Both the position numbers and the translations under genes were made by a program. The notes beneath the pieces are model-generated. The model was not told the origin of the DNA and ran no database searches. It saw only the letters and a list, made by a program, of their open reading frames with translations. A stretch of 64,000 nucleotides of DNA from Leptolinea sp. (GTDB taxonomy: Bacteria; Chloroflexota; Anaerolineae; Anaerolineales; Anaerolineaceae), in NCBI GenBank assembly GCA_012798535.1, contig JAAZMZ010000020.1, positions 1 through 64,000 of the forward strand. Direction: 5' to 3'. Shown piece after piece: positions 1 to 64,000 of this stretch (its first letter is position 1; the number at the start of each line of letters is the position of its first letter).

Positions 1-1497
1 GGCATTACCGGCGACCTGCTGGATGGAGGAGGAGAGGGAGCCGGTGAGGGAAGCCATCTTGGAAACAGCTTCGGCCTGAGCCTGGGCGCCCTTCGAGACG
101 TTCTCAATGGCGCGGCGAAGCTGTTCCACGGAAGCGGCGGAGTGCGTGGCGGCTTCCGTCTGCTGAGTGGTTCCGCGGGCGACCTGCTGGATGGTCGTGG
201 CGATCTGCGAGGTGGCCTGCCCGGCCTGGTCGGAAGCCTGTGCCAGTTGGGTAGATGCATTATTCAAATTGTGAGCATTTGAGGCAACCTGACCGATGGC
301 CTCACGCAGGTTCTTGATCATGCGTTCGAAGGCCACACCCAGGACATCTTCTTCTGATTTTGGCGCAACATCAACTGTCAAATCACCGTTGGATAACCCT
401 TCCGCAGAAATTGCCATAGCTTTCTGGAAATCGATCATTTCGCGGAAAGAATTGGCCAATTCCCCAATTTCGTCTTTCGATTTGTAATTGATCTGCTGAT
501 TGATCTTCCCCTGTGCCATCAAAGAGGCTGCCCCGGCCATTGTTTGAATAGGTTTGGAAATGGAATTGGCGATGATGATGGCAAGAATGATAATGACGAT
601 CAACGATATGGCAATCAAACCCAGGATTACATTACGAAGTTGGTTGACGGCTGCAAACGCTTCCGATGAATTTTGTTCGGCAATGATCGCCCATTTTTGT
701 TCAGGGAGATAGCTGTATGCGCCGATGACATCCACACCGCGATAGTCTTTATATTCTGAAAGACCGGTGTTACCGGCAAGACCTTGCTGTGAGGCATATG
801 TATCAATCTGCAGCTCCAGTTCTGATCTTGTCTTGACTCTACCTTCACGGATCAAGTCTTCTGTAAATCGGGAGGGCGTGATAAAAAAACCTTCGTTATT
901 GACTAGGTAAGCTTCACCGGTATCTCCAAGCTGGGCGCTGCTCATCAGGTTGGCAATATAAGTTGTGGGCACGGTAGCTAAAACTACTCCCACCGTGCTT
1001 CCATCGCGTTTTACCGGGGCGGCAACGGCCAATACAAGATTACCGGTTGCTTTGGAAACCACGGGTTCTGAGATGACTACATTTCCCGCCAGAGCATCTT
1101 TGACATATTGCCTGTCACGCAGATCCATCTGACTGTTATCATTTGTGGCGATGGATTTACCGGACAAATCAGTGACGGCCATTGTCTCGTAGCGTCCCCA
1201 CCCTGAGGAGAACTGATCAATGGCCGCTTTTGCGCTTTCAGGTTCAAGAGACTGAATACGGGCGTTGTAGGACATCACGATGATGTCTTTTTTACGGCTT
1301 TCCAGCCAGTCCTTTATGGTGGCAGTATTATTATTGGCCAGCATCTGTAAATGTTCAGTGGTCTTTTCCCTGAGAGCATTCTGACTCTGGATAAAAGCGA
1401 ATACACCTACAATGATAAGGGGTATCAGTGAAAGTGCGAGGAAGAACATCAACAATTTGCCGCGCATCGAGTTGAAAAACGATATTTTCGCGCTCAT
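1..1497 (-). CDS. Methyl-accepting chemotaxis protein, C-terminus outside window
   Basis: Membrane chemoreceptor passing an extracellular signal to CheA/CheW. The frame is open from an ATG at 1497 to the window edge, giving 499 residues. A first membrane segment lies at about residues 13-33. An extracytoplasmic dCache-like domain follows, then a second membrane segment near residues 290-315, a HAMP linker, and the Ala/Gln/Ser-rich coiled coil that begins the MA signalling domain, running off the window. Repeated QVAxG(T/N) and Gln/Glu-rich stretches resemble methylation helices. The start is supported by an AGGAG purine tract upstream. The adjacent divergent gene is unrelated, so this is probably a single-gene unit. 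The ligand cannot be told from sequence. Confidence 0.93.
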   Translation of the reverse strand, partial: MSAKISFFNSMRGKLLMFFLALSLIPLIIVGVFAFIQSQNALREKTTEHLQMLANNNTATIKDWLESRKKDIIVMSYNARIQSLEPESAKAAIDQFSSGWGRYETMAVTDLSGKSIATNDNSQMDLRDRQYVKDALAGNVVISEPVVSKATGNLVLAVAAPVKRDGSTVGVVLATVPTTYIANLMSSAQLGDTGEAYLVNNEGFFITPSRFTEDLIREGRVKTRSELELQIDTYASQQGLAGNTGLSEYKDYRGVDVIGAYSYLPEQKWAIIAEQNSSEAFAAVNQLRNVILGLIAISLIVIIILAIIIANSISKPIQTMAGAASLMAQGKINQQINYKSKDEIGELANSFREMIDFQKAMAISAEGLSNGDLTVDVAPKSEEDVLGVAFERMIKNLREAIGQVASNAHNLNNASTQLAQASDQAGQATSQIATTIQQVARGTTQQTEAATHSAASVEQLRRAIENVSKGAQAQAEAVSKMASLTGSLSSSIQQVAGNA

Positions 1498-1706
1498 TTT
1501 TTCCTTTTCTCCTAACTGTAGGAAATTGATAAATTGGGCTGATTAAAAATAGAATAAACCGGTAAAAAATACAATAAAAATGGAATAAATAGTAAACATC
1601 CAATTTGTCGCATTCCTGTGGGATGAAAAACGTGAAATGATGGATTTTTCAAAGTAAATAAACCTGGTGGAGTATTATTATTGATAGTCACAGAGGAAAA
1701 CATTCA

Positions 1707-2930
1707 ATGGAACTTCGAATCGATCAACTTGTCTATGGCGGATCAGGATTGGCGAGAACAGAGGACGGCAGGGTAGCACTGATCCCTTTTACATTACCGG
1801 GTGAAACAGTTGAAATTGAATCACTCACGTATAAAAACAATATATATACATCGTTTCCATCTTTAATTAAAGTGGCACATTCTCTACGGGTGAATCCTCC
1901 CTGTCCGTACTATATGCATTGCGGTGGATGCCATTATCAGCATATGACCTATGACGCTCAATTGACAACAAAAAAGATCATTCTGATGGAACAATTGGGA
2001 CGGATTGCTGGGAATGTGCAGACGGTTGTTGAAAATACAACAGCCTCAAACAAAACTTTCAACTATCGTAATCACGTTCAATTTCACCTTGACAGTGAAG
2101 GGAAACCCGGTTTTCAGATGGCTTCATCGCATGATGTTGTGCCTGTAACGAATTGTCTCCTGCTGGAAGATTCGCTGAACGCTTTGCTGCCGTCTTTATC
2201 ATTTGAACCGCATACCGGTCTGCAGCGGATTGCCCTGCGGGATGATGGAATGGGTGATCCTCTCCTGTTTTTAACAGGGAATACTATCAACCCGCCTGAA
2301 TTTGAGGTGGATTTTCCCCTCAATGTTGTCTACCGGGGTCCAGCAGGTGATATGATCCTTTCCGGAGAAGGGTATAACGTGTTTTCGATGCTTGGCAGGG
2401 AATTCAAAGTTTCTGCCGGGTCTTTCTTTCAAATCAACAGGAGTATCGCGGAAAAGATTATCAATCTTCTCCTGCAGGTTGTCGATCAGGAACAATACCC
2501 GACTATACTGGATTGTTATTGCGGTGTGGGATTGTTCAGCGCCTTTCTGGCGGAACGAACAAACCGGTTGATTGGTATCGAATCATCCGAGGATGCCTGT
2601 GCGGATTTCACTGTGAACCTGGATCGATATGATGCAATTGAACTGTATCAGGGTAATGTTGAAGTCGTTCTTCCCAACCTGGATATCCATCCAGGTCTTG
2701 TGATCGTCGATCCACCCAGAGCCGGAATCGCGCCGGCTGCCATACGGGCGCTTATCAAGTGCCACCCGAGAAAGATTTTCTATGTTTCCTGTGATCCGTC
2801 CACTCTGGCGCGAGATTCAAAAATCCTGACAGGTTCCGGCTATCAGATTGATAGTATTACGCCGTTGGATATGTTTCCCCAGACGTATCACATAGAAACG
2901 GTTACGGTTTTATCTGTTCAAGAGACCTGA
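1707..2930 (+). CDS. rlmD: 23S rRNA (uracil-5-)-methyltransferase, RlmD/RumA family
   Basis: SAM-dependent RNA m5U methyltransferase of the TrmA/RlmD/RlmCD family, 407 residues. An N-terminal TRAM-like RNA-binding domain covers about residues 1-57. A 4Fe-4S cysteine set follows at C66, C72, C75 and C150 (CGGC motif, then CLLLED). The methyltransferase fold has a SAM loop DCYCGVGLFS at 269-278, the DPPR motif at 335-338 and the nucleophile C362 in YVSCDPSTLARD. All catalytic elements are present. The start has an AGAGGA site upstream. The stop abuts the stop of the convergent PAS gene with no gap. The exact target (U747, U1939 or both) cannot be decided from sequence. Confidence 0.93.
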   Translation: MELRIDQLVYGGSGLARTEDGRVALIPFTLPGETVEIESLTYKNNIYTSFPSLIKVAHSLRVNPPCPYYMHCGGCHYQHMTYDAQLTTKKIILMEQLGRIAGNVQTVVENTTASNKTFNYRNHVQFHLDSEGKPGFQMASSHDVVPVTNCLLLEDSLNALLPSLSFEPHTGLQRIALRDDGMGDPLLFLTGNTINPPEFEVDFPLNVVYRGPAGDMILSGEGYNVFSMLGREFKVSAGSFFQINRSIAEKIINLLLQVVDQEQYPTILDCYCGVGLFSAFLAERTNRLIGIESSEDACADFTVNLDRYDAIELYQGNVEVVLPNLDIHPGLVIVDPPRAGIAPAAIRALIKCHPRKIFYVSCDPSTLARDSKILTGSGYQIDSITPLDMFPQTYHIETVTVLSVQET

Positions 2931-3269
2931 TTATTTCCTGATGAAATGAGGAAGTTCTTCGGGCAGGGGGAGGGATATCTCCACCAGGCCTGAATATTTT
3001 CCTTCGACGTACCAGGGTGCCTGATAGATCATTTTCTTCACCCCATTTTTCTCAATAGTGTATGCATTCACTCGGGGATTATCCAACAGGTTCTTCAGTT
3101 TAGATCGGGCTGGTTCGGGATGGCAATCCAGCAGGTTTTTCCCAATCAGCGCTTCACCCCCGTCTTTCGAAAAGGTGGCGATTGACCGTTCATTCATCGA
3201 CAAAATTATCCCATCTGGATCACACACTGTAACGGCTGCATGAAATTGTTCAACCCAATCTGGTTTCAT
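2931..3269 (-). CDS. Small single-domain PAS protein
   Basis: A 112-residue protein made almost entirely of one PAS-like domain: AAVTVCDPDGIILSMNERS, the F-helix region around GKNLLDCHPEP, and a C-terminal beta hairpin YQAPWYVEGKYSGLVEIS. The nearest families are stand-alone PAS sensors of anaerobes. No output domain is fused, so it would have to act by protein contact or as a ligand or redox sensor. I place the start at the internal ATG (3269), which has GAGGG 5 nt upstream, rather than at the upstream in-frame start at 3305, which has no ribosome site. It is transcribed divergently from the lipoprotein gene. Function is unknown. Confidence 0.8.
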   Translation of the reverse strand: MKPDWVEQFHAAVTVCDPDGIILSMNERSIATFSKDGGEALIGKNLLDCHPEPARSKLKNLLDNPRVNAYTIEKNGVKKMIYQAPWYVEGKYSGLVEISLPLPEELPHFIRK

Positions 3270-3358
3270 GATTCCCTCAAAATGATGTATATTTTGTTGG
3301 TTCAATCTACTTTTATAACATGACAGTCTGGCATTATAAGAGAAACGGGGAGGTTTTT

Positions 3359-4384
3359 ATGAAGGGAAGAAATGGCCGATACCTCGGAATAGTCCTGCTG
3401 GCGCTATCAATTATCAGTTGTAATCTGTCAAGTATTGTCAATCCTCAACCGACACCGACAGTCGTTATACTTCCTCCAACTCCAGAAAACACGGCCACAC
3501 CCGCATTGCCGCCCACCTTTCCACCACCAGCAATTGTCTTCACACCCACTTCGATCCCACCAACTTTCACAGATACTCCTGTTGATACACCAACACTGGA
3601 ATTACCAACTGCCACTTTTACCAGCACATTAATCCCTTATGATCCGAATGCCACGCCCACGCCGCCACCCACTATTCCATCCGGATATCATACCGCCGTG
3701 CCTCATGCCGCCTACACGAGAACACCTACAGGTCCGGCGCCGACCGCTCGATCAATAGCCAACGCCTATGCCATTCAATTTACACCTTCCATCGATGGAG
3801 ATTGGAGTGAATGGCCAAATTCAGAAATGGCTGCCGGGTATGTCGTATTTGGCAGTTCGAACTGGGTTGGAGAGAGCGACCTGAATTCCTCATACAAAGT
3901 TGCCTATGATGGCAATTATCTATATCTGGCAGTCAAAGTGATCGACGACGTGTACGCGCAGAATGCCACCGGTTATCAGATATACCTGGGTGACAGCCTG
4001 GAGGTTTTGTTCGATACCAACCTCGAAGGCGATTACTACACCAGAGGACTTTCTCAGGATGATTTTCAACTGGGGATATCTCCGGGAAAAGGGAGCATTA
4101 GTGGTTCGAAGGAAGCCTATCTGTGGTATCCAGCCGGTATTCGAGGCGCACGACCGCAGGTAGTTGCGGCTTCCCAATCAATCAACGGTGGGTATGTAAT
4201 AGAATGTGCCATTCCGTGGGCTGTATTTGAAATGGCACCTGTGAGCGGTCGGCACTATGGATTTGCGGTTTCCGTATCTGATAACGATAATACCAATCAA
4301 AACCTGCAAGAAACAATGATCTCGAATGTCAGCACGCGCCGATTCTTGAATCCGACAACTTGGGGAGATTTGACTCTCCAATAA
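3359..4384 (+). CDS. Lipoprotein with Pro/Thr-rich linker and CBM9-like domain
   Basis: Secreted lipoprotein of 341 residues. The signal peptide ends in the lipobox IISC (C21). A long low-complexity linker rich in TP repeats covers about residues 27-120 and probably spans the cell wall. A C-terminal beta-sandwich resembling family 9 carbohydrate-binding modules follows: SIDGDWSEW, YDGNYLYLAVKVIDD, GDSLEVLFDT, PTTWGDLTLQ. The ATG at 3359 is preceded by GGGGAGG and gives a proper signal peptide, so the in-frame start at 3320 is rejected. The next gene downstream is a clear paralogue of the C-terminal domain. No catalytic residues are visible, so a sugar- or surface-binding role is inference. 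Confidence 0.85.
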   Translation: MKGRNGRYLGIVLLALSIISCNLSSIVNPQPTPTVVILPPTPENTATPALPPTFPPPAIVFTPTSIPPTFTDTPVDTPTLELPTATFTSTLIPYDPNATPTPPPTIPSGYHTAVPHAAYTRTPTGPAPTARSIANAYAIQFTPSIDGDWSEWPNSEMAAGYVVFGSSNWVGESDLNSSYKVAYDGNYLYLAVKVIDDVYAQNATGYQIYLGDSLEVLFDTNLEGDYYTRGLSQDDFQLGISPGKGSISGSKEAYLWYPAGIRGARPQVVAASQSINGGYVIECAIPWAVFEMAPVSGRHYGFAVSVSDNDNTNQNLQETMISNVSTRRFLNPTTWGDLTLQ

Positions 4385-4621
4385 GCCTGTTTCAATTCAG
4401 ATTTTATGCTTCCCCTGAACACCACCGGGAGATTTTCTTCAGGTATGGTACGCTTCTTGCTACTTTACGGTCGACGGTGAAAATTGGCTTTCCGGTTCGC
4501 CGGCAGAGATGTTCAATTCTCGCAACAATAATCCGTATTTGATACTTTTGCAGAGCAAAATTCGTGAAGATTGAACATCCCGCGTAAATGGAGGCAAAAC
4601 CGCAACTCCTGGAGGTGAAGT

Positions 4622-5446
4622 ATGAATCATTTATCGAAAGTTCTTCTTGTAATGATCATCATCGTTGGACTGGCCTTCCCGTTTTCCGGCGTGGTGCAGG
4701 CATCCAATGGAGTTGATCGACAGGTAGGTGATGATGAAAATCCGGAAGAACCTGCTCCTGAAGGTCAGGGGGGCAATCCCACGCCTACATCAATTCGGGT
4801 GCGCATGAATGGGACTGTCAAAGCCTATTACACTTCGGTGGCTCCTTCGATCGACGGGGATTGGAGCGATTGGTCTGCACCGGAAATGCCGGCCAGATTT
4901 ATTGTAGTCGGCGGCCAGCATCGGAGTGGAATTCAAGATCTTGATGCTTCTTTCAAACTGGCCTGGGACGAAAATTATCTGTACGTTGCCGTGAAAATGA
5001 GGGATGACAAGTATGTCCAGAATGCCCGCATTGACCAGTTGTATAAGGGCGATTCCATTGAGGTTCTTTTTGACTCCGAATTCTACGGGGATTTTGACAA
5101 CGCCACTTTGAATAACGACGACTATCAGGTTGGGATCAACCCCGGGCACGGAAGTCCATCCGGACCCAAGGAAGCCTACATCTGGTATCCGGCCAATCAG
5201 GTCGGCCCGCGCGACGATATCGATATTGGCACAAAACGCAGCGGCGGTATTACCCGGATCGAGGTGGAAATACCCTGGTCGACATTTAATGTAACCCCCG
5301 AAACCGGCGCGCATTATGGTTTTGCCATCGGTATTTCAGACAATGATGATGCAACCCGTGATGTGCAGCAAACCTTCATGTCGAATATCCGCAAAAGGAC
5401 GCTGGCCAATCCAACAACATGGGGCGATCTGACCCTGATCCAGTAA
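4622..5446 (+). CDS. Secreted CBM9-like protein, paralogue of the upstream lipoprotein
   Basis: A 274-residue exported protein with a Sec signal peptide (hydrophobic LLVMIIIVGLAF, cleavage near VQA-SNG). A short acidic/Pro spacer leads to one CBM9-like sandwich that aligns end to end with the upstream lipoprotein: SIDGDWSDW, YLYVAVKMRDDKYVQNA, GDSIEVLFDS, KEAYIWYPA, HYGFAIGISDND, NPTTWGDLTL. Unlike its neighbour it lacks a lipobox cysteine, so the pair is one anchored and one released version. GGAGGTGAAGT gives a strong ribosome site. A terminator follows immediately. It may bind an extracellular polymer, but no enzyme domain is attached. Confidence 0.85.
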   Translation: MNHLSKVLLVMIIIVGLAFPFSGVVQASNGVDRQVGDDENPEEPAPEGQGGNPTPTSIRVRMNGTVKAYYTSVAPSIDGDWSDWSAPEMPARFIVVGGQHRSGIQDLDASFKLAWDENYLYVAVKMRDDKYVQNARIDQLYKGDSIEVLFDSEFYGDFDNATLNNDDYQVGINPGHGSPSGPKEAYIWYPANQVGPRDDIDIGTKRSGGITRIEVEIPWSTFNVTPETGAHYGFAIGISDNDDATRDVQQTFMSNIRKRTLANPTTWGDLTLIQ

Positions 5447-5473
5447 TTCTGTAGAACCGGAAAGAGCGAACAG

Positions 5474-5500
5474 GAGGCTGCCTTATATGACAGCCTCTTT
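5474..5500 (+). terminator. Rho-independent terminator
   Basis: A perfect 7-bp stem GAGGCTG/CAGCCTC with a 10-nt loop is followed by TTTGCTTATTT. It sits 28 nt after the stop of the CBM9-like gene and just before the stop of the convergent thioredoxin gene. Confidence 0.75.
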
Positions 5501-5502
5501 GC

Positions 5503-6330
5503 TTATTTAAAGAGAATGATGGATAGTTCTTCGCGATATGCGCGTGATTGAGGATCCTGGTTTCCCAATAACTCCAACAACCCGAGGAAGGCGTTACGGG
5601 CTTTCCCTTTGCGGTAATTTCGATCGACCTTCAAAATTTCAAGCAGACCGTCGAGAGCGGCCAGAAGATTTCCCCTGTTGACCAGATTCAGACTGTTGGA
5701 ATACATGGCATCCAGATCGGTTTCCACTTCCAATGGTGAACTGATATCGGCAGCGAGAGGAAGAAGTGCCTCCGCCTGCCTGTATTCAACACTGGCCGGG
5801 AAGTTTTTCAGGATACCCAGAGCTTCTTTCGCCTTTCCCTGGGGGATTAGCGCTTTCGCCAAACCCAGATACGCTCCCGTAGGGCAATCTTCGGATCGAC
5901 ACAATTCCCGAAATACCGCTTCCGCCTGTTTCCAATCATGGAGATCAAGAACTGCCTGTCCTTTCTCCATTTCAAGATCGATTTGGCTTGGTGGCAACAG
6001 CGTGTCTATGAATTCATCCAACTGGGATTGGGAAATCAACCCGGAAAACTCCGCGATCATCTTTCCGTCCTGAAACGCGATGACGGTAGGCACGGTTCGA
6101 ATCTGATATTGCATAGCCAGATTGGCATTAGCGTCCACATCGACTTTCGCCAGGCGCAAAGCACCGTCCGCTTCGGTAACAACCGATTCAAGCATTGGAC
6201 TCAGTGTTTTACACGGCTGGCACCAGGTAGCCCAAAAATCAACCAGCACAGGCATATTCTTCGAATAATACAGAACTTCGAATTCGAAACTCTTCTCGTC
6301 GACATTCAGAATGAACTCAGATGATGCCAT
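5503..6330 (-). CDS. Thioredoxin-TPR protein, YbbN/CnoX-like
   Basis: A 275-residue cytoplasmic protein. Residues 1-110 form a thioredoxin fold with the redox motif WCQPCK (C37, C40) and the cis-proline in RTVPTV. The rest is a helical region typical of the TPR module that follows thioredoxin in YbbN/CnoX: AVLDLHDWKQAEAVF and AYLGLAKALIPQGKAKEAL, then a repeat ending at the C-terminus. The family acts as a redox-linked holdase or co-chaperone. Both cysteines are kept here, unlike some YbbN proteins. The proposed function is by homology. Confidence 0.88.
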   Translation of the reverse strand: MASSEFILNVDEKSFEFEVLYYSKNMPVLVDFWATWCQPCKTLSPMLESVVTEADGALRLAKVDVDANANLAMQYQIRTVPTVIAFQDGKMIAEFSGLISQSQLDEFIDTLLPPSQIDLEMEKGQAVLDLHDWKQAEAVFRELCRSEDCPTGAYLGLAKALIPQGKAKEALGILKNFPASVEYRQAEALLPLAADISSPLEVETDLDAMYSNSLNLVNRGNLLAALDGLLEILKVDRNYRKGKARNAFLGLLELLGNQDPQSRAYREELSIILFK

Positions 6331-6384
6331 TTACGACCTGTGTGTACTTGTTGAGATTAGGCCAGAATCCAGCAGAAATCCTGG

Positions 6385-6810
6385 TTATTCTTCCTCTGGT
6401 GGAAGCATCTGACCGGGTTGTTCGACGTTGACAACTTCTCCATGAATATTGATTGTGACCCGAAAACCCATCATACCAAGATACTGTCGGCTTGATTCAG
6501 GAATACCAACTTCCGACAGACTTTCAAATTGCTTATCCATGTTTTGAAGCTGGTTCATCAAAACAGCCCTTGAAAAGATATTATCCTGGTCGAGCATTTT
6601 TGCAGCCTGCTCAATGATAATATCTTCATGTCCACGGATCTGTTCCATGAGCTGATTGAAGACCTGCTTATCGACCTCACCGGCTGGAATGTGACGACGG
6701 AAGCCGGCATCATTCACCACATAAAAAGGTTCTCCATTGACGGAGACCGTATCGACGGTTTGACCATTCTCATCGAGGATCAAACCGGAAAAAAGAGGGT
6801 GTGTATACAT
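6385..6810 (-). CDS. Hypothetical protein, 141 residues
   Basis: I do not recognise the family. The N-terminal third is beta-rich with a short repeated strand pattern (GLILDENGQTVDTVSVNGEPFYVVND). The middle is predicted helical and rich in Gln, Asp and Met (MEQIRGHEDIIIEQAAKM), and the C-terminus ends in a short strand and an acidic tail. There is no signal peptide or membrane segment. It lies in the same direction between the thioredoxin and L,D-transpeptidase genes and may be co-transcribed with them. The start has AGGA upstream at rather long spacing. Confidence 0.7.
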   Translation of the reverse strand: MYTHPLFSGLILDENGQTVDTVSVNGEPFYVVNDAGFRRHIPAGEVDKQVFNQLMEQIRGHEDIIIEQAAKMLDQDNIFSRAVLMNQLQNMDKQFESLSEVGIPESSRQYLGMMGFRVTINIHGEVVNVEQPGQMLPPEEE

Positions 6811-6878
6811 CTACTAATTATCCTGTCTCAAATATACTATATTAGAATACGCTACCAGTATAAAAAAGTTGTTAGAGA

Positions 6879-8090
6879 TCAGTGGACAAATACGAGTGTT
6901 CCGATGCTCGCCCATTCATATAACCATTTGGCATCATCTGTTCGCAAATTCACACATCCATGACTCATGGGCGTACCAAAGTTGTGGTGCCAGTACGTAC
7001 CGTGCAAACCGTAACTTTGATAGAAGTACATAGTATAGGGTACATTGGGCAGGTAATAACCGGGACCACGCATATCAGCATACCGGCGTTTGATGTAGAC
7101 ATGAAAACTTCCTGTCACCGTGGGATGTGCTGTTGTTCCGGTGGAAACTAAAAATTCTTTCAAGAGAATCTCACGGGCGTAGGCGCGGACCTTCTGATGG
7201 GCCAGGTCAACTTCGATCCAGCGTCCATCTTCAAGAGTATCGGCGATCTGGTCACCGATTAGGATGGGTATGTTGTTTTCCTCACCCGTATCCGTCGCTT
7301 CAGGGGTTGTGGGAATGGGTGTGTTCGTCGGTTGAGGAGTATGAGTCTGGGTAATGGTGGGAATTTTTGTCGGGGTGCGGGTGGGAGATGGCGTGGGTGA
7401 TGGTGTGATCGTGGAAGTGGCTTTTGGGATGGCCGTCAATATCTGTTTGACCAGCTCATCGGTCGAATAGTTCGGTTTTACAGATTCTGCCCGTACACTG
7501 GGTAATCCAGAGAGCAGCCAGATGGTGGAAAAGAAAAGAAAGATCACAAAAGAAACAGTATATGGAAGTAAAACCGACCAGGGATTCACCGGAGACGCGG
7601 GTTTTGGCCGGGGACGTCTCTGTTGAATAATCGTTCGCAGCTCTGTTTCTGGCGCTTCCACCTGGGGAGAGATTTTCTCCTCCACAGGTTCAGGCGGAGA
7701 AAAGGATGGTTTTTCTAAGGGTTCTTTTTCCGCCTCAATCGCACTAAAATCGATCGTCGGATAATTCTCTTCCCGAAATGGAGATGTGAATTCCGGAAGA
7801 TAATCGTGTAAACCGGTTTGATATTCGGCGAAAGAGCGGCCGGTTAATTCTTCAGCCCAGCGAACACCTCGATTTCCACGGCGGCTTCGTGGATTGATCT
7901 CTAAAGCTCTTCGCAGGTATTCAAAACTATCATATGGGTCTGATAGCGCGGCAAGAATTAACCAGGCTTCTTCCAGTCCCGGATCCATACTTGCGGCCTC
8001 AGATGCCCAGAAGCGCGCGTCTGTTATCTCACCTTTTCGAACCAGGTGCCAGGCGTGATCAAGCGCTGATTGGGCGGCCGAGAGAGACAT
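6879..8090 (-). CDS. Membrane-anchored L,D-transpeptidase with TPR-like N-terminus
   Basis: Cell-wall cross-linking or protein-anchoring enzyme of the YkuD (LDT) family, 403 residues. A cytoplasmic helical TPR-like region covers about residues 5-75, followed by a Pro/Glu-rich stretch. One membrane segment lies near 171-196. An external Thr/Pro-rich linker covers about 215-265, and the catalytic domain is at the C-terminus. The active-site signature is complete: H363, then SHGCVNLR with catalytic C379. The inside-out topology puts the TPR part in the cytosol. The start ATG overlaps the stop of the upstream amidase gene by one base (TGATG), so the two wall enzymes are translationally coupled. 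Confidence 0.9.
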   Translation of the reverse strand: MSLSAAQSALDHAWHLVRKGEITDARFWASEAASMDPGLEEAWLILAALSDPYDSFEYLRRALEINPRSRRGNRGVRWAEELTGRSFAEYQTGLHDYLPEFTSPFREENYPTIDFSAIEAEKEPLEKPSFSPPEPVEEKISPQVEAPETELRTIIQQRRPRPKPASPVNPWSVLLPYTVSFVIFLFFSTIWLLSGLPSVRAESVKPNYSTDELVKQILTAIPKATSTITPSPTPSPTRTPTKIPTITQTHTPQPTNTPIPTTPEATDTGEENNIPILIGDQIADTLEDGRWIEVDLAHQKVRAYAREILLKEFLVSTGTTAHPTVTGSFHVYIKRRYADMRGPGYYLPNVPYTMYFYQSYGLHGTYWHHNFGTPMSHGCVNLRTDDAKWLYEWASIGTLVFVH

Positions 8091-8968
8091 CAGGGAGTTG
8101 GTTCCTGGGTTGGCTTGTTATTCAGGTCTTCATTCCGGATAAAGCATAAAACACCCTGTGAAATGCCCCTGGCAATGAGATCGGTATGTTCTGTCAATAT
8201 TTGCCGGTCAAGATTCATAAAACCTGTCTCGATGATCGCAGCCGTTGTCTCACTATGGATTTCATTGAAGGTGTGGTAATTGGTCATATCTTTCGTAATG
8301 GTGTTTGGATGGTATTTCATATTCGTGACCGAGCCGTACCGATCGACCAGACAGGCAGTCAGGCGCGATGCTTTTTCAGGAAACACAGATGACATTGCCG
8401 CCGCGACTTTGAATCCGGTTGCATCGTTGTTTATGTAATCACAAGAATCATTATGGATGGAAACCAGCGCAAGAGCCGTATATTCAAAAAGACGTTCGTC
8501 TTTTTCGGTCAAAAGATCAACGTCATAGCCTTCATTGATCAGGTCATCCCGCACCAGAGTAGCGATCTTTTGGTTCAATTCGACCTCGGTCAAACCATCC
8601 TGGCAGACAGCGCCAGAATCATTTCCCCAGTGACCGGCTACAATTCCTATCCTCGGCCTGGGTGATGGAGTAGGTGTCAGTGGTATCGATGTGGCTTTGA
8701 CCGGCTCATAAGCAGAGGACTTGAACATGCGATCAAGCATCTGGTTGGAGAAAATATTGGAGGGATTCCACATGGTGAATAGAGTGGCGATCACAATGGC
8801 AACAGAAAATACCGATTGCAGAGCCGCCCACATATTAAACCCGCTGCCTGTTGTGGGTTCCGGGAATTCGTCATCACCGGTTGGATGATTTTGTTGTGAC
8901 GAAGATTGTTTTTTCCCCGAGGATGATTGGAATGGATTTGCTCTGGTCATAATTACCCATGATACCAA
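8090..8968 (-). CDS. N-acetylmuramoyl-L-alanine amidase (Amidase_3)
   Basis: Zinc amidase that cleaves the peptide stem from peptidoglycan glycan strands, 292 residues. A single membrane segment lies near residues 45-70 (ALQSVFSVAIVIATLFTMW), followed by a short Pro-rich spacer and the Amidase_3 domain. Expected ligands and catalytic residues are seen: His in VAGHWGND, Glu in GLTEVELNQ, His in VSIHND and Glu in AAIIETGFM. The chosen start is TTG with AAGGA about 6 nt upstream; an ATG at 8950 would remove six residues. It is coupled to the following L,D-transpeptidase, which suggests coordinated wall remodelling. Confidence 0.88.
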   Translation of the reverse strand: MVSWVIMTRANPFQSSSGKKQSSSQQNHPTGDDEFPEPTTGSGFNMWAALQSVFSVAIVIATLFTMWNPSNIFSNQMLDRMFKSSAYEPVKATSIPLTPTPSPRPRIGIVAGHWGNDSGAVCQDGLTEVELNQKIATLVRDDLINEGYDVDLLTEKDERLFEYTALALVSIHNDSCDYINNDATGFKVAAAMSSVFPEKASRLTACLVDRYGSVTNMKYHPNTITKDMTNYHTFNEIHSETTAAIIETGFMNLDRQILTEHTDLIARGISQGVLCFIRNEDLNNKPTQEPTP

Positions 8969-9053
8969 AAATCCTTACGAATAAACAATATTAATAAACT
9001 TGACGATGTGTGCCCATTTATGTATAACGAAATAAGAATTATTGAGGTGTAAT

Positions 9054-9533
9054 TTGGATGCACAATCAGAGAATTTAAGAAATACCATGCGGCAATGGAC
9101 CACCGGCGTCAGTATTGTGTGTACAGGATGGGAAAGACAAATTCAAGGAATGACTGTTAATTCATTTTCATCCGTGTCGCTTGATCCTCCATTGATCAGT
9201 GTTTCACTGGCCAATGATTCAAGAACTGGGAAAATGGTACAGGAAACCGGTCTGTTTTCAGTGTCGATCCTCAACGAAGGTCAAAGGGATCTGGCGGATA
9301 TATTCTCCAGAAAGACCGGCGAAAAAGAAAACCGTTTTGATGGAGTAGAGCTCATTCAGCATAGTAACGGTGTACCGGCAATAAAGAATTCTCTGGCCAT
9401 ATTAAACTGCCTGGTACGAGAGAAATTCATCTCCAAGAATTCGACATTATATCTGGCTGAAGTCACTCATTCGGAAGTGACCGGCGAAGGAAACCCTTTG
9501 GTCTATCACAACCGGGAATATTGGACATTATGA
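9054..9533 (+). CDS. Flavin reductase-like FMN-binding protein
   Basis: A 159-residue protein of the flavin reductase domain family (PF01613 type): RQWTTGVSIVCTG, the GMTVNSFSSVSLDPPLISVSLAND core that binds FMN, and a C-terminal GNPLVYHNREYWTL. Members reduce flavin with NAD(P)H or are reductase partners of monooxygenases. I place the start at TTG 9054 with GAGGTG upstream; a TTG at 9042 lies on top of that site. It overlaps the AMMECR1 gene by four bases (ATGA), so the two are coupled. The partner substrate is unknown. Confidence 0.83.
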   Translation: MDAQSENLRNTMRQWTTGVSIVCTGWERQIQGMTVNSFSSVSLDPPLISVSLANDSRTGKMVQETGLFSVSILNEGQRDLADIFSRKTGEKENRFDGVELIQHSNGVPAIKNSLAILNCLVREKFISKNSTLYLAEVTHSEVTGEGNPLVYHNREYWTL

Positions 9534-10102
9534 ATAAACAAACCATCCGTGATGAAGATCGACAGATATTACTGGAATTGGCCAGACGTTCTATTGAAGC
9601 GGCAACCCGGCAAAGATCGCTGCCGCAAATTCATCTGGCAGATTATTCCCCCGACCTTCAATCAGAGGGAGCAAGTTTTGTCACACTGACAATTCAAGGT
9701 GTATTGCGTGGGTGCATTGGGACTCTTGAGGCTTATCAGCCATTAGTGAAAGATGTTGTGGAACACGCCGCGGCTGCGGCAACGGAGGACTTCCGTTTTA
9801 TGCCAGTGTCACCATCTGAAGTGAAACTGATTTCAATTGAAGTTTCTATACTCACACCACCCGACAAGCTGGAATATGTTTCTATGGATGATTTACTGTC
9901 GAAACTCATTCCCGGGGAGAGTGGTGTGATCCTCAAAGATGGCCACCGAAGAGCCACCTTCCTGCCGCAGGTATGGGAACAGTTACCAGAGAAGGAAGAA
10001 TTTCTTTCTCATTTGTGCTCCAAGATGGGAGCCGCGCCCAATCTCTGGAAAACAAAAAACCTGGAGGTTTTCACCTACCAGGTTGAAGAATTTCACGAAT
10101 AG
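9530..10102 (+). CDS. AMMECR1 domain protein (AmmeMemoRadiSam system protein A)
   Basis: A 190-residue member of the AMMECR1 family, recognised by the LRGCIGTLEAYQPL signature and the HAAAAATEDFRFMPVSPSE segment, with a C-terminal EVFTYQVEEF strand. In many anaerobes it travels with a Memo-like protein and a radical SAM protein. Neither is next to it here; instead the partner is a flavin reductase whose stop overlaps this ATG (ATGA), so an upstream TTG at 9521 is not needed. The biochemical role of the family is unsettled. It ends 5 nt from the stop of the convergent DUF4013 gene. Confidence 0.88.
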   Translation: MNKQTIRDEDRQILLELARRSIEAATRQRSLPQIHLADYSPDLQSEGASFVTLTIQGVLRGCIGTLEAYQPLVKDVVEHAAAAATEDFRFMPVSPSEVKLISIEVSILTPPDKLEYVSMDDLLSKLIPGESGVILKDGHRRATFLPQVWEQLPEKEEFLSHLCSKMGAAPNLWKTKNLEVFTYQVEEFHE

Positions 10103-10107
10103 GCCTT

Positions 10108-10767
10108 TTATGGAACTTTGGTTGTCTCGAGGAAAGCTTGCCCGTAGAAGTGTCCCATGATAAGCACGGAATAAGGAACTGTGATCAGCAATCCAACAAA
10201 ACAGACAATGACACCGGCACCTGAGATGACACCGGCTATTAGTGTACCGATCCAGACCAACAGATAAGCCATTGGCGCTTTTTTGATCAGCGTGAAGATT
10301 TCATCAAATTTGAAGCCGGCGCCAATTTCTTCATTGTTATTTAAGAAAACGGCATATACGGCAGGCATGACATACACCAGGATCAGGCTGTACACGACAT
10401 TCAAAATACTCGTGCAGATCGTGATAATCGCCAATCCTCCCAATACAGTGCCGCTTCCATCATCGTTCGTAGTTGTCTGAGCCACGACGTTGGTAAGAAT
10501 GTTGGGAACCTGGAATATCATGGAAGGAATGGCATAGACCAGTGAAATCACCCAGGCTTTCAAGCCGCGAACCGTGAATTTCCCGAAATCTGTTTCGGGG
10601 ATGACTACCGGCTCCTTTTTAATCAATTGGCGGGCGATTTCCAGACTCCAGCCCAGAATGTATAGCCAACCCACAACAGGTATCAGCGTGATCAACCCGG
10701 CAATGGCGAGTTTCTTAAACCAGGCTTGATCTTGAAATGGGAAACTAAACGGTAACCCGAAATCCAT
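10108..10767 (-). CDS. DUF4013 polytopic membrane protein
   Basis: A 219-residue integral membrane protein resembling the DUF4013 family. About five to six hydrophobic segments are visible (AIAGLITLIPVVGWLYILGW, AWVISLVYAIPSMIF, LAIITICTSILNVVYSLILV, AYLLVWIGTLIAGVISGAGVIV and a final segment to LIMGHFYGQ), with a Gly-rich C-terminal pair. No catalytic motif is visible. Families of this kind are common in Gram-positive bacteria, archaea and Chloroflexota. Function is unknown. Confidence 0.8.
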   Translation of the reverse strand: MDFGLPFSFPFQDQAWFKKLAIAGLITLIPVVGWLYILGWSLEIARQLIKKEPVVIPETDFGKFTVRGLKAWVISLVYAIPSMIFQVPNILTNVVAQTTTNDDGSGTVLGGLAIITICTSILNVVYSLILVYVMPAVYAVFLNNNEEIGAGFKFDEIFTLIKKAPMAYLLVWIGTLIAGVISGAGVIVCFVGLLITVPYSVLIMGHFYGQAFLETTKVP

Positions 10768-10791
10768 TCTGTATCCTCCACATGAATTTTT

Positions 10792-11058
10792 TTAAAAGTG
10801 TATGAATTTATCCACTTTTATGACAAAGACGGTTGCCTTTTTGCCACCCTGCTCAAGAGGCTGAACGCAATTTTCTTTTATTGTGGCGATAGCCTTATCC
10901 ACCTGATCATCTTCCACACCGATCAACAGGGTGGTCGAACCGCGATGGAAAAAACCGCCGGTGGAAGCGATCATGGTGACCGAGAATCCGGCTTCGGTTA
11001 ATGCATGAGAAACCTGGTCATTATCAACATCTCGGATAATGGTAATTATCAGTTTCAT
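10792..11058 (-). CDS. PII-like cyclic di-AMP receptor, DarA/PstA family
   Basis: An 88-residue protein with the fold and signature of the trimeric DarA/PstA c-di-AMP receptors: an N-terminal beta strand MKLIITIIRDVD, the helix QVSHALTEAGFSVT, the nucleotide-binding turn STGGFFHRGSTTLLIGVED, and a final ATVFVIKVDKF. It lacks the long insertion loop before the last strand, so it is shorter than its upstream paralogue. The ribosome site GAGGAG lies at the end of the upstream gene 3 nt away, indicating an operon. The downstream effector is unknown for most of the family. Confidence 0.85.
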   Translation of the reverse strand: MKLIITIIRDVDNDQVSHALTEAGFSVTMIASTGGFFHRGSTTLLIGVEDDQVDKAIATIKENCVQPLEQGGKKATVFVIKVDKFIHF

Positions 11059-11061
11059 CGT

Positions 11062-11409
11062 TTAGAACTCCTCAAAATGTTCAATGTCAATACTGAAGAT
11101 GTTTGCTCCACCAACATTGATCGGAGTTGGGGTTGGTAAGGGAAGAGGAGCACTTTCCAGCGGAACTGCCAGATATTCAATTCTCTGTCGGCAGCTATCC
11201 TTCAAGGCTGTCTGTGCCTTATCCAGATCTTCCGGTTTCAATCCCAATAACAGGGTGGCATTGCGGCGTCCCAGGAAACCACCGACGCTTGGCAGGCGTG
11301 TAGCAGAAATTCCAACCGCTTTCAACGCGGAATAGGCTGCGTCGATATCCTGTGCTTGTATAACCGCGATAAACATTCTCGAAATTTCCTGGTCTTTATT
11401 TTTTGACAT
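11062..11409 (-). CDS. Second PII-like cyclic di-AMP receptor with extended loop
   Basis: A 115-residue paralogue of the next gene: MFIAVIQAQDIDAAYSALK, then SVGGFLGRRNATLLLGLKP (nucleotide-binding turn) and NIFSIDIEHFEEF as last strand. A Pro-rich insertion (SAPLPLPTPTPINVGG) precedes the final strand, where DarA/PstA proteins carry their variable B/T-loop. Two receptors in tandem could form homotrimers or heterotrimers. No cyclase or phosphodiesterase for c-di-AMP is in the window, but the DHH/DHHA1 enzyme at 21 kb belongs to a superfamily that can hydrolyse such linear products. Confidence 0.83.
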   Translation of the reverse strand: MSKNKDQEISRMFIAVIQAQDIDAAYSALKAVGISATRLPSVGGFLGRRNATLLLGLKPEDLDKAQTALKDSCRQRIEYLAVPLESAPLPLPTPTPINVGGANIFSIDIEHFEEF

Positions 11410-11528
11410 AGGCTCTCAAGATTAATCTGATATTAAATTCCATTTGTATTTTACATACGGATTGAGGAAAGGTCAAATAATTTTATAGTAGAATGAGAAA
11501 TCATTAAGAATTCTCTGCGGGATTGGAA

Positions 11529-14500
11529 ATGTCAGATTATCACCCAATGGATGAAGGAAACTGGAGTTATCGGCGATCTGAGGAATCAGACGATTCTGAA
11601 TCAGGGGAAGACATTGAAAAATCGGAGGATTTCTCCACACAACCTCAGGAAATAAAACCAGATTTTCCCATAGAAGATATTACCGAAAACCGGAAAAGAT
11701 CTGAATCAACGACGACACCCGATCCTTTCTCCAATTCGAATGGATTCCTTTTGAATGACACCGGGGAAATGGAAGCCCTTGGCAAAGGCAAGGCCTCTTC
11801 AACCGGATCAACGGGACCAAAACGCCACGCCCCGCCATATGCCACCCAGCCATTTTTCCAGACACCGGTTTCAGCCAGCACACGGGCACCTTCCCAGCCT
11901 GTTCCAGGTGTGAAGCGGAGCGCCTCACAACCTGTTTCACTCTCGAAATATGAACCAAAAAAAAACCAAACGAAGCAGAACTCCATCCCGCCGCGTAAAA
12001 CTGGACACAAAGGAAAGAATCACACAGGTTGTTTTACAAAAGCTTTGATCGGGCTGCTGGTGACGGGATTGGTGGGGGTATTTATTCTGGGTGCAGTAGC
12101 AATATATCAGTATTTCTCATTGGCCAGTACGCTGCCTGCAATTACGAACCTGTCGGAAAAGACATCGCAATTTGAAACCACCCGGATCATGGATCGAAAT
12201 GGCGATCTGCTCTATGAAATGATCAGTCCGACAGCTGGCCGGCGCACCTATGTGCCTCTAGAAAAAATCTCCCCTTATCTGGTGGCGGCAACAATCGCCA
12301 CTGAAGACAAAGATTACTACAACCACCCGGGATATGATCCGTTTGCCATTTTCAGGGCATTAATCCAGAATTCCACGGCCGGTGAGACTGTTTCAGGCGC
12401 ATCGACCATCACCCAACAGCTCGCGCGTATGCTGTTGTTCTCGCAGGAAGAACGCTACGAAGTATCAATAAAAAGAAAAGCCCGAGAAATCGTTCTGGCA
12501 GCCGAGATCACCCGTAAGTACTCCAAAGAAAAGATACTTGAAATATATCTCAATGAAGTGTATTACGGAAATCTGGCATATGGTATCGAAGCTGCCGCGG
12601 AAACGTATTTCAACACAACAGCCGATAAATTAACATTGAGCCAGGCTTCCTTTTTAGCCGGGTTACCACAGGCGCCAGGTGTGTATGATATTTTCACCAA
12701 CCGGGATGAAACCTTGCAGAGGCATGTGCAGGTTCTGGATCTCATGGTGAAACTTTCGGTAGAAAAGAACTGTATCTATGTCAGCACCAATATCCAGCCA
12801 GTATGCATCGAGGCCAATAATGCCGCACGGGCGGCAGTTGAAATTTCCGATTATCCATTCCAAATCCGCGAAAATAACATGCGTTTTCCCCACTGGGTCA
12901 ACTACATTCGATCACAGTTGGAGCAGCAGTATGATCCACAGACCATCTACCGGACGGGTTTCACAGTGTACACTACCATCGATCCGGCCATGCAGGAACT
13001 AGCCGAACGTGTGGTAAAAGAGCAGATCGATAGTCTGGCCGATTACAACGTTCAAGACGGCGCACTGGTAGCCATTCAACCTTCTACCGGGCAAATCCTC
13101 AGCATGGTGGGTTCGGCTGATTTTAATAATGCCGAAATCAGCGGGCAGGTCAACATGGCGTTGAACCCCCGGCAGCCAGGTTCATCAATAAAACCTTTGA
13201 CTTATACAGCCGCGTTTGAAAAAGGATGGACTCCCGCGACCATTATCTGGGATGTGCCTAGTGAATTTCCTCCAAGCGGTAATCCGAACGATCCACGTGA
13301 ACCGTACAAACCGGTCAACTATGACGAGAAATTTCACGGCCCGGTCACAGTGAGAAGCGCGCTGGCCAATTCCTACAATATCCCGGCGGTGAAAACCCTC
13401 CAATTCATCGGCATCTACGATAATCCGGATACTCCTGAGGTGGATGGATTTATCAATTTTGCCAAACGCATGGGGATCAATACCCTGACCCGTAATGATT
13501 ACGGGCTATCGCTTACGCTGGGCGGCGGTGAAGTCACTCTATTGGATATGACCTCGGCTTTTTCGATATTTGCGAACCAGGGTAAACGGGTAAAACCGGT
13601 TTCCATCCTGAAAATCGAAGATTATTCGGGTAATCTCATATATCAATATAAACCGGAAGAAAACGAACAGGTTATCCGCCCTGAACACGCCTACCTGATC
13701 TCTTCTATTCTTTCAGATAATGAAGCGCGAACCCCCATGTTCGGTGAGAACAGTGTGCTGCGCATGCCCTTCGATGCTGCCGCCAAGACCGGTACGACCA
13801 ATGATTTTCGGGATAATTGGACAATGGGTTTCACCCCCGATCTGTCGGTGGGAGTCTGGGTGGGCAATGCAGATTACTCAGAGATGCAGCATACGACCGG
13901 TATGACCGGAGCAGCGCCGATCTGGTCAGCATTCATGCGAGAAGCCATTCCCTATCTAACAAAAGATAATCCATCTCCCTTCCGAAGACCAGGTGGTTTG
14001 GTCGATAAAGTCATCTGTTCCGCGTCGGGGACAGAACCTTCAGAAGATTGCCCCGGTACGCGATCAGAAGTGTTTGCCTCAGATCAATTGCCGCTGCCTT
14101 CCAATAAAGATTTCTTTGCACGAGTTACCCTGGACACCTGGACACAATTATTCTCCTCCAGTGAATGTCAGGATTATCAAAAGTCTGTTAAAGCGCTCCA
14201 AATTTCGGATGAATGGGCAAAGAAATGGTTGACCGAGACAGATGAAGGCCGCGAATGGTTAAATAGTGTGGGATTGGGTGAGAATGTGCGTTTTGCACCG
14301 GAACGGGAATGCCGGGCTGACGATCCACGGCCGACGATTTTCTTTGCCGGAATTGAAGACAATCAGACAATCACTGAAAATCCATTTGATATCTATGCTG
14401 TTGCCGATGTACCGTCAGGTTTCAAGGATTTCAAACTTGAATATGGACTGGGGGAGGAGCCGGGAGAGTGGCGAGATCTGGCCGGACCGTTCGATTCTCC

Positions 14501-14798
14501 ACGATCGTCTCCAGATCGGCTGGTCACCTGGGATGCTTCCGAATTAACTGGAAATCTGGTGACAGTGCGGCTGATCATGTACGGCAATGATGACAATTAT
14601 GCCGAGAAGCGCATTCACCTGATTCTGAATGTGCCACCTCCCACACCAGTTCCCCAGCCCACAGCCACACCTACGATGGCGCCGACAATCACACCAACCT
14701 TCACGACGATTCCGCCTGCCTTAACTGTGACTTCAGTACTATCAGAAACCTCGACAACCCAACCTTTAACAATCGAAACACTGGTGGAAGAAAAATGA
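11529..14798 (+). CDS. Class A penicillin-binding protein (GT51 + transpeptidase)
   Basis: Bifunctional peptidoglycan polymerase of 1089 residues. A long acidic, Ser/Pro-rich cytoplasmic tail (about 165 residues) ends in a basic patch. One membrane anchor follows (LIGLLVTGLVGVFILGAVAI). The GT51 glycosyltransferase has EDKDYYNHPGYD and GASTITQQLARM. The transpeptidase has SxxK in PGSSIKPL, SxN in SYNIPA and KTG in AKTGTTND. The C-terminus carries an added sandwich-like domain (about 130 residues) and a Pro/Thr-rich tail. The start is ATG with GGGA upstream; a TTG two codons earlier lies within that site. All catalytic motifs are intact. Confidence 0.95.
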   Translation: MSDYHPMDEGNWSYRRSEESDDSESGEDIEKSEDFSTQPQEIKPDFPIEDITENRKRSESTTTPDPFSNSNGFLLNDTGEMEALGKGKASSTGSTGPKRHAPPYATQPFFQTPVSASTRAPSQPVPGVKRSASQPVSLSKYEPKKNQTKQNSIPPRKTGHKGKNHTGCFTKALIGLLVTGLVGVFILGAVAIYQYFSLASTLPAITNLSEKTSQFETTRIMDRNGDLLYEMISPTAGRRTYVPLEKISPYLVAATIATEDKDYYNHPGYDPFAIFRALIQNSTAGETVSGASTITQQLARMLLFSQEERYEVSIKRKAREIVLAAEITRKYSKEKILEIYLNEVYYGNLAYGIEAAAETYFNTTADKLTLSQASFLAGLPQAPGVYDIFTNRDETLQRHVQVLDLMVKLSVEKNCIYVSTNIQPVCIEANNAARAAVEISDYPFQIRENNMRFPHWVNYIRSQLEQQYDPQTIYRTGFTVYTTIDPAMQELAERVVKEQIDSLADYNVQDGALVAIQPSTGQILSMVGSADFNNAEISGQVNMALNPRQPGSSIKPLTYTAAFEKGWTPATIIWDVPSEFPPSGNPNDPREPYKPVNYDEKFHGPVTVRSALANSYNIPAVKTLQFIGIYDNPDTPEVDGFINFAKRMGINTLTRNDYGLSLTLGGGEVTLLDMTSAFSIFANQGKRVKPVSILKIEDYSGNLIYQYKPEENEQVIRPEHAYLISSILSDNEARTPMFGENSVLRMPFDAAAKTGTTNDFRDNWTMGFTPDLSVGVWVGNADYSEMQHTTGMTGAAPIWSAFMREAIPYLTKDNPSPFRRPGGLVDKVICSASGTEPSEDCPGTRSEVFASDQLPLPSNKDFFARVTLDTWTQLFSSSECQDYQKSVKALQISDEWAKKWLTETDEGREWLNSVGLGENVRFAPERECRADDPRPTIFFAGIEDNQTITENPFDIYAVADVPSGFKDFKLEYGLGEEPGEWRDLAGPFDSPRSSPDRLVTWDASELTGNLVTVRLIMYGNDDNYAEKRIHLILNVPPPTPVPQPTATPTMAPTITPTFTTIPPALTVTSVLSETSTTQPLTIETLVEEK

Positions 14799-14811
14799 TT
14801 ATCCTTAGTGT

Positions 14812-16122
14812 ATGAGCAGAAGACAAAGTAACGATTCTCAGAAACCGGGAAGCAGTGAGGTTGTAGACCAGGCAAAAGCCGTTTTGGCCGGTAAGTCCGG
14901 GACTTCTGGTTTAAAAAAGATCGCTCCTTTCCTGGGTCCGGCATTCATAGCAAGTGTGGCCTATGTCGATCCGGGGAATTTTGCTACGAATATTCAGGGC
15001 GGCGCGCAATTCGGGTATATGCTCCTGTGGGTCATCATCGCGTCGAATATTATGGCCATGTTGATTCAGTCCCTTTCGGCAAAACTGGGAATTGCAACAG
15101 GGAAAAACCTGGCCGAGCTGTGCCGGGAACAATTTCCCATGCCGGTTGTCTGGATCATGTGGGTGTTGATGGAACTCGTCGCCATGGCGACCGATCTGGC
15201 TGAATTTCTCGGCGCAGCTCTGGGATTCAATTTGCTGCTGGGTATCCCCCTGTGGCTGGCAGGTATTCTTACAGCCATCGCGACTTTCCTCATACTGGGA
15301 TTCGAACGATCAGGATTTCGTTCTCTCGAAGCGGTCATCACATCGTTTGTCGGGGTGATTGCCATTTCCTATATTGTCGAAACCTTCCTGGACAAACCCG
15401 ATTGGGCTCAGGTGTTCCATGCTGTCGTAGTACCCCAGTTTTCTGGAACGGAAAGTATATTGCTAGCAACGGGTATACTGGGCGCAACGGTCATGCCGCA
15501 TGCCATCTTCTTGCATTCTGCCCTGACGCAAAACAGAATCGTGGTGCGTAAGCCAAAGACCATGCAAAAGTTATTCCGCTACGAACTGATCGACGTCCTG
15601 ATCGCCATGGGTGCTGCCAGCCTGATCAACGCCGCGATGTTGATCATGGCAGCTTCGACTTTTCACCGCAGCGGTCTGACCTCGATCGGCACTATTGAAC
15701 AGGCGTATGTCACGCTGGAACCTCTTTTAGGAAAAGCTGCCTCTTGGGTATTCGGACTTTCATTGCTGGCTTCCGGACTATCATCTGCTTCTGTTGGCAC
15801 TATGGCCGGGCAGGTTATCATGCAGGGATTTCTGCATTTTGAAATCCCGGTGTGGATCCGCCGCCTGGTAACCATGATCCCTTCGTTGATCGTCATTTTT
15901 CTTGGACTGGATCCAACGCGCACACTGGTCATCAGTCAGGTGGCATTGAGCTTTGGCCTGCCTTTTGCCATCATTCCACTGGTGCGTTTTACATCACAGA
16001 AAAAGATCATGGGTGTGTTGGTCAACAGGAAATTCACAACACTGGCTGCGTCGCTGGTAGCCATTTTAATCCTCGGCTTGAATTTCTTGCTGATTTTCTT
16101 CGCGTTACGTGGAGGAGCATAA
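14812..16122 (+). CDS. mntH: Nramp-family divalent metal transporter
   Basis: Proton-coupled Mn2+/Fe2+ importer of the Nramp family, 436 residues with about 11 membrane segments. The metal-binding motif DPGN is present in AYVDPGNFATNIQGG (helix 1), and the helix 6 motif appears as GATVMPHAIFLHSAL. The N-terminal ~40 residues are hydrophilic. The start lies 13 nt after the PBP stop with a weak ribosome site, so coupling to the upstream gene is possible. The stop codon overlaps the start of the universal stress protein gene (TAATG). Confidence 0.93.
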   Translation: MSRRQSNDSQKPGSSEVVDQAKAVLAGKSGTSGLKKIAPFLGPAFIASVAYVDPGNFATNIQGGAQFGYMLLWVIIASNIMAMLIQSLSAKLGIATGKNLAELCREQFPMPVVWIMWVLMELVAMATDLAEFLGAALGFNLLLGIPLWLAGILTAIATFLILGFERSGFRSLEAVITSFVGVIAISYIVETFLDKPDWAQVFHAVVVPQFSGTESILLATGILGATVMPHAIFLHSALTQNRIVVRKPKTMQKLFRYELIDVLIAMGAASLINAAMLIMAASTFHRSGLTSIGTIEQAYVTLEPLLGKAASWVFGLSLLASGLSSASVGTMAGQVIMQGFLHFEIPVWIRRLVTMIPSLIVIFLGLDPTRTLVISQVALSFGLPFAIIPLVRFTSQKKIMGVLVNRKFTTLAASLVAILILGLNFLLIFFALRGGA

Positions 16123-17033
16123 TGTATAGACACATTCTCGTTCCTCTGGATGGGTCTCACCTGGCGGAAAGTGTACTGCCAGTCGTCAGGAATCTGGCCA
16201 GAAAGATAAATGCCAGAGTAACGTTAATCCACATAATTGAAGAGGATGCCCCGGAAAACATACACGGGGATCATCACATAAAGACTGACAAAGAAGCCTG
16301 TCAGTATCTGGAACAGGTAGCCGGACAATTACGAACAGTAGGGATTGACACACAAACCCACGTGCACACCACCTGTGTGGCGGATTTGGCGGAAAGCATT
16401 GTCGAACATGCGACAGAGTTTGACCATGATCTGATCGTTTTATGTACTCATGGAGAAGAAGGTTGGAAAGATCGCATGGTTGGATCGATCGCCCAGCAGG
16501 TGATCGGCATGGGCAGACTGCCGGTTCTGTTGCTGCAACCTCAGGGAGAGGATGAGACACCTCCGCCGGAAAAGATATTCCAGAAGTTTTTGCTGGCGCT
16601 GGACGGCAAAGAAGACCACGAGGCCGGAGTAGAAAAATCTATCGAACTGGCCGCGGCATTGAAAGCCGGCCTTCACTTACTGACAGTTGTTGAGACCTTC
16701 TCCTCGTTAAGAGGTTCGGAAGCGGCCATGGGTATGCTCTTGCCGGCCGCCACCACGGCAATGCTGGATATCGCCGAAGAAGATGCGAAAGATCGCCTTT
16801 TGGAAAAGGCGGAATATTTGCAAAAAAAGGGATTTCCTGTCAGTCTGGATGTGCATCGGGGCGATCCGGTTCAATGGATCATTAAAGACGCAAATTCACA
16901 TCAGTGCGATCTGATTGTTCTGGGTACCCACGGAAAAAGTGGGATGAAAGCGTTTTGGGCGGGTTCCTCTGCACCAAAAATACCGGAATTGACTCGTATC
17001 CCTCTGTTATTGATCCCGGTGCATCATTCCTGA
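16122..17033 (+). CDS. Tandem-domain universal stress protein
   Basis: A 303-residue cytoplasmic protein with two UspA domains. The first runs from MYRHILVPLDGSHLAES to VIGMGRLPVLLL. The second starts at FQKFLLALDGKEDHEAG and ends with LIVLGTHGKSGMKAFW and RIPLLLIPV. The G-2x-G-9x-G(S/T) nucleotide-binding pattern is clear in the C-terminal halves, with variation (GSSAPKI) in domain 2. The start is ATG at 16122 with GGAGGAG upstream and a one-base overlap with the mntH stop, so co-expression with the metal transporter is likely. The longer upstream reading frame overlaps mntH and is not used. Confidence 0.9.
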   Translation: MYRHILVPLDGSHLAESVLPVVRNLARKINARVTLIHIIEEDAPENIHGDHHIKTDKEACQYLEQVAGQLRTVGIDTQTHVHTTCVADLAESIVEHATEFDHDLIVLCTHGEEGWKDRMVGSIAQQVIGMGRLPVLLLQPQGEDETPPPEKIFQKFLLALDGKEDHEAGVEKSIELAAALKAGLHLLTVVETFSSLRGSEAAMGMLLPAATTAMLDIAEEDAKDRLLEKAEYLQKKGFPVSLDVHRGDPVQWIIKDANSHQCDLIVLGTHGKSGMKAFWAGSSAPKIPELTRIPLLLIPVHHS

Positions 17034-17043
17034 TCCGGTCGAT

Positions 17044-17466
17044 CTATAGTTGAGGTAACAGCAAAAATCCGAAGATAATTAAGAGCAAACCTGCGCCATC
17101 GAATACAATGAACCGAAAGAGGCTTGAGCGCAAGATGATCTGGTTAGCCGGTACTGTTGACCAGAGAACAAATTCACCGATAAAGCCAATAGCCTGCATT
17201 AAGATTGCCTGAAGATAGGAAGTTCGGTATTTAACCGGATTGGCGAAAGCGAAAATATAAGGAACATTCCACATCAAGAAAAGAATTCCGGTTCCACGAA
17301 TGACCATATCTCCCGGAAGACCGGTCAGCCCGAATCCCCCTGCATAAATGGCAGGCGAAGAAATGAACTGAATGGCACACTGGAGATTCAACAATAGAAC
17401 CAGACCTATCGCCAACCGTGATAGTTGCATTCGATTGGATGCCGTGAACCATCCAGATTTAAACAC
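17044..17466 (-). CDS. Small polytopic membrane protein, unknown function
   Basis: A 140-residue protein with four hydrophobic segments: LAIGLVLLLNLQCAIQFI, MVIRGTGILFLMWNVPYIFAF, LQAILMQAIGFIGEFVL and IVFDGAGLLLIIFGFLLL. I do not recognise a named family. The start is a GTG overlapping the end of the ThyX-like gene by 8 nt, so it is probably the last gene of the nusA operon. An alternative start is the ATG at residue 12. There are no charged residues within the helices to suggest transport chemistry. Confidence 0.65.
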   Translation of the reverse strand: MFKSGWFTASNRMQLSRLAIGLVLLLNLQCAIQFISSPAIYAGGFGLTGLPGDMVIRGTGILFLMWNVPYIFAFANPVKYRTSYLQAILMQAIGFIGEFVLWSTVPANQIILRSSLFRFIVFDGAGLLLIIFGFLLLPQL

Positions 17467-18886
17467 GATAGAAATATTCTTTTTCGATCTGTTGCGCCGT
17501 TTCGCCGGGATTTGTTCGAAGGAATGAACCCAGATTGGGCGAGACCTTGATCATCTGGTCGGTCATCTCTTGAGCGATCCGCCGCATGGAAAAATGGGCA
17601 TTGGGTGCAGAACGCAGAGAGAGAAAATGAAACAGGCTGCGAAAATTCGACTGGAGGATGACCTGGCGATTATAGGCATTGGGGAGAACATAAGACGCAG
17701 CCGGAATTGAAATGGATGCCAACCGGTGATAGGTTTCACCGGCTTTTTCCATGACACTTGAATAATCGTTCAAGAGGCCGGCTTTCTTGATTTCCAGAGG
17801 GATACTGTACCCGAAGCGCGGGGTGAACGGGGAAGGGGTCTGGGTCATCATGCGATGGCGTTTCAATTCAAGATATGCCCCCTGATCAAGAATTACTTCG
17901 AAGATGAAATTACCATACTCCAATTCGCGAATGGGAATATCATGGTCACCCAGAATGCCGAAAATATTCGCGTAAAACTCTTTTCGCGCATCAGCGGTCA
18001 TTGAAGTGAGAAATTCAACAGCCTGCGCATAGGTATAACCAGAATATCGGATTATGGCGGCAAGCAGAATTTGATTTTCAAAATCAGCATCAAACCTTAC
18101 CAGACGGGCTCCGGGAAAGGAATTGCTGTCTGAAATTTCTGCAACATTTGGAACGGATTTCTCAAAAAAACCGGCAGTGGATTGAAGGGAAGGTTGTCTG
18201 TTGGCGTACTTTAACAGAGTAGGCAGGCTGCTCTTCGCGATCTCTTTGATCTCCATGCCGATTTTCTGGACTTCCAGCAATGGGTGTGACAACATTTTGG
18301 TGATGGCGTGTTCAAGGGCCCGGGCGTTGATGGTCATACCGACATTCGCGAAAGCAGATACCGGCAAGAGGAAACGGCAAACATCACCTGCCGCGGTAAG
18401 AATGATACGGTTACGACGGGCGGGTGTTTCATCCTGCTTATGTGGATATTCTTTTTCCAGCGAAGCAGCTACTGCGGGAAGTGATTTCTCGTACAGTTGA
18501 AACAGTGCGAGGCAGGTTTCAATATAGAGATCACGGATTTTACTCTCTGCAAATTCTTCGGGAATATGGAAATCTTCACAGGACCATTGCTGGTAACGTG
18601 TCGATTTTTCAGTATATGATGCCAGGCGATTCGATTCCAGGCATTCGACGGCCAGACGTGAAATATTCTCGACGGCAATATGCAAGACGGCATGTTCCGA
18701 CACAGAAGAATGACCGTATCCAACCACCCATTTTTCGTTGAATTCTGCGCTTGATTCGCCGGTTAATTCTGACGCGATCTTTCTAAAAGACTCCGGTGAG
18801 CGGGATGTCTTGGCAAAAGCAACGGCGATGGTTTCAGGTGAGTATTCCTGGGGATCCAGTAGATAGATTTCTCGCGGTCTGGGCAT
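17459..18886 (-). CDS. Two-domain ThyX-like (FAD-dependent thymidylate synthase family) protein
   Basis: A 475-residue protein, about twice the usual ThyX length, with two ThyX-like domains. Domain 1 (about 1-230) has GHSSVSEHAVLHIAVENISR and then NRLASYTEKSTRY, keeping the R-S-E-S-R positions of the RHRxxSxNExSxR signature but losing its first Arg-His. Domain 2 (about 245-475) has KRHRMMTQTPSPFTPRF, keeping RHR but losing the Asn-Glu and second Ser. The halves of the ThyX motif are thus split between domains. It may be a pseudo-tetrameric thymidylate synthase or a diverged flavoprotein. It lies 3 nt after ribF, which makes FAD. Confidence 0.82.
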   Translation of the reverse strand: MPRPREIYLLDPQEYSPETIAVAFAKTSRSPESFRKIASELTGESSAEFNEKWVVGYGHSSVSEHAVLHIAVENISRLAVECLESNRLASYTEKSTRYQQWSCEDFHIPEEFAESKIRDLYIETCLALFQLYEKSLPAVAASLEKEYPHKQDETPARRNRIILTAAGDVCRFLLPVSAFANVGMTINARALEHAITKMLSHPLLEVQKIGMEIKEIAKSSLPTLLKYANRQPSLQSTAGFFEKSVPNVAEISDSNSFPGARLVRFDADFENQILLAAIIRYSGYTYAQAVEFLTSMTADARKEFYANIFGILGDHDIPIRELEYGNFIFEVILDQGAYLELKRHRMMTQTPSPFTPRFGYSIPLEIKKAGLLNDYSSVMEKAGETYHRLASISIPAASYVLPNAYNRQVILQSNFRSLFHFLSLRSAPNAHFSMRRIAQEMTDQMIKVSPNLGSFLRTNPGETAQQIEKEYFYRV

Positions 18887-18889
18887 GGT

Positions 18890-19804
18890 TCAGAGTTCCC
18901 TGGCGATTTGAATATCACGGTTGATTTGCTGTACTAATTCTTCGAAAGAGGGGTATTTTGTTTCACCGCGTAAGCGGTGAGTGAATTGTACTTTAATTTG
19001 CCTGCCGTATATATCTTCCTGAAAATCAAGAAGATGCACTTCGACAAAGACTCTATTTTTGTTTTCTGTAAAAGTGGGACGAAAGCCTACATTGGCTACA
19101 GACAGATACGTCTTTCCATTCAATTCAGAAATGCAACGATACACGCCGGAAGAAGGTAATAATTTTTGTGGCCAGATATCCAGATTGGCTGTTGGGAAAC
19201 CGATTGTCCGGCCTCTGCCATCTCCTCTTTCCACAGTTCCTACAACTCCATAATCTCTTCCCAGCGCGGTTGCCGCAGTCTGCACATCCCCGGTTTGCAG
19301 CATAGCCCGGATCATACTGGAAGACACAACCTCTTCACCGGATCGTTTCGGTGAAATGCAGGTTACAGAATATCCTTCTGATCGGCCGTATCCAGATAGC
19401 ACCTCCACTGTGCCGGCGCGGCCTTTGCCCAGGGCGAAACCTTCCCCTACCACCAATTCAGTCAATCCTAGATGTTTTCTTAACAGTCGAATGAAATCAA
19501 GCGCCGGAATACTCGCGATGTCCAGCGAGAATGGGATGGAAATTAAAACGTCGACACCCAGATTGGAAAGCTGTTCCGCCTTCTCTTCAGGTGTGGATAG
19601 ATAAAATGGAGTCCCGATCTGTTTGAAAACAACAGCCGGGTGAGGGAAGAATGTAATGACAACAGCCGGAATACTCTGGCTGCGGGCTGAATCAACCAGC
19701 GCCGCGACTAATTTCCGGTGGCCGGTATGCACACCATCGAAAGAACCTATCGTAACGCAGGCCTTTTTAAGGTGGAGTTCTTCAATGGAGCTGGCCTGGA
19801 TCAT
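18890..19804 (-). CDS. ribF: Bifunctional riboflavin kinase / FAD synthetase
   Basis: Makes FMN from riboflavin and then FAD, 304 residues. The N-terminal adenylyltransferase domain has GSFDGVHTGH and a C-terminal VSSSMIR motif. The C-terminal riboflavin kinase domain has RTIGFPTANL and the GVYRC and VANVGFRPTF strands. All key motifs are intact. It lies between truB and the ThyX-like gene with 3-6 nt gaps in the nusA-infB operon, the usual place for ribF near truB. The following flavin-dependent enzyme gives a functional link. Confidence 0.95.
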   Translation of the reverse strand: MIQASSIEELHLKKACVTIGSFDGVHTGHRKLVAALVDSARSQSIPAVVITFFPHPAVVFKQIGTPFYLSTPEEKAEQLSNLGVDVLISIPFSLDIASIPALDFIRLLRKHLGLTELVVGEGFALGKGRAGTVEVLSGYGRSEGYSVTCISPKRSGEEVVSSSMIRAMLQTGDVQTAATALGRDYGVVGTVERGDGRGRTIGFPTANLDIWPQKLLPSSGVYRCISELNGKTYLSVANVGFRPTFTENKNRVFVEVHLLDFQEDIYGRQIKVQFTHRLRGETKYPSFEELVQQINRDIQIAREL

Positions 19805-19810
19805 AGTGAA

Positions 19811-20722
19811 TTATGAGAAGAAGACTTTTTTAGGCTGCCATTCCTGCGATTCAGGATTGTATTCCATCAATGCGACCAGTTCGCCCTGTTCATTGATGCC
19901 GCGAGCCCAGGTGGATGCCAGTGCCGGTGATTGCACCCTGATTCCATGACGCACTGCTTCCACCTGTTCAGCGGTCAATTCAAGCGCGGGCCAATCAGAT
20001 AATGCTTCGGCTGCGGGGATCAGGTACTGGTACCAGTTTCCAGAATCGAAGGATTCTCGCAGCTTTCTCAAAGGGACGGCGTCGCGCAGGGTAAATCGAC
20101 CGCTCTTTGTACGCCTCAGGCCGACCAGATGAGCACCGCAACCCAGTTTTTCACCGAGATCATGGGCCAGTGAGCGAACATAAGTTCCGGAAGAGCAATA
20201 GACATCAACAACCGCTTCAGGCGGAGCCCATTCCAGCAAATCGAGGTTGTACACATGAATGGTACGCGGTTCCAGGTCAAATTCTTCGCCATCACGTGCC
20301 ATATCGTAGGCTTTTTTCCCTTTGATTTTGATGGCTGAATATGGAGGAGGAACTTGTTCGATCTCTCCAATGAACGATTTCAATTCGTTTTCAAACTGCT
20401 CTTCTGTGATATCCACCGGAGATGACCCGCCTGTGATGCGACCTTCCGCATCATAGGTATCGGTTGTCTGCCCCAATCGAACAACTGCCTGATAACGTTT
20501 ATCTGATGCGGAAACATATTCACTGAGGCGCACAGCCGGTCCGAGTAGAACGACTAACACGCCAGAAGCACGCGGATCCAGTGTGCCAGTATGTCCTGCC
20601 CGCCGAATATTTGTTCCCTTGCGGATGATCTGAACAACATCATGCGAGGTCAAGCCGACCGGTTTATCAACGACCAAAACCCCTGATATCGCATTATTGA
20701 CATTGAAGGATTCCTCATACAT
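19811..20722 (-). CDS. truB: tRNA pseudouridine-55 synthase
   Basis: Isomerises U55 in the T-loop of tRNAs, 303 residues. The catalytic Asp is in the GTLDPRASGVLVV motif, preceded by the KPVGLTSHDVV N-terminal strand. PPPYSAIKIKGKKAYDMARDG and SGTYVRSLAHDLG are the other TruB signatures. A C-terminal PUA-like region covers the last ~70 residues. The order rbfA-nrnA-truB-ribF is the standard translation-factor cluster. The ribosome site is weak (GGGAG at long spacing). Confidence 0.95.
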   Translation of the reverse strand: MYEESFNVNNAISGVLVVDKPVGLTSHDVVQIIRKGTNIRRAGHTGTLDPRASGVLVVLLGPAVRLSEYVSASDKRYQAVVRLGQTTDTYDAEGRITGGSSPVDITEEQFENELKSFIGEIEQVPPPYSAIKIKGKKAYDMARDGEEFDLEPRTIHVYNLDLLEWAPPEAVVDVYCSSGTYVRSLAHDLGEKLGCGAHLVGLRRTKSGRFTLRDAVPLRKLRESFDSGNWYQYLIPAAEALSDWPALELTAEQVEAVRHGIRVQSPALASTWARGINEQGELVALMEYNPESQEWQPKKVFFS

Positions 20723-20775
20723 AGTTATTTGAGTTCTCCCATATTTTTCATTTCCTCACCTGAACTATCAATATA

Positions 20776-21738
20776 TTAATTATCGCTTTTTTTCAGATAA
20801 TTGATAGTGGCAGACAACACCTTCTCTTTCACATCGCTTAAGGAGCCTGTGATTTCAGCTCCCGAGGCTGCCGGATGTCCACCTCCACCAAAAGATACCG
20901 CTAATTTTGATATATCGATTCCCGGTACTGCCCTCCAGCTAACTTTTACTTTATCACGGCCCTGTTCCACGAACATAATGGCTACATCCGCATTGTTGAC
21001 CGTACTTAATATATTGATCAGATCGGCATCATCATTTCCAGGATAAGCGGCATTTTTTCGGTCTTCCAAAGACAAACTGGTGTAGATCACCCGACCTTTT
21101 TTTGAAAGATTTTGAAGACCCATACCCCAGTATTTGACCGCCTGAAAAGAACGTGTAACAAGCGTTCGGGTATATATATCCGAAAGGTTGATCCCATAAT
21201 CTATCAGGTCGGCCGCCAGACGCAAGGTGGCCGCCGTTGTGTTGCTGGTGCGAAATCCCAGTGAATCGCCAAGAATACCCATCAAGAGAGCTGCCGCCAC
21301 CGATGGATCGATTTCCAGCCCCCAGTCTGTGAGATGTTCTGCAATGACGGCACTTGTAGCGACATTCTCGGGTTCAACAAGATTGATACGGCCGAAATTC
21401 AAGTTTGAAAGATGGTGGTCGATGTTGATATCCACCATTGCTCCGGCTGGCAGAGCATTGCCCAGCCTTTTAGTATCCGAACAATCCAGCGAGACAAAAA
21501 GATCAAAAGGTTCCTCCGCCGCATGCTTTACTTTGTCCGCGCCTTCTAGAAAACGCATCCCAACGGCGATCGAATCGGAAAGAACCATTTGAACCTGTTT
21601 ACCGGCTTTTTCAAGAGCAGCTCCCAGGCCAAGCAGAGAACCTATGGCATCCTGATCTGGCCGTATATGTGAAACTAAAACAATGCGGCTGGCGTTGGAG
21701 AAAGCTGAATGGATTTGAAGATCAATGGGGCTGGTCAT
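20776..21738 (-). CDS. nrnA: DHH/DHHA1 phosphoesterase, NrnA-like
   Basis: Oligoribonuclease / pAp phosphatase of the DHH superfamily, 320 residues. Metal-binding motifs are visible in order: VSHIRPDQDAIGS, the VSLDCSD aspartate, DHH in NIDHHLSN, and a further Asp in GILGDSLGF. The C-terminal DHHA1 domain has the GGGGHPAASG motif. The chosen ATG overlaps the rbfA stop region by 17 nt; a GTG at 21756 would add six residues. Relatives degrade nanoRNA, pAp or linear dinucleotides such as pApA, which would fit the two c-di-AMP receptors elsewhere in the window. Confidence 0.92.
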   Translation of the reverse strand: MTSPIDLQIHSAFSNASRIVLVSHIRPDQDAIGSLLGLGAALEKAGKQVQMVLSDSIAVGMRFLEGADKVKHAAEEPFDLFVSLDCSDTKRLGNALPAGAMVDINIDHHLSNLNFGRINLVEPENVATSAVIAEHLTDWGLEIDPSVAAALLMGILGDSLGFRTSNTTAATLRLAADLIDYGINLSDIYTRTLVTRSFQAVKYWGMGLQNLSKKGRVIYTSLSLEDRKNAAYPGNDDADLINILSTVNNADVAIMFVEQGRDKVKVSWRAVPGIDISKLAVSFGGGGHPAASGAEITGSLSDVKEKVLSATINYLKKSDN

Positions 21739-22102
21739 TCTTTGTTTTTGACGCACTTTCCGCCTTGATAGAAGCCAGAAGGGTTTCTATGTGGTCTGCC
21801 CGCTCAGGAGTTGGATCCCAGTGAAAGCGTAAACGGGGAAAAACCCGAAGCTCGATCCGGTCTGAAAGTGATTTTCGCAAGAATCCGGATGCGTGCTCCA
21901 GACTGTTTATCACCTCTTTCGAACGGATACTGCCTTCCACAGCCGACACAAAAATATCGGCATAGGCCAATTCGCGATCCACCTTGACATCCGTAATTGA
22001 AATCCCGTCAAGGCGCGGATCGGCGATTTCTTTTATCACCATTTCAGACAGCTCCTGACGGATGCGGTCTGAAATTCGCTGTAATCTCATGCTTGATGGC
22101 AT
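21722..22102 (-). CDS. rbfA: Ribosome-binding factor A
   Basis: A 126-residue 30S maturation factor with a KH-like fold: RLQRISDRIRQELSEMVIKEIADPRL at the N-terminus, then DRELAYADIFVS and the C-terminal RVFPRLRFHWDPTPERADHIETLL. Length and motifs are typical. It lies downstream of infB in the standard order. The C-terminus is a short charged tail that overlaps the nrnA start. Confidence 0.95.
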   Translation of the reverse strand: MPSSMRLQRISDRIRQELSEMVIKEIADPRLDGISITDVKVDRELAYADIFVSAVEGSIRSKEVINSLEHASGFLRKSLSDRIELRVFPRLRFHWDPTPERADHIETLLASIKAESASKTKNDQPH

Positions 22103-22136
22103 ACAAATTATTCTTTCTTACCGGGCTATCCGAAGA

Positions 22137-23921
22137 TCAACTCGTGCGTTCCAGCGTGAAACATTCGAGAAGGTCGCCCTTTTCAAATTCATCAAAGTTT
22201 TTTAATGAAATTCCGCAATCAAAACCCTGACGGACTTCTTTGACATCATCCTTTTCATGTTTGAGGGAAGAAATTTCCCCTTCGAAAACTTTCTCGCCAT
22301 TACGGATCACTCTTATCTTGCCGTTACGACGGACCTCATTGAGAGTCACCCGGCAGCCGGCAATATTACCCAGTTTTGAAATCTTAAAGACGGCCAGGAC
22401 TTCGGCTTTCCCGATTTGCACTTCCTTGAATTCGGGTTCCAACATTCCTTTAAGAGCTTTTTCAACATCTTCTATGAGTCGGTAAATAATTTGATAAAGG
22501 CGAATGGATACACCTTCCGCTTCTGCCAGTCGTTTGGCGCTGGCATCCGCCTGAACGTTGAACCCGACGATGATGGCTTTTGAGGCGGAAGCCAGGTTTA
22601 CATCGTTATCCCCGATGTCACCGGTCTCCGAGTAAAGTACATTGATACTCACGTCACCTTTCTCAATCTCATTCAAGGCGGTTGAGATTGGCTCAAGAGA
22701 GCCCTGCACATCCGCCTTCACTATCAGACGCAATTCCCTGGTCTCGCCAGCCTGAATACGGTTAAAGAGGGTTTCAAGAGAAGCTTTCGGCGCGTTTATC
22801 GATTTCTGCTGCTGTTGAGATTTGCGTTCCGCGGCGATCGTGCGGGCCTCTTTCTCGCTGGCATAAACCTGGAACAATTCGCCCGCTTCTGGTACATCGG
22901 ATAGACCCATGACCTGCACCGGTGTGGAAGGTCCGGCTTTACGGATTTTCTTTCCATGGAAGTCAAACATGGCACGCAGTTTTCCTACCGCCTTACCGGC
23001 CAGAACCACATCGCCGACTTCAAGACTGCCGTTTTGAACCAGTAGGGTGGCCATAACACCTTTTCCATGATCCAGTTCGGCTTCGATCACGGTACCGATA
23101 ATTTGATTACTGGCGGGATTGGCTTTGATATCCATGCTTTCAGAAACCAGAAGGATAGCTTCGAGTAAATCTTCGATGCCCGTTTTCTGTTTGGCGGAAA
23201 CGGGAACAACCATAGTATTCCCATCCCACTCATCCGGAACCAGCCCAAGGTCTGCCAGTTGTTTTTTCACAAAATCCGCATTTGCATCTGGTCGGTCGAT
23301 TTTGTTCAGAGCAACAATGATCGGGACACGCGCGGCGCGGGCATGCGCGATGGCTTCACGTGTTTGAGGCATTATTCCATCATTGGCTGCCACAACCAGA
23401 ATAACGATATCCGCTCCTTGGGCTCCACGGGCTCGCATGGCAGTGAATGCCGCATGGCCTGGAGTATCCAGAAATGTGATCAGTTTCCCCTTGTGCTCAA
23501 CCTGATAGGCGCCGATATGCTGGGTGATACCGCCTGCCTCGCCAGCAGCTACTTCGCTGTGCCGGATGGCGTCGAGCAGAGTGGTTTTACCGTGATCAAC
23601 GTGACCGAGAATTGTCACCACCGGAGGACGGTTCATCAGTTTGGATGGTTCTTCGCTGGCGATGATCTGTCTCCAGAAAGGAATCTCTCCGGATTCAGTT
23701 TCTTTTACTTCTTCTTCAACTTCCAGAGTTGCATCAAATCCCAATTCTGAAGCTACAATGGCGGCCGTATCGAAATCTACCAGTTGGTTAATATTGGCCA
23801 TCACCCCGTTTGCCATCAATATTTTAATTACCTGTATTGGGCTGGTGGATGTCGCCGTTGCCAGATCTCTGACGGTGACATTTCCGGCCAATTCAATTGT
23901 CTTATGCCCATTCTCGCTCAT
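22137..23921 (-). CDS. infB: Translation initiation factor IF-2, short form
   Basis: GTPase that places initiator tRNA on the ribosome, 594 residues. One IF2_N module (about residues 8-60) is followed directly by the G domain with [16 protein letters not shown] and NKIDRPDAN, then the EF-Tu-like domain 2, the IF2 domain 3 and the C-terminal tRNA-binding domain. The long N-terminal extension of proteobacterial IF-2 is absent. I use the ATG at 23921, preceded by GGAGGTG at 5 nt; the longer frame to 23966 has no ribosome site and adds a non-conserved stretch. Confidence 0.96.
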
Positions 23922-24044
23922 ACTGCACCTCCAGTTTTTCGCGAGCCTGTCTTCCCACCCCCACAAAATTTGGAAACCAGGGCCCGATCTTTTCTTTCTT
24001 TTTGAAGTAACGCGAGAATGATCGAATTTAGATTGATTTACATG

Positions 24045-24368
24045 CTACTTTCCTGATACAGATTCATCATTAGCTGAAAATGGATCTTTGGGAAGTGTCG
24101 CAAGAAAGGACATCAGTACTTCACGATCGGTCTCGGTTATTTCTGTTTTTAACGCTCTGGCAAGCGAGCCTTTCAGCCCTTTTTCCCAACACGATCTCTG
24201 TTCATGAAGGTAAGCACCGCGGCCGGCGATCTTCCCGCCGGGATCGATGACTATACCCTCACTTGTGCGTACCAGGCGAATGAGCGCTTTCTTTTCATGC
24301 ACCTGATGACAGCCTACACAGGTCCGTTGGGGTATATGCCTAACACGAATTGCTGTTTTTTTTGCCAC
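24045..24368 (-). CDS. ylxR: YlxR (RnpM) family RNA-binding protein
   Basis: Small nucleic-acid-binding protein of the YlxR/DUF448 family, usually between nusA and infB. The signature PQRTCVGCHQVHEKKALIRLVR is followed by GRGAYLH and ALARALKTEIT. In Bacillus-type bacteria the homologue has been linked to RNase P. I favour a GTG start at 24368 (107 residues) with AAAGGA upstream, 19 nt after the nusA stop. The longer frame starting at 24434 would overlap nusA by 47 nt and add a low-complexity basic stretch. Confidence 0.88.
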   Translation of the reverse strand: MAKKTAIRVRHIPQRTCVGCHQVHEKKALIRLVRTSEGIVIDPGGKIAGRGAYLHEQRSCWEKGLKGSLARALKTEITETDREVLMSFLATLPKDPFSANDESVSGK

Positions 24369-24387
24369 CTTTCCTTTACTTTTTGCT

Positions 24388-26247
24388 CTATTCTTCCCAT
24401 TCCCAACCGCCGCCGCGTTTGTGCTTCTTGACAACTGTGGTCATATCGCGATCGGGATCATACGTCACTTCGACGTGTTTTGGTTTCTTCTTCTTGCCGG
24501 TTTTCTTGTTGACTTCGTCAAGTTCTTCATCTTCTTCTGAAATCGGTTCGATATTATTCAGTAGAGTCTCAGATTTCAGAGCAAACAATTGATCGAAGGA
24601 TACTTCTTCTTCAGCCTCTTCGGCCTCACCGGATATTCCCGGCTCAACGGTCTGAGTCTCTGGAGAAACCGATTCTATCACTTCGACCGGTTGTTCTTCA
24701 ACCGGTTGGACAACGACAGGTTCGGCCTGTGATTCAACCGGAACTTCAGCCGGAGCTGCCAGCTGTGCCATGAGATTGTGGATTTCCTGCATGGCGCGGG
24801 GACCGATTCCCTGCAGTTTCAAAATATTGTCAGGTGCGGTGCGATAGGTGTATGCCAGATCGCGTACGGTTGAAATGCTGGCTTCCTGGAGGAGATATGC
24901 CACATGTTCGGGCAATCCCGAATCGAGAATATCGACATCCAATTTTTCCTGGGGGATATCATGCAAGACTTCCACCGCTCTGGATTCTTCCACTACAGGG
25001 ACAGGTTGCTTTCGGGCAATGGCACGGCGTTCCACCCGATCCACAAATTTGGTCATGACATCGTAGTCTTCCGGCGGCAGCGGGCGGCCATCTGCTTTTT
25101 TGGCCAGCATGGCTTCTATCAGAGGAACGATATCTTTTTCATTTTCGAATTGTGGTTTATAGGTGTCATCGGAAGTCAGCTTGTTTAACGCATCGCTGGC
25201 TGCTTCAGGAAGACTCTTGATATCGATCCGCCAGCCGGTCAGTTTGGCCGCCAGTCGGGCATTTTGACCATCGCGGCCGATAGCCAGGCTTAGCTGGTCT
25301 TCCGGAACTACCACCGTGGCGGTTTTTCCATTTTCTGAAAGCTCATTTAAATAGACGCCACTGACCCGCGCGGGAGAAATCGCTTTTGCGATGTATACCG
25401 CCGGGTCGTTATTCCATTCGATGACATCGATCTTTTCATCGTGCAATTCGCGGACAATGGCCTGAATGCGAACGCCGCGAATACCCACACACGCACCAAC
25501 CGGGTCGATACCAGCCTGGGCGGCGGATACGGCGACTTTGGCACGCTGACCGGGTTCACGGGCTATAGAACGAATCTCGACCACGCCGTGATAAATTTCG
25601 GGGACTTCATTTTCAAGCAGACGACGCAGGAAATTGCGATGGGTGCGGGAGAGAATGATCTGTGGACCGCGCTGGGAATCCTTGACTTCAGAGATCAAAG
25701 CCCTGACACGGTCATGAATGCGAAACCGTTCTCCGCCGATCATTTCTTTGCGCGGCATTGTCCCTTCGGCCTTCATTTCAAGACCGATCGTCAATCCCTG
25801 GGCGCCAACAGCCTGAACGACACCGGAGACGATCTCTCCCAGTTGTTTTTCATAGAAACTCAATTGCGACTGGCGTTCGGCATCGCGAATTCTCTGTTGA
25901 ATAACCTGTCTGGCGGTCTGGGCGGCCACACGGCCGAAATCTTTCGGGGTTGATTCGACCAGTACCATACTGCCCAACTCTGCTTCGGGGTTAACTTTTT
26001 GGGCATTTTCCAATGTGACTTCGGTGCGGTCATCCTGGGATTCTTCCACGACTTCTTTTTCCGCATATATGGTGACCTGTCCCGTATCAGGGTCGATCTT
26101 GGCCTCGACCAGTTGCGCGTTTGAAGCGTTTACCGCCCGCCGATAAGCGGATACCATGGCAGATTCCAATGCCTGGAGAATGATCTCTTTGGGTAGCTGT
26201 TTTTCTTCCAGTACTTCATTGAAGGCCAGTGTGAATTCGTTTTTCAT
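24388..26247 (-). CDS. nusA: Transcription termination/antitermination factor NusA
   Basis: RNA polymerase-associated factor, 619 residues. It has the N-terminal RNAP-binding domain (starting FTLAFNEVLEEKQLPKE), an S1 domain, and two KH domains (DPVGACVGIRGVRIQAIVREL, then AIGRDGQNARLAAKLTG). A C-terminal extension contains a helix-hairpin-helix region near residues 440-500 (DNILKLQGIGPRAMQEIHNL) and a Glu-rich, low-complexity tail ending in a basic patch. It is longer than typical Gram-positive NusA. It is first in the operon here; the usual rimP upstream is missing. Confidence 0.96.
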   Translation of the reverse strand: MKNEFTLAFNEVLEEKQLPKEIILQALESAMVSAYRRAVNASNAQLVEAKIDPDTGQVTIYAEKEVVEESQDDRTEVTLENAQKVNPEAELGSMVLVESTPKDFGRVAAQTARQVIQQRIRDAERQSQLSFYEKQLGEIVSGVVQAVGAQGLTIGLEMKAEGTMPRKEMIGGERFRIHDRVRALISEVKDSQRGPQIILSRTHRNFLRRLLENEVPEIYHGVVEIRSIAREPGQRAKVAVSAAQAGIDPVGACVGIRGVRIQAIVRELHDEKIDVIEWNNDPAVYIAKAISPARVSGVYLNELSENGKTATVVVPEDQLSLAIGRDGQNARLAAKLTGWRIDIKSLPEAASDALNKLTSDDTYKPQFENEKDIVPLIEAMLAKKADGRPLPPEDYDVMTKFVDRVERRAIARKQPVPVVEESRAVEVLHDIPQEKLDVDILDSGLPEHVAYLLQEASISTVRDLAYTYRTAPDNILKLQGIGPRAMQEIHNLMAQLAAPAEVPVESQAEPVVVQPVEEQPVEVIESVSPETQTVEPGISGEAEEAEEEVSFDQLFALKSETLLNNIEPISEEDEELDEVNKKTGKKKKPKHVEVTYDPDRDMTTVVKKHKRGGGWEWEE

Positions 26248-26283
26248 TTTCTTGCCGACTCCGCGTGAAACCCGTTACAAACA

Positions 26284-26308
26284 GAAAAGTGGGGGAAACC
26301 CACTTTTC
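26284..26308 (-). promoter_or_regulatory. Hairpin in the nusA leader, possible attenuator
   Basis: A perfect 10-bp stem, GAAAAGTGGG/CCCACTTTTC with a 5-nt loop, lies 37 nt upstream of the nusA start, inside the predicted leader. On the minus strand its 3' arm ends in TTTTC followed by TGTTTG, a weak U-rich tail. It could terminate or pause transcription before nusA, consistent with known NusA autoregulation in other bacteria. It also faces the divergent SDR gene. Confidence 0.5.
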
Positions 26309-26343
26309 AAGGACGACTAAAAAGCTAAAAGCAACCACATTTT

Positions 26344-26372
26344 AGCATAGGCAGGATACTTAAGCAAGTTAA
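26344..26372 (-). promoter_or_regulatory. Candidate promoter of the nusA operon
   Basis: On the minus strand TTAACT and TATGCT are separated by 17 bp. The expected start lies about 85-90 nt upstream of nusA, placing the hairpin in the leader. The -35 box is weak, so this is tentative. Confidence 0.4.
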
Positions 26373-26378
26373 TTCGGG

Positions 26379-26384
26379 TATACT
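26379..26384 (+). promoter_or_regulatory. Candidate -10 box for the sphingoid-base operon
   Basis: TATACT lies about 113 nt upstream of the SDR start. TACTTA 16 bp upstream is a poor -35 match, so this is only a likely -10 element. Confidence 0.3.
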
Positions 26385-26496
26385 AAGGAAATTGTAGATT
26401 AAAGGTGGATGAGAATACTCCATTCCAGATAATACTATCCCAATGGTAGACTGACCATGCCATTGGGATTATCGCAACCTTTTTGAGGGAAAGATC

Positions 26497-27339
26497 ATGG
26501 ACTATTCCAACAGTAAAGTGATCATTACCGGCGGTTCTCGCGGAATAGGACTGGCTCTGGCGGAGGAATTCGTCAGACTTGGAGCGGGTATAACCATTGC
26601 TGCCAGAGATGAGACAAGAATCGCGAAGGCTGTTGAATCTATTCAAGCATGCAGAGTTGATACATCTCAGAAGGTGACCGGAATACCCCTGGATGTGACC
26701 AGGATGGAGGATGTCCAAAAAAAGTTGGGGGAGTGGGTCGTTGAAAATGGCGCACCGGAAATTCTGGTGAATTGCGCCGGTTTCGCACACCCCGGGCAGG
26801 TTGAAGATTTGGCTATAGATATTTTCAAAAGGACTATGGATGTCAACTACTTCGGAACTGTGAATTGCGTAAAAGCGGTTCTGCCTGCCATGCTGGCTAG
26901 AGGTAGCGGAATAATCGTCAATATTTCCTCCGTGGGTGGATTTCTTGGAATTTACGGATATACAGCCTACAGCGGATCGAAATTCGCGGTGACCGGTTTC
27001 TCGGATGCGCTGCGCAATGAGTTGAAACCCAGGGGGATCAGGGTGAGTGTGGTGTTTCCACCGGATACCGACACCGAGCAACTGGCCTATGAATCGCAAT
27101 TCAAACCGGAGGTGACCAGGAAAATTGCCGGGAATGCCGGCCTGCAGACACCACAGCAGGTGGCCAGGGGAATTATCTCAGGCTTGAACAAACGTCAATA
27201 CGTAATCACCCCGGGTTTCGAGCCTACTGTGATCTATTGGCTGCATCACTTCATGGGCAAATTGACGTTCAATATTGTAGACTGGATGGCCGTTAATGCC
27301 TGGAAAGAAGTAAACCGGCGAAATACCACATCCAACTAA
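26497..27339 (+). CDS. Short-chain dehydrogenase, 3-ketodihydrosphingosine reductase-like
   Basis: A 280-residue NADP-type SDR: cofactor motif GGSRGIG, NCAG at strand 4, catalytic Ser in NISSVGG and YxxxK in AYSGSKFA. After the catalytic helix it has VVFPPDTDTEQLAYE, which closely matches the PPDTDT motif of eukaryotic 3-ketosphinganine reductases (KDSR), and a hydrophobic C-terminal stretch. The next gene encodes a serine-palmitoyltransferase-like enzyme making the matching 3-keto product. GAGGGAAAGATC gives the ribosome site. The specific assignment rests on the PPDTDT motif plus context. Confidence 0.82.
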   Translation: MDYSNSKVIITGGSRGIGLALAEEFVRLGAGITIAARDETRIAKAVESIQACRVDTSQKVTGIPLDVTRMEDVQKKLGEWVVENGAPEILVNCAGFAHPGQVEDLAIDIFKRTMDVNYFGTVNCVKAVLPAMLARGSGIIVNISSVGGFLGIYGYTAYSGSKFAVTGFSDALRNELKPRGIRVSVVFPPDTDTEQLAYESQFKPEVTRKIAGNAGLQTPQQVARGIISGLNKRQYVITPGFEPTVIYWLHHFMGKLTFNIVDWMAVNAWKEVNRRNTTSN

Positions 27340-27417
27340 CTGAACTCAGCGAGAGACAACATGCCGCTCTTGCTGAATATCTCCAGCTAAGAACCAATCG
27401 AATGGACAAGGGAGTAT

Positions 27418-28599
27418 ATGATGGATATCTTTCAGAAGTGCTTCGAATATACTGACGCGAAAACCGCAATCAAAGAAGGGTACTATCCGTATTTCATACC
27501 TCTGACAGAGAACGAGGGAACGGAAGTCACCTACAAAGGCCATCGTCTCATCATGTGCGGCTCAAATAACTACCTGGGATTGACCACTCATCCGAAAGTG
27601 CGTGAAGCGGCCATTGATGCCATCAAACGCTACGGAACAAGCTGCACCGGATCACGGTTCTTGAACGGCACCCTGGAAATGCATGAAACGTTGGAAGCAG
27701 AGCTGGCACAGTGGGTTGGAAAAGAGTCGGCGCTTACTTTCTCAACCGGCATGCAGGTCAATCTGGGGACGATCAGTGCGCTGGTGTGTAAGGATGATAC
27801 GGTGATTCTGGATAAAGATGACCACGCCAGTATTGTGGATGGCGCGCGGTTGGGATTTGGAAAATTGGAGCGTTACCGCCACAATGATCTGGATCATCTT
27901 GAACGGGTGATGCAGGCCATCCCCGAATCATCCGGGAAATTACTGGTTACCGACGGTGTATTTTCCATGGAAGGTGACCTGGCGCTGGTGCCGGAACTGG
28001 TGCAAAGCTGTCAAAAGCACGGAGCGCGCTTGATGATTGACGACGCGCATGGTATGGGCGTTACCGGTGATGGGCATGGAACCGCCTGGCAATTCAACCT
28101 GACCGATAAAGTGGACCTGGTCATGTCAACATTCAGCAAGAGTTTCGCCTCACTGGGTGGATTCGTGGCCGGCGATGCGGATATTATCGATTATATTAAG
28201 CACCACGCCAGATCGTTGATCTTCAGCGCCAGCATTACACCGGCTCAGGCGGCTTCTGCTCTGGCTGCCCTGCATGTGATGAAAGAAGAACCCGAACGGA
28301 TCAAACGCATCAACCAGATCGGCGAGAAGATGCGAGCCGGATATAAATCCATGGGATTCGACGTGGGCAAATCAGTTACCCCGATCATCCCCATCATGGT
28401 GGGAGACGATCTGAAGACTTTCAATTTCTGGCGGTCCCTGTTCGATGAAGGTGTTTTCGTGAATCCGGTAATCTCACCGGCGGTCGCTCCGGGAAAGCAA
28501 CTATTGCGTACCAGCTATATGGCTTCTCATACGGATGCGCAACTGGAAAAAGTTCTGGATATCTTTAAACGTGTGGGAAAGAAGGTTGGAGTTATTTAA
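27418..28599 (+). CDS. spt: Alpha-oxoamine synthase, serine palmitoyltransferase-like
   Basis: A PLP enzyme of 393 residues condensing an acyl thioester with an amino acid. The family core is complete: GSNNYLGLTTHPKV, the GSRFLNGTLEMHE segment, cofactor-stacking His in DDHASIVDG, Asp-His in IDDAHGMGV, and the PLP lysine in STFSKSFASLGG. The overall pattern is closer to bacterial serine palmitoyltransferases, as I recall them from Bacteroides, than to KBL or BioF (YPYF near the start, GSRFLNGTL, FVNPVISPAVAPG). The upstream KDSR-like gene supports a sphingoid-base role. BioF- or KBL-like activity remains possible. Confidence 0.85.
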   Translation: MMDIFQKCFEYTDAKTAIKEGYYPYFIPLTENEGTEVTYKGHRLIMCGSNNYLGLTTHPKVREAAIDAIKRYGTSCTGSRFLNGTLEMHETLEAELAQWVGKESALTFSTGMQVNLGTISALVCKDDTVILDKDDHASIVDGARLGFGKLERYRHNDLDHLERVMQAIPESSGKLLVTDGVFSMEGDLALVPELVQSCQKHGARLMIDDAHGMGVTGDGHGTAWQFNLTDKVDLVMSTFSKSFASLGGFVAGDADIIDYIKHHARSLIFSASITPAQAASALAALHVMKEEPERIKRINQIGEKMRAGYKSMGFDVGKSVTPIIPIMVGDDLKTFNFWRSLFDEGVFVNPVISPAVAPGKQLLRTSYMASHTDAQLEKVLDIFKRVGKKVGVI

Positions 28600-29978
28600 T
28601 GAAGAATGGCATTGTCAGAGCGGGTGGTTGGGTAAAAGATAACTGGGCTAATCTTCTCACAGGGGTGATCATCCTGGTGATGGTACAGTTTAGAATAACT
28701 TTCTACGGTGATATGAAGTTATCCATCGCGACTAACGATACCTCTTCCTATTATTTGCAGGCCAACATCCCACTTTTCAGTTGGGAGGCGTTCACTTCCC
28801 GCCGTTTGCCGACGTACCCAGTTTTCTTCAATTTATTTGAACCAAAAAACGGTTACCACGAACCAGCGGCTATCAGTTACCCGGCGGCTCCCGAAGTGGG
28901 GACGAAGAATAAAGCCTATCAACCGGAATATTTCAAGATCGTGCTTGTGCAGGCTGTTCTGGCGATTTTTGCCTGGATCACCCTCACGCTGGTCATCTGC
29001 CGGTATTTGAAAACCAAAGCCCTCAGGCCTGTAGCGGCCGCCGCTATTCTTATCTTTGCCTTCAGCCCTTCGCTGGCGGAATGGGATTCCATCCTGATGA
29101 CGGAATCTCTCAGCTTTTCCCTGTTTGCACTGCTGGCGGCAACGACACTTGAACTCCTGTACCGGGTGTCTCGTGAAAAGAACCATGCGGGTATTCTGAC
29201 CCGGGTGCTATTTGTTGTCTGGGCACTTCTTTTACCAATGTGGGCATTCACCCGCGATTCCAATTCTAATACCCTGATCATCATTCTTGTCTTTCTGCTG
29301 GCATTCCTGATCATCCCGATTATTCGCCGGAATTTACCGGTGTGGTGGATTGTGGGATTGACCGTCTGGGTGGGATTTCTCGCCTACTGGTATTCGATAA
29401 CGACCTTCGCAGCCAACCGCTGGGCCTGGGGTTGGTTTGATATCTATAACGACTGGGTGAATAACTTCCCTGAACGCGAGCAGTACTTTCAACAGGTTTG
29501 GGGTATGCCCATACCCTGGACGAATGAATGGGTGCAAAAAACCGGTTCGAAAGCCTACCTGAGTTTCCTGTTTAATAATCCCGGATTCATGGTGACGGAA
29601 TTCATGGGTAGGTTGTCGGACGCTTTTTCCGAGAACCTCCAACCATATTTCTTTACCGGTTCTTCCGTTATCCGTAAGCTGGTTCTGGAAGTCGGCGATA
29701 TCTTCCACCCTATGTCGAGTGTCTCTTTCTTCTTCCCTCTCTTCTGCGGGCTGCTGATCACCATCACGTCCATTCGCAACTCGATCAAAGAGAACAAAGC
29801 CTGGTTGATCTTCAGCCTGTGGCTCATGGCCATGATCTACGGGTTGTACACGGCGGCCTTTTTTGGTGACAGCGCCGGCCTGATCCGCCACACACTGGGT
29901 GCGGTGGTGTTCATGCGCCTGATGGTCTGGTTGTTCCCGCTGATCCTGGCTGAAATCGTCTGCCAGAAGAAGGAGTAA
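28599..29978 (+). CDS. Polytopic membrane protein, GT-C glycosyltransferase-like
   Basis: A 459-residue membrane protein with about nine to ten hydrophobic helices. A first helix (LLTGVIILVMVQFRITFYG) is followed by a large loop with ATNDTSSYYLQA and RRLPTYPVFFNLF, reminiscent of the acidic first loop of GT-C lipid-linked glycosyltransferases. EWDSILMTESLSFSLFALL resembles the second conserved acidic site. The start overlaps the stop of the oxoamine synthase (TAATG), so the three genes form one unit. A role in adding a sugar or head group to the lipid is inference. Confidence 0.68.
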   Translation: MKNGIVRAGGWVKDNWANLLTGVIILVMVQFRITFYGDMKLSIATNDTSSYYLQANIPLFSWEAFTSRRLPTYPVFFNLFEPKNGYHEPAAISYPAAPEVGTKNKAYQPEYFKIVLVQAVLAIFAWITLTLVICRYLKTKALRPVAAAAILIFAFSPSLAEWDSILMTESLSFSLFALLAATTLELLYRVSREKNHAGILTRVLFVVWALLLPMWAFTRDSNSNTLIIILVFLLAFLIIPIIRRNLPVWWIVGLTVWVGFLAYWYSITTFAANRWAWGWFDIYNDWVNNFPEREQYFQQVWGMPIPWTNEWVQKTGSKAYLSFLFNNPGFMVTEFMGRLSDAFSENLQPYFFTGSSVIRKLVLEVGDIFHPMSSVSFFFPLFCGLLITITSIRNSIKENKAWLIFSLWLMAMIYGLYTAAFFGDSAGLIRHTLGAVVFMRLMVWLFPLILAEIVCQKKE

Positions 29979-29984
29979 ATATGG

Positions 29985-30013
29985 CGACCGCCTGGAGAGA
30001 TATCAGGCGGTCG
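29985..30013 (+). terminator. Terminator of the sphingoid-base operon
   Basis: A perfect 10-bp stem CGACCGCCTG/CAGGCGGTCG with a 9-nt loop lies 6 nt after the stop of the GT-C-like gene. The tail is TGTAATGTTAT, only moderately U-rich. Confidence 0.6.
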
Positions 30014-30372
30014 TGTAATGTTATAGATTCGGATACAAAAAAATGAATATATATACAGATGCGTAAAAAAAATTCTAAATTATGTGAAAATGATTCGATA
30101 TGTTTAAAAGAAATATCTCGTTATGACGGTGATAGATCAGGGAGTTGACAAAGCGGTCAGCTTGTTCCATCCAATAAACTATATCTTTACAATTTATTAT
30201 TCTTGATTTACCAGATCTAAGAATTCTATAAAGGTTAATTCCCTTTCAATTTAATTAAAAAGGATACCATTGTTGAAAGGTTAACCTAGAATATTATAGA
30301 CAAAAGAGAAAATATTGTTTGAAAAATCAAAACTAGAATATTTGTGATTTTTACTGAAATATCAAATTAGTT
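30014..30372 (+). other. AT-rich intergenic region without gene
   Basis: About 360 nt, far more AT-rich than the flanking genes, lie between two convergent operons. I see no ORF with a ribosome site, no RNA gene and no long repeat. A short palindrome GGTTAACC lies near 30277. It could be a remnant or simply a spacer. Confidence 0.6.
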
Positions 30373-31545
30373 CTATAAATCTACCCTAGCAAGCGCCTCA
30401 TTCACTGTGGAGACGATCTGGGCGTCCAATTTTTGCAATTCCTTCACCTTATTCGCATCGGTGGAAATACCCCATTTGGTCAACCATGCGGATACTCCCT
30501 GTATATCCAGCAGATCCACAGCTTTGTCGGCGCTTCTGACGCCCACCGGCGAATCTTCAAAAACATGGATATCCAGTTCGCTGAATGAATCATAGAACGT
30601 AGTGGGTTTGTCGTTCAGCAGATTCCAGCCTGCCTGGATTGAACCGAGCAGGTCACGGGTGACTGCCATCCCAATGGCACCCAGAATGTGCACGGGTGAG
30701 GGCTTCATCAATTCGACCGATAGACAGCCCAGCTGATCGGCGGCATACTGAAGCTGTCCCAGCCCGATCATGGGGATACGCTGCCAACCGAGCTGATTCA
30801 CGATAATATCGGCTTCCGGAGAGAACTCAATGCGTCCTTCACCCGGTGGATAATCCTGCGCGGAGGGGCGGGCGGTGAAAATAGCCATATCAACCAATCC
30901 ATCCTGCCAGCGTTTTTTCAGCGCCGAATTCCAATCCGATGTAATCAGGGGACGGTCCACGATGCGTTCGGTATTGCGATCAAAACAAATGGCCGGCAGG
31001 TGGAAGGAATTCTCAAAGGCGTTTTCCCCCAGAAAAACCTCCTGAAAAACCCGGGTGATCAAATTTAGGTGTACGTTGCGCGAGTGTTGTAGTATGTCAT
31101 CCAACAAAGGAGTTCCAGCCAGACGGCTGAAAACAGCGCGCGCCGGCCCGGATTCCACCAGATAAAGCACCATATCGCAGTAAGCAAACCCTGATTTTTT
31201 CAATCCTGGCAGTTGCCCGAGAATAGTCTCGACATCGAATTCTGGTTTGGAGATACGCGCTCTCTTCACCATCTCACAAAAAGTGAGCAAATCATTGGGG
31301 ATGGTCATGTAGGTATTGGCTTCCAAAACGGCCTCGATCACTCCGGCGATATACACCGGCGCGATATCCCACTCGCTGATGATCCCCCGTGATTCGAACC
31401 AGGCGATGGTACTCTCACCAGGATAGAGTGAATCCCAACCCATAATTCTGCCGAAATAATCCATGGTGCTCTGCAGGGAAGCCCGATAGCGCCGGGGTTC
31501 CACCAGAACTCCATCCATATCAAACAGCAGAATTGTTTTTCTCAT
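30373..31545 (-). CDS. HAD-superfamily hydrolase at the end of the his operon
   Basis: A 390-residue HAD-like phosphatase. Motif I is LLFDMDGVLVEPRRYR. A possible motif II lies in IFTARPS, and motif IV is FEDSPVGVRSADKA near residue 330. Between motif I and the core is a large helical insertion of about 200 residues, so it is not a typical HisB-N or HisN domain. The start overlaps the hisE stop by 4 nt (ATGA), so it is translated with the histidine enzymes. No histidinol-phosphate phosphatase is otherwise present, which makes it a candidate for that step, without direct sequence proof. Confidence 0.8.
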   Translation of the reverse strand: MRKTILLFDMDGVLVEPRRYRASLQSTMDYFGRIMGWDSLYPGESTIAWFESRGIISEWDIAPVYIAGVIEAVLEANTYMTIPNDLLTFCEMVKRARISKPEFDVETILGQLPGLKKSGFAYCDMVLYLVESGPARAVFSRLAGTPLLDDILQHSRNVHLNLITRVFQEVFLGENAFENSFHLPAICFDRNTERIVDRPLITSDWNSALKKRWQDGLVDMAIFTARPSAQDYPPGEGRIEFSPEADIIVNQLGWQRIPMIGLGQLQYAADQLGCLSVELMKPSPVHILGAIGMAVTRDLLGSIQAGWNLLNDKPTTFYDSFSELDIHVFEDSPVGVRSADKAVDLLDIQGVSAWLTKWGISTDANKVKELQKLDAQIVSTVNEALARVDL

Positions 31546-31817
31546 TTATGGCGTTTTTCCAATTCTCCTAGAATATCATCCGGTGTGATATGGTGCAATG
31601 CCATTAAGACAAGAACATGATAGGTTAAATCTGAAATCTCTTCAATAAGTCGTTCTTTACCCTGATTATTGGCGGCAATTATAACTTCAATGGCTTCTTC
31701 ACCCACTTTCTTGATGATCTCATCCGCACCGGCATCAAACAGGTGCGCGGTATAGGAAGCGGCGGTGGGATTCGCTTTTCTTTCCAGGATAGTGGTGTAC
31801 AGATCGTTAATCTTCAT
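31542..31817 (-). CDS. hisE: Phosphoribosyl-ATP pyrophosphatase
   Basis: Second step of histidine synthesis (PR-ATP to PR-AMP). At 91 residues it has typical length: LYTTILERKANP, SYTAHLFDAG, then KKVGEEAIEVIIAA with the metal-binding Glu pair and EEISDLTYHVLVLM. It is encoded separately from hisI, 13 nt downstream of it. Confidence 0.94.
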   Translation of the reverse strand: MKINDLYTTILERKANPTAASYTAHLFDAGADEIIKKVGEEAIEVIIAANNQGKERLIEEISDLTYHVLVLMALHHITPDDILGELEKRHK

Positions 31818-31830
31818 GGTTTCCCTGATG

Positions 31831-32163
31831 TTATGGATTGATCAGATTGATCTCACGGAAGAAACAGGATGTCTGGCCTGTATGGCAGGCTGGACCGGCA
31901 GGATTTACTTTCAAAAGAACCGTATCAGCGTCGCAATCAACCCACATGGAGATAACAGTCATGGTGTTCCCCGATGTGGCTCCTTTATGCCAGATTTCCC
32001 GTCTGGAGCGCGACCAGAAGTGCGCCTGGTGGGAACGCCTGGTTAAATCGTAAGCTTCGCGATTCATCCAGGCAACCATCAACACGGCGCCGGTTGAATT
32101 GTCCTGAACTACAGCCGGGATCAAACCGTTAATATCAAATTTCAGGTTGATCTTCTCTTCCAT
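31831..32163 (-). CDS. hisI: Phosphoribosyl-AMP cyclohydrolase
   Basis: Third step of histidine synthesis, 110 residues. It has GLIPAVVQDNSTGAVLMVAWMN, WSRSRREIWHKGATSGN, and the Zn/Mg site WVDCDADTVLLKV followed by GPACHTGQTSCF. All cysteines and aspartates of the family are present. The 47-nt gap after hisF is the largest within this half of the operon. Confidence 0.95.
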   Translation of the reverse strand: MEEKINLKFDINGLIPAVVQDNSTGAVLMVAWMNREAYDLTRRSHQAHFWSRSRREIWHKGATSGNTMTVISMWVDCDADTVLLKVNPAGPACHTGQTSCFFREINLINP

Positions 32164-32210
32164 ATTACCAGACCTTCCTCAACTAAAATGATCTTTATAT
32201 GTACTATATC

Positions 32211-32981
32211 TTACAACAGGCGCACGGGAATGGATTGGCTTTTCAGATAATTTTTCAATTCCGGGATCGCCAGAACACCATCGTGGAACAACGATGCTGC
32301 CAGGGCGGCTTCCGCTTTGCCGGCGGTGAGCACTTCGGCAAAATGCGGCATGGAACCGGCACCGCCTGAGGCAATCACCGGGACGGAGACCGCTTCCGCA
32401 ACTGCTCGCGTTAAAGTTATGTCATAACCATCTAAAGAACCATCTTGGTCCATGCTGGTCAACAGGATCTCACCGGCACCCAGTTCGACACCCCGGCGCG
32501 CCCACCCAACGGCATCCAGATCGACCGGTGTGCGACCACCGTGTATGGTCACATCGTAACCGGAAGGTGAAATACCGGATTGTTTCCGTGCGTCGATGGC
32601 TAAAACGATACATTGACTACCAAAAGCTCTGGCTCCTTCAGTTATCAATTCGGGATTTTGCACGGCAGATGTGTTAATGCTGATCTTATCCGCACCGGCC
32701 AACAGTAAATTGCGCATATCTTCCACTGAGCGGATACCGCCGCCCACGGTGAATGGCAGAAATACCGCCCGGGCGACTTTTTTTACCACCTCGATGCAGG
32801 TGGCTTTTCCGGCAGCGCTGGCAGAAATATCCAGAAAGACCAGCTCATCCGCGCCGGATTGGTCATAAATCCGCGCCTGTTCCACCGGATCTCCCGCATC
32901 GCGCAGATTTAAAAACTGCACGCCTTTGACCACCCGGCCGTCTTTGATATCCAGACATGGAATGATGCGTTTGGTCAGCAT
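32211..32981 (-). CDS. hisF: Imidazole glycerol phosphate synthase, cyclase subunit
   Basis: TIM-barrel subunit that receives ammonia from HisH, 256 residues. [20 protein letters not shown] is the N-terminal phosphate/catalytic Asp segment. The second Asp is in [15 protein letters not shown], with phosphate loops VGGGIRS and IASGGAGS. It starts 2 nt after hisA. Confidence 0.96.
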
Positions 32982-32983
32982 AA

Positions 32984-33733
32984 TTATTTCCTCTTATCTC
33001 TAGCAGCTTCCAACAGATCGGGCAGGCATACGGTTGCTTCATACAGCGCGCGCCCGATGATCGCGCCTGCGACCCCCTGATCCCTCAGTTGTTTCACTTC
33101 ATGCGGGGTGCACACACCACCTGAGGCGATAATATTCAACCCGGTGTCTCGTGCCAGAGCAGTGGTGGTCTCGACATCACTTCCGGTTTGCAGACCGTCC
33201 CGTTCGATATCGGTGTAAACCAACCACGATAGTCCCATTTCTTTTAAATCCCGCGACAGTTCAAACACACCGATTTCAGACGCCTGCTGCCATCCCGCCA
33301 CCATCACTTTTTTCTGCCGGCCGTCCAAACTGACGGCAATACGCTCCGGACCGAATTTCTGAAGAAGGCGTTTCACGGTTTCAGGAGACCTGACGGCCAG
33401 ACTGCCGATGATCGCCCTGTCGATGCCTGCGGAAAGTATCACTTCCACCTGCTCGACAGAATGTAACCCGCCGCCGCATTGCACCCGGCCGTTGTATTTT
33501 TTTGCTGTATCCAGAATGGTGGCGAGCGCCTGCCAGTTGGCTTCGGAGGCTTCGCCAAAGGCGGCATCCAGATTGACCACATGCAGCCAGGCCGCTCCCT
33601 GTTCCAGCATGGATCGGGCAACCGACGCGGGATCAGCACTGTAGATCTTCTGCCGGTTTGGGTCACCCTGGCTGAGTCGGACAACCTGCCCATTACGCAG
33701 GTCGATCGCCGGAAAGATGATGAAGTCTGTCAT
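32984..33733 (-). CDS. hisA: ProFAR isomerase
   Basis: TIM-barrel isomerase, 249 residues: [18 protein letters not shown] with the catalytic Asp, [10 protein letters not shown], and [13 protein letters not shown] with the second Asp and IIASGGVC. It is probably HisA rather than the TrpF/HisA dual PriA type, though this cannot be settled by eye. The gap after hisH is 36 nt. Confidence 0.95.
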
Positions 33734-33769
33734 TGGTTATCCTATAAAAGTTGTTCGTCTCAGGTCAAC

Positions 33770-34387
33770 CTACATGCTAAGAAAGTTGGCAATCAATTGC
33801 CGACCCAGATTCTGACTCTTTTCCGGGTGGAACTGTACACCGCAGCAGTTGCCACATATCACGGCTGAAGAGAATTCCAAAATGTATTCCGTTCGAGCCA
33901 GTGAGTTCACTGGATTTGAAGGCTGGCAGAAATAGGAATGGTTGAAATAGAAATACGAACCGGGAGTGATATCTTTGAGCAGTGCAGGGGAACCTGAAAA
34001 GGTGATGTCATTCCATCCGGTATGCGGGATGGTATAACCTTTCTTCTCCGGGAAACGCTTCACGACACCTGGTATGAGTCCAAGGCCAGGTGTATCGCCC
34101 ATCTCTTCGCTCGAATCCAACATGGCCTGCATTCCAACGCAGATACCCAGAAGTGGCGTACCATCCTGAGCAATCTCGAGGATGCCTTCCATTAAATCTC
34201 TCTCCACCAGCCCTTCCATGAATCGGCGAAACGCGCCCACTCCCGGCAGGATAGTTTTTTCATCCTTCCGGCACTCCAATCCGCTGGCGACCAGCCTGAT
34301 CTCCGCGTTCAAATTATTCAGCGCGTTGTAGACAGATTGCAGGTTGCCGGTGCCGGCGTCGATTAGCTGAACTTTCTGCGGGTTCAT
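33770..34387 (-). CDS. hisH: Imidazole glycerol phosphate synthase, glutaminase subunit
   Basis: Class I glutamine amidotransferase, 205 residues: LIDAGTGNLQSVYNAL, PGVGAFRRFMEGL, the nucleophile Cys in PLLGICVGMQAM and the His-Glu dyad in GVQFHPEKS. The start overlaps the end of hisB by 4 nt. Confidence 0.95.
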   Translation of the reverse strand: MNPQKVQLIDAGTGNLQSVYNALNNLNAEIRLVASGLECRKDEKTILPGVGAFRRFMEGLVERDLMEGILEIAQDGTPLLGICVGMQAMLDSSEEMGDTPGLGLIPGVVKRFPEKKGYTIPHTGWNDITFSGSPALLKDITPGSYFYFNHSYFCQPSNPVNSLARTEYILEFSSAVICGNCCGVQFHPEKSQNLGRQLIANFLSM

Positions 34388-35022
34388 ATCGGATCATTCC
34401 GTGTCTGGATCATCCCTTTGGTTGAGGGAATTGAACCGGCACGCTGTGGATCTATCCGTATGGCAGACTGGATAGCCCGCGCTGCCGATTTGAAAACTGC
34501 TTCGACCATGTGGTGATTATCACTTCCATCCAGCACACGGATATGGATATTGCATCCAGCGGTGACGGCAAAGGAAGCCCAGAAATGCTCGATCAGGCTA
34601 ACCGGCATGTTTCCAACCACTTCTCCCCGCCAGTTGCTTTTGAAGACACAATATGGACGACCAGAAAAATCCACACAGGTTTGTACCAGACTCTCATCCA
34701 TGGGAACAGTCGCGTCAGCCATGCGGTTGATCCCTTTTCTATCACCCAGAGCTTTACTGAAAGCTTCCCCGAGCGCCAACCCGGTGTCTTCCACTGTATG
34801 GTGACAGTCAATGCTCAAGTCACCGTCCGCTTTGACCGTAAGATCCAGCAGCGCATGATGTCCGAGCTGATTGAGCATATGATCAAAAAATCCAATCCCG
34901 GTCTGGACGTCGCATTTCCCGTTGCCGTTCAGATCAAGATCGATCTTGATGCGGGTTTCGGAGGTCTCTCTCACAATCTGCGCATGCCGAGATTCTGTTG
35001 AGGTTGTAATTTGTGTCGTCAT
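34384..35022 (-). CDS. hisB: Imidazoleglycerol-phosphate dehydratase
   Basis: Mn-dependent dehydratase, 212 residues with no phosphatase domain: ETSETRIKIDLDLNGNG, the metal motif FFDHMLNQLGHHALLD, DCHHTVEDTGLALGEAF, then EHFWASFA and DNHHMVEAVFKSAARA. As a monofunctional HisB it leaves the histidinol-phosphate phosphatase to another enzyme. It overlaps hisC and hisH by 4 nt each. Confidence 0.96.
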   Translation of the reverse strand: MTTQITTSTESRHAQIVRETSETRIKIDLDLNGNGKCDVQTGIGFFDHMLNQLGHHALLDLTVKADGDLSIDCHHTVEDTGLALGEAFSKALGDRKGINRMADATVPMDESLVQTCVDFSGRPYCVFKSNWRGEVVGNMPVSLIEHFWASFAVTAGCNIHIRVLDGSDNHHMVEAVFKSAARAIQSAIRIDPQRAGSIPSTKGMIQTRNDPI

Positions 35023-36116
35023 AATAATTCCTCCAGTTGCCTGATCAATATATCTGTGTCGCCGGGACGTCCTACAGATATGCGTATGTAGTCGCGGAGC
35101 AGGGCGTTTTCATAATGTCGGATGAACACACCTTTGGCGGCGAGTTCGGTTTTTACGTCTCTGGCGGATTTTCCATCCACTTTACATAAAATGAAATTTG
35201 ATTGGGATGGAAACGGTGTGATCCCAGGAATCGCAAGCAGTTTCTGATAGAGTCTGGAGCGTTCTGCCTGTATCTTGCTGACATTGTCCGCCAGGTAGTC
35301 TCTATCCTGGAGCGACGCGCAGGCTGCTGCGCTGGCCGCCACATTCACATTATAGGGTTGCTTGGCTTTCCATAATGAATCCATCAGCCAGGTGGGAAAA
35401 ACACCGAACCCGATGCGCAGCCCGGCCAAACCGGCCCATTTACTAAAGGTGCGCAGGACAATCAGATTATCTCTGACAGTCACCTGACGGATCAGAGAGT
35501 TATTCACACCGAGATCACCGTTCTGCTGGGTGAACTCAATATAAGCCTCATCCAGTACGATGAGTGCCGGTAGAGAAAGAAGGAAGTCCGTTTCTTCCCC
35601 GGTCAACCGGCGGCCGTCCGGGTTGTTCGGAGAACAGGCAAAGATGATCCCGGGTTGTTCTTTTTTAACAGCTTTCTCGATAGCTTTCATATCGAGGGAA
35701 AAATTAGATCTACGGGGGATGTTCAGGCATACCCCGAAATTCAACGCGGTATCAAAATCGTACATACCAAAAGTGGGCACACAGTTGATCACACGATCCC
35801 CCGGTTCGACTACGACTCTGACCAGCAGATCGATCAATTCGTCGGCACCGGAACCGGTTAGAATATTTTCAAATGGAACATCGTACACTTCTGAAAGTCT
35901 GGAACGCAGTACACGGCTTTCCGGGTCGGGATAGATATTAATGCTATCCAGTTCGGCCAGAGCCTGGCGGACTAGCGGGGAAGGTCCATACGGATTTTCG
36001 TTGGCATCCAGTTTGGTAATCTGATTTGCGGGAATACCCAGCCGCGTGGCCAGAATATTCACCGGTTCGATCGGAGTATAAGCTGCCATATCCGTGATGC
36101 GTTTCCCGGCCTTCAT
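35019..36116 (-). CDS. hisC: Histidinol-phosphate aminotransferase
   Basis: PLP class II aminotransferase, 365 residues: KLDANENPYGPSPLV, the TGSGADELIDLL segment, the NPNNPDGR-type loop in ACSPNNPDGRRLTG, VLDEAYIEF and the PLP Lys in LRTFSKWAGLAGLRIGF. The start overlaps the hisG stop by 4 nt. Confidence 0.95.
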   Translation of the reverse strand: MKAGKRITDMAAYTPIEPVNILATRLGIPANQITKLDANENPYGPSPLVRQALAELDSINIYPDPESRVLRSRLSEVYDVPFENILTGSGADELIDLLVRVVVEPGDRVINCVPTFGMYDFDTALNFGVCLNIPRRSNFSLDMKAIEKAVKKEQPGIIFACSPNNPDGRRLTGEETDFLLSLPALIVLDEAYIEFTQQNGDLGVNNSLIRQVTVRDNLIVLRTFSKWAGLAGLRIGFGVFPTWLMDSLWKAKQPYNVNVAASAAACASLQDRDYLADNVSKIQAERSRLYQKLLAIPGITPFPSQSNFILCKVDGKSARDVKTELAAKGVFIRHYENALLRDYIRISVGRPGDTDILIRQLEELL

Positions 36117-37129
36117 GAAGCAGCTCCTTTCAATGCCTGGAGCAGAGCTGTGTACCGCGGGGGTTCTTCATCGAAAATATATTTTACCGGTGTGACCACC
36201 ACTCCGCTGCCACCAATGGCTCGCAATTCGGTGATAGCCTGATACAGGTGGCTGCGCTGCACAATGATATTGACGGCAAACCAGGTTTCATTTGGATTTC
36301 TTACGATTACCTGAGAAATTGTAGGTCCCTGCAAGCCCGGAATGTGACAGGATGTAAAGATCGAACTGGCAACAGCTTCCGCAGAAGTTCCACGCATATT
36401 GGCGAATATGGAAAGATTTTCATTGGCACGCAGATGAGCTTCAAAGAATTCCAACAGGTAACGCGCCGCCTGGAGTGCCTCCGGCCGGCTGGCCAGTGAA
36501 TCTCGGTTGGCGATCAAAACCGCCTGCGATGTCAACAGACAACCATCAGGCAGAGCAACCAGGCGGTTATCGCGCAGTGTCTGTCCGGATGAGACGATGT
36601 CGCTGATCATATCCGCGTAACCAATGGAAGGAGCTGTCTCCAGAGTACCTTCCGCCGGGATCAGGGCATATGAGATACTGAGATTATTCAGGAATTTTGC
36701 CGTCAATTCCGGATATTTTGTCGCAACCCGTAGCTTTCTATTGAGAGAACCTGCTTTCTGCGGAAGATCGTAAACGGAGGTTACATCCGCCCAGGCTTCA
36801 GGCACTGCCAGATTTAAACGACATTGTCCGAAATTCAACGCATCATGGATCACCATGACTTCATTCAATTCGCCTTTGCGTTCTTCAACAACATCCAATC
36901 CGGTGATACCAAAATCGACGGTTCCTTCCCGGACACTGACAACGATATCCGGCGGGCGCTGGAAGAGCACCCTGACAGAGGGAAGATCAGGGATAAGAGC
37001 TTCATATTGACGGGGATTGGGACGATAGACGGGTAATCCACAGTCTGCGAGAAAATCCAGAGTCTCTTCTGCGAGTCGTCCTTTGGAGGGTAGGGAAAGT
37101 CTCAGATCAGTTGGTTCACGATTTAGCAT
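36113..37129 (-). CDS. hisG: ATP phosphoribosyltransferase, long form
   Basis: First enzyme of histidine synthesis, 338 residues, longer than the usual 210-residue short form, so no HisZ is required. It has the N-terminal SLPSKGRLAEETLDFL, the DFGITGLDVVEE loop and the phosphate-binding EGTLETAPSIGYADMISDIV. The C-terminal region would hold the regulatory module (feedback by histidine), but its length and sequence are not a standard HisG_C to my eye. It is first in the operon with GAAGG upstream, 18 nt past the attenuator U-tract. Confidence 0.94.
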   Translation of the reverse strand: MLNREPTDLRLSLPSKGRLAEETLDFLADCGLPVYRPNPRQYEALIPDLPSVRVLFQRPPDIVVSVREGTVDFGITGLDVVEERKGELNEVMVIHDALNFGQCRLNLAVPEAWADVTSVYDLPQKAGSLNRKLRVATKYPELTAKFLNNLSISYALIPAEGTLETAPSIGYADMISDIVSSGQTLRDNRLVALPDGCLLTSQAVLIANRDSLASRPEALQAARYLLEFFEAHLRANENLSIFANMRGTSAEAVASSIFTSCHIPGLQGPTISQVIVRNPNETWFAVNIIVQRSHLYQAITELRAIGGSGVVVTPVKYIFDEEPPRYTALLQALKGAAS

Positions 37130-37147
37130 GGTCTATCCTTCATAGAT

Positions 37148-37173
37148 AAAAAAATCCCCCGGTTGACCGGGGG
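37148..37173 (-). terminator. his attenuator terminator
   Basis: On the minus strand a 7-bp GC stem CCCCCGG/CCGGGGG with a TCAA loop is followed by A and T7. This is a textbook intrinsic terminator, yet it lies upstream of hisG within the same leader, which is the mark of attenuation. The 5' arm plus flank (CCCCCGGTC, 37165-37173) can pair instead with GATCGGCGG (37211-37219) over 8 of 9 positions, forming an antiterminator. Confidence 0.9.
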
Positions 37174-37217
37174 TTTAGTTCAGGCATTTTCTTGAGATTC
37201 GAAAACGGCTCCGCCGA

Positions 37218-37271
37218 TCAAATGGGGGAGAAAAATGAATGATGATGCAGTGAAAGAAGATTTATATTCAC
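37218..37271 (-). CDS. hisL: his operon leader peptide with His-His-His
   Basis: A 17-codon frame reading MNINLLSLHHHSFFSPI then TGA, too short for ordinary gene calling. Three consecutive CAT codons act as the histidine sensor. The stop codon touches the antiterminator strand GATCGGCGG. A ribosome finishing translation would cover that strand and let the terminator form, whereas a ribosome stalled at the His codons would leave it free. The start is GTG with no room for a ribosome site: the -10 box ends only 7 nt before it, so the transcript probably begins at or beside the GTG (leaderless). Only this start lies in frame after the promoter. Confidence 0.82.
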   Translation of the reverse strand: MNINLLSLHHHSFFSPI

Positions 37272-37278
37272 GAATGCA

Positions 37279-37306
37279 ATTATAAAGGAACAATCCGGCC
37301 TGTCAA
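37279..37306 (-). promoter_or_regulatory. Consensus promoter of the his operon
   Basis: On the minus strand TTGACA and TATAAT are both perfect, with a 16-bp spacer. The predicted start falls at 37271-37273, immediately at the leader peptide. Confidence 0.88.
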
Positions 37307-37435
37307 GAGATCACTTTTATTCAGATATAGGTTATGCTTTTCTTTAATATTGAAGCATTTTGTTCTCAAATTGCGGATTTAAAAAAGGCGATTTTGATCA
37401 TTTCAATTGTTAGGATTTTGTTTCATAAGACGATA

Positions 37436-37476
37436 TTGACATTCTTGATTATTGGAATATAATAATGTACGAACAT
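37436..37476 (+). promoter_or_regulatory. Promoter P1 with ATGTACGAACAT operator, upstream of iclR
   Basis: TTGACA (37436-37441), 16 bp, TATAAT (37458-37463), 1 bp, then the imperfect palindrome ATGTACGAACAT (37465-37476) across the expected start site. The same arrangement occurs twice more at 55.2-55.3 kb. Placement at +1 implies repression. The palindrome resembles operators of the GntR class, so the GntR protein at 58.6 kb is the favoured regulator. Confidence 0.85.
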
Positions 37477-37496
37477 AAATATATAACAAGATACTA

Positions 37497-37525
37497 TTGA
37501 CATAAACAACATAAACATGTATCAT
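37497..37525 (+). promoter_or_regulatory. Second promoter P2 upstream of iclR
   Basis: TTGACA, 17 bp, TATCAT. It lies between the P1 operator and the KdgR-like site and would give a leader of about 55 nt for the IclR gene. Confidence 0.65.
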
Positions 37526-37531
37526 ATTGAT

Positions 37532-37559
37532 AATGAAACGCAGTTTTACATAATGAAAC
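37532..37559 (+). promoter_or_regulatory. KdgR-like operator upstream of iclR
   Basis: AATGAAACGCAGTTTTACAT is an imperfect dyad like the KdgR/IclR box (AATGAAAC-N3-GTTTCATT type), followed at once by a second half-site AATGAAAC. It sits just downstream of P2 and 30 nt before the IclR start, consistent with autoregulation. Confidence 0.5.
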
Positions 37560-37588
37560 ACTGATCCTGCTGTAACAGGAAATGGAAA

Positions 37589-38371
37589 ATGGATCCATCC
37601 GCAGCTTCCCTGAATAACTCGGTTGAAAAGGCATTTGTCATACTTGAGTTTTTAGCCAATAAAGCAGATCCCATTGAACTGTCGGCATTAAGTCGCGCTT
37701 TATCCATTAATAAAAGTACAGCTTACCGCTACCTGACCACACTTGAATCTCTGGGTTATGTGGTCAAGGATGCGGATACCAGTTGTTATACGCTTGGATC
37801 AAAAGCTCTCTGGCTGGCGTCGAAATTTTTAAACAACCTGGACTTGCGTACCCAGGCCCATCCAATTCTTCGTAAATTGAGTGATGAGACTGGCGAAACG
37901 GTCCATCTGGCTTACCTGGATAATTTCGAAGTGGTCTATGTGGACAAGATCGATGGAAAATCCCCAGTGAAAATGGCATCGCGGATCGGGAACCGAATGC
38001 CGGCGCATTGCACCGGATTGGGGAAGGCTTTAATGGCCTTTCTTCCCGAAACGGAGTGGCAGAAATACATCGATCGGGTTGGATTGAAATACCATACCAG
38101 AAATACCATCACCCAACCAAAGGAATTTTTTGACCATCTTCGAATGATCCGCGAACGCGGTTATTCGATCGATAACAGCGAAAACGAAGAAGGAATTCGC
38201 TGTGTGGCTCTTCCTGTGCGCAATCATGAAGGTAAAGTGATTGCCGCCATCAGCATTGCCGGCTGGGTAATATCGATGACCCCGGACCGTGATGAAACTC
38301 TGGCCAGGATCGGCCAGAAGTACTCCCAGTTAATCTCAGAAAAACTTGGTTTAACCCGGACCAATTCATAG
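37589..38371 (+). CDS. IclR-family transcriptional regulator, KdgR-like
   Basis: A 260-residue regulator. The N-terminal winged helix (residues 9-70) has SVEKAFVILEFLANK and the recognition helix region SINKSTAYRYLTTLESLGYV. The C-terminal IclR ligand-binding domain has GKSPVKMASRIGNRMPAHCTGLGKALMAF with the conserved Cys, and NEEGIRCVALPV with the second Cys. Homologues sense 2-keto-3-deoxygluconate, glyoxylate/pyruvate or aromatic acids. It opens a block of transport and aldolase genes, and a KdgR-like box lies directly upstream. Confidence 0.92.
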   Translation: MDPSAASLNNSVEKAFVILEFLANKADPIELSALSRALSINKSTAYRYLTTLESLGYVVKDADTSCYTLGSKALWLASKFLNNLDLRTQAHPILRKLSDETGETVHLAYLDNFEVVYVDKIDGKSPVKMASRIGNRMPAHCTGLGKALMAFLPETEWQKYIDRVGLKYHTRNTITQPKEFFDHLRMIRERGYSIDNSENEEGIRCVALPVRNHEGKVIAAISIAGWVISMTPDRDETLARIGQKYSQLISEKLGLTRTNS

Positions 38372-38558
38372 ATCAGCGCATGGATCAACGGGAAGGGAAT
38401 TTATCCATCCTTTTTCCAGCAGGCGCAAATCCCCGGGAAATACCTGGTTCATTCAAGGGCTTGCCCATGGAGGTGGAATATACGAAAAGCTGAAGAAAAT
38501 TGAAAACCTGTTATGTGAATAAAGTTGATAAAAACCAATGACAAGGAGAAAACAAGAG

Positions 38559-40031
38559 ATGAAAAGTAGGCTGTCAAAATTATTCTCGGTGCTGATGGTA
38601 GTCTCCGTTTTATTTGCTGGATTTGCTCCTGTAACCAGTGTCGCTGCGGCTGCTCCGGCTGCGGATAAGAAAGAAATTACCTGGGCGACCATTGCCGGTT
38701 TCTACACCGACTGGGCAGAGAACGTGGCGAAGGACTTTGAAGCGAAGACCGGGTACAAAGTAAACATCGTCAAGATGGATCTCCCGACGATGTATGAGAA
38801 AGAAGTACTCGATATGGTAGGCGGGACTGGCGCCTATGATGTCATCACCTGGAACGTATCCTGGAAGGCTGAATGGGCCAATAACGGATATCTTCTTCCT
38901 CTCGATGATTATATCGCAAAGGAAGATCCCAAAGAGTTGGATTTCGAAGATATTACCCCAATCCTTGTGAAAACTGGTGGTGGTTGGGCAGGCAAGACCT
39001 ATGGTCTTCCTTACTACACCTATACACAGGGTATGATCTACCGCTGCGATCTGTTCGAGGATCCCTCAGAAATGGCCGCTTTCGAAAAGAAATACGGTTA
39101 CAAACTGGATATCCCAACGACCTATGATCAGATGGCAGATATCGCGGCCTTCTTCACCCGCAAAGCCGGCGACACTTTGAAAGGCCAGAAGCTGGATAAA
39201 GATTTCTACGGTATTGGTACCATGTCCGGCCGCTTTACCAATCTATTCGACGAAGTCAACATGATCGCCTGGGGTATGGGCGGAGATGTGATCAACAAAG
39301 ATGGCACCCCCGGTGTGGATGATGCCGCCTATGTCAAGGCACTGACCTACGATATCGAAAAACTGGTTCCCAATGCTCCTCCTGGTTCATTGACCGGTTC
39401 CTATGACTTCGTTGTCAGCCAGTTGAACTCCGGACTGATCGCCATGACGGGCCCGTTCTACCTGGATCAATGGGCGAACGCTGTCAAGACAGAGAAACAG
39501 ATCCCCGGTTCCGAAATTTGTGCTGCACCGAATCCCAGTGGCGGCCGCGTTTGGGCTGGTGCCTTCAATATCGGTATCCCCAAGGGATCCAAGAATCCTG
39601 ATATGGCCTGGCAGTTCATGAAATTCATCACCAGCAAAGAAGCCCAGCTTTCATTTGCGCAAGGTGGTGGCAGTGCGATCCGCGACAGTATCATGACCGA
39701 TAAAGACTTCTATACCAAGAACCGTGAGACCGCCGGACACTTCCCAGTGGTGAAACAGATCAATGATTGGGCCGATAAGTGCTGGCATACAAATATGATC
39801 TATGTTCCGCAGGTTGGCAAGATTTATGAGGAAGCTCCGCAATGGCTGTCTGCCGCTGTGACCAAACAGCAGACGCCCCAGCAGGCAATGGATGGATATG
39901 CCAAAGCCATCACAAAACTGTGCGGTGGTAAAGCCTGCGAAGTAAAACTCGAAGGCGTTGAATTACCCAGCGCCAGTGCTGATTGCTCCTTCAAATTTGA
40001 CAAGAGTTTGCAGGTACGTTTGAAGAAATAA
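38559..40031 (+). CDS. ABC transporter substrate-binding protein, family 1
   Basis: Extracellular carbohydrate-binding protein, 490 residues. The signal peptide has a hydrophobic core SVLMVVSVLFAGFAPVTSVAA with an AxA cleavage site and no lipobox Cys. The mature part starts KKEITWATIAGFYTDW and has the two-lobe family 1 pattern (YDVITWNVSWKAEW, YGLPYYTYTQGMIYR, GKIYEEAPQWLSAAV, with many Trp/Tyr for sugar stacking). The start is ATG 38559 with AAGGAG upstream; the frame from 38538 places that site inside the gene. Substrate is unknown; dependence on two ATPases recalls glycerol/polyol importers. Confidence 0.9.
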   Translation: MKSRLSKLFSVLMVVSVLFAGFAPVTSVAAAAPAADKKEITWATIAGFYTDWAENVAKDFEAKTGYKVNIVKMDLPTMYEKEVLDMVGGTGAYDVITWNVSWKAEWANNGYLLPLDDYIAKEDPKELDFEDITPILVKTGGGWAGKTYGLPYYTYTQGMIYRCDLFEDPSEMAAFEKKYGYKLDIPTTYDQMADIAAFFTRKAGDTLKGQKLDKDFYGIGTMSGRFTNLFDEVNMIAWGMGGDVINKDGTPGVDDAAYVKALTYDIEKLVPNAPPGSLTGSYDFVVSQLNSGLIAMTGPFYLDQWANAVKTEKQIPGSEICAAPNPSGGRVWAGAFNIGIPKGSKNPDMAWQFMKFITSKEAQLSFAQGGGSAIRDSIMTDKDFYTKNRETAGHFPVVKQINDWADKCWHTNMIYVPQVGKIYEEAPQWLSAAVTKQQTPQQAMDGYAKAITKLCGGKACEVKLEGVELPSASADCSFKFDKSLQVRLKK

Positions 40032-40054
40032 GGTTGTGCTTTGAGGTATGAGTT

Positions 40055-40089
40055 GGGGTACGAGTATGTCTAGTACTCGTACCCCAATT
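40055..40089 (+). promoter_or_regulatory. Intercistronic hairpin after the binding-protein gene
   Basis: A perfect 14-bp stem TTGGGGTACGAGTA/TACTCGTACCCCAA with a 7-nt loop and no U-tract. It lies between the binding protein and the first permease. Such hairpins often protect the upstream message, raising binding protein over permease levels. Confidence 0.7.
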
Positions 40090-40113
40090 ACAAAGAATAA
40101 GGAGAAGGAAGCA

Positions 40114-41052
40114 ATGAGTGAAGCAGAATTAACAACCACTCAAACTCAGAGCTATAAAAAGAACAGGTTCTCAGATAAGTGGTATTCGATGATCCTGGTT
40201 TCTCCGGCCATGGTCGTCTTGATCTTCTTCGGACTGGTTCCCCTGTTCTACGCGATCTATCTATCTTTTCATTATGCCGATTTGACCGCTGGCGGTATTC
40301 AAGGCTGGGTTGGACTGGATAATTTCCGTGATGCGTTAAATAATGACGAATTCTGGAGCGCCGCAGGAAGAACCCTTGAATTTACAATTTTCGCTGTGGG
40401 CATAGAGATGATCTTCGGGATCGCACTTGCCTTCATGATCAACCAGTTGAAATGGTTCAAAGGCATTATCCGCGCTTTATTCCTTTTACCCATGGCATCT
40501 GCACCGGCAGCCGTCGGTCTGGTGTGGCGGTATTTGTATGATCCGGATTTTGGTGTGTACACCTGGTTGATGAATTTGATCCCGGGTGTGAAAGCTCCAA
40601 ACTGGCTGGGAGATCCAAAATGGGCCATGCCCAGCATTATTGTGTTTGACATCTGGATGTGGACCCCCTATGTCATGTTGATCGTTCTGGCAGGTTTACA
40701 GTCCCTTCCAAGGGAGCCCTTTGAAGCGGCTGAATTGGACGGTGCTTCGATTTGGATGGTGCTTAGAAGATTGACTTTCCCCATGCTGACGCCGGTTTTG
40801 ACACTCATCTTTGTTCTGCGCACCATTGACTCCATAAAATTGTATGACGCAGTCATCACCCTTACACGCGGCGGCCCCGGTGTGGCGACGGAAACGGTCA
40901 CATACTACCTCTACCGACTTGGATTGAAATACTTCCGCCTGGATCAAGCCAGCGCCATGGCGTTGCTCGTACTCTTCGTAGTGGTTATTTTCTCGGGTGT
41001 TGTACTTCGCTCTATGATGAAATCTCAAGCCGCCCGGACCCGAGGGGATTAA
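40114..41052 (+). CDS. ABC transporter permease, MalF/UgpA type
   Basis: Inner permease subunit of 312 residues with six membrane helices. The first is MILVSPAMVVLIFFGLVPLFYAIYLSF. The EAA loop appears as REPFEAAELDGASIWMVLRRLTFPML, and the helix before it holds IVFDIWMWTPYVMLIVLAGL. The start is the ATG with AAGGAGAAGGA upstream; the frame beginning at 40048 reads through the hairpin. The last segment ends in VVVIFSGVVLRSMMK. Confidence 0.92.
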   Translation: MSEAELTTTQTQSYKKNRFSDKWYSMILVSPAMVVLIFFGLVPLFYAIYLSFHYADLTAGGIQGWVGLDNFRDALNNDEFWSAAGRTLEFTIFAVGIEMIFGIALAFMINQLKWFKGIIRALFLLPMASAPAAVGLVWRYLYDPDFGVYTWLMNLIPGVKAPNWLGDPKWAMPSIIVFDIWMWTPYVMLIVLAGLQSLPREPFEAAELDGASIWMVLRRLTFPMLTPVLTLIFVLRTIDSIKLYDAVITLTRGGPGVATETVTYYLYRLGLKYFRLDQASAMALLVLFVVVIFSGVVLRSMMKSQAARTRGD

Positions 41053-41059
41053 GGAGAAG

Positions 41060-41923
41060 ATGATGATTCAAAACAGCAAAGTCAGGGGCATGGATATTGT
41101 CAGATTTGCAATTGTGATCGCTATTCTGATCCTGTTCATGTTCCCCATATATATGATGATCACGACATCCTTCAAACCATCGCTGGATATTTTGAACACG
41201 CCGCCTCGCTGGACGTTCGAACCAACCCTGGAACACTATAAATACGCATTTGAAGTTGCCAATTTTGGTCACTTTATAAAGAATACTCTCATCGTTACAC
41301 TTTTCTCAACCCTGATCGTTGTGGGTGTGGGTACTCTGGCATCTTATTCATTTGCCCGGTACAACGTGGGCGGTGGAAACTTGATGTTCTTCATTCTGAC
41401 CACTAAAATGATGCCGGCTATTGCAGTTGTTCTGCCTTTCTTCCTGATCTTCAAACAGGTGGGTTCCACGGATATTGGAGAATTTTTGCAGCTCGGTCTG
41501 GACCAGTTGGGTACGCTGGTGGTCTGCTATACCATCTTCAATCTTCCTTTTGCGATCTGGTTGCTGGTATCTTTCTTTCAGGATATTCCGATTGAACTTG
41601 AAGATTCAGCCCGATTGGATGGGTATACCCGCTGGGATGTGCTATGGAAGATCGTTTTCCCGCTAGCCGCACCGGGTATTGCTGTCACGGCCATCTTCTG
41701 CCTGCTGTTCAGTTGGAATGAATTTCTCTTTGCCTTCATTCTGACACGCAGCGAAGCCATGACCATCACCGTGGGCGTAAATGGTTTTTGGACGGAGCGC
41801 GGTATTCTCTGGGGACCGTTGTCGGCGGCTGCCACTGTCTGTGTGGTTCCGATGATGGCATTCGCTCTGGCGCTGCAGCGTTATATTGTGCGCGGTCTTA
41901 CATTTGGCGCGGTCAGAGGCTAA
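41060..41923 (+). CDS. ABC transporter permease, MalG/UgpE type
   Basis: Second permease subunit, 287 residues, six helices. The first is FAIVIAILILFMFPIYMMITTSFKPS. The EAA loop is IPIELEDSARLDGYTRWDVLWKIVFPLA, and a C-terminal helix ends in MAFALALQRYIVRGLTFGAVRG, typical of MalG C-termini. It follows the first permease by 7 nt with AAGGAG. A second ATG one codon on is an equally good start. Confidence 0.93.
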   Translation: MMIQNSKVRGMDIVRFAIVIAILILFMFPIYMMITTSFKPSLDILNTPPRWTFEPTLEHYKYAFEVANFGHFIKNTLIVTLFSTLIVVGVGTLASYSFARYNVGGGNLMFFILTTKMMPAIAVVLPFFLIFKQVGSTDIGEFLQLGLDQLGTLVVCYTIFNLPFAIWLLVSFFQDIPIELEDSARLDGYTRWDVLWKIVFPLAAPGIAVTAIFCLLFSWNEFLFAFILTRSEAMTITVGVNGFWTERGILWGPLSAAATVCVVPMMAFALALQRYIVRGLTFGAVRG

Positions 41924-41935
41924 AGGAGATTAACC

Positions 41936-42136
41936 ATGTCACTATCAAAACTCTGGGACCGGGCCTGGTGGGGCTTCATGATCTTCATCTTTATCGGTCT
42001 GGTCTGGCTGAAATTTATCGATCCCTATATCAACTGTGTCTGGACGGGTGTCGTTGTAGCGACAATTTGCGGAGGTCTGTATCTGTATACCGGCGTTCGT
42101 CAAATGCTCCGTGATAAAGACAAAGAAGATATGTAA
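41936..42136 (+). CDS. Small two-helix membrane protein in the transporter operon
   Basis: A 66-residue protein: WWGFMIFIFIGLVWLKFIDPY and a second hydrophobic helix TGVVVATICGGLYLYTG with a short charged C-terminus. It is placed with a good ribosome site (AAAGGAG) 12 nt after the second permease and before the ATPases. Its position recalls the small membrane protein of glycerol-type ABC operons (GlpU/DUF2160), but I cannot show homology. It may be an accessory subunit of the importer. Confidence 0.75.
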   Translation: MSLSKLWDRAWWGFMIFIFIGLVWLKFIDPYINCVWTGVVVATICGGLYLYTGVRQMLRDKDKEDM

Positions 42137-42147
42137 GGAATATTGCC

Positions 42148-43287
42148 ATGCTTGAATTGGATTCCATTACACGAAAATTTGAAAAAACTGTTGCGGTCGA
42201 TAGAATGTCGCTCGAATTAAAAGACGGGGAATTTATGGTCATATTCGGCCCGGCAGGAGCAGGTAAATCGACCACTCTGAGGCTCATTGCTGGGATCATC
42301 CAACCAACCAAAGGAGAGATTCGATTTAACGGACATTCCTTAAAAGATGTGCCACCGGAAAATAGAAATATGTCCATGGTGTTCGAAAATTATGCTCTGT
42401 ATTCTCACATGACAGTCTTCGAAAACATGGCTTTTCCACTGCGTGCAAAAAAAATGTCCGACGAAGAAATCCAGAAGCGGATCAAGAATATGGCTGAAAC
42501 ACTGCAGATCACGGATTTGCTTGAAAGACGGCCGGGCTTCCTGAGCGGTGGACAACGGCAGAGAGTTGCGTTGGGCCGGGCATTGATTCGGGAAGCGGAT
42601 GTCTATCTGCTGGATGAACCAATTTCGCACCTGGATGCCAAATTGCGCCATCATATGCGCGGTGAGATCAAAGCCATGTGTGGTGAACGGGGTGCAACGG
42701 TCGTTTACGTCACGCATGACTATAAAGAGGCCATGGCGTTGTCTGATCGAATTGTGGTATTGAACAAAGGTAAAGCCATGCAAATTGGCACACCGGATGA
42801 AGTCTTCCACCGACCTCAAAGTGAATTTGTGGCCTCCTTCCTTGGAGATCCATCCATGAGTTTCCTGGATGGAGTATTGAAGGAAGAAACCGGAAAGCAT
42901 TTTCTCGAACTCGATAGCATACAAATTCCGGTGGAAGCCACAACTGCAGAAAAGATACTTTCAAAGGTAAGAAACGGCCGTGTGCGCATAGGCATAAGAG
43001 CCAGTGAAGTTTCAATATCCCGTACACAGACAAAAACAAACACGATTCCGGCAGAAGTGTATGTGGTGGAAACTTTTGGGTACCGGAATATTGTCACCTG
43101 TCAATGTAAAGGAGCAGGACTGGTGCAATCCATCGTCTCACCGGATGTGAAGATTAATATCCATGAAACCGTCTTCCTGGACCTTTCCGATAAGAATGTC
43201 CATATTTATGTTCCGGATGGAGAAGCAATCACACACCCCGTGGATTTTAAGAATGGGCAGCAAGGAGTGGGCAATGTCATCCATTAA
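42148..43287 (+). CDS. ABC transporter ATPase 1, MalK/UgpC-like, Glu in Q-loop
   Basis: A 379-residue nucleotide-binding subunit: Walker A GPAGAGKST, signature LSGGQRQRVALGRAL, Walker B VYLLDEPISHLD and H-loop YVTHDY. The Q-loop reads MVFENYALYS, with Glu in place of the usual Gln. The C-terminal OB/TOBE regulatory domain covers about residues 240-365. It is paired with a second, different ATPase gene that overlaps its 3' end by 14 nt, so the importer probably uses a heterodimer. Confidence 0.92.
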   Translation: MLELDSITRKFEKTVAVDRMSLELKDGEFMVIFGPAGAGKSTTLRLIAGIIQPTKGEIRFNGHSLKDVPPENRNMSMVFENYALYSHMTVFENMAFPLRAKKMSDEEIQKRIKNMAETLQITDLLERRPGFLSGGQRQRVALGRALIREADVYLLDEPISHLDAKLRHHMRGEIKAMCGERGATVVYVTHDYKEAMALSDRIVVLNKGKAMQIGTPDEVFHRPQSEFVASFLGDPSMSFLDGVLKEETGKHFLELDSIQIPVEATTAEKILSKVRNGRVRIGIRASEVSISRTQTKTNTIPAEVYVVETFGYRNIVTCQCKGAGLVQSIVSPDVKINIHETVFLDLSDKNVHIYVPDGEAITHPVDFKNGQQGVGNVIH

Positions 43288-44371
43288 ACTGGAAAAACTC
43301 GAAAAATGGTATGGCAAGAGCGTACATGCCGTACGGGGTATTGACCTGGATATTGCCGATGGCGAGTTCATGGCTTTCCTTGGCCCTTCCGGTTGTGGAA
43401 AATCTTCCACCATGCGGATCATTGCCGGCCTAGAAGAGATCTCATCGGGAAATCTGTATTTCGATAAGAAAATAGTGAATGATGTCAGCCCCAAGGACAG
43501 GGGAGTGGCCATGGCTTTTGAAACCTATGCTCTGTATCCGACCTTGAATACGTATGAAAACCTGGCGTTTCCCCTACGGGCTGCCGGATGGAATCAAGCG
43601 GATATTGATAAACGGGTGCGTGAGATTGCGGGAATTCTTGAAATAACCGATCTACTGGATAAAATGCCGACCGGTATGAGTTCAGGACAGGCTCAGAAAG
43701 TTGGACTGGCCCGGGCGCTGACCCGAAAACCCAATGTTTTTGTTCTGGACGAACCCATCTCGCATCTCGATACCCGACAGCGCAGCCGTATGCGCGCCTA
43801 CTTAAAACGCCTGCATATCGAACTAAACCACACCATGATCTATGTGACCCATGACCAGGAAGAGGCTATGGCCATGGCGGATCGAATCACCGTTATGCGC
43901 GACGGCATTTTGGTTCAAACGGGAACACCCGAAGAAATTTATAACACTCCAGTTAACCTGTTTGTAGCCGGTTTTGTAGGTGAACCGGCCATGAATTTCC
44001 TGGATTGCGATTACCGGCATGAAGATGGAAAAGATGCACTTATACATCACAATATTTCCATTCCTTTACCGGATCAATATAAAGACCTGGTCAAGAACGG
44101 CAAAATGCCGGCAAAGGTTGTTCTGGGAATTCGACCGTTCTATGTGAGTGTAAACACGAAAAAAGATGCCCACCACGTGATTCCGGCAGAAGTATTTGTA
44201 GTCGAACCAATGGGTGATACCAAAGTATTTTCTGCGAAGTTGAACGATATCCGTTTCCAGGCAGTCACCAATCCGGATTATCGAATCGCGCCAAAAGAAA
44301 ATGTCTGGCTTGGCTTTGATCCCGAACACATTTTGCTATTTGATGCTCAGAGTGAAATGGCGTTGAAATAG
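43274..44371 (+). CDS. ABC transporter ATPase 2, degenerate signature, Glu in Q-loop
   Basis: A 365-residue ATPase: Walker A GPSGCGKSS, Walker B VFVLDEPISHLD and H-loop VTHDQEEA are normal. The Q-loop is MAFETYALYP (Glu for Gln) and the signature is MSSGQAQKVGLARAL rather than LSGGQ. A TOBE domain follows, ending LLFDAQ. The true start is the ATG with AAGGAG at 43274; the longer frame runs back into ATPase 1. The pair may form one canonical and one degenerate ATP site. Confidence 0.9.
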   Translation: MSSIKLEKLEKWYGKSVHAVRGIDLDIADGEFMAFLGPSGCGKSSTMRIIAGLEEISSGNLYFDKKIVNDVSPKDRGVAMAFETYALYPTLNTYENLAFPLRAAGWNQADIDKRVREIAGILEITDLLDKMPTGMSSGQAQKVGLARALTRKPNVFVLDEPISHLDTRQRSRMRAYLKRLHIELNHTMIYVTHDQEEAMAMADRITVMRDGILVQTGTPEEIYNTPVNLFVAGFVGEPAMNFLDCDYRHEDGKDALIHHNISIPLPDQYKDLVKNGKMPAKVVLGIRPFYVSVNTKKDAHHVIPAEVFVVEPMGDTKVFSAKLNDIRFQAVTNPDYRIAPKENVWLGFDPEHILLFDAQSEMALK

Positions 44372-44510
44372 TAGAGACGATAATCGGAGAGGCAAGCATT
44401 CGTTTCAATTATCAGAAGGCTGGCTGAATGTATTTGAGACAGCTTTTCAAAAGACAGAATCGGTTCTTGCCGATGTTCTGGTGATTGAATATTCTTATCG
44501 AGGAGAGACT

Positions 44511-45653
44511 ATGTCAAAAGAATCCATACCCTATGAAGTTCTTTTTCATTGGAGCCATCTGGACTGGTTATTCTCTAATAACGCGATGAAAGAAGAATTT
44601 GAGAAGAATCAATACTGGAAAGGCGCCATGCCTGCAGGTTTCAAGGTGGACCAGAAGGGAACATATTATCTCTCTGTTCCGCGATGGGCGCACGGCATAC
44701 CTGCAACAGTAAACAAGATTGTCATGGTGAATGGAAAACCGCTGCTCGAGCCGTACCCCAATGAGGCCATGAATGAAATCGGTAATCCGGATGCACTGCA
44801 ATCCGTGCTGGGCTGGGAGATCGATGAACTTGGCCGGGCCTGGTTTCTGGACCAGGGGCACGTGGAAGACAAGCCCTGCACCCCGGGAATGCAGAAAATT
44901 GTTTGCTGGGATTTAGGGACGAATCAGCTCGTGGATATCATCCCCATTCCGGATGAGATCGCTTCGTTCAAAGCTTCCTTCCTTAACGATCTGATGATCG
45001 ACAATATCAATGGTTTTGTGTATATCGCCGATTCGGGTATCTACACCGACCCGCTGCAAGGTGGTCTGATCATCTATAACATGAAAACCCGTGAGCTGCG
45101 TAGAGTTCTTCACCAGCATGTGAGCACGCAGGATGTTCCCGGATACTGGTTCAAGATTGCCGGAAAATCCATCTGGCCAGATAAACCGATGAGAACTGGC
45201 GCTGACGGCATTGCGTTATCTGCCGATCGATCGAAGCTCTACTGGTGTGCGTTGACGGCGCGTCATCTGTACTGTGTTGACACCGCTTTGCTTCGGGATT
45301 TTTCCACACCGGAGAAAGAAATCGAAGAGGCTGTTGTTGACCTCGGTAATAAGGGTACCAACACCGATGGACTCGGCGCAGATAACCAGGGTTTGATTTA
45401 CTACACCATGCTGGAAGGTCAGGGAATCGGTGTGTTCAATCCAGCAGATAAATCGTTCAAACCTATCATCACCGATGAACGGATGATCTGGGTGGATGGT
45501 ATGACTTTTGATAATCAGGGGAACCTGATCTTCAATAACAACCGCTTGCACGAACTTTTCCGTGACCAGTTGGAATGGGATAATCCCTACAATCTGATTG
45601 TCTGGAAAGCTCGATTGGGCGAAGGAATTAAATCATACCTGTATGCCAGATAA
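44511..45653 (+). CDS. Royal-jelly/yellow-type beta-propeller, putative sugar lactonase
   Basis: A 380-residue protein resembling the MRJP/yellow family of six-bladed propellers: NDLMIDNINGFVYIADSGIY, GGLIIYNMKTRELRR, GADGIALSADRSKLYWCALTARHLY, and NTDGLGADNQGLIYYT near the C-terminus. Related propellers (SMP-30/gluconolactonase) hydrolyse sugar lactones with Ca/Zn ligands; which residues serve here is not obvious. There is no signal peptide, so it is cytoplasmic. The ATG has GAGGAG upstream. The stop is inside the next kinase gene (11-nt overlap), so it acts in the same pathway. Confidence 0.78.
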   Translation: MSKESIPYEVLFHWSHLDWLFSNNAMKEEFEKNQYWKGAMPAGFKVDQKGTYYLSVPRWAHGIPATVNKIVMVNGKPLLEPYPNEAMNEIGNPDALQSVLGWEIDELGRAWFLDQGHVEDKPCTPGMQKIVCWDLGTNQLVDIIPIPDEIASFKASFLNDLMIDNINGFVYIADSGIYTDPLQGGLIIYNMKTRELRRVLHQHVSTQDVPGYWFKIAGKSIWPDKPMRTGADGIALSADRSKLYWCALTARHLYCVDTALLRDFSTPEKEIEEAVVDLGNKGTNTDGLGADNQGLIYYTMLEGQGIGVFNPADKSFKPIITDERMIWVDGMTFDNQGNLIFNNNRLHELFRDQLEWDNPYNLIVWKARLGEGIKSYLYAR

Positions 45654-47145
45654 TTTCGTTCTCTCGATCGATATTGGTACCAGTGCGACGAAAGCTGTCC
45701 TGTTTGATGTCCATATGAATCAAACAGGACTGGCACGTCGATCGTATCCTTTAATACTTCGTGAAAGAGGCAGTAACGAACAGGATGCAGATGTCATCAT
45801 TGCCAACATGAGGGATGCTGTTATTGAAGTATTACAGTCTCAGAATCCAAAAAATCTGATCGGAATAGTGCTGAGCAGCCAGATGGCCAGTATTATGGCT
45901 GTGGATGCCAGTGGGAATCCCCTGACACGCATCCTGACCTGGGGTGATACCCGGAGTCACGCCACATCTTCTGTACTTAAATCCGACCCACGCGCCAAAG
46001 AAATATTTCAGGTGACGGGATGTCCGATCGAAATGCTTTACCCTCTTTCGAAGATCCGTTGGATGATCGAAAATGGACTTTCAGACCCCGAAAGCCGGTA
46101 TCTAAGCGTGAAAGACTACATCCTGTTTCATCTGACCGGTTGTTTCATTACAGATTGGTCGATGGGGTCCTCCTCCGGTTTGATGGATATCGCAAAGCAT
46201 ATCTGGTATCCGGAGGCTCTGTCTCTGGCTGGTATATCTGAGAAAAATCTTCCCGCCCTGTACTCAACGCGGCATATCATTTCCTTGCCAGATTCCGAAT
46301 TACTCCGTCAGATGGGAATCCAGCCGGGAACACCCTTGATTCTGGGTGCGGGTGATGCGCCGCTCTCCAGTCTGGGAGTAGGAGCGCTTGATCCGGGAGT
46401 TCTAGTAGTCAATGTGGGCACAAGTACGGCCGCCCGTAAAATGGTACAAAGACCGTTGCCGGATGACCGGCAGCAGTTATGGACCTATGTGTTGGACGAA
46501 ACCCACTGGGTTACCGGTGGTATGTCCAGCAGTGGTGGGATGATCTACGATTGGTTTAAGAATATTTTCTGCGTTGATCAGGGTCAAGACGCTTACCTCG
46601 AGATGGAAAAACAAGCGGAAAATGTACCACCTGGCGCGGAAGGATTGATCTTTATACCCTATCTGGCTGGAGAACTGTGTCCTTCCTGGAGTGCCGGTAC
46701 GCGGGGCGGATTCCACAGGCTGGACATCCTTCACCACCGCGGTCACTTGACGCGCGCGGTTCTTGAGGGAATTACTTTTTCTATTTATCGGATCATTGAG
46801 ACGATCCAAACCGTACACAAAGACCCGATAATGGAAATTCGGGTAACCGGAGGACTGGCGGCCTCTTCTCTCTGGCAGCGCATGGCTGTGGATATTTTCG
46901 GATATCCGCTAGTGATCGCCAATTCAAATGAAGGTTCCGCCCGCGGCGGCGCCTACCTGGCTCTAAACATACTTGGATATCTGGAATCACTGGAAGAAGC
47001 GGAAGAGATGACCGTCTCCGATGCGCGCCTGCTGCCGGATGCGCGAAATCATTCCCGATATATGGATATCTATGCTCAATTTATAGATTTCCTGGAACGC
47101 ACACGAGAGATTACAGGTGAAAGCATTCATCAAACAGATATATGA
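45643..47145 (+). CDS. FGGY-family carbohydrate kinase 1
   Basis: A 500-residue sugar kinase. The N-terminal domain has LSIDIGTSATKAVLFD (phosphate loop 1) and SSQMASIMAVD. Substrate-binding TWGDTRSHA lies in the middle. The C-terminal domain has NVGTSTAARK (phosphate loop 2) and ITGGLAASSLWQRMAVDIF-like adenosine motifs. It is closest in style to gluconate/xylulose kinases, and specificity cannot be read. It overlaps the lactonase by 11 nt, and the DapA-type aldolase gene follows. Confidence 0.87.
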   Translation: MPDNFVLSIDIGTSATKAVLFDVHMNQTGLARRSYPLILRERGSNEQDADVIIANMRDAVIEVLQSQNPKNLIGIVLSSQMASIMAVDASGNPLTRILTWGDTRSHATSSVLKSDPRAKEIFQVTGCPIEMLYPLSKIRWMIENGLSDPESRYLSVKDYILFHLTGCFITDWSMGSSSGLMDIAKHIWYPEALSLAGISEKNLPALYSTRHIISLPDSELLRQMGIQPGTPLILGAGDAPLSSLGVGALDPGVLVVNVGTSTAARKMVQRPLPDDRQQLWTYVLDETHWVTGGMSSSGGMIYDWFKNIFCVDQGQDAYLEMEKQAENVPPGAEGLIFIPYLAGELCPSWSAGTRGGFHRLDILHHRGHLTRAVLEGITFSIYRIIETIQTVHKDPIMEIRVTGGLAASSLWQRMAVDIFGYPLVIANSNEGSARGGAYLALNILGYLESLEEAEEMTVSDARLLPDARNHSRYMDIYAQFIDFLERTREITGESIHQTDI

Positions 47146-47168
47146 AAACTAAAGTTACAGGAGGAGAA

Positions 47169-48098
47169 ATGATCACAGGTTCACTGGTCCCCAATATCAC
47201 CTTTTTCGATAAACATGGCAATCTCGATCTGGATAAGACCCGTTGGCATATGCAATGGATGTTCGAAAAAGGTGTGGATGGTCTGTTCCTCACCGGTTCT
47301 TATGGATCCGGTCCGATGATGACCAACGATGAACGGGTGGAGATCTTTCGACTGGCGAAACAGGTGGCTGGTGGTTTCAAAGGGAAATATATCATCCCGC
47401 ATGTGGGATGCGTGGATACAAAGAACACCGTAGAGTTGGCGCGGCAGGCGGAAAAGATCGGTGTTGATGCTATTGCTTCTGTGCCTCCGTTTTATTACAA
47501 ACATTCGGAAGATTTGATCCTCGAGTTTTATAAAGACATCATCGAGGCAGTACACATCCCGGTTTATGCCTATAACAATCCGGAAACATCACGTTTTGTA
47601 TTTACTCTTAATACCGTTCGAAAACTGCGTGAAATGGGATTGGCCGGAATAAAGGATAGCCCGGTGGAAGTCGGTTTCCTGAGTTCCGTCTTCTATGATG
47701 TCAAACAGTCGCAAAAGAAATTCGATATTATTCTGGGCACTTCGAAAGGCTGGCTGCCTTATTACTACATGGGCTGCCGGGCGATGATCGCAGGGATGAA
47801 TAATTACGCCCCTGAGGTTATGACCCTACTCACAAAATCAACTTTTGCGGGTGATACCGCAACATCAGAAAAGGCGTACCTGGTAATGATGGATATCAGT
47901 GCCAAACTGCATTTCACCGACAGCACCATCGCTTCCCACATGGCTCTCTATGCGAGGGGTTTTGATGCCGGATTTCCGCGCAAACCCATGCAGCTTCCAG
48001 CTTTTGATTCGCCGAAGTATGCAGAGCTTCGCTCCGTGCTGCAAAATGGATTCGACAGCCTGGGTTTGAAAATGGAAACCGGTGATTTCCAGAAATAG
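47169..48098 (+). CDS. DapA/NanA-family aldolase, KDG aldolase-like
   Basis: A Schiff-base class I aldolase of 309 residues. The Schiff-base lysine is K162 (AGIKDSP) and the catalytic tyrosine is Y135 in VYAYNNP; the GSYGSGPM loop fills the place of the GTTGE carboxylate site. The pattern fits 2-keto-3-deoxy sugar acid aldolases at least as well as dihydrodipicolinate synthase. The ATG with AGGAGG upstream matches the family N-terminus; an ATG at 47142 would add nine residues. Its neighbours are kinase, lactonase and transporter, so a catabolic role is likely. Confidence 0.85.
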   Translation: MITGSLVPNITFFDKHGNLDLDKTRWHMQWMFEKGVDGLFLTGSYGSGPMMTNDERVEIFRLAKQVAGGFKGKYIIPHVGCVDTKNTVELARQAEKIGVDAIASVPPFYYKHSEDLILEFYKDIIEAVHIPVYAYNNPETSRFVFTLNTVRKLREMGLAGIKDSPVEVGFLSSVFYDVKQSQKKFDIILGTSKGWLPYYYMGCRAMIAGMNNYAPEVMTLLTKSTFAGDTATSEKAYLVMMDISAKLHFTDSTIASHMALYARGFDAGFPRKPMQLPAFDSPKYAELRSVLQNGFDSLGLKMETGDFQK

Positions 48099-48141
48099 CG
48101 TACGTGATTTATTAAGTAGACAAGAAAGAAGATCAGGTAAG

Positions 48142-48645
48142 ATGGATACCATTGAATGTATATTGACCCGCCGAAGCTGCCGCTCATTCACATCAGAAAC
48201 CGTTGCGAAAGAAGATATCACACTTCTCTTAAAATGTGCCATGCAATCTCCCTCTGCCGCCGACAAACAGTCATGGAATTTTATTATCATCCAGGATCGC
48301 AAGATACTGGATAAAATACCCGGATTTCAAAAATATGGAGGCTTTGTAGCCGGAGCACCGGCGGGGATTCTGGTTTGTTGTGATTCGACTAAGAATGCGG
48401 ATATGTGGGCAATCGATGCCAGTATCGCGGCGCAGACCATTCTTCTGGCCGCGCATGCCATCGGGCTGGGAGGCTGCTGGCTGGCTGTTCAACCATTCCC
48501 GGACTTTATCCAGGGCTTCCGTGAACTCCTCGCGCTTCCCGAAAATATTCACCCGCATTGTTTTGTTGTGATCGGGCATCCTGCAGAAAAACAACCTGTC
48601 GTAAACCGATTTGATGAGAAGAAAATCCACTTTGATCAGTGGTGA
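48142..48645 (+). CDS. Nitroreductase-family flavoprotein
   Basis: A 167-residue FMN protein: ILTRRSCRSFTSETV at the N-terminus (phosphate contact), MQSPSAADKQSWNFIII, and GLGGCWLAVQPF followed by HCFVVIGHPAEKQ at the C-terminus. It reduces an unknown electron-poor substrate with NAD(P)H. It is the last gene before a bidirectional-looking terminator. I use ATG 48142 with CAGGTAAG upstream; 48082 overlaps the aldolase gene. Confidence 0.83.
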   Translation: MDTIECILTRRSCRSFTSETVAKEDITLLLKCAMQSPSAADKQSWNFIIIQDRKILDKIPGFQKYGGFVAGAPAGILVCCDSTKNADMWAIDASIAAQTILLAAHAIGLGGCWLAVQPFPDFIQGFRELLALPENIHPHCFVVIGHPAEKQPVVNRFDEKKIHFDQW

Positions 48646-48677
48646 TTTATTAACCGTGTTTTCGTGTACAAAAAAAT

Positions 48678-48704
48678 GAGGCGCATGGTTTTTTCATGCG
48701 CCTC
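48678..48704 (+). terminator. Bidirectional terminator
   Basis: A perfect 10-bp stem GAGGCGCATG/CATGCGCCTC with a GTTTTTT loop, A-run on the left and TTT on the right. It separates the plus-strand catabolic operon from the minus-strand sigma/anti-sigma genes. Confidence 0.88.
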
Positions 48705-48724
48705 TTTCGTCGCCATTAGAATTG

Positions 48725-50155
48725 TCAGGGTAATTGATACTGGAATTTCCAGTCACCTTTCAGCCTGAATTGGTAATTATTCACCATACAGTGAACACCG
48801 CCCACCGGTCGTCCTTCGGAAAAATACTCTTCTACAAGAGTATGGGAATCATCCAGCTTTCTGGCTTGACCGTATCCGTTGCCGGCTTTTCCCTGATCAC
48901 GGCATAGAAAATCAACTGATTGAAATTCTGGTGAACCCGAGATTTTGAATGCATAACCTTCATCCGGGTTCTGCCCTTCCAACTCTGGTTTGAATTGAAC
49001 CGCTTCGACGCTATCTATGTGGATGGTCTGTCCTGCGATTTTGATTTCTTTGTTCAATTCCCATTTTTGACCTATCGTCGGATGTTCACCGGCATCAAAT
49101 GAAAATGACGTCGATTCGTCTCCCATGCCGCCTACATAGATGGCCGATACTTGCATGGTCAGAGGATTTGCCGGCTTATACGCGATGATCTTATAGGCGA
49201 ACTGATCGTCTTTCCATTCATCGGGACTGGGTTCAAGGTCAAGAAGGTTACCATTTGTATCCACCACCCGGAGGGACTCAAAATCGATCCGAGCATCCAT
49301 CCAGTCTTTATTTTCCCAGGTGATATTCCCGGTAATGAGATATCCATCGGTTAACGCAACTGCTTTATCGATCGAAAGATGAAATATGGGATCGGTAGGT
49401 GGCGTTTGACCCTGTGGTCTGGATGATGCCTGACCTTGCGGTGTCGCCGTAGATATCATGGTTTGGTCACCGGGGATGACCGGCATCAGGGTCACTGTTG
49501 GGGGTATTGGACCAAAGGTGATATCCACGACCCATTCTGACGGTCCGGTGCAATCCGGTTCAGGCATATTCTGAGAGATATACAAACTGGCACTCTTATC
49601 GGTACCAGCCAATGGCTGGAACTCCACCCGTGCCGTAGTCCCCTGAACCCAACCGCCGATGGGAAGCCGTGTCTTTCCGTCGGACAGAAGCAGCTCGTTA
49701 TTATCGTAGAAACAGGTTTCGGCTTCACCTTCGGCATTCTTTGGCAGGTTCTCAAAATGATAGGCGATCACCGTATTACTGGCATCCGTCACTGCCTGGT
49801 CAATAACCAGCTTAATTCCGTTTTTCTCCACGATGATTGGTTCGGATAAATAACGTGCGCCATTCTCATCCTGTATAAAACCGATCCCCGGGATATAGGA
49901 AAGCAAATTGTTGAAGGCTGCGACCACATTTTGCGGGCCGATAACGGCAACGAAAAGGATCACCAGAATTACTGCCATGGAAATGTTCCAGGCTGGTTTA
50001 GTGAAAAGATAGCCGAATGAAAAAGGTGCCTTTTGTTTCAGGGAAGTCTGACTGATCTCTTCCCACAGTGAATCGACAAATTTCTCCTCCGGTTCGACCG
50101 ACTGCATGATCTTGCGGATGTTTTCTTCCAGATTTTCAATGGATGGATTAGTCAT
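48725..50155 (-). CDS. Anti-sigma-factor-like membrane protein
   Basis: A 476-residue single-pass protein. The N-terminal ~50 residues are cytoplasmic and rich in acidic helix (NLEENIRKIMQSVEPEEKF). A membrane segment ISMAVILVILFVAVIG lies near residues 57-72. A long extracytoplasmic region with two beta-rich halves is split by a Pro/Thr/Gln-rich spacer (about 225-250). It overlaps the sigma-factor gene by 8 nt and has the topology of an ECF anti-sigma factor. I do not see a zinc HxxxCxxC motif. The sensed signal is unknown. Confidence 0.75.
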   Translation of the reverse strand: MTNPSIENLEENIRKIMQSVEPEEKFVDSLWEEISQTSLKQKAPFSFGYLFTKPAWNISMAVILVILFVAVIGPQNVVAAFNNLLSYIPGIGFIQDENGARYLSEPIIVEKNGIKLVIDQAVTDASNTVIAYHFENLPKNAEGEAETCFYDNNELLLSDGKTRLPIGGWVQGTTARVEFQPLAGTDKSASLYISQNMPEPDCTGPSEWVVDITFGPIPPTVTLMPVIPGDQTMISTATPQGQASSRPQGQTPPTDPIFHLSIDKAVALTDGYLITGNITWENKDWMDARIDFESLRVVDTNGNLLDLEPSPDEWKDDQFAYKIIAYKPANPLTMQVSAIYVGGMGDESTSFSFDAGEHPTIGQKWELNKEIKIAGQTIHIDSVEAVQFKPELEGQNPDEGYAFKISGSPEFQSVDFLCRDQGKAGNGYGQARKLDDSHTLVEEYFSEGRPVGGVHCMVNNYQFRLKGDWKFQYQLP

Positions 50156-50720
50156 GATCTTCCTCCAATTTTGTGGACAGGCGAACCAGCAGGCGTGTGA
50201 TGGATTTTCTTACCGCATCTTCTTTGCGATTGAGTATCAGTCCGATCTCCCGGTAACTCAGGTTGGCCGCATAACGCAGGCGGATCAATTCCCGATCATC
50301 TTCAGATAGCATTGTGATGAGTTGATTCACGCGGACCGTTTCCTCGCTTTTAATCGTAAGAGAGAGGAGGTCAGATGCAGGATATTCCAGATCTACCTGC
50401 TCCAAAGGCAGCTCTTTCTTTCCTTTGCGATAAAAATCCACCGCACGAGCATGAGCAATGGTGAACAGCCACGCGGGGAATGAGCCCTGATGGCGGAAGC
50501 GCGGCAAATCCTGGTAGGTTCTCAGAAACACCTGAGAGGTCAGATCTTCGGCGTCTTTTTCATCGTGTACTCTGGAATAAAAGTAACGATAAACCGGTTT
50601 TAACCATTTCAAATAGAGGATTTTGAAATCTGCCGGATTCTGTTGGGCTGCCAGAACGAGTCTTTGATCTTCGTCAATTTCATCGATTGGTTGTGTCGTA
50701 AGACATATTGTTTCAGTCAT
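50148..50720 (-). CDS. ECF-type RNA polymerase sigma factor
   Basis: A 190-residue sigma-70 family protein with region 2 (LKWLKPVYRYFYSRVHDEKDAEDL, then HQGSFPAWLFTIAHARAVDFYR) and region 4 (LRYAANLSYREIGLILNRKEDAVRKSITRL). The 1.1 and 3 regions are absent. The ATG with AGGAGC upstream (50720) is used instead of 50759. It partners the membrane protein encoded downstream. A TGACAG-N15-CGTA element 40 nt upstream resembles ECF promoters and may be its own target. Confidence 0.9.
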   Translation of the reverse strand: MTETICLTTQPIDEIDEDQRLVLAAQQNPADFKILYLKWLKPVYRYFYSRVHDEKDAEDLTSQVFLRTYQDLPRFRHQGSFPAWLFTIAHARAVDFYRKGKKELPLEQVDLEYPASDLLSLTIKSEETVRVNQLITMLSEDDRELIRLRYAANLSYREIGLILNRKEDAVRKSITRLLVRLSTKLEEDHD

Positions 50721-50762
50721 TGAAGCTCCTGATTTGCATAGTTGTGTTCGAAGATGCATCTC

Positions 50763-50787
50763 TACGAATACAACCGATCAACTGTCA
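50763..50787 (-). promoter_or_regulatory. Candidate ECF-type autoregulated promoter
   Basis: On the minus strand TGACAG, 15 bp, CGTA, about 43 nt before the sigma start. The form is like ECF promoters with a TGA(A/C)AC -35 and CGT -10. No second copy was found in the window, so this is tentative. The rest of 50788-50975 shows no gene or clear element. Confidence 0.3.
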
Positions 50788-50975
50788 AAAACCGGACAAA
50801 GAAAAATTTTATTAATTGGGATAAATCGATTGTCGGAACAATATGATCCGACTGTTATGGGAACGTTCTGGTGACATCGACAAACCGCACAATTATAGTC
50901 CGCCCGACTTTGGCATCATTGTTGGAATCTCCGGATATGTCATTCCAATATTCGGATAAATACATTTGAGGAACG

Positions 50976-51008
50976 AAAAAGCCCGGTTAAGAAACAATCG
51001 GGCTTTTT
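50976..51008 (-). terminator. Terminator of the minus-strand catabolic operon
   Basis: Perfect stem AAAAAGCCCG/CGGGCTTTTT with a 13-nt loop, A/T-rich on both sides. It lies 20 nt past the AroE-like stop, ending the operon that begins with the lactonase at 55.2 kb. Confidence 0.88.
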
Positions 51009-51027
51009 CAAGGAGATAAGTGGTTCT

Positions 51028-51978
51028 CTAGCGCACTGAATTGGCTGCGTTATTTAATTCTTCAAACAGAGTTTTATTCAGGTTTACGTGTAACACCTGC
51101 GCAACTACCTGAGTCCAGCCGTGCACAAAATACAACCAGCCGTCTTCAACCCTGACATTACGGGATTTGACCTGCCGTAAAGCCTGATGCATGAAATCCA
51201 GTTCACCCCGGTAGTTGAACTCCCAGGCTATGGTATCCTTAGGAAAAAGACCATTGTCTGTGATGGGAGATCCCGGTGTGTCTTTACCCATTCCCGTCGC
51301 GTTGATCACAATACTGCTGCGCGGCATGTTTTTCATGATCTCGTCGTTCTTTTTGGGATCCGCATTGCAGATATATTCCACCCGGATATCGGTGTGCAAT
51401 TCGGCAACCATTTCTTTCGCATGATCCAACCGACCGGCGGAACGATTGACCATGATAAAACGTTTTGGACGATCGGCGGGATTCGTTTTATTAATGAGAT
51501 GAAGCAGGGTGGCAATGGCCGATCCACCGGCACCGAAGCAGAGTACATCTCCGCCGGTTCTTCCAAAATATCCTTCTCCAATAATGGAATCCAGACTTAA
51601 ACCGGCCGTAATCGGATCTTTTGCGTGGCCTTCCAATCGTCCATCCAATTTGGAAATACTCGAAACTTCATCACAGATTTCCGCATAGGGATCAAGATAA
51701 TCGAACATATCCCGCGCGGCGGTCAGCAGGTCGATTTTGTGGGTGGTGACCAGAGCTCCCAGCGACAATGGATCATATTTGATCTGGGCAACTGCCTGCC
51801 GGTAGGCCTCGGCGGAGTCGTGTATCTTCAAGTCGACACCTTCGATGATGACACCTGGACGGCCCAGAACTTTCATCCACAGGGGAAAGACCTTCATGAT
51901 GGATGATCTTGTTGTGGTTACACCGATGAAATAAAAGGTGGGTACTGACTTAGTTGCAATCGGGTAGGGGGAAATCAT
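51028..51978 (-). CDS. Shikimate-dehydrogenase-like (AroE family) enzyme
   Basis: A 316-residue protein with the two AroE domains. The N-terminal substrate domain (TFYFIGVTTTRSSIM, LGALVTTHKIDL with catalytic Lys and a DYLDPYAEICDEVSSISK segment) is followed by the Rossmann domain with VLCFGAGGSAIATLLHL and INATGMGKDTPGSP. The N-terminal GVTTTRSS differs from the usual GxPxxHS, so shikimate is unlikely to be the substrate. It is last in a sugar-acid catabolic operon. It may act on a hydroxy-keto acid of that pathway. Confidence 0.82.
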   Translation of the reverse strand: MISPYPIATKSVPTFYFIGVTTTRSSIMKVFPLWMKVLGRPGVIIEGVDLKIHDSAEAYRQAVAQIKYDPLSLGALVTTHKIDLLTAARDMFDYLDPYAEICDEVSSISKLDGRLEGHAKDPITAGLSLDSIIGEGYFGRTGGDVLCFGAGGSAIATLLHLINKTNPADRPKRFIMVNRSAGRLDHAKEMVAELHTDIRVEYICNADPKKNDEIMKNMPRSSIVINATGMGKDTPGSPITDNGLFPKDTIAWEFNYRGELDFMHQALRQVKSRNVRVEDGWLYFVHGWTQVVAQVLHVNLNKTLFEELNNAANSVR

Positions 51979-51998
51979 CTGACCTCACAAAAACTGGT

Positions 51999-52649
51999 TC
52001 AACTGGCAACCCGGGCATCCCGGACAGCCTGGACAAAATTCTTCGCTCTGGTGGTGATTTCTTTGAAATTACCTTCCTGAGCCAGTTTTGGCGGGCAGAG
52101 TTCGCTTCCCGCGCCTACTGCCACAACACCTGCAGCAAACCAGTCCTTCACATTATCCACGCTCACACCGCCGGTCGGCATCATGGGTATCTGCGGGAAC
52201 GGTCCATGCAGTGCTTTTATGTACGATGGACCGGTCAATGAACCGGGAAAGACCTTTACCACGTCCGCTCCGGATTCGAAGGCAAAAAACACTTCTGTCG
52301 GGGTCAGAGCGCCGATCATACTAGCCGCGCCGGAGGATGTCATGGCTTTGACCAGAAGTGGTTCGCATACCGGGCTGACCAAAAAATTGGCACCCGCAGC
52401 CAGTGCTGATTTCACCTGGGCTGGTCTGGTGAGTGTACCCATACCCAGAACAATACTTTCGCCAAAGTATCTGGCGAGTTGAGATACTACATCTTCGGCG
52501 TTGGGTGTGCTGTAGGTGATTTCAATTCCACGAACGCCGCCTTCCACAAGCGCTTCCACCATTTTCACCGTTAATTCGGCTGATGGTCCCCTGATCACGG
52601 AGACCAATCCGAGCTCTTTGATCTTTGAGAGTACAGTCTGTTTATCCAT
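51999..52649 (-). CDS. eda: KDPG/KHG-type aldolase
   Basis: Class I 2-keto-3-deoxy-6-phosphogluconate/4-hydroxy-2-oxoglutarate aldolase, 216 residues: catalytic Glu in VRGIEITYSTP, GMGTLTRPAQVKSAL, AGANFLVSP, Schiff-base Lys in ADVVKVFPG and phosphate-type loop MPTGGVS. All catalytic residues are present. The start is ATG with AAGGATC upstream; a longer frame from 52736 overlaps the dehydrogenase gene. It indicates that a 2-keto-3-deoxy acid, probably phosphorylated, is cleaved to pyruvate. Confidence 0.9.
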   Translation of the reverse strand: MDKQTVLSKIKELGLVSVIRGPSAELTVKMVEALVEGGVRGIEITYSTPNAEDVVSQLARYFGESIVLGMGTLTRPAQVKSALAAGANFLVSPVCEPLLVKAMTSSGAASMIGALTPTEVFFAFESGADVVKVFPGSLTGPSYIKALHGPFPQIPMMPTGGVSVDNVKDWFAAGVVAVGAGSELCPPKLAQEGNFKEITTRAKNFVQAVRDARVAS

Positions 52650-52669
52650 GTCTTGATCCTTGTTATTCG

Positions 52670-53635
52670 TTATTGAACCGGATGCAGAGGAGGTTTCCCC
52701 TGAAGCACAGCCAGGCAATCTTCGTAAGCCATCCAACCCATCTGATTTACTGCTCCATCCGTCTGAGCGCCTAGATGGGGGGTGGAAATTACACCGGGGA
52801 AGGAGAGCAGCTCGGAATTGGGGTCCGGGGGTTCTTGAATCAGAGCATCCAGCGCTGCGCCTGCCAGATGGCCGCTTTTCAATGCTTCCAATAAAGCATC
52901 TTCATCCACAAGTTCTCCGCGGGCGGTGTTGATCAGGTACGCTCCCCTTTTCATCTGGGATAGGAACTGCCTGTTCACCAGGTTCTTCGTTTGAGGCATC
53001 AAAGGAAGATGCAGGCTGACAAAATCGGCCTTCTCGAGGATCACATTCATCTCATCCAGGTCGATCTGATGCTCTGCCGCGAATTTCTGATCTGGATAAG
53101 GATCATAGGCCATCAAGTGACAACCAAAACCCTTCAGCCGCAGAGCCGTCTGTTTCCCAATTGCACCAAGACCGATAAGCGCCACATATTTGTTTTCCAG
53201 GGTTATCCCCGAAAGCCGCGGCCACTGGCCGGCGCGCGTGGCAGAAAAAGCCGGGGACAGCTGTCTGGCCAGGGTCAAGATAAGGGCAACAGCCAGTTCG
53301 GCAACCGATGCGGAATTGGCTCCCGGTGTATTGGTGACTACGATTCCCATCTTTTTAGCAACCTCAAGATCGACGGCATCCACTCCCACACCGTATCGGG
53401 CAATGACTTTAAGTTTGTCGGCGTGCTGCAGCGCGCGGCTGTCGATGCAATCCAATCCGGCGATGTAGCCATCGATTCCCGGAAGAAGACTGGCCACCTC
53501 TTCCGAGGTTAATGGTTTGCCTGTCGGATTGTAGATCACTTCACCGAACTGCCGCTCAAGTTCGGTTTTCAACCGGGGGTCATTTTTGGCGTAAGAAGTT
53601 GGTGTAACCAGCAATCTAAATTTCTTTAGGTCCAT
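52670..53635 (-). CDS. D-isomer 2-hydroxyacid dehydrogenase
   Basis: A 321-residue NAD-linked dehydrogenase of the SerA/GyaR type. The Rossmann motif is LIGLGAIGKQTALRL. The catalytic triad positions are Arg in INTARGELVDEDAL, Glu in ALIQEPPDP and His in VISTPHLGAQTDGA. There is no ACT domain, so serine synthesis regulation is not expected. The preferred start is ATG 53635 with AGGGTG upstream; a GTG at 53644 overlaps the upstream stop. It probably reduces or oxidises an intermediate of the pathway. Confidence 0.87.
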   Translation of the reverse strand: MDLKKFRLLVTPTSYAKNDPRLKTELERQFGEVIYNPTGKPLTSEEVASLLPGIDGYIAGLDCIDSRALQHADKLKVIARYGVGVDAVDLEVAKKMGIVVTNTPGANSASVAELAVALILTLARQLSPAFSATRAGQWPRLSGITLENKYVALIGLGAIGKQTALRLKGFGCHLMAYDPYPDQKFAAEHQIDLDEMNVILEKADFVSLHLPLMPQTKNLVNRQFLSQMKRGAYLINTARGELVDEDALLEALKSGHLAGAALDALIQEPPDPNSELLSFPGVISTPHLGAQTDGAVNQMGWMAYEDCLAVLQGKPPLHPVQ

Positions 53636-53640
53636 ATGTA

Positions 53641-54219
53641 TCACCCTGTTTTCCAGTTTGGATTATCAATGCTTTTATATCCATCTGTGCTGTCAACGAT
53701 CAATTTCCTGAAGCCCCGTTTGATAATGGTGCCGTAATCGTGGCCTGCGTTGCCGGGATAAATAAAGAATGTCACCAGGTCGTTCTGCCTGCCGGTGCAG
53801 ACAGAGCGGTGTGCCCACCGTGGAGGAACATATAGAATCTTTCCCGGTACCAAAGGTTCTATGCTGGTATCTCCCTCCGGATTTTCCATGATCATCACAC
53901 CCTCACCTTTCAGGCAGTAATAAATCTCGGCCGTCTCCAGTACCGAATGGAAATGACCTTTCGTCATGAAAAACTCATTTCCGACCTTTCCGGGATGTAC
54001 GATGGATATTCCGGATAAAAGCTCGCCGGGAATTTCAGGACGGTGGATTTCATATACCTCATACATCAGGGAATCACCTTTAGACTGCAATTCCTTGAAT
54101 GCCTGTGTATCGAGAAACATACCTTCCATGGATGACAGGCGGCGTTCCAGGTGACGATCGTACTTATGGGGGATGCAGGTAGGGAAAGCAAGATCTATTG
54201 AAAAGGGAATGTCAGGCAT
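53641..54219 (-). CDS. Cupin-type glucose-6-phosphate isomerase family protein
   Basis: A 192-residue member of the archaeal-type cupin phosphoglucose isomerase family (PF06560): metal ligands in FMTKGHFHSVLETAEIYYCLKGEG (HxH and Glu) and a final His in VPPRWAHRSVC. An unusually long N-terminal segment of ~75 residues precedes the barrel. ATG 54219 has GGAG at 7 nt. In this operon it may isomerise a sugar phosphate other than glucose-6-phosphate; the specificity is not readable. Confidence 0.85.
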   Translation of the reverse strand: MPDIPFSIDLAFPTCIPHKYDRHLERRLSSMEGMFLDTQAFKELQSKGDSLMYEVYEIHRPEIPGELLSGISIVHPGKVGNEFFMTKGHFHSVLETAEIYYCLKGEGVMIMENPEGDTSIEPLVPGKILYVPPRWAHRSVCTGRQNDLVTFFIYPGNAGHDYGTIIKRGFRKLIVDSTDGYKSIDNPNWKTG

Positions 54220-54231
54220 GCGTATCTCCAA

Positions 54232-55173
54232 TCAGTTGCGAATTTCTGTTGCCAGAATCCGGCAAATATTCTTACCGAGTAATTTTTGGATTGTTTCATC
54301 AGGAACGCCCATTTTTTCCAGGCGTTGTTTTATTTGTGTGGGAAAGGCGCTCAATCCGGGTGCTCCGCCAAAACTCTGCCAGTAATTGGATTCGGCCAGG
54401 TCAGTTGCCAGGCACACATGATTTTCTAAACCCGATGCGATCATCTCTCTGATCAGCGGCCAGAGATTTGTTTCAGGTGCATATTTTGTACGAAAGAAGG
54501 TGTCATATTCCAGCGCAGCACCGGCCTGAATGAGTTCTCGATGTAACCCGGCATCCGGCCGTTTATCCATATGGCATAGAATGACCTGCCGTGGATCAAC
54601 TCCGAGAGACAGAAACAGGTCAAGAATTTCGATTGCCGATTCGCCTTTTTCAGTGTGAATTTCTATAGCCCTGTCGGTCTCCCTGGCGGCGTGCGCTGCG
54701 GCGTGTAATGCCGGCAGATAGGTATTTTCAACAGTGTTCTCGCAGGCGATCTTGATAAAACCTGCTTTCACAGGAGACTCCGTATTGAGGGTTTCCCTTT
54801 CTCCCAGAGTGAGCTCCTGGATGAAGTAGTCGCTGATTTGGTTCTCCGGGCTCATCCACAACCAGTGATCCGGTGGATAATACACAGGCCGATGAAAACC
54901 TGTGGCCGAAATGATGGTCACGGTAGTGGCCTTTGACAATCGGGTGAGCATGACAGCATTTCGGCCGCATTCGCCAGGCTGGCAATCCACCAGAGCAGAC
55001 CCGCCGGTGCTGGCATAATCCAGCAACTCCCGGGCGATGAGATCAAATCTATTCAAGACAGGTCCAGTAGGTTCAATCCCGGAAATTGTGTCGATCCAGA
55101 CGTGATTATGAGCATCGGTGATGCCCGGTGCATCCCAGGGGATATTTCCAGTTACTGTTACAAGAAATTTCAC
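54232..55173 (-). CDS. Phosphotriesterase-family lactonase
   Basis: A metal-dependent amidohydrolase of 313 residues: HxH in TDAHNHVWID, the bridging lysine in GFIKIACENTV, metal His in AIEIHTEKGES and ILCHMDKRPD, and the final Asp in CLATDLAESNY. All five metal ligands of the PTE family are recognised. Members of this group in sugar operons hydrolyse sugar lactones, including phosphorylated ones. It is the first gene of the minus-strand operon, 26 nt after the operator. The PTE label does not imply activity on organophosphates. Confidence 0.85.
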   Translation of the reverse strand: MKFLVTVTGNIPWDAPGITDAHNHVWIDTISGIEPTGPVLNRFDLIARELLDYASTGGSALVDCQPGECGRNAVMLTRLSKATTVTIISATGFHRPVYYPPDHWLWMSPENQISDYFIQELTLGERETLNTESPVKAGFIKIACENTVENTYLPALHAAAHAARETDRAIEIHTEKGESAIEILDLFLSLGVDPRQVILCHMDKRPDAGLHRELIQAGAALEYDTFFRTKYAPETNLWPLIREMIASGLENHVCLATDLAESNYWQSFGGAPGLSAFPTQIKQRLEKMGVPDETIQKLLGKNICRILATEIRN

Positions 55174-55198
55174 ATGAAATCCTTAAAATAATGTAACA

Positions 55199-55239
55199 AT
55201 GTACGTACATAATTATATATATTATTCTAGGGGTGTCAA
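55199..55239 (-). promoter_or_regulatory. Promoter/operator of the lactonase operon
   Basis: On the minus strand TTGACA (55234-55239), 16 bp, TATAAT (55212-55217), 1 bp, then the perfect palindrome ATGTACGTACAT (55199-55210). The architecture is identical to the promoters at 37.4 and 55.3 kb. This copy has the fully symmetric operator. Confidence 0.9.
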
Positions 55240-55280
55240 GACACCGGGGTCAGATCTGTGTGAACTTGCAAATTCTATTA

Positions 55281-55321
55281 TTGACAATCTGTAAAGAAAT
55301 ATTATAATAATGTACGAACAT
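55281..55321 (+). promoter_or_regulatory. Promoter/operator of the DeoC-kinase operon
   Basis: TTGACA (55281-55286), 16 bp, TATAAT (55303-55308), 1 bp, ATGTACGAACAT (55310-55321). It is divergent to the lactonase promoter with about 40 bp between the -35 boxes, so the two operons are controlled together. Confidence 0.9.
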
Positions 55322-55371
55322 AGGAATAAAAATACAAACAAAATCTCATTTTTGCCATAATAAGGAATCCT

Positions 55372-56088
55372 ATGACTGAATTAAGGCCAATTAATTCTGT
55401 AAATGACATTGCACAGATGATCGATATCAGTGCTGTCCAGGCGGATAGCACGGACGACAAAGTTAAGGAAGTTGTTCAACGTGCCAGAAAATACAATTGT
55501 TATCTGGTTACGATCCTGCCAGCGCAAACCTTGCATGCCAAAAGCCTGCTGCAGGGATTGCCGACCCCTAAATTGGGCGGTAATGTTGGATTCCCATCCG
55601 GTGGACAGACGACTTCGATAAAATTTCAAGAAGCCCGGGAACTGGTGAAAATGGGGGTGGATGAAATCGATATGGTGATCGATATCGCCGCGCATCTTTC
55701 CGGCCGCGACGAGGATGTGTACAATGATATTAAAGCCGTCGTGAACGCCTCAGAGGAGAAACCGGTTAAAGTCATTATCGAATGTAACTATTTAAATAAT
55801 CAACAAATACTGAAAGCCTGTGATCTGATCATCAAGGCAGGCGCAGCCTATGTTAAAACCGGTACGGGATGGGCGCCATCCGGCGCGACACCCGATAACG
55901 TGGAGTTGATTAAAAAGCATGTGGGTGATCAAATAAAGATCAAGGCGTCGGGTGGAATTCGCAAGGTCGACACTCTCCTTGACATGTACCGGCGAGGAGC
56001 TTCGCGCTTTGGCATTTCTGTTACTTCGGCAACCCGGATACTGGAAGCGGCATCAGGATTAAAATATCCCATACAATTCGGTGAATAA
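55372..56088 (+). CDS. DeoC-family aldolase
   Basis: A 238-residue TIM-barrel aldolase with the DeoC catalytic set: Asp in VDEIDMVIDIAA, Schiff-base Lys in AAYVKTGTGWAPSGAT and proton-relay Lys in IKIKASGGIRKVD. It matches deoxyribose-phosphate aldolase, but the FGGY kinase that follows and the lack of a deoxyribokinase or nucleoside genes argue for another substrate. AAGGAATCCT is the ribosome site. It is the first gene under the third shared operator. Confidence 0.9.
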   Translation: MTELRPINSVNDIAQMIDISAVQADSTDDKVKEVVQRARKYNCYLVTILPAQTLHAKSLLQGLPTPKLGGNVGFPSGGQTTSIKFQEARELVKMGVDEIDMVIDIAAHLSGRDEDVYNDIKAVVNASEEKPVKVIIECNYLNNQQILKACDLIIKAGAAYVKTGTGWAPSGATPDNVELIKKHVGDQIKIKASGGIRKVDTLLDMYRRGASRFGISVTSATRILEAASGLKYPIQFGE

Positions 56089-56098
56089 AGGTGACGGC

Positions 56099-57649
56099 GT
56101 GCAAACCTTCATAATTGCGTATGATCTTGGCACCGGGGGCAATAAAGCGTCGCTGTACGATCCAGAGGGAAATTGTGTCGCTGAGTGTTTCGAGAGTTAC
56201 ACAACCCATTATCCGCAAAATGGATGGCATGAACAATGCCCGGAAGATTGGTGGAAAGCTGTCGTAATTAGTACGCGCCGCCTGCTGCAGTCATCGGGCA
56301 TCGATGGAAAAACGGTCACCTGTTGTGGAATTTCCGGACATAGCCTGGGAGTTGTTCCCATCGACAGGGAGGGGAAGCTTTTACGGGAGATGACCCCCAT
56401 CTGGTCCGATTCTCGGGCAGTAGATGAAGCGGCGGAATTTTTCCAACGTTTCCCGGAAAATGAATGGTACAGGATCACAGGAAATGGTTTTCCCGCCCAT
56501 TTGTATTCCGTGTTCAAGATCATGTGGTATCGAAATCATGAACCAGATATGTTCCGCCAGATCTATAAAGTGATCGGTACCAAAGACTATATTAACTTTA
56601 AGCTCACAGGTTATATCGGAACCGATTATTCCTACGCCTCAGGCAGCGGCGTTTATGATCTGCCGGGATGGCAATACCAGTCAGATCTTCTGGCGGCCAG
56701 CGGATTACCCGTGGATATTTTCCCTGAGATTGTTCCTTCGACACAGGTGATCGGGAAGTTGACGAAAAATGCCGCTGAAGAACTGGGATTGTCGGACCAG
56801 ATTCAGGTGGTCTGCGGAGGGGTGGACAATTCCTGTATGGCGCTGGGTGCTCGCAATACCCGCGAAGGGCGCATTTACATCTCCCTGGGTTCTTCTGCCT
56901 GGATCGCCATATCTTCCCGCAAACCTTTGATCGATGTCAAGATTCGGCCTTACGTCTTTACCCATGTTATCCCCGGTCTCTTCACATCGGCAGTCAGCAC
57001 ATTCGCCGCCGGTTCCAGTTTCCGCTGGGTGCGCGACAACCTGTGCCGTGATTTAAAAGCCAGAGCTGCAGCTGAGAATGTTGATGAATATGACCTGATG
57101 ACCGCCGAAGCGGCAATCTCTCCGGTTGGCGCCAATTACCTGTTTTTCAATCCCAATCTGGCCGGCGGCACATCCTTGAGTACCAGTCCGCAGATCCGGG
57201 GCGCTTTCCTGGGATTGGATTTACGGCATACCCGCGCGGATATGATCCGGGCGGCTATGGAAGGGATTTCCCTGGAATTGCGTATAGCATTAGATGCTTT
57301 AAGAACGATGGGCTCATTTGAATCGGAAATGCTGGTGGTCGGCGGGGGCAGCAACAGCCGGTTATGGCGGCAAATATTGGCTGATGCCTTTGAGATGGAT
57401 ATCGTGAAAACCAGCATCGATCAGCAGGCGGCGGCTCTCGGCGCGGCTGCCTGTGCCGCTGTAGGTACGGGCCTATGGAAGGACTTTGACATCATTGACG
57501 GGTTGCATCATATTCAGGATGTCAGCCATCCAAAAAGAGAGAATTCCAAAAAATACCAATCCCTTCTACCGATCTTTCGAAGCGCCGGAAATGACCTGGC
57601 AAAACTTGGAGATCAGGTAAGTAGATTGAAGGAACAAAATATTCATTAA
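56099..57649 (+). CDS. FGGY-family carbohydrate kinase 2
   Basis: A 516-residue sugar kinase: IIAYDLGTGGNKASLYD (phosphate loop 1), SGHSLGVVPID, the substrate loop PIWSDSRA, the second phosphate-binding motif SLGSSAWIAI and VVGGGSNSRLWRQILADAF for adenosine. It is clearly different from kinase 1. I prefer the GTG at 56099 with AAAGGTG upstream; a GTG at 56081 overlaps the aldolase gene. It probably phosphorylates the substrate that DeoC cleaves. Xylulose-, fuculose- or AI-2-type specificity cannot be distinguished. Confidence 0.87.
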   Translation: MQTFIIAYDLGTGGNKASLYDPEGNCVAECFESYTTHYPQNGWHEQCPEDWWKAVVISTRRLLQSSGIDGKTVTCCGISGHSLGVVPIDREGKLLREMTPIWSDSRAVDEAAEFFQRFPENEWYRITGNGFPAHLYSVFKIMWYRNHEPDMFRQIYKVIGTKDYINFKLTGYIGTDYSYASGSGVYDLPGWQYQSDLLAASGLPVDIFPEIVPSTQVIGKLTKNAAEELGLSDQIQVVCGGVDNSCMALGARNTREGRIYISLGSSAWIAISSRKPLIDVKIRPYVFTHVIPGLFTSAVSTFAAGSSFRWVRDNLCRDLKARAAAENVDEYDLMTAEAAISPVGANYLFFNPNLAGGTSLSTSPQIRGAFLGLDLRHTRADMIRAAMEGISLELRIALDALRTMGSFESEMLVVGGGSNSRLWRQILADAFEMDIVKTSIDQQAAALGAAACAAVGTGLWKDFDIIDGLHHIQDVSHPKRENSKKYQSLLPIFRSAGNDLAKLGDQVSRLKEQNIH

Positions 57650-57663
57650 CTAAGGAGAATGGC

Positions 57664-58389
57664 ATGTTACCTGAAAACTGGGGCTTTACAAATCCTGTTG
57701 TCTCACCACTTTATGGCAAACCACCATTGGTATGGAAGGACATGCGAATTCAACTGGTTGTATATGAGACAGATATAGCCAATATCAAGCAGGTTATTCC
57801 GGCTCCGCTTGAGCCGCGTACCAATAAAGTGATCACCTGGATCTCCCAATTTGAACTGGGAACCACGCAGGGTGCCTTCAAAGAGATGGCAATTTACGTC
57901 CAGGTTAAATACAAGGATTTTGAAGGTGATTATGAACCCTTCCTGTATGTATCCACTCCGTTACCATTAACTGCCGGGCGCGAGATCTGGGGCTATCAAA
58001 AGAAAATGGCCGAGATTAGTCTGGCCTTCGAACAGGAAGCTGTCATTGGCAAGGTAGTTCGTCTCGACCATCAGATCATGAAGACTCTGGTAGTTCCCGA
58101 ATATATAGCCCCCATGTCGGAAGTTCCCTGGAGCCGGGATGGTGTTTTTTCTTTGAAATACATACCAAGTGCTGAAGAAAATGGGAGAGCTATTCGAGAA
58201 TTGGTTTTAACAGAGGGCAAATTTACCGCACAGGAAGGGAAATTCTTCGGCGGTCGGGCTTCTGTACTCTACGAGCGTTCTGAAATCGATCCTACCTTTA
58301 AGCTCGAACCCAAACGAATTCTGGGCGGTTTCTTCGGGCAGGGCGATTTGTATCTACCGCTTGGAAAAATCGTCCACGATTATAAATAA
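57664..58389 (+). CDS. Acetoacetate decarboxylase-family protein
   Basis: A 241-residue member of the ADC superfamily: LYVSTPLPLTAGREIWGYQKKMAEI carries the Lys pair used for Schiff-base chemistry in acetoacetate decarboxylase, with the upstream Arg-Glu in GRE. The C-terminal LGGFFGQGDLYLPLG is typical. The family includes decarboxylases and aldolase-dehydratase enzymes, so the reaction on this pathway's keto acid is open. It follows kinase 2 by 14 nt and ends the operon before a long hairpin. Confidence 0.85.
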   Translation: MLPENWGFTNPVVSPLYGKPPLVWKDMRIQLVVYETDIANIKQVIPAPLEPRTNKVITWISQFELGTTQGAFKEMAIYVQVKYKDFEGDYEPFLYVSTPLPLTAGREIWGYQKKMAEISLAFEQEAVIGKVVRLDHQIMKTLVVPEYIAPMSEVPWSRDGVFSLKYIPSAEENGRAIRELVLTEGKFTAQEGKFFGGRASVLYERSEIDPTFKLEPKRILGGFFGQGDLYLPLGKIVHDYK

Positions 58390-58413
58390 CGAGGAAAGTG
58401 CCTTCTACACGTT

Positions 58414-58460
58414 GAACAACCTCTCAAAGGAGATCTAGTATCTCTTTTGAGAGGTTGTTC
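58414..58460 (+). terminator. Long hairpin terminator after the DeoC operon
   Basis: A 21-bp stem with one G-U pair (arms 58414-58434 and 58440-58460, loop CTAGT) ends in GTTTC. Such length and symmetry suggest termination in both directions, separating the operon from the GntR gene. Confidence 0.7.
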
Positions 58461-58565
58461 GTTTCAATCATCCCAACACCAACGCGTCACACAGGATGCA
58501 TTTCTCTGCGAGACGGGTCTATGTTAGAATAATATTAAGACAGGTTAATTTGATGGAGTCTAACC

Positions 58566-59300
58566 TTGGACAAACTGGATAAATCAATACCTACGCCACT
58601 GTATTATCAACTGCTCATCATTTTAAAAGAAAAAATTGAAAGCGGTGTGTGGAAACCCGGCGATATCATTCCGACGGAACAGGAATTGATGGAACAATAT
58701 GACATCAGCCGGTCAACGACAAGGCAGGCCATACTGGCTCTGGTAAATGATGGGTATTTGCACCGGGAGAAATCCAAAGGGACGATTGTCAGCAGTCCAA
58801 CCGGACGGATGCGTTTTGTGGGTAGCCTGATGAGCTTCTCCGAGGAGATGGATAGCAAGAAAATTCCGCATTATTCGCAGATCATTGGTCAAGAAGTGCT
58901 GCCTGCTTCCGAGGCAATAGCCGAGAAGTTCGATATCAAACCTGGTTCATCGGTATATCACCTGAAGCGAATCCGGTTTGTGAATGACAGGCCATTCCTG
59001 CTGGATGAGCACTTCATTCCATACTACCTTTGCCAGGGGATCGAAGAAAAGTATAAAAACAACACATCTCTCTACAAATTATTGAAGCTTGAATACAACT
59101 TCAATTTGCATCACGGGCAAATCGAATTTGAACCGGTGGTTCCGACATCGAAAGAAGTGATAGACCTGCTTAAGGTGAATCCGACCACCAGTCTGCTATA
59201 TGTGGCCCGCATGGTTTATTCAGATCAGGATGTTCCCCTGGATTATTTCACAGCCATTATTCACGGGAAATTCTCTATTGATGTAATTTCCACTACATAA
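58566..59300 (+). CDS. GntR-family (UTRA/HutC type) regulator
   Basis: A 244-residue regulator. The GntR winged helix is in residues 8-75: PLYYQLLIILKEKIESG, PGDIIPTEQELMEQYDISRSTTRQAI and LHREKSKGT. The C-terminal UTRA ligand domain (about 90-240) has SEEMDSKKIPHYSQIIGQEVLP and VYHLKRIRFVNDRPFLLDEHFIP. The start is TTG with GGAG 8 nt upstream. It is the best candidate to bind ATGTACGWACAT, since GntR operators are short GT-AC palindromes. Ligands of the family are often sugar phosphates or amino sugars. Confidence 0.9.
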   Translation: MDKLDKSIPTPLYYQLLIILKEKIESGVWKPGDIIPTEQELMEQYDISRSTTRQAILALVNDGYLHREKSKGTIVSSPTGRMRFVGSLMSFSEEMDSKKIPHYSQIIGQEVLPASEAIAEKFDIKPGSSVYHLKRIRFVNDRPFLLDEHFIPYYLCQGIEEKYKNNTSLYKLLKLEYNFNLHHGQIEFEPVVPTSKEVIDLLKVNPTTSLLYVARMVYSDQDVPLDYFTAIIHGKFSIDVISTT

Positions 59301-59331
59301 GTCTGGAAAAATGTAGAACGATAAATTTTGG

Positions 59332-59365
59332 AAAGGATCATCCCGAATATTGGATGATCCTTTTT
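59332..59365 (+). terminator. Terminator after the GntR gene
   Basis: Stem AAAGGATCATCC/GGATGATCCTTT (12 bp, 8-nt loop) followed by TT and ATTCTC. Confidence 0.9.
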
Positions 59366-59371
59366 ATTCTC

Positions 59372-59421
59372 TTGAAATTTATCCATCCTTATATATAATA
59401 ATATATATAACAATATTGGTA
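59372..59421 (+). promoter_or_regulatory. Promoter with candidate PadR operator
   Basis: TTGAAA, 16 bp, TATAAT (59372-59399) in front of the ferredoxin-nitroreductase gene. Downstream, TAACAATATTGGTA (59408-59421) is a dyad with one mismatch, placed near the start of transcription. The linked PadR gene is a likely user. Confidence 0.55.
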
Positions 59422-59436
59422 TAAAGTGAGGTGAGT

Positions 59437-60339
59437 ATGAATGTACAACATTTCATTGATGCTGAAACCTGTACCGGGTGCGGTAATTGTGTGGATGTGT
59501 GTCCCAATCGGATCATCCATCGGAGCGCTTCCGGAAAAAGCACTATGTTGGATGAGCGCCTCTGGATGTGTTTTCAATGCGGCCAATGCATGGCGGTTTG
59601 CCCGACGAAATCCGTGCATGTTGCCGGCCTCAATTATGAAGTAGATTTTTTCTCTCTGCCCAAAACTGCGGAGGGAGGATACACCCACTTTTCAGAACTG
59701 ATCGCCAGCCGGCGTGCCGGGCGTTGTTTTTTGGATAAACCAGTTCCACATGAACACCTAGAAAAGATCGTCCGGGCGATACAAATGGCTCCTCCTGGTT
59801 TCCCTCCGATAAAAACTGAGCTGACTGTTGTAGAGGATCCATTGATTGTCAGGAACTCACTTCCCATGATGATCAGTTTCTATGAAAGCCTGATCAGGGC
59901 GATGAAAAATCCCATATCCCGGCAGTTCGTGAAACATGGCGCAGGACGCGAAAAATACATAACCATAAAGAATCATCTCCTGCCTTTGATGATCGAACGT
60001 TTGCCTGATTTGAAAAACGGCCGGGAAGATACCATCCTGAGAAGGGCACCGGCTTTGATTCTGTTTCACGCTGACCGGAACAGTGAAAATTACATGGCGG
60101 ATATTTACATCGCGCTGACTTATGGTTTTCTCGCGGCTCACGCGCTGGGATTGGCAGCCTCTGCCATGGACCTGATCCCGCCTGCTGTAGAGAAGAGCAG
60201 AGAATTGCGTGAATATTTCAATATCCCTGAAAGCAATACCGTGGTAGCTTCCATGATCCTGGGTTATCCAAAGCATCATTTTCAACGGGGGATCAAGCGT
60301 GAATTGAAAAGTGTAACCTGGTTGCAGAAAGAGGCATGA
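59437..60339 (+). CDS. Ferredoxin-nitroreductase fusion
   Basis: A 300-residue protein. The N-terminal 2[4Fe-4S] ferredoxin module has CTGCGNCVDVCP and CFQCGQCMAVCP. It is followed by a nitroreductase FMN domain starting SELIASRRAGRCFLDKPV, with MAPPGFPPIKTELTVV, and a C-terminal SNTVVASMILGYP. The fusion lets ferredoxin feed electrons directly to the flavin. ATG 59437 has GAGGTGAG upstream; a GTG two codons earlier is less likely. It overlaps the PadR gene by 4 nt (ATGA). Substrate is unknown. Confidence 0.9.
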   Translation: MNVQHFIDAETCTGCGNCVDVCPNRIIHRSASGKSTMLDERLWMCFQCGQCMAVCPTKSVHVAGLNYEVDFFSLPKTAEGGYTHFSELIASRRAGRCFLDKPVPHEHLEKIVRAIQMAPPGFPPIKTELTVVEDPLIVRNSLPMMISFYESLIRAMKNPISRQFVKHGAGREKYITIKNHLLPLMIERLPDLKNGREDTILRRAPALILFHADRNSENYMADIYIALTYGFLAAHALGLAASAMDLIPPAVEKSRELREYFNIPESNTVVASMILGYPKHHFQRGIKRELKSVTWLQKEA

Positions 60340-60890
60340 TGCTTAAATTTGCCATCCTGGGTTTTCTTGGTTATTCTCCGATGACCGGGTATGCGATCAA
60401 GCAGCGCATGGATCGTTCCACAACGCATTTCTGGCATGCCAGGCAAAGCCAGATATACACAACATTGAAAGCTCTGGAAGAAGAAGGATTGGCAACTTCA
60501 ATGATTCAAGAGCAAGTGGAAAGACCGGATAAACGCCTGTATTTCATAACAGATAATGGCCGATCCAGTTTCCTTGCATGGCTGCAAGAGCCTTATTTGG
60601 AATGCAGCCCTAAAAAGGAGACACTGGTTTTGAAGATGTTCTTTGCCGCGCAGATGGAATCCGATACGGCATTATCGCAATTACAGATCCAGTTGAATAT
60701 CCATCGGAAACAATTAGATCATTATCGAAATGATAGTGTAAAGGAGATCAAACAGGCTAAAGCCGAATTCCCGAGTCTCGTCAGAGACGCGCGTATGTGG
60801 GAAGCCACCCGGAGGTTCGGCGAGATGTATGAAGAGACCTATATCCGCTGGATTGAGGAAATGATTGCAGAAATCCAGATGGACCAATGA
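60336..60890 (+). CDS. PadR-family transcriptional regulator
   Basis: A 184-residue regulator: N-terminal winged helix with FAILGFLGYSPMTGYAIKQRM, then SQIYTTLKALEEEGLATSM and RPDKRLYFITDNG. The C-terminal Vir-type helical domain is long (LQIQLNIHRKQLDHYR to IRWIEEMIAEIQMD). It is translationally coupled to the redox enzyme and probably represses that operon. PadR proteins commonly sense phenolic or toxic compounds. Confidence 0.9.
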   Translation: MMLKFAILGFLGYSPMTGYAIKQRMDRSTTHFWHARQSQIYTTLKALEEEGLATSMIQEQVERPDKRLYFITDNGRSSFLAWLQEPYLECSPKKETLVLKMFFAAQMESDTALSQLQIQLNIHRKQLDHYRNDSVKEIKQAKAEFPSLVRDARMWEATRRFGEMYEETYIRWIEEMIAEIQMDQ

Positions 60891-60900
60891 ATGGATGCTT

Positions 60901-62361
60901 TCAAGCTGCCGGTAAGGTGATCTGGAATTGTGTTCCATACCCCTTATTGGAAACCGTAGTAAATACCGGGCTAATTACCTGGATTTGGCCGTTATGCGCT
61001 TCCACCAACTGCTTCACAATAGCCAAACCCAATCCGGCTCCACCGCTGATCCGTGAACGGGATTTATCCGCCCGATAGAACCGGTCAAAAATAAACGAGA
61101 GATCTTCCGCGTTTATCCCGGTACCGGTGTCTGTGACATCGATTACGATCCGCTGATGCTCTGAATCTGTGGAAGCACTGATGGATATCTCGCCGCTTTC
61201 CGGTGTGTAACGCAAAGCATTACTTAGAAGATTGTTCATTATCTGTGTAAAACGGTCTTTATCCAATTCACAGACGGGCAATGCATCATCAAATCTCATA
61301 GTCAGTGACACATTTTTCTGATTGGCAAGCGGCTTCAGACTGTCGACAACCTGCCGGATCAGAACATCCGGTTTCTGGGGAGACTTATCCAACTTCAACT
61401 GACCGGCTTCAGCCAGAGAGAGCAGGCGCAGATCATTGATCAGTCGGTTGAGTAAGGTTGTTTGTCCATGAAGCACTTCCAGTTGTTCATCATCTACTGG
61501 CAGGATCTTATCCTGCATGGCTTCGATCGTTCCCTGTATGGCTGTCAAGGGGGTGCGTAATTCGTGGGCAATATCTGCCATATAATGCTGGCGGGCGGTT
61601 TGAGCCTTTTCGAGGTTCTCTGCCATCTGGTTAAATGAACTGCCGACGTCCGCAAGTTCATCTCTGGAATGTATAGAAACCCGCCGACTGAAGTTACCAG
61701 TGCCGATCTCTGCTGCCGCTTTTTTTAACTCACGCAATGGTGCAGTGATCTGATTGAACACAAATGTACCCAGTATGAGAGCCAGAACAGCGCCGGCAAT
61801 AATCGAGGCGACTATTGAGTGTCTCATAGTCTCCAGGAAATCTCCGGAGGGGGTACCGGCTCTGGGCAAGCCAGAAAACACGAGTATAGTTCCAATACGT
61901 TGATCATTCAGCATCACCGGAGTTCCATTGTCTAAATCCTCTGATGAGAGCTTCTCCCGGGTATCAAATGATTGTGAATCAAAAATTACCATTCCATCAG
62001 CATCTGCCAGCACCAGTCTCTGGTTGGAATCATCCATCATTCCACCAGACATCATCTGGTTCCGGGATTCGTTTATTCCCCATTTGCCTTTTCCCATCAT
62101 GTTTCCTCCCATCATGGGAGACTCTTCCAAGAAATTGTTGGCAAGTAACACGTTGACGCCATTCCAGGTGTTGTTGACCGCATAATAACTGGCAAGGGTG
62201 TTCGCCAATCGTTCCGCCCAAGCGGTCCGATTGCGCGCCGAATAGACATCGAAAGCGTGACTGGTGGCATGAGAAGTCGCTGTGAATATTACCAGCGCGC
62301 TGATCAAGATCAGAAAGAGAAAAGCCGCCATGATCTTGAATCTAAGACTGATGTGTTTCAT
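60901..62361 (-). CDS. Sensor histidine kinase with Met-rich sensor loop
   Basis: A 486-residue two-pass kinase. The first helix is FKIMAAFLFLILISALVIF; the external domain has about eight Met residues within 30 positions (PMMGGNMMGKGKWGINE, RNQMMSGGMMDD). A second helix SIVASIIAGAVLALILGTFVF is followed by HAMP, HisKA with DIAHELRTPL, and HATPase with NNLLSNALRY, DTGTGI, FDRFYRADKSR and GGAGLGLAIV. The ATG overlaps the response-regulator gene by 20 nt. Met-rich motifs often bind Cu(I) or Ag(I), so metal sensing is inferred. Confidence 0.9.
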   Translation of the reverse strand: MKHISLRFKIMAAFLFLILISALVIFTATSHATSHAFDVYSARNRTAWAERLANTLASYYAVNNTWNGVNVLLANNFLEESPMMGGNMMGKGKWGINESRNQMMSGGMMDDSNQRLVLADADGMVIFDSQSFDTREKLSSEDLDNGTPVMLNDQRIGTILVFSGLPRAGTPSGDFLETMRHSIVASIIAGAVLALILGTFVFNQITAPLRELKKAAAEIGTGNFSRRVSIHSRDELADVGSSFNQMAENLEKAQTARQHYMADIAHELRTPLTAIQGTIEAMQDKILPVDDEQLEVLHGQTTLLNRLINDLRLLSLAEAGQLKLDKSPQKPDVLIRQVVDSLKPLANQKNVSLTMRFDDALPVCELDKDRFTQIMNNLLSNALRYTPESGEISISASTDSEHQRIVIDVTDTGTGINAEDLSFIFDRFYRADKSRSRISGGAGLGLAIVKQLVEAHNGQIQVISPVFTTVSNKGYGTQFQITLPAA

Positions 62362-63055
62362 CCGTACTCGCTTCAAATTTGTATCCCAACCCAAAGACCG
62401 TATGAATATAGAGAGGGTTTTTGGGATCAGGTTCAAGCTTCAGCCGCAAATTTTTTATATGGGTATCGACGGTGCGATCATAAACATCAAAATTTCCGTC
62501 TGATACGGATTCCAAGAGTTGCTGCCGTGAAAAGACCCGCCGGGGCTGCCTGGCCATAAACACCAAGAGATCAAATTCTGTGGGTGTGAGGTCAATCAAA
62601 TTGCCTGCCAGCGATATTGAATGTTCTGCTATGTCGATTTCAAGCTTGCCTGCCCGAATGAATCTGGATGAGGATCCATCATTTCTTACGCGGCGTAAAA
62701 TGGTCTTCACCCTTACGACTATCTCACGCGGACTGAATGGTTTGACGATATAATCATCCGCGCCCAATTCGAGTCCGACAATTCTATCCGCTTCTTCAGA
62801 TCGGGAAGTCAACATAAGTATGGGAGTGTCCGATTCGTCGCGAATCGCACGGCAAATTTCAAGACCGTCCAATCCGGGAAGATTCAAATCGAGAATCACA
62901 AAATCGGGCTGTTCAGTTGAAAAAGATGCTAACGCGCTTTTCCCATCCATAGCGCTGATCACTTGAAATTCTGCCTTCTCAAGGTATGCTTTTAGAACAC
63001 GTACGATTTGCGGTTCATCATCAACGACCAAAATTTTTTGTTTTGTTTTTGGCAT
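62342..63055 (-). CDS. OmpR/PhoB-family response regulator
   Basis: A 237-residue DNA-binding response regulator. The receiver has DDEPQIVRVL, phospho-acceptor Asp in FVILDLNLPGLDG and Lys in GADDYIVKPFSPREIV. The winged helix has LTPTEFDLLVFMARQPRRVFSRQQLLE and YDRTVDTHIKNLRLKLE. It is the partner of the downstream kinase with overlapping genes. The target genes are not evident. Confidence 0.93.
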   Translation of the reverse strand: MPKTKQKILVVDDEPQIVRVLKAYLEKAEFQVISAMDGKSALASFSTEQPDFVILDLNLPGLDGLEICRAIRDESDTPILMLTSRSEEADRIVGLELGADDYIVKPFSPREIVVRVKTILRRVRNDGSSSRFIRAGKLEIDIAEHSISLAGNLIDLTPTEFDLLVFMARQPRRVFSRQQLLESVSDGNFDVYDRTVDTHIKNLRLKLEPDPKNPLYIHTVFGLGYKFEASTDETHQS

Positions 63056-63229
63056 ATAGATATATTACAGGTAAATTTTGAAGATTGTGTGAACTTTAAA
63101 AGTGTATCAAGATTTGAATGGTTATTTCTGGCTTCTTGCATGATTTCACATTATTATTAACCATAGTAAGATTGACTTTCTTGAATTGGTCGTCATATCT
63201 CCAACATTTTCTCCCAAACAGGATTCTTC

Positions 63230-63682
63230 ATGTCAAAAAAAGAAAGAAAAGCAATCACCACAACAAGAAATAAGAAATCCAGGTGGATCTGGATCGTCGC
63301 ACTGGCTGCAATCATCGGCCTGTTGCTTTTGTTTTTTTCGCAGAGTAAGGTTGTGAGTAATCCGAATCCGGGCACGGAGGTATTGGTTGAAACGGCGAAC
63401 AAAATGCGCAATGAAGGCGCGTTCATACTCGATGTAAGGGAACAGAGTGAATGGGAGCAGGGGCATATTCCCGGTGCTGTATTGATCCCTCTCAGTACGC
63501 TTCCCGGTAGGTTGGACCAGGTCCCGAAGGATAAAAATGTTGTGGTGGTGTGCCGTTCTGGACGGCGCAGCGCCGAGGGGCGAGATATTTTGCTTAAAAA
63601 CGGATATAAAACTGTGTACAGCATGACTGGTGGAATGAATGAATGGCAGGCTGGCGGCTATCTGATAGAAACTGGTAAGTGA
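63230..63682 (+). CDS. Membrane-anchored rhodanese-domain protein
   Basis: A 150-residue protein with a basic N-terminus, one membrane segment (WIWIVALAAIIGLLLLFF) and an external rhodanese domain (residues 50-148). The active-site loop is VVVCRSGRRSAEG with the sulfur-carrying Cys. EQSEWEQGHIPGAVLIPL is the usual CH2 helix. It would transfer sulfane sulfur at the outer face of the membrane. It is divergent from the response regulator. Confidence 0.9.
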   Translation: MSKKERKAITTTRNKKSRWIWIVALAAIIGLLLLFFSQSKVVSNPNPGTEVLVETANKMRNEGAFILDVREQSEWEQGHIPGAVLIPLSTLPGRLDQVPKDKNVVVVCRSGRRSAEGRDILLKNGYKTVYSMTGGMNEWQAGGYLIETGK

Positions 63683-63814
63683 GAGGCGTGTAGTTCTCGC
63701 TCGATAAAGTTAAGCATCAAGGAAAATTTTACATAAATTTATCTCATCTTGATGGATTTTATACATCGAACCTGGTAAAGTGGTTTTAAATTCCCAAAAC
63801 TGAAAAATCCCATT

Positions 63815-64000
63815 ATGCATATACAACCGGTCATGAATAATCAGGTGGGTTTCGTACGATTGCAGAACATGATGGAAAAGGCGTTACTTGCCAGTTCAAT
63901 CGGACATTTGGGATTCATTCTGCTTTTTTTATGGCTGGGCATTCGAGAAATGGTGATTGTGAATATCATCAGCAGTATCTGCTTGCTAACCAGTGTAGTA
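63815..64000 (+). CDS. Membrane protein, truncated by the window end
   Basis: An open frame starting at ATG 63815 reads MHIQPVMNNQVGFVRLQNMM, then two hydrophobic stretches (LGFILLFLWLGI and a following VIVNIISSICLLTSVV) before the window ends. It may be the N-terminal membrane part of a signalling enzyme (adenylate or diguanylate cyclase type), but that is a guess. Only 62 codons are visible. Confidence 0.55.
   Translation, partial: MHIQPVMNNQVGFVRLQNMMEKALLASSIGHLGFILLFLWLGIREMVIVNIISSICLLTSVV

Follow-up and report, generated by a model that had tools for sequence, protein, structure and literature searches.

A predicted GntR/UTRA regulon of three operons behind shared promoter-operator modules on a 22-kb island of Leptolinea sp.

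The locus raises the question whether three promoters that carry the same palindromic box form one regulon, and which of the linked regulators would read that box. The window (the whole 64,000-nucleotide stretch of the Leptolinea sp. contig JAAZMZ010000020.1 that was analysed) contained three modules with no mismatch to TTGACA-N16-TATAAT-N-ATGTACGNACAT, exactly where and on the strands on which the first-pass annotation had placed them. Module P1 was located at 37436-37476 (+) and is made up of TTGACA (37436-37441), a 16-nt spacer, TATAAT (37458-37463), one nucleotide and the box ATGTACGAACAT (37465-37476); the promoter-operator module of the lactonase operon was found at 55199-55239 (-) with the box ATGTACGTACAT (55199-55210), and that of the DeoC operon at 55281-55321 (+) with ATGTACGAACAT (55310-55321). 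When the usual distance from the -10 element to +1 was used to place the start sites, each box was centred on the predicted start. The 41-bp module was then searched in the whole 3.5-Mb genome at up to three mismatches, and only these three sites were obtained, none of them beyond the window, with no match in the reversed control; the earlier view that chance would hardly produce the arrangement three times was thus borne out, and the module was not scattered over unrelated genes.

The genes behind the modules, as judged by Pfam and NCBIfam profile matches, agreed with the proposed IclR/transporter block, lactonase operon and DeoC/kinase operon. Behind P1, all on the forward strand, there are an IclR-family regulator (37589-38371; nearest model KdgR, below cut-off), an ABC solute-binding protein (38538-40031; profile match), two ABC permeases (40048-41052 and 41060-41923; profile matches), a first ABC ATPase (42148-43287; profile match) and a second, MalK-like one (43163-44371; its true start may be later). 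These are followed by an MRJP/SGL-type protein, a possible lactonase (44481-45653), an FGGY kinase (45598-47145; nearest model gluconokinase, below cut-off), a DHDPS-family aldolase (47142-48098; nearest model KDG/KDPG aldolase, below cut-off) and a nitroreductase-family protein (48082-48645). The lactonase operon on the reverse strand holds a phosphotriesterase-family protein and probable lactonase (54232-55173; nearest model a phospho-furanose lactonase, below cut-off), a cupin-type protein of the glucose-6-phosphate isomerase family (53641-54231), a D-2-hydroxyacid dehydrogenase family protein (52670-53644), a KDPG/KHG aldolase (51999-52736; TIGR01182 above cut-off) and a shikimate-dehydrogenase-like protein (51028-51978), which gave no Pfam match and was named after the annotations of its homologues, a single-sequence structure model with a mean pLDDT of 39 being set aside. 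On the forward strand, the third module precedes deoxyribose-phosphate aldolase (DeoC, 55372-56088; TIGR00126 above cut-off), an FGGY kinase (56081-57649; nearest model xylulokinase, below cut-off) and an acetoacetate-decarboxylase-family protein (57664-58389). The three operons are predicted to serve one sugar-derivative catabolic regulon, with putative operon extents and pathway chemistry; the pathway was not met in a literature search, in which the titles and abstract openings of the matches name other pathways.

A 22-kb island (37310-59400, ends approximate) holds the three modules together with the GntR gene at 58566. The flanks of this block were adjacent in all three sampled congeners, the block being absent at the same spot in these close relatives. 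With regard to the usual hallmarks of islands, no tRNA was found in the window, a scan of 21 island proteins gave no integrase, and the two junctions shared no repeat beyond a 10-bp AT match. The predicted regulon coincides with the island, a neat case of a catabolic unit with control of its own.

To place the box in a wider context, a relaxed form of the module was searched in 400 genomes of the order, and 14 sites in 12 genomes were obtained (control 0). Eleven of these sites lie outside this genome, and ten of the eleven had a GntR/UTRA ORF no more than 1.5 kb away, as sought in a 3-kb locus around each site with a profile built from 27 training sequences; about 0.5% would be expected per site, and P was about 1e-11 even when counted by genus (5 of 6). 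At the eleventh site, in G028, spacer and gap are again 16 and 1, and the gene immediately behind the module is a 69% homologue of the kinase at 56081; neither the 3-kb locus nor the surrounding 19.9 kb gave a GntR/UTRA match. This exact geometry was common only to G028, the other measured relaxed-module sites having a spacer of 17 and a gap of 4-5. Exact 12-mers in relatives were accompanied by a GntR/UTRA ORF in 6 of 27 loci (5 distinct places).

Orthologues of the 58566 protein at E<=1e-60 were restricted to 3 of 147 family genomes, this genome included, and both other loci (G021 and G031) carry a box, with a spacing that differs again from both arrangements above. The G021 GntR is 63% identical to the 58566 protein and is preceded at 19 bp by the box ATGTACGAACAT; a variant, ATGTAGGTACAT, follows TTGACA before deoC. 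Its gene row reads deoC-kinase-decarboxylase-SBP-permease-permease-ATPase-ATPase-gntR and thus unites counterparts of the DeoC-kinase-decarboxylase operon of the window with those of its transporter, including the binding protein (60%), both permeases and both ATPases. In G031 (GntR 53%), TTGACA-N17-TATTAT-N9-ATGTACTAACAT was found before an ABC binding-protein gene, from which the gene run extends to gntR and deoC. At more distant GntR/UTRA loci, ATGTCCGTACAT or ATGTTCGTACAT precedes the regulator gene in G258 and G282 (35%) and, in L090 (37%), a run of kinase and ABC genes; no box within two mismatches was seen before gntR in L089 and L100 (39-40%). Furthermore, at four Bacillales loci a GntR/UTRA homologue stands directly before a 2HDH-lactonase-(shikimate-DH-like)-cupin run, and ATGT-N4-ACAT boxes adjoin it. 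The proposal that the GntR at 58566, as predicted binder of the box, governs one regulon was supported in this way, as the box recurs at the two closest orthologue loci and at other GntR/UTRA genes of the order; so was the grouping of the three operons, as the genes behind the modules are neighbours in relatives.

Such neighbourhood was also evident in 12 relatives with 47-51% homologues of the lactonase: lactonase, cupin and 2HDH were kept together in 11, the operon continued into DeoC and a kinase (the latter at least 57%) in 8, and a GntR/UTRA match fell in the stretch in 9. The nine gntR promoters of these relatives carry TATAAT in every case and exact TTGACA in eight, with a conserved (T/A)TGTAAT(A/T)ACAGGATTACAA located 3-4 nt after TATAAT. 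The lactonase-linked sister GntRs of Anaerolineaceae appear to use another operator, and a shared set of genes is therefore no guarantee of a shared box.

The protein encoded at 58566-59300 (+) gave PF00392 (GntR, 8e-19) and PF07702 (UTRA, 1e-27), both above cut-off, i.e. the N-terminal winged helix-turn-helix and C-terminal UTRA domain of the GntR/HutC type, and it is the predicted repressor acting at the box. Most HutC sites are reported to be palindromic operators with GT and AC 4 nt apart (PMC4494728), and the box has this spacing, ATGTACGTACAT containing GT-ACGT-AC; its centre is ACGT and not the MTAK of the HutC consensus GTMTAKAC, i.e. CG versus TA. HutC sites do not all follow GTMTAKAC, and AraR has the same CG centre as the box. 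Against the 21 curated NCBIfam GntR/UTRA equivalogs listed (HutC, TreR, PhnF, PhnR and others), the protein stayed below every cut-off. The local repressors NagR/YvoA and DasR share its domain make-up, the palindromic GT/AC operator with 4-nt spacing and the conserved Arg for G-4, and regulate genes different from those of the window. By our reading of the alignment, the full set of NagR contact residues (Arg38, Arg48 and wing Gly69) is not present: Arg49 aligns with NagR Arg48, which contacts G-4, and both halves of the box carry this G; Arg38, which contacts G-5, is replaced by Gln39, and the box has T at -5; and Ser70 aligns with Gly69. NagR pairs Arg38 with a site of two consecutive G, whereas here Gln stands in its place and the half-site is ATGT. 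All 10 box-associated GntRs that were read, a set without those of L159, L160 and L163-L166, lack Arg at position 39, as do 20 of 27 GntRs of a general set in which some of the box-associated ones are included; this comparison is suggestive only.

The C-terminal domain of AraR is of the LacI type, and its winged-helix domain is similar to that of the 58566 protein. In Bacillus subtilis, the AraR consensus At(T/A)tGTaCGTAcaa(A/T)T has the core GTACGTAC in common with the box (PMC4218819), the operator ends being TTGT in AraR and ATGT here. On the basis of its C-terminal domain, AraR is placed in a minor subfamily of its own (PMC4494728), whereas the 58566 protein has UTRA. Among the other papers matched in a search for operator strings of this kind, no title or abstract opening names a GntR/UTRA regulator, although the operator may already be listed in a supplementary site table.

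It is therefore highly probable, on sequence grounds, that the 58566 GntR represses the three modules through the box until an inducer releases it. The protein would bind the palindrome, likely as a dimer; the box covers the predicted start sites of three full-consensus promoters, and the bound protein would obstruct RNA polymerase at each of them; a predicted pathway metabolite would act as inducer and release the repressor. The regulon would join the ABC importer operon (with iclR), the lactonase/KDPG-type-aldolase operon and the DeoC/kinase/decarboxylase operon.

The best-surviving alternative, still improbable, is that another GntR/UTRA paralogue is the main repressor. The genome has 8 matches to the 58566 GntR, itself included, so another paralogue could bind the box too; unlike that of G021, the gntR of the window has no box within two mismatches in its 3.7-kb locus, and the G028 module stands before its kinase homologue with no such regulator around. 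However, the nearest orthologues of 58566 are the very ones tied to the same genes and box, and 58566 shares the island with all three modules.

Less probable still is control of all three promoters by the IclR-family protein at 37589 through the box. Members of this family often control catabolic genes next to their own, and iclR is the gene directly behind P1, but its region has a separate candidate operator. A promoter-like site P2 (37497-37525, +; TTGACA-N17-TATCAT, 11/12) was found 61 bp downstream of P1, and at its predicted start lies TGAAAC-N3-GTTTTA-N5-TGAAAC (37534-37559, +), three boxes of alternating direction; the pattern, written from this site itself, occurs only there in the window. 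The site fits the three-box IclR motif and resembles both published IclR motif types (PMC8222616), and it is separate from the box of the three modules. Compared with the KdgR core it has two mismatches; at three mismatches, 6 matches versus 3.5 expected were counted, near chance. Among the other 60 genomes, the only IclR orthologue at E<=1e-50 was that of G004 (50%), with GTTTTGAATAATGAAAC upstream of iclR, a near repeat of boxes 2-3 without the first box; the G004 contig has no ATGTACGNACAT within two mismatches, and G021 has boxes yet no IclR candidate. The IclR protein is thus probably a target of the 58566 regulon and not the reader of the ATGTACGNACAT box, and two repressors, each acting at a promoter of its own, probably control the transporter operon, given that an IclR-type site lies at the start predicted for P2.

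That the repeats reflect chance or a generic strong-promoter feature is hardly credible: the 12-mer at up to two mismatches was indeed at chance level in the window (12 seen versus 14.5 expected), but the module is confined to its three genome places, the fourth full-consensus promoter of the window has no box, and of the eleven relaxed-module sites elsewhere, ten have a GntR/UTRA gene nearby and the remaining one precedes a regulated-gene homologue. Full-consensus TTGACA-N15-18-TATAAT occurred four times in the window versus none in 100 shuffles, three of the four with the box; the fourth, at 37279-37306 (-), precedes the his operon, so the box is not simply a strong-promoter feature here. 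On the other hand, the bare 12-mer ATGTACGNACAT is not specific, with six places in the genome: the three exact ones outside the modules lie about 185 bp upstream of a short GntR ORF that has only the HTH (C14), inside an ORF (C52) and before a glpX-type gene (C91), none with a module. The same operator before linked operons and nowhere else in the genome was hence found for the module with its gene linkage, and three other exact places for the 12-mer. Between the divergent promoters, the stretch 55240-55274 (35 bp) was considered as a mobile repeat and rejected, being single in the genome at up to three mismatches; looping between the divergent boxes found no support either, and these are not in phase, because their centres are 111 bp apart, about 10.6 turns at 10.5 bp per turn.

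A bolder reading, which we hold only tentatively and slightly short of an even chance, is that the island forms a portable unit with its own regulation and serves a sugar-derivative pathway not previously described, combining a phosphotriesterase-type lactonase, a KDPG-type aldolase and a shikimate-dehydrogenase-like enzyme with deoxyribose-phosphate aldolase, a xylulokinase-like kinase and an acetoacetate-decarboxylase-like enzyme. The importer would then stand on two stacked promoters with a different repressor's operator on each start, so two separate metabolites would control uptake.

The predicted control by the 58566 GntR is likely of an ordinary kind, newly mapped in a little-studied group, the Anaerolineaceae; in the six regulon-related papers matched, Chloroflexi are mentioned one to six times per paper and Anaerolineae nowhere. 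For a predicted HutC-type regulon of this family, a specific operator, its regulator and the genes concerned can now be named. The pairing of operator and regulator predicts genes of the same pathway in other Anaerolineaceae and some Bacillales, and the search for the substrate would thereby be narrowed.

The three promoter modules that the first-pass annotation had described were found exactly as claimed, at 37436-37476 (+), 55199-55239 (-) and 55281-55321 (+), and they form a real, well-delimited regulon. When the whole genome was searched with TTGACA-N16-TATAAT-N-ATGTACGNACAT at up to three mismatches, a check that the same annotation had put forward, three matches were obtained, all in the window and each with 0 mismatches; the module occurred only at these sites, and the reversed control gave 0. 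Four full-consensus promoters were present in the window and none in 100 shuffles; the fourth, TTGACA-N16-TATAAT at 37279-37306 before the his operon, was without the box. The bare 12-mer box occurred at six exact places in the genome and, at two mismatches, reached only chance level within the window, so it is weak evidence by itself, and the rarity lies in the combination of promoter and box. By the usual distance from the -10 element to the transcription start, the predicted start site falls on the centre of the box at all three modules. A further perfect ATGTACGTACAT was seen in the fetched locus L001 (1501-1512; G000:C14:21115), without the promoter module; a short HTH-only GntR ORF begins about 185 bp after it.

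The gene calls agreed with the placement of the modules before an IclR/transporter block, a lactonase operon and a DeoC/kinase operon. Behind the first module lie iclR (37589..38371, +), a two-ATPase ABC importer, an MRJP/SGL protein, an FGGY kinase, a DHDPS-family aldolase and a nitroreductase-family protein. The second is followed by a phosphotriesterase-family protein (probable lactonase), a cupin isomerase, a 2-hydroxyacid dehydrogenase (2HDH), a KDPG aldolase and a last gene without Pfam match, whose homologues are named shikimate dehydrogenase by one source. The third precedes DeoC, which scores above the TIGR00126 cut-off, a xylulokinase-like kinase (at 56081) and an acetoacetate-decarboxylase-family protein; the GntR/UTRA regulator gene (58566..59300, +) starts 176 bp past this operon. 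The interval that separates the decarboxylase gene from gntR holds a long inverted repeat at 58415-58460 (GAACAACCTCTC ... GAGAGGTTGTTC), possibly a terminator or processing site. The shikimate-dehydrogenase-like protein of 51028-51978, without Pfam match, was the best conserved member of the lactonase operon across ten other Anaerolineaceae loci (73-77% identity), and it reached 50-53% in four Bacillales loci. Inside the 22-kb island described below, the two converging operons are separated by 48725-50759, which encodes an ECF-type sigma factor and another protein whose match to DUF4179 is weak and below cut-off.

A relaxed module (TTGACA-N15-18-TANNAT-N0-6-TGTNCGNACA) was searched in 400 genomes drawn from the order, and 14 sites were obtained in 12 of them, 11 outside this genome, with 0 in the control. 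With a corrected GntR/UTRA profile, a GntR/UTRA ORF was found within the 3-kb locus at 10 of the 11 outside sites, the chance per site being about 0.5% (from about 1.4 GntR matches per Mb). Since several of these sites share a genus (a single locus of one genus accounts for four, and two further genera contribute two each), they were also counted by genus, giving 5 of 6 (P ~1e-11). The eleventh site, in genome G028, has the 16/1 geometry of the window exactly and lies upstream of a 69% homologue of the 56081 kinase; DeoC (65%) is 6 kb off, without this module. At the remaining outside sites the spacer is 17 and the gap 4-5 nt (8 of 11 measured, the other three being near-identical to G006). 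Paired boxes in three outside loci are 82-84 bp apart, similar to the 111 bp of the window pair. Two of these three loci, those of G006 and G016, have phosphotriesterase-family and KDPG-aldolase homologues (28-32% identity) in their neighbourhood.

The 58566 GntR was matched at E<=1e-60 in 3 of 147 family genomes, this one counted; the other two carriers were Anaerolineaceae bacterium UBA3924 (63%) and Anaerolineae isolate A373 (53-54%). UBA3924 joins in a single unit what the window divides between its third operon and the importer of its first: DeoC-kinase-decarboxylase is followed without a break by the orthologous importer genes, and these by gntR. The box, as ATGTACGAACAT, lies 19 bp upstream of gntR, and ATGTAGGTACAT follows a TTGACA upstream of deoC. 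In A373, TTGACA-N17-TATTAT-N9-ATGTACTAACAT was found upstream of an ABC binding-protein gene, whose gene run extends to gntR and deoC. Among more distant homologues, G258 and G282 (GntR 35%) carry ATGTCCGTACAT or ATGTTCGTACAT upstream of gntR, and L090 (37%) has a box upstream of its kinase/ABC run; none was seen upstream of gntR in L089 and L100 (39-40%). The earlier proposal of a GntR-type repressor such as that at 58566 is borne out to the extent that a GntR/UTRA repressor likely reads the box, given its presence at both orthologue loci and the GntR/UTRA genes at 10 of 11 outside sites.

According to the excerpt of the NagR study (PMC4333415), G-4 is read by Arg48 and G-5 by Arg38. In the alignment 58566 keeps the former (Arg49), has Gln39 in place of Arg38 and carries Ser70 at the NagR wing Gly69; both half-sites of the box have G at -4 and T at -5. 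The Arg38 equivalent is also absent from AraR in the alignment, and the AraR consensus, in the excerpt of PMC4218819, contains the same GTACGTAC core as the box. Arginine at the Gln39 position was absent from 10 of 10 box-associated GntRs read (the window, L057, L059, L090, L148-L151 and the first of each of L152 and L153) and from 20 of 27 general GntRs, some box-associated ones included; this is consistent with box reading and no proof of it.

Besides the module, the iclR region contains another promoter-like site, TTGACA-N17-TATCAT (37497-37525), with TGAAAC-N3-GTTTTA-N5-TGAAAC at its predicted start (37534-37559); the three-box pattern was spotted by eye, and the search pattern was then written from this site itself. 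Suvorova and Gelfand, in the excerpt of PMC8222616, report both half-site arrangements among IclR sites, as well as sites with three boxes, and give the KdgR motif as RWWGAAACGNCGTTTCAKKA. The KdgR core gave 6 matches in the window at up to three mismatches, of which the one at 37534, with two, was the best; as 3.5 were expected, this match taken alone is weak. Among 60 other genomes the single close IclR orthologue (G004, 50%) is preceded by GTTTTGAATAATGAAAC, which corresponds to boxes 2-3 with box 1 absent, and ATGTACGNACAT at two mismatches was not found on its 9.4-kb contig. Because iclR has its own candidate site and the G004 orthologue is without ATGTACGNACAT, the most fitting role for IclR is that of a GntR target and, probably, a second, local repressor.

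The lactonase was matched at E<=1e-30 in 32 of 147 family genomes, this one counted, and the surroundings of the best 12 matches outside this genome were fetched, L141 and L145 ending at contig ends. Lactonase, cupin and 2HDH genes were kept together in 11 (in L145 only up to the contig end), and none of the neighbour genes was found around the lactonase of L144. Eight extend via the shikimate-DH-like gene to DeoC (40-45%) and a kinase at least 57% identical to 56081; the kinase of L135, L142 and L145 reaches 27-29% only. L139, with the same layout in L136, has a Gfo/Idh oxidoreductase and a zinc alcohol dehydrogenase between first kinase and lactonase. Given this gene grouping, the two divergent operons of the window likely encode one pathway. 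Nine of the 12 loci contain a GntR/UTRA match, 30-35% identical to 58566. All nine gntR promoters have TATAAT, with exact TTGACA in eight and TTGACT in L142, and a conserved TGTAAT(A/T)ACAGGATTACA lies 3-4 nt past TATAAT upstream of gntR (L135-L140, L142, L143, L146). Judged from these sequences, the lactonase-linked sister GntR/UTRA is a diverged regulator that shares the promoter architecture and has a different operator. At four Bacillales loci (one Neobacillus, three Paenibacillus) the genes 2HDH-lactonase-shikimate-DH-like-cupin come directly after the gene of a GntR/UTRA homologue (33-35%), and KDPG aldolase was found in 3 of the 4; ATGTAAGTACAT lies between gntR and 2HDH in Neobacillus, and ATGTCATTACAT upstream of gntR and ATGTAAAGACAT upstream of 2HDH in all three Paenibacillus loci.

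Three congeners were found (G001-G003), and the window was compared with each of them. The left stretch of matching DNA ends at 37.26-37.31 kb; the right one starts at 59.7 kb against G001 and at about 61.0 kb against G002 and G003. In all three congeners these flanks adjoin, with about 150-400 unaligned bases between. In G001 the gene homologous to that at 59431 comes directly after the his promoter region; in G002 and G003 this gene and the next are also absent from the spot. The 22-kb block 37310-59400, with all three modules and gntR, is thus absent from the three sampled congeners, which also gave no match to the lactonase (E<=1e-30), GntR (E<=1e-60) or IclR (E<=1e-50). Judged by the flanks, the contig belongs to this genus (estimated contamination of the assembly, 5.3%). 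A search for an integrase, a tRNA or a clear direct repeat found none, and the distribution of the block may reflect either gain or repeated loss. The regulon that the block carries is of a kind already known and, as far as the literature searches reach, supplementary tables aside, is a new member of it.
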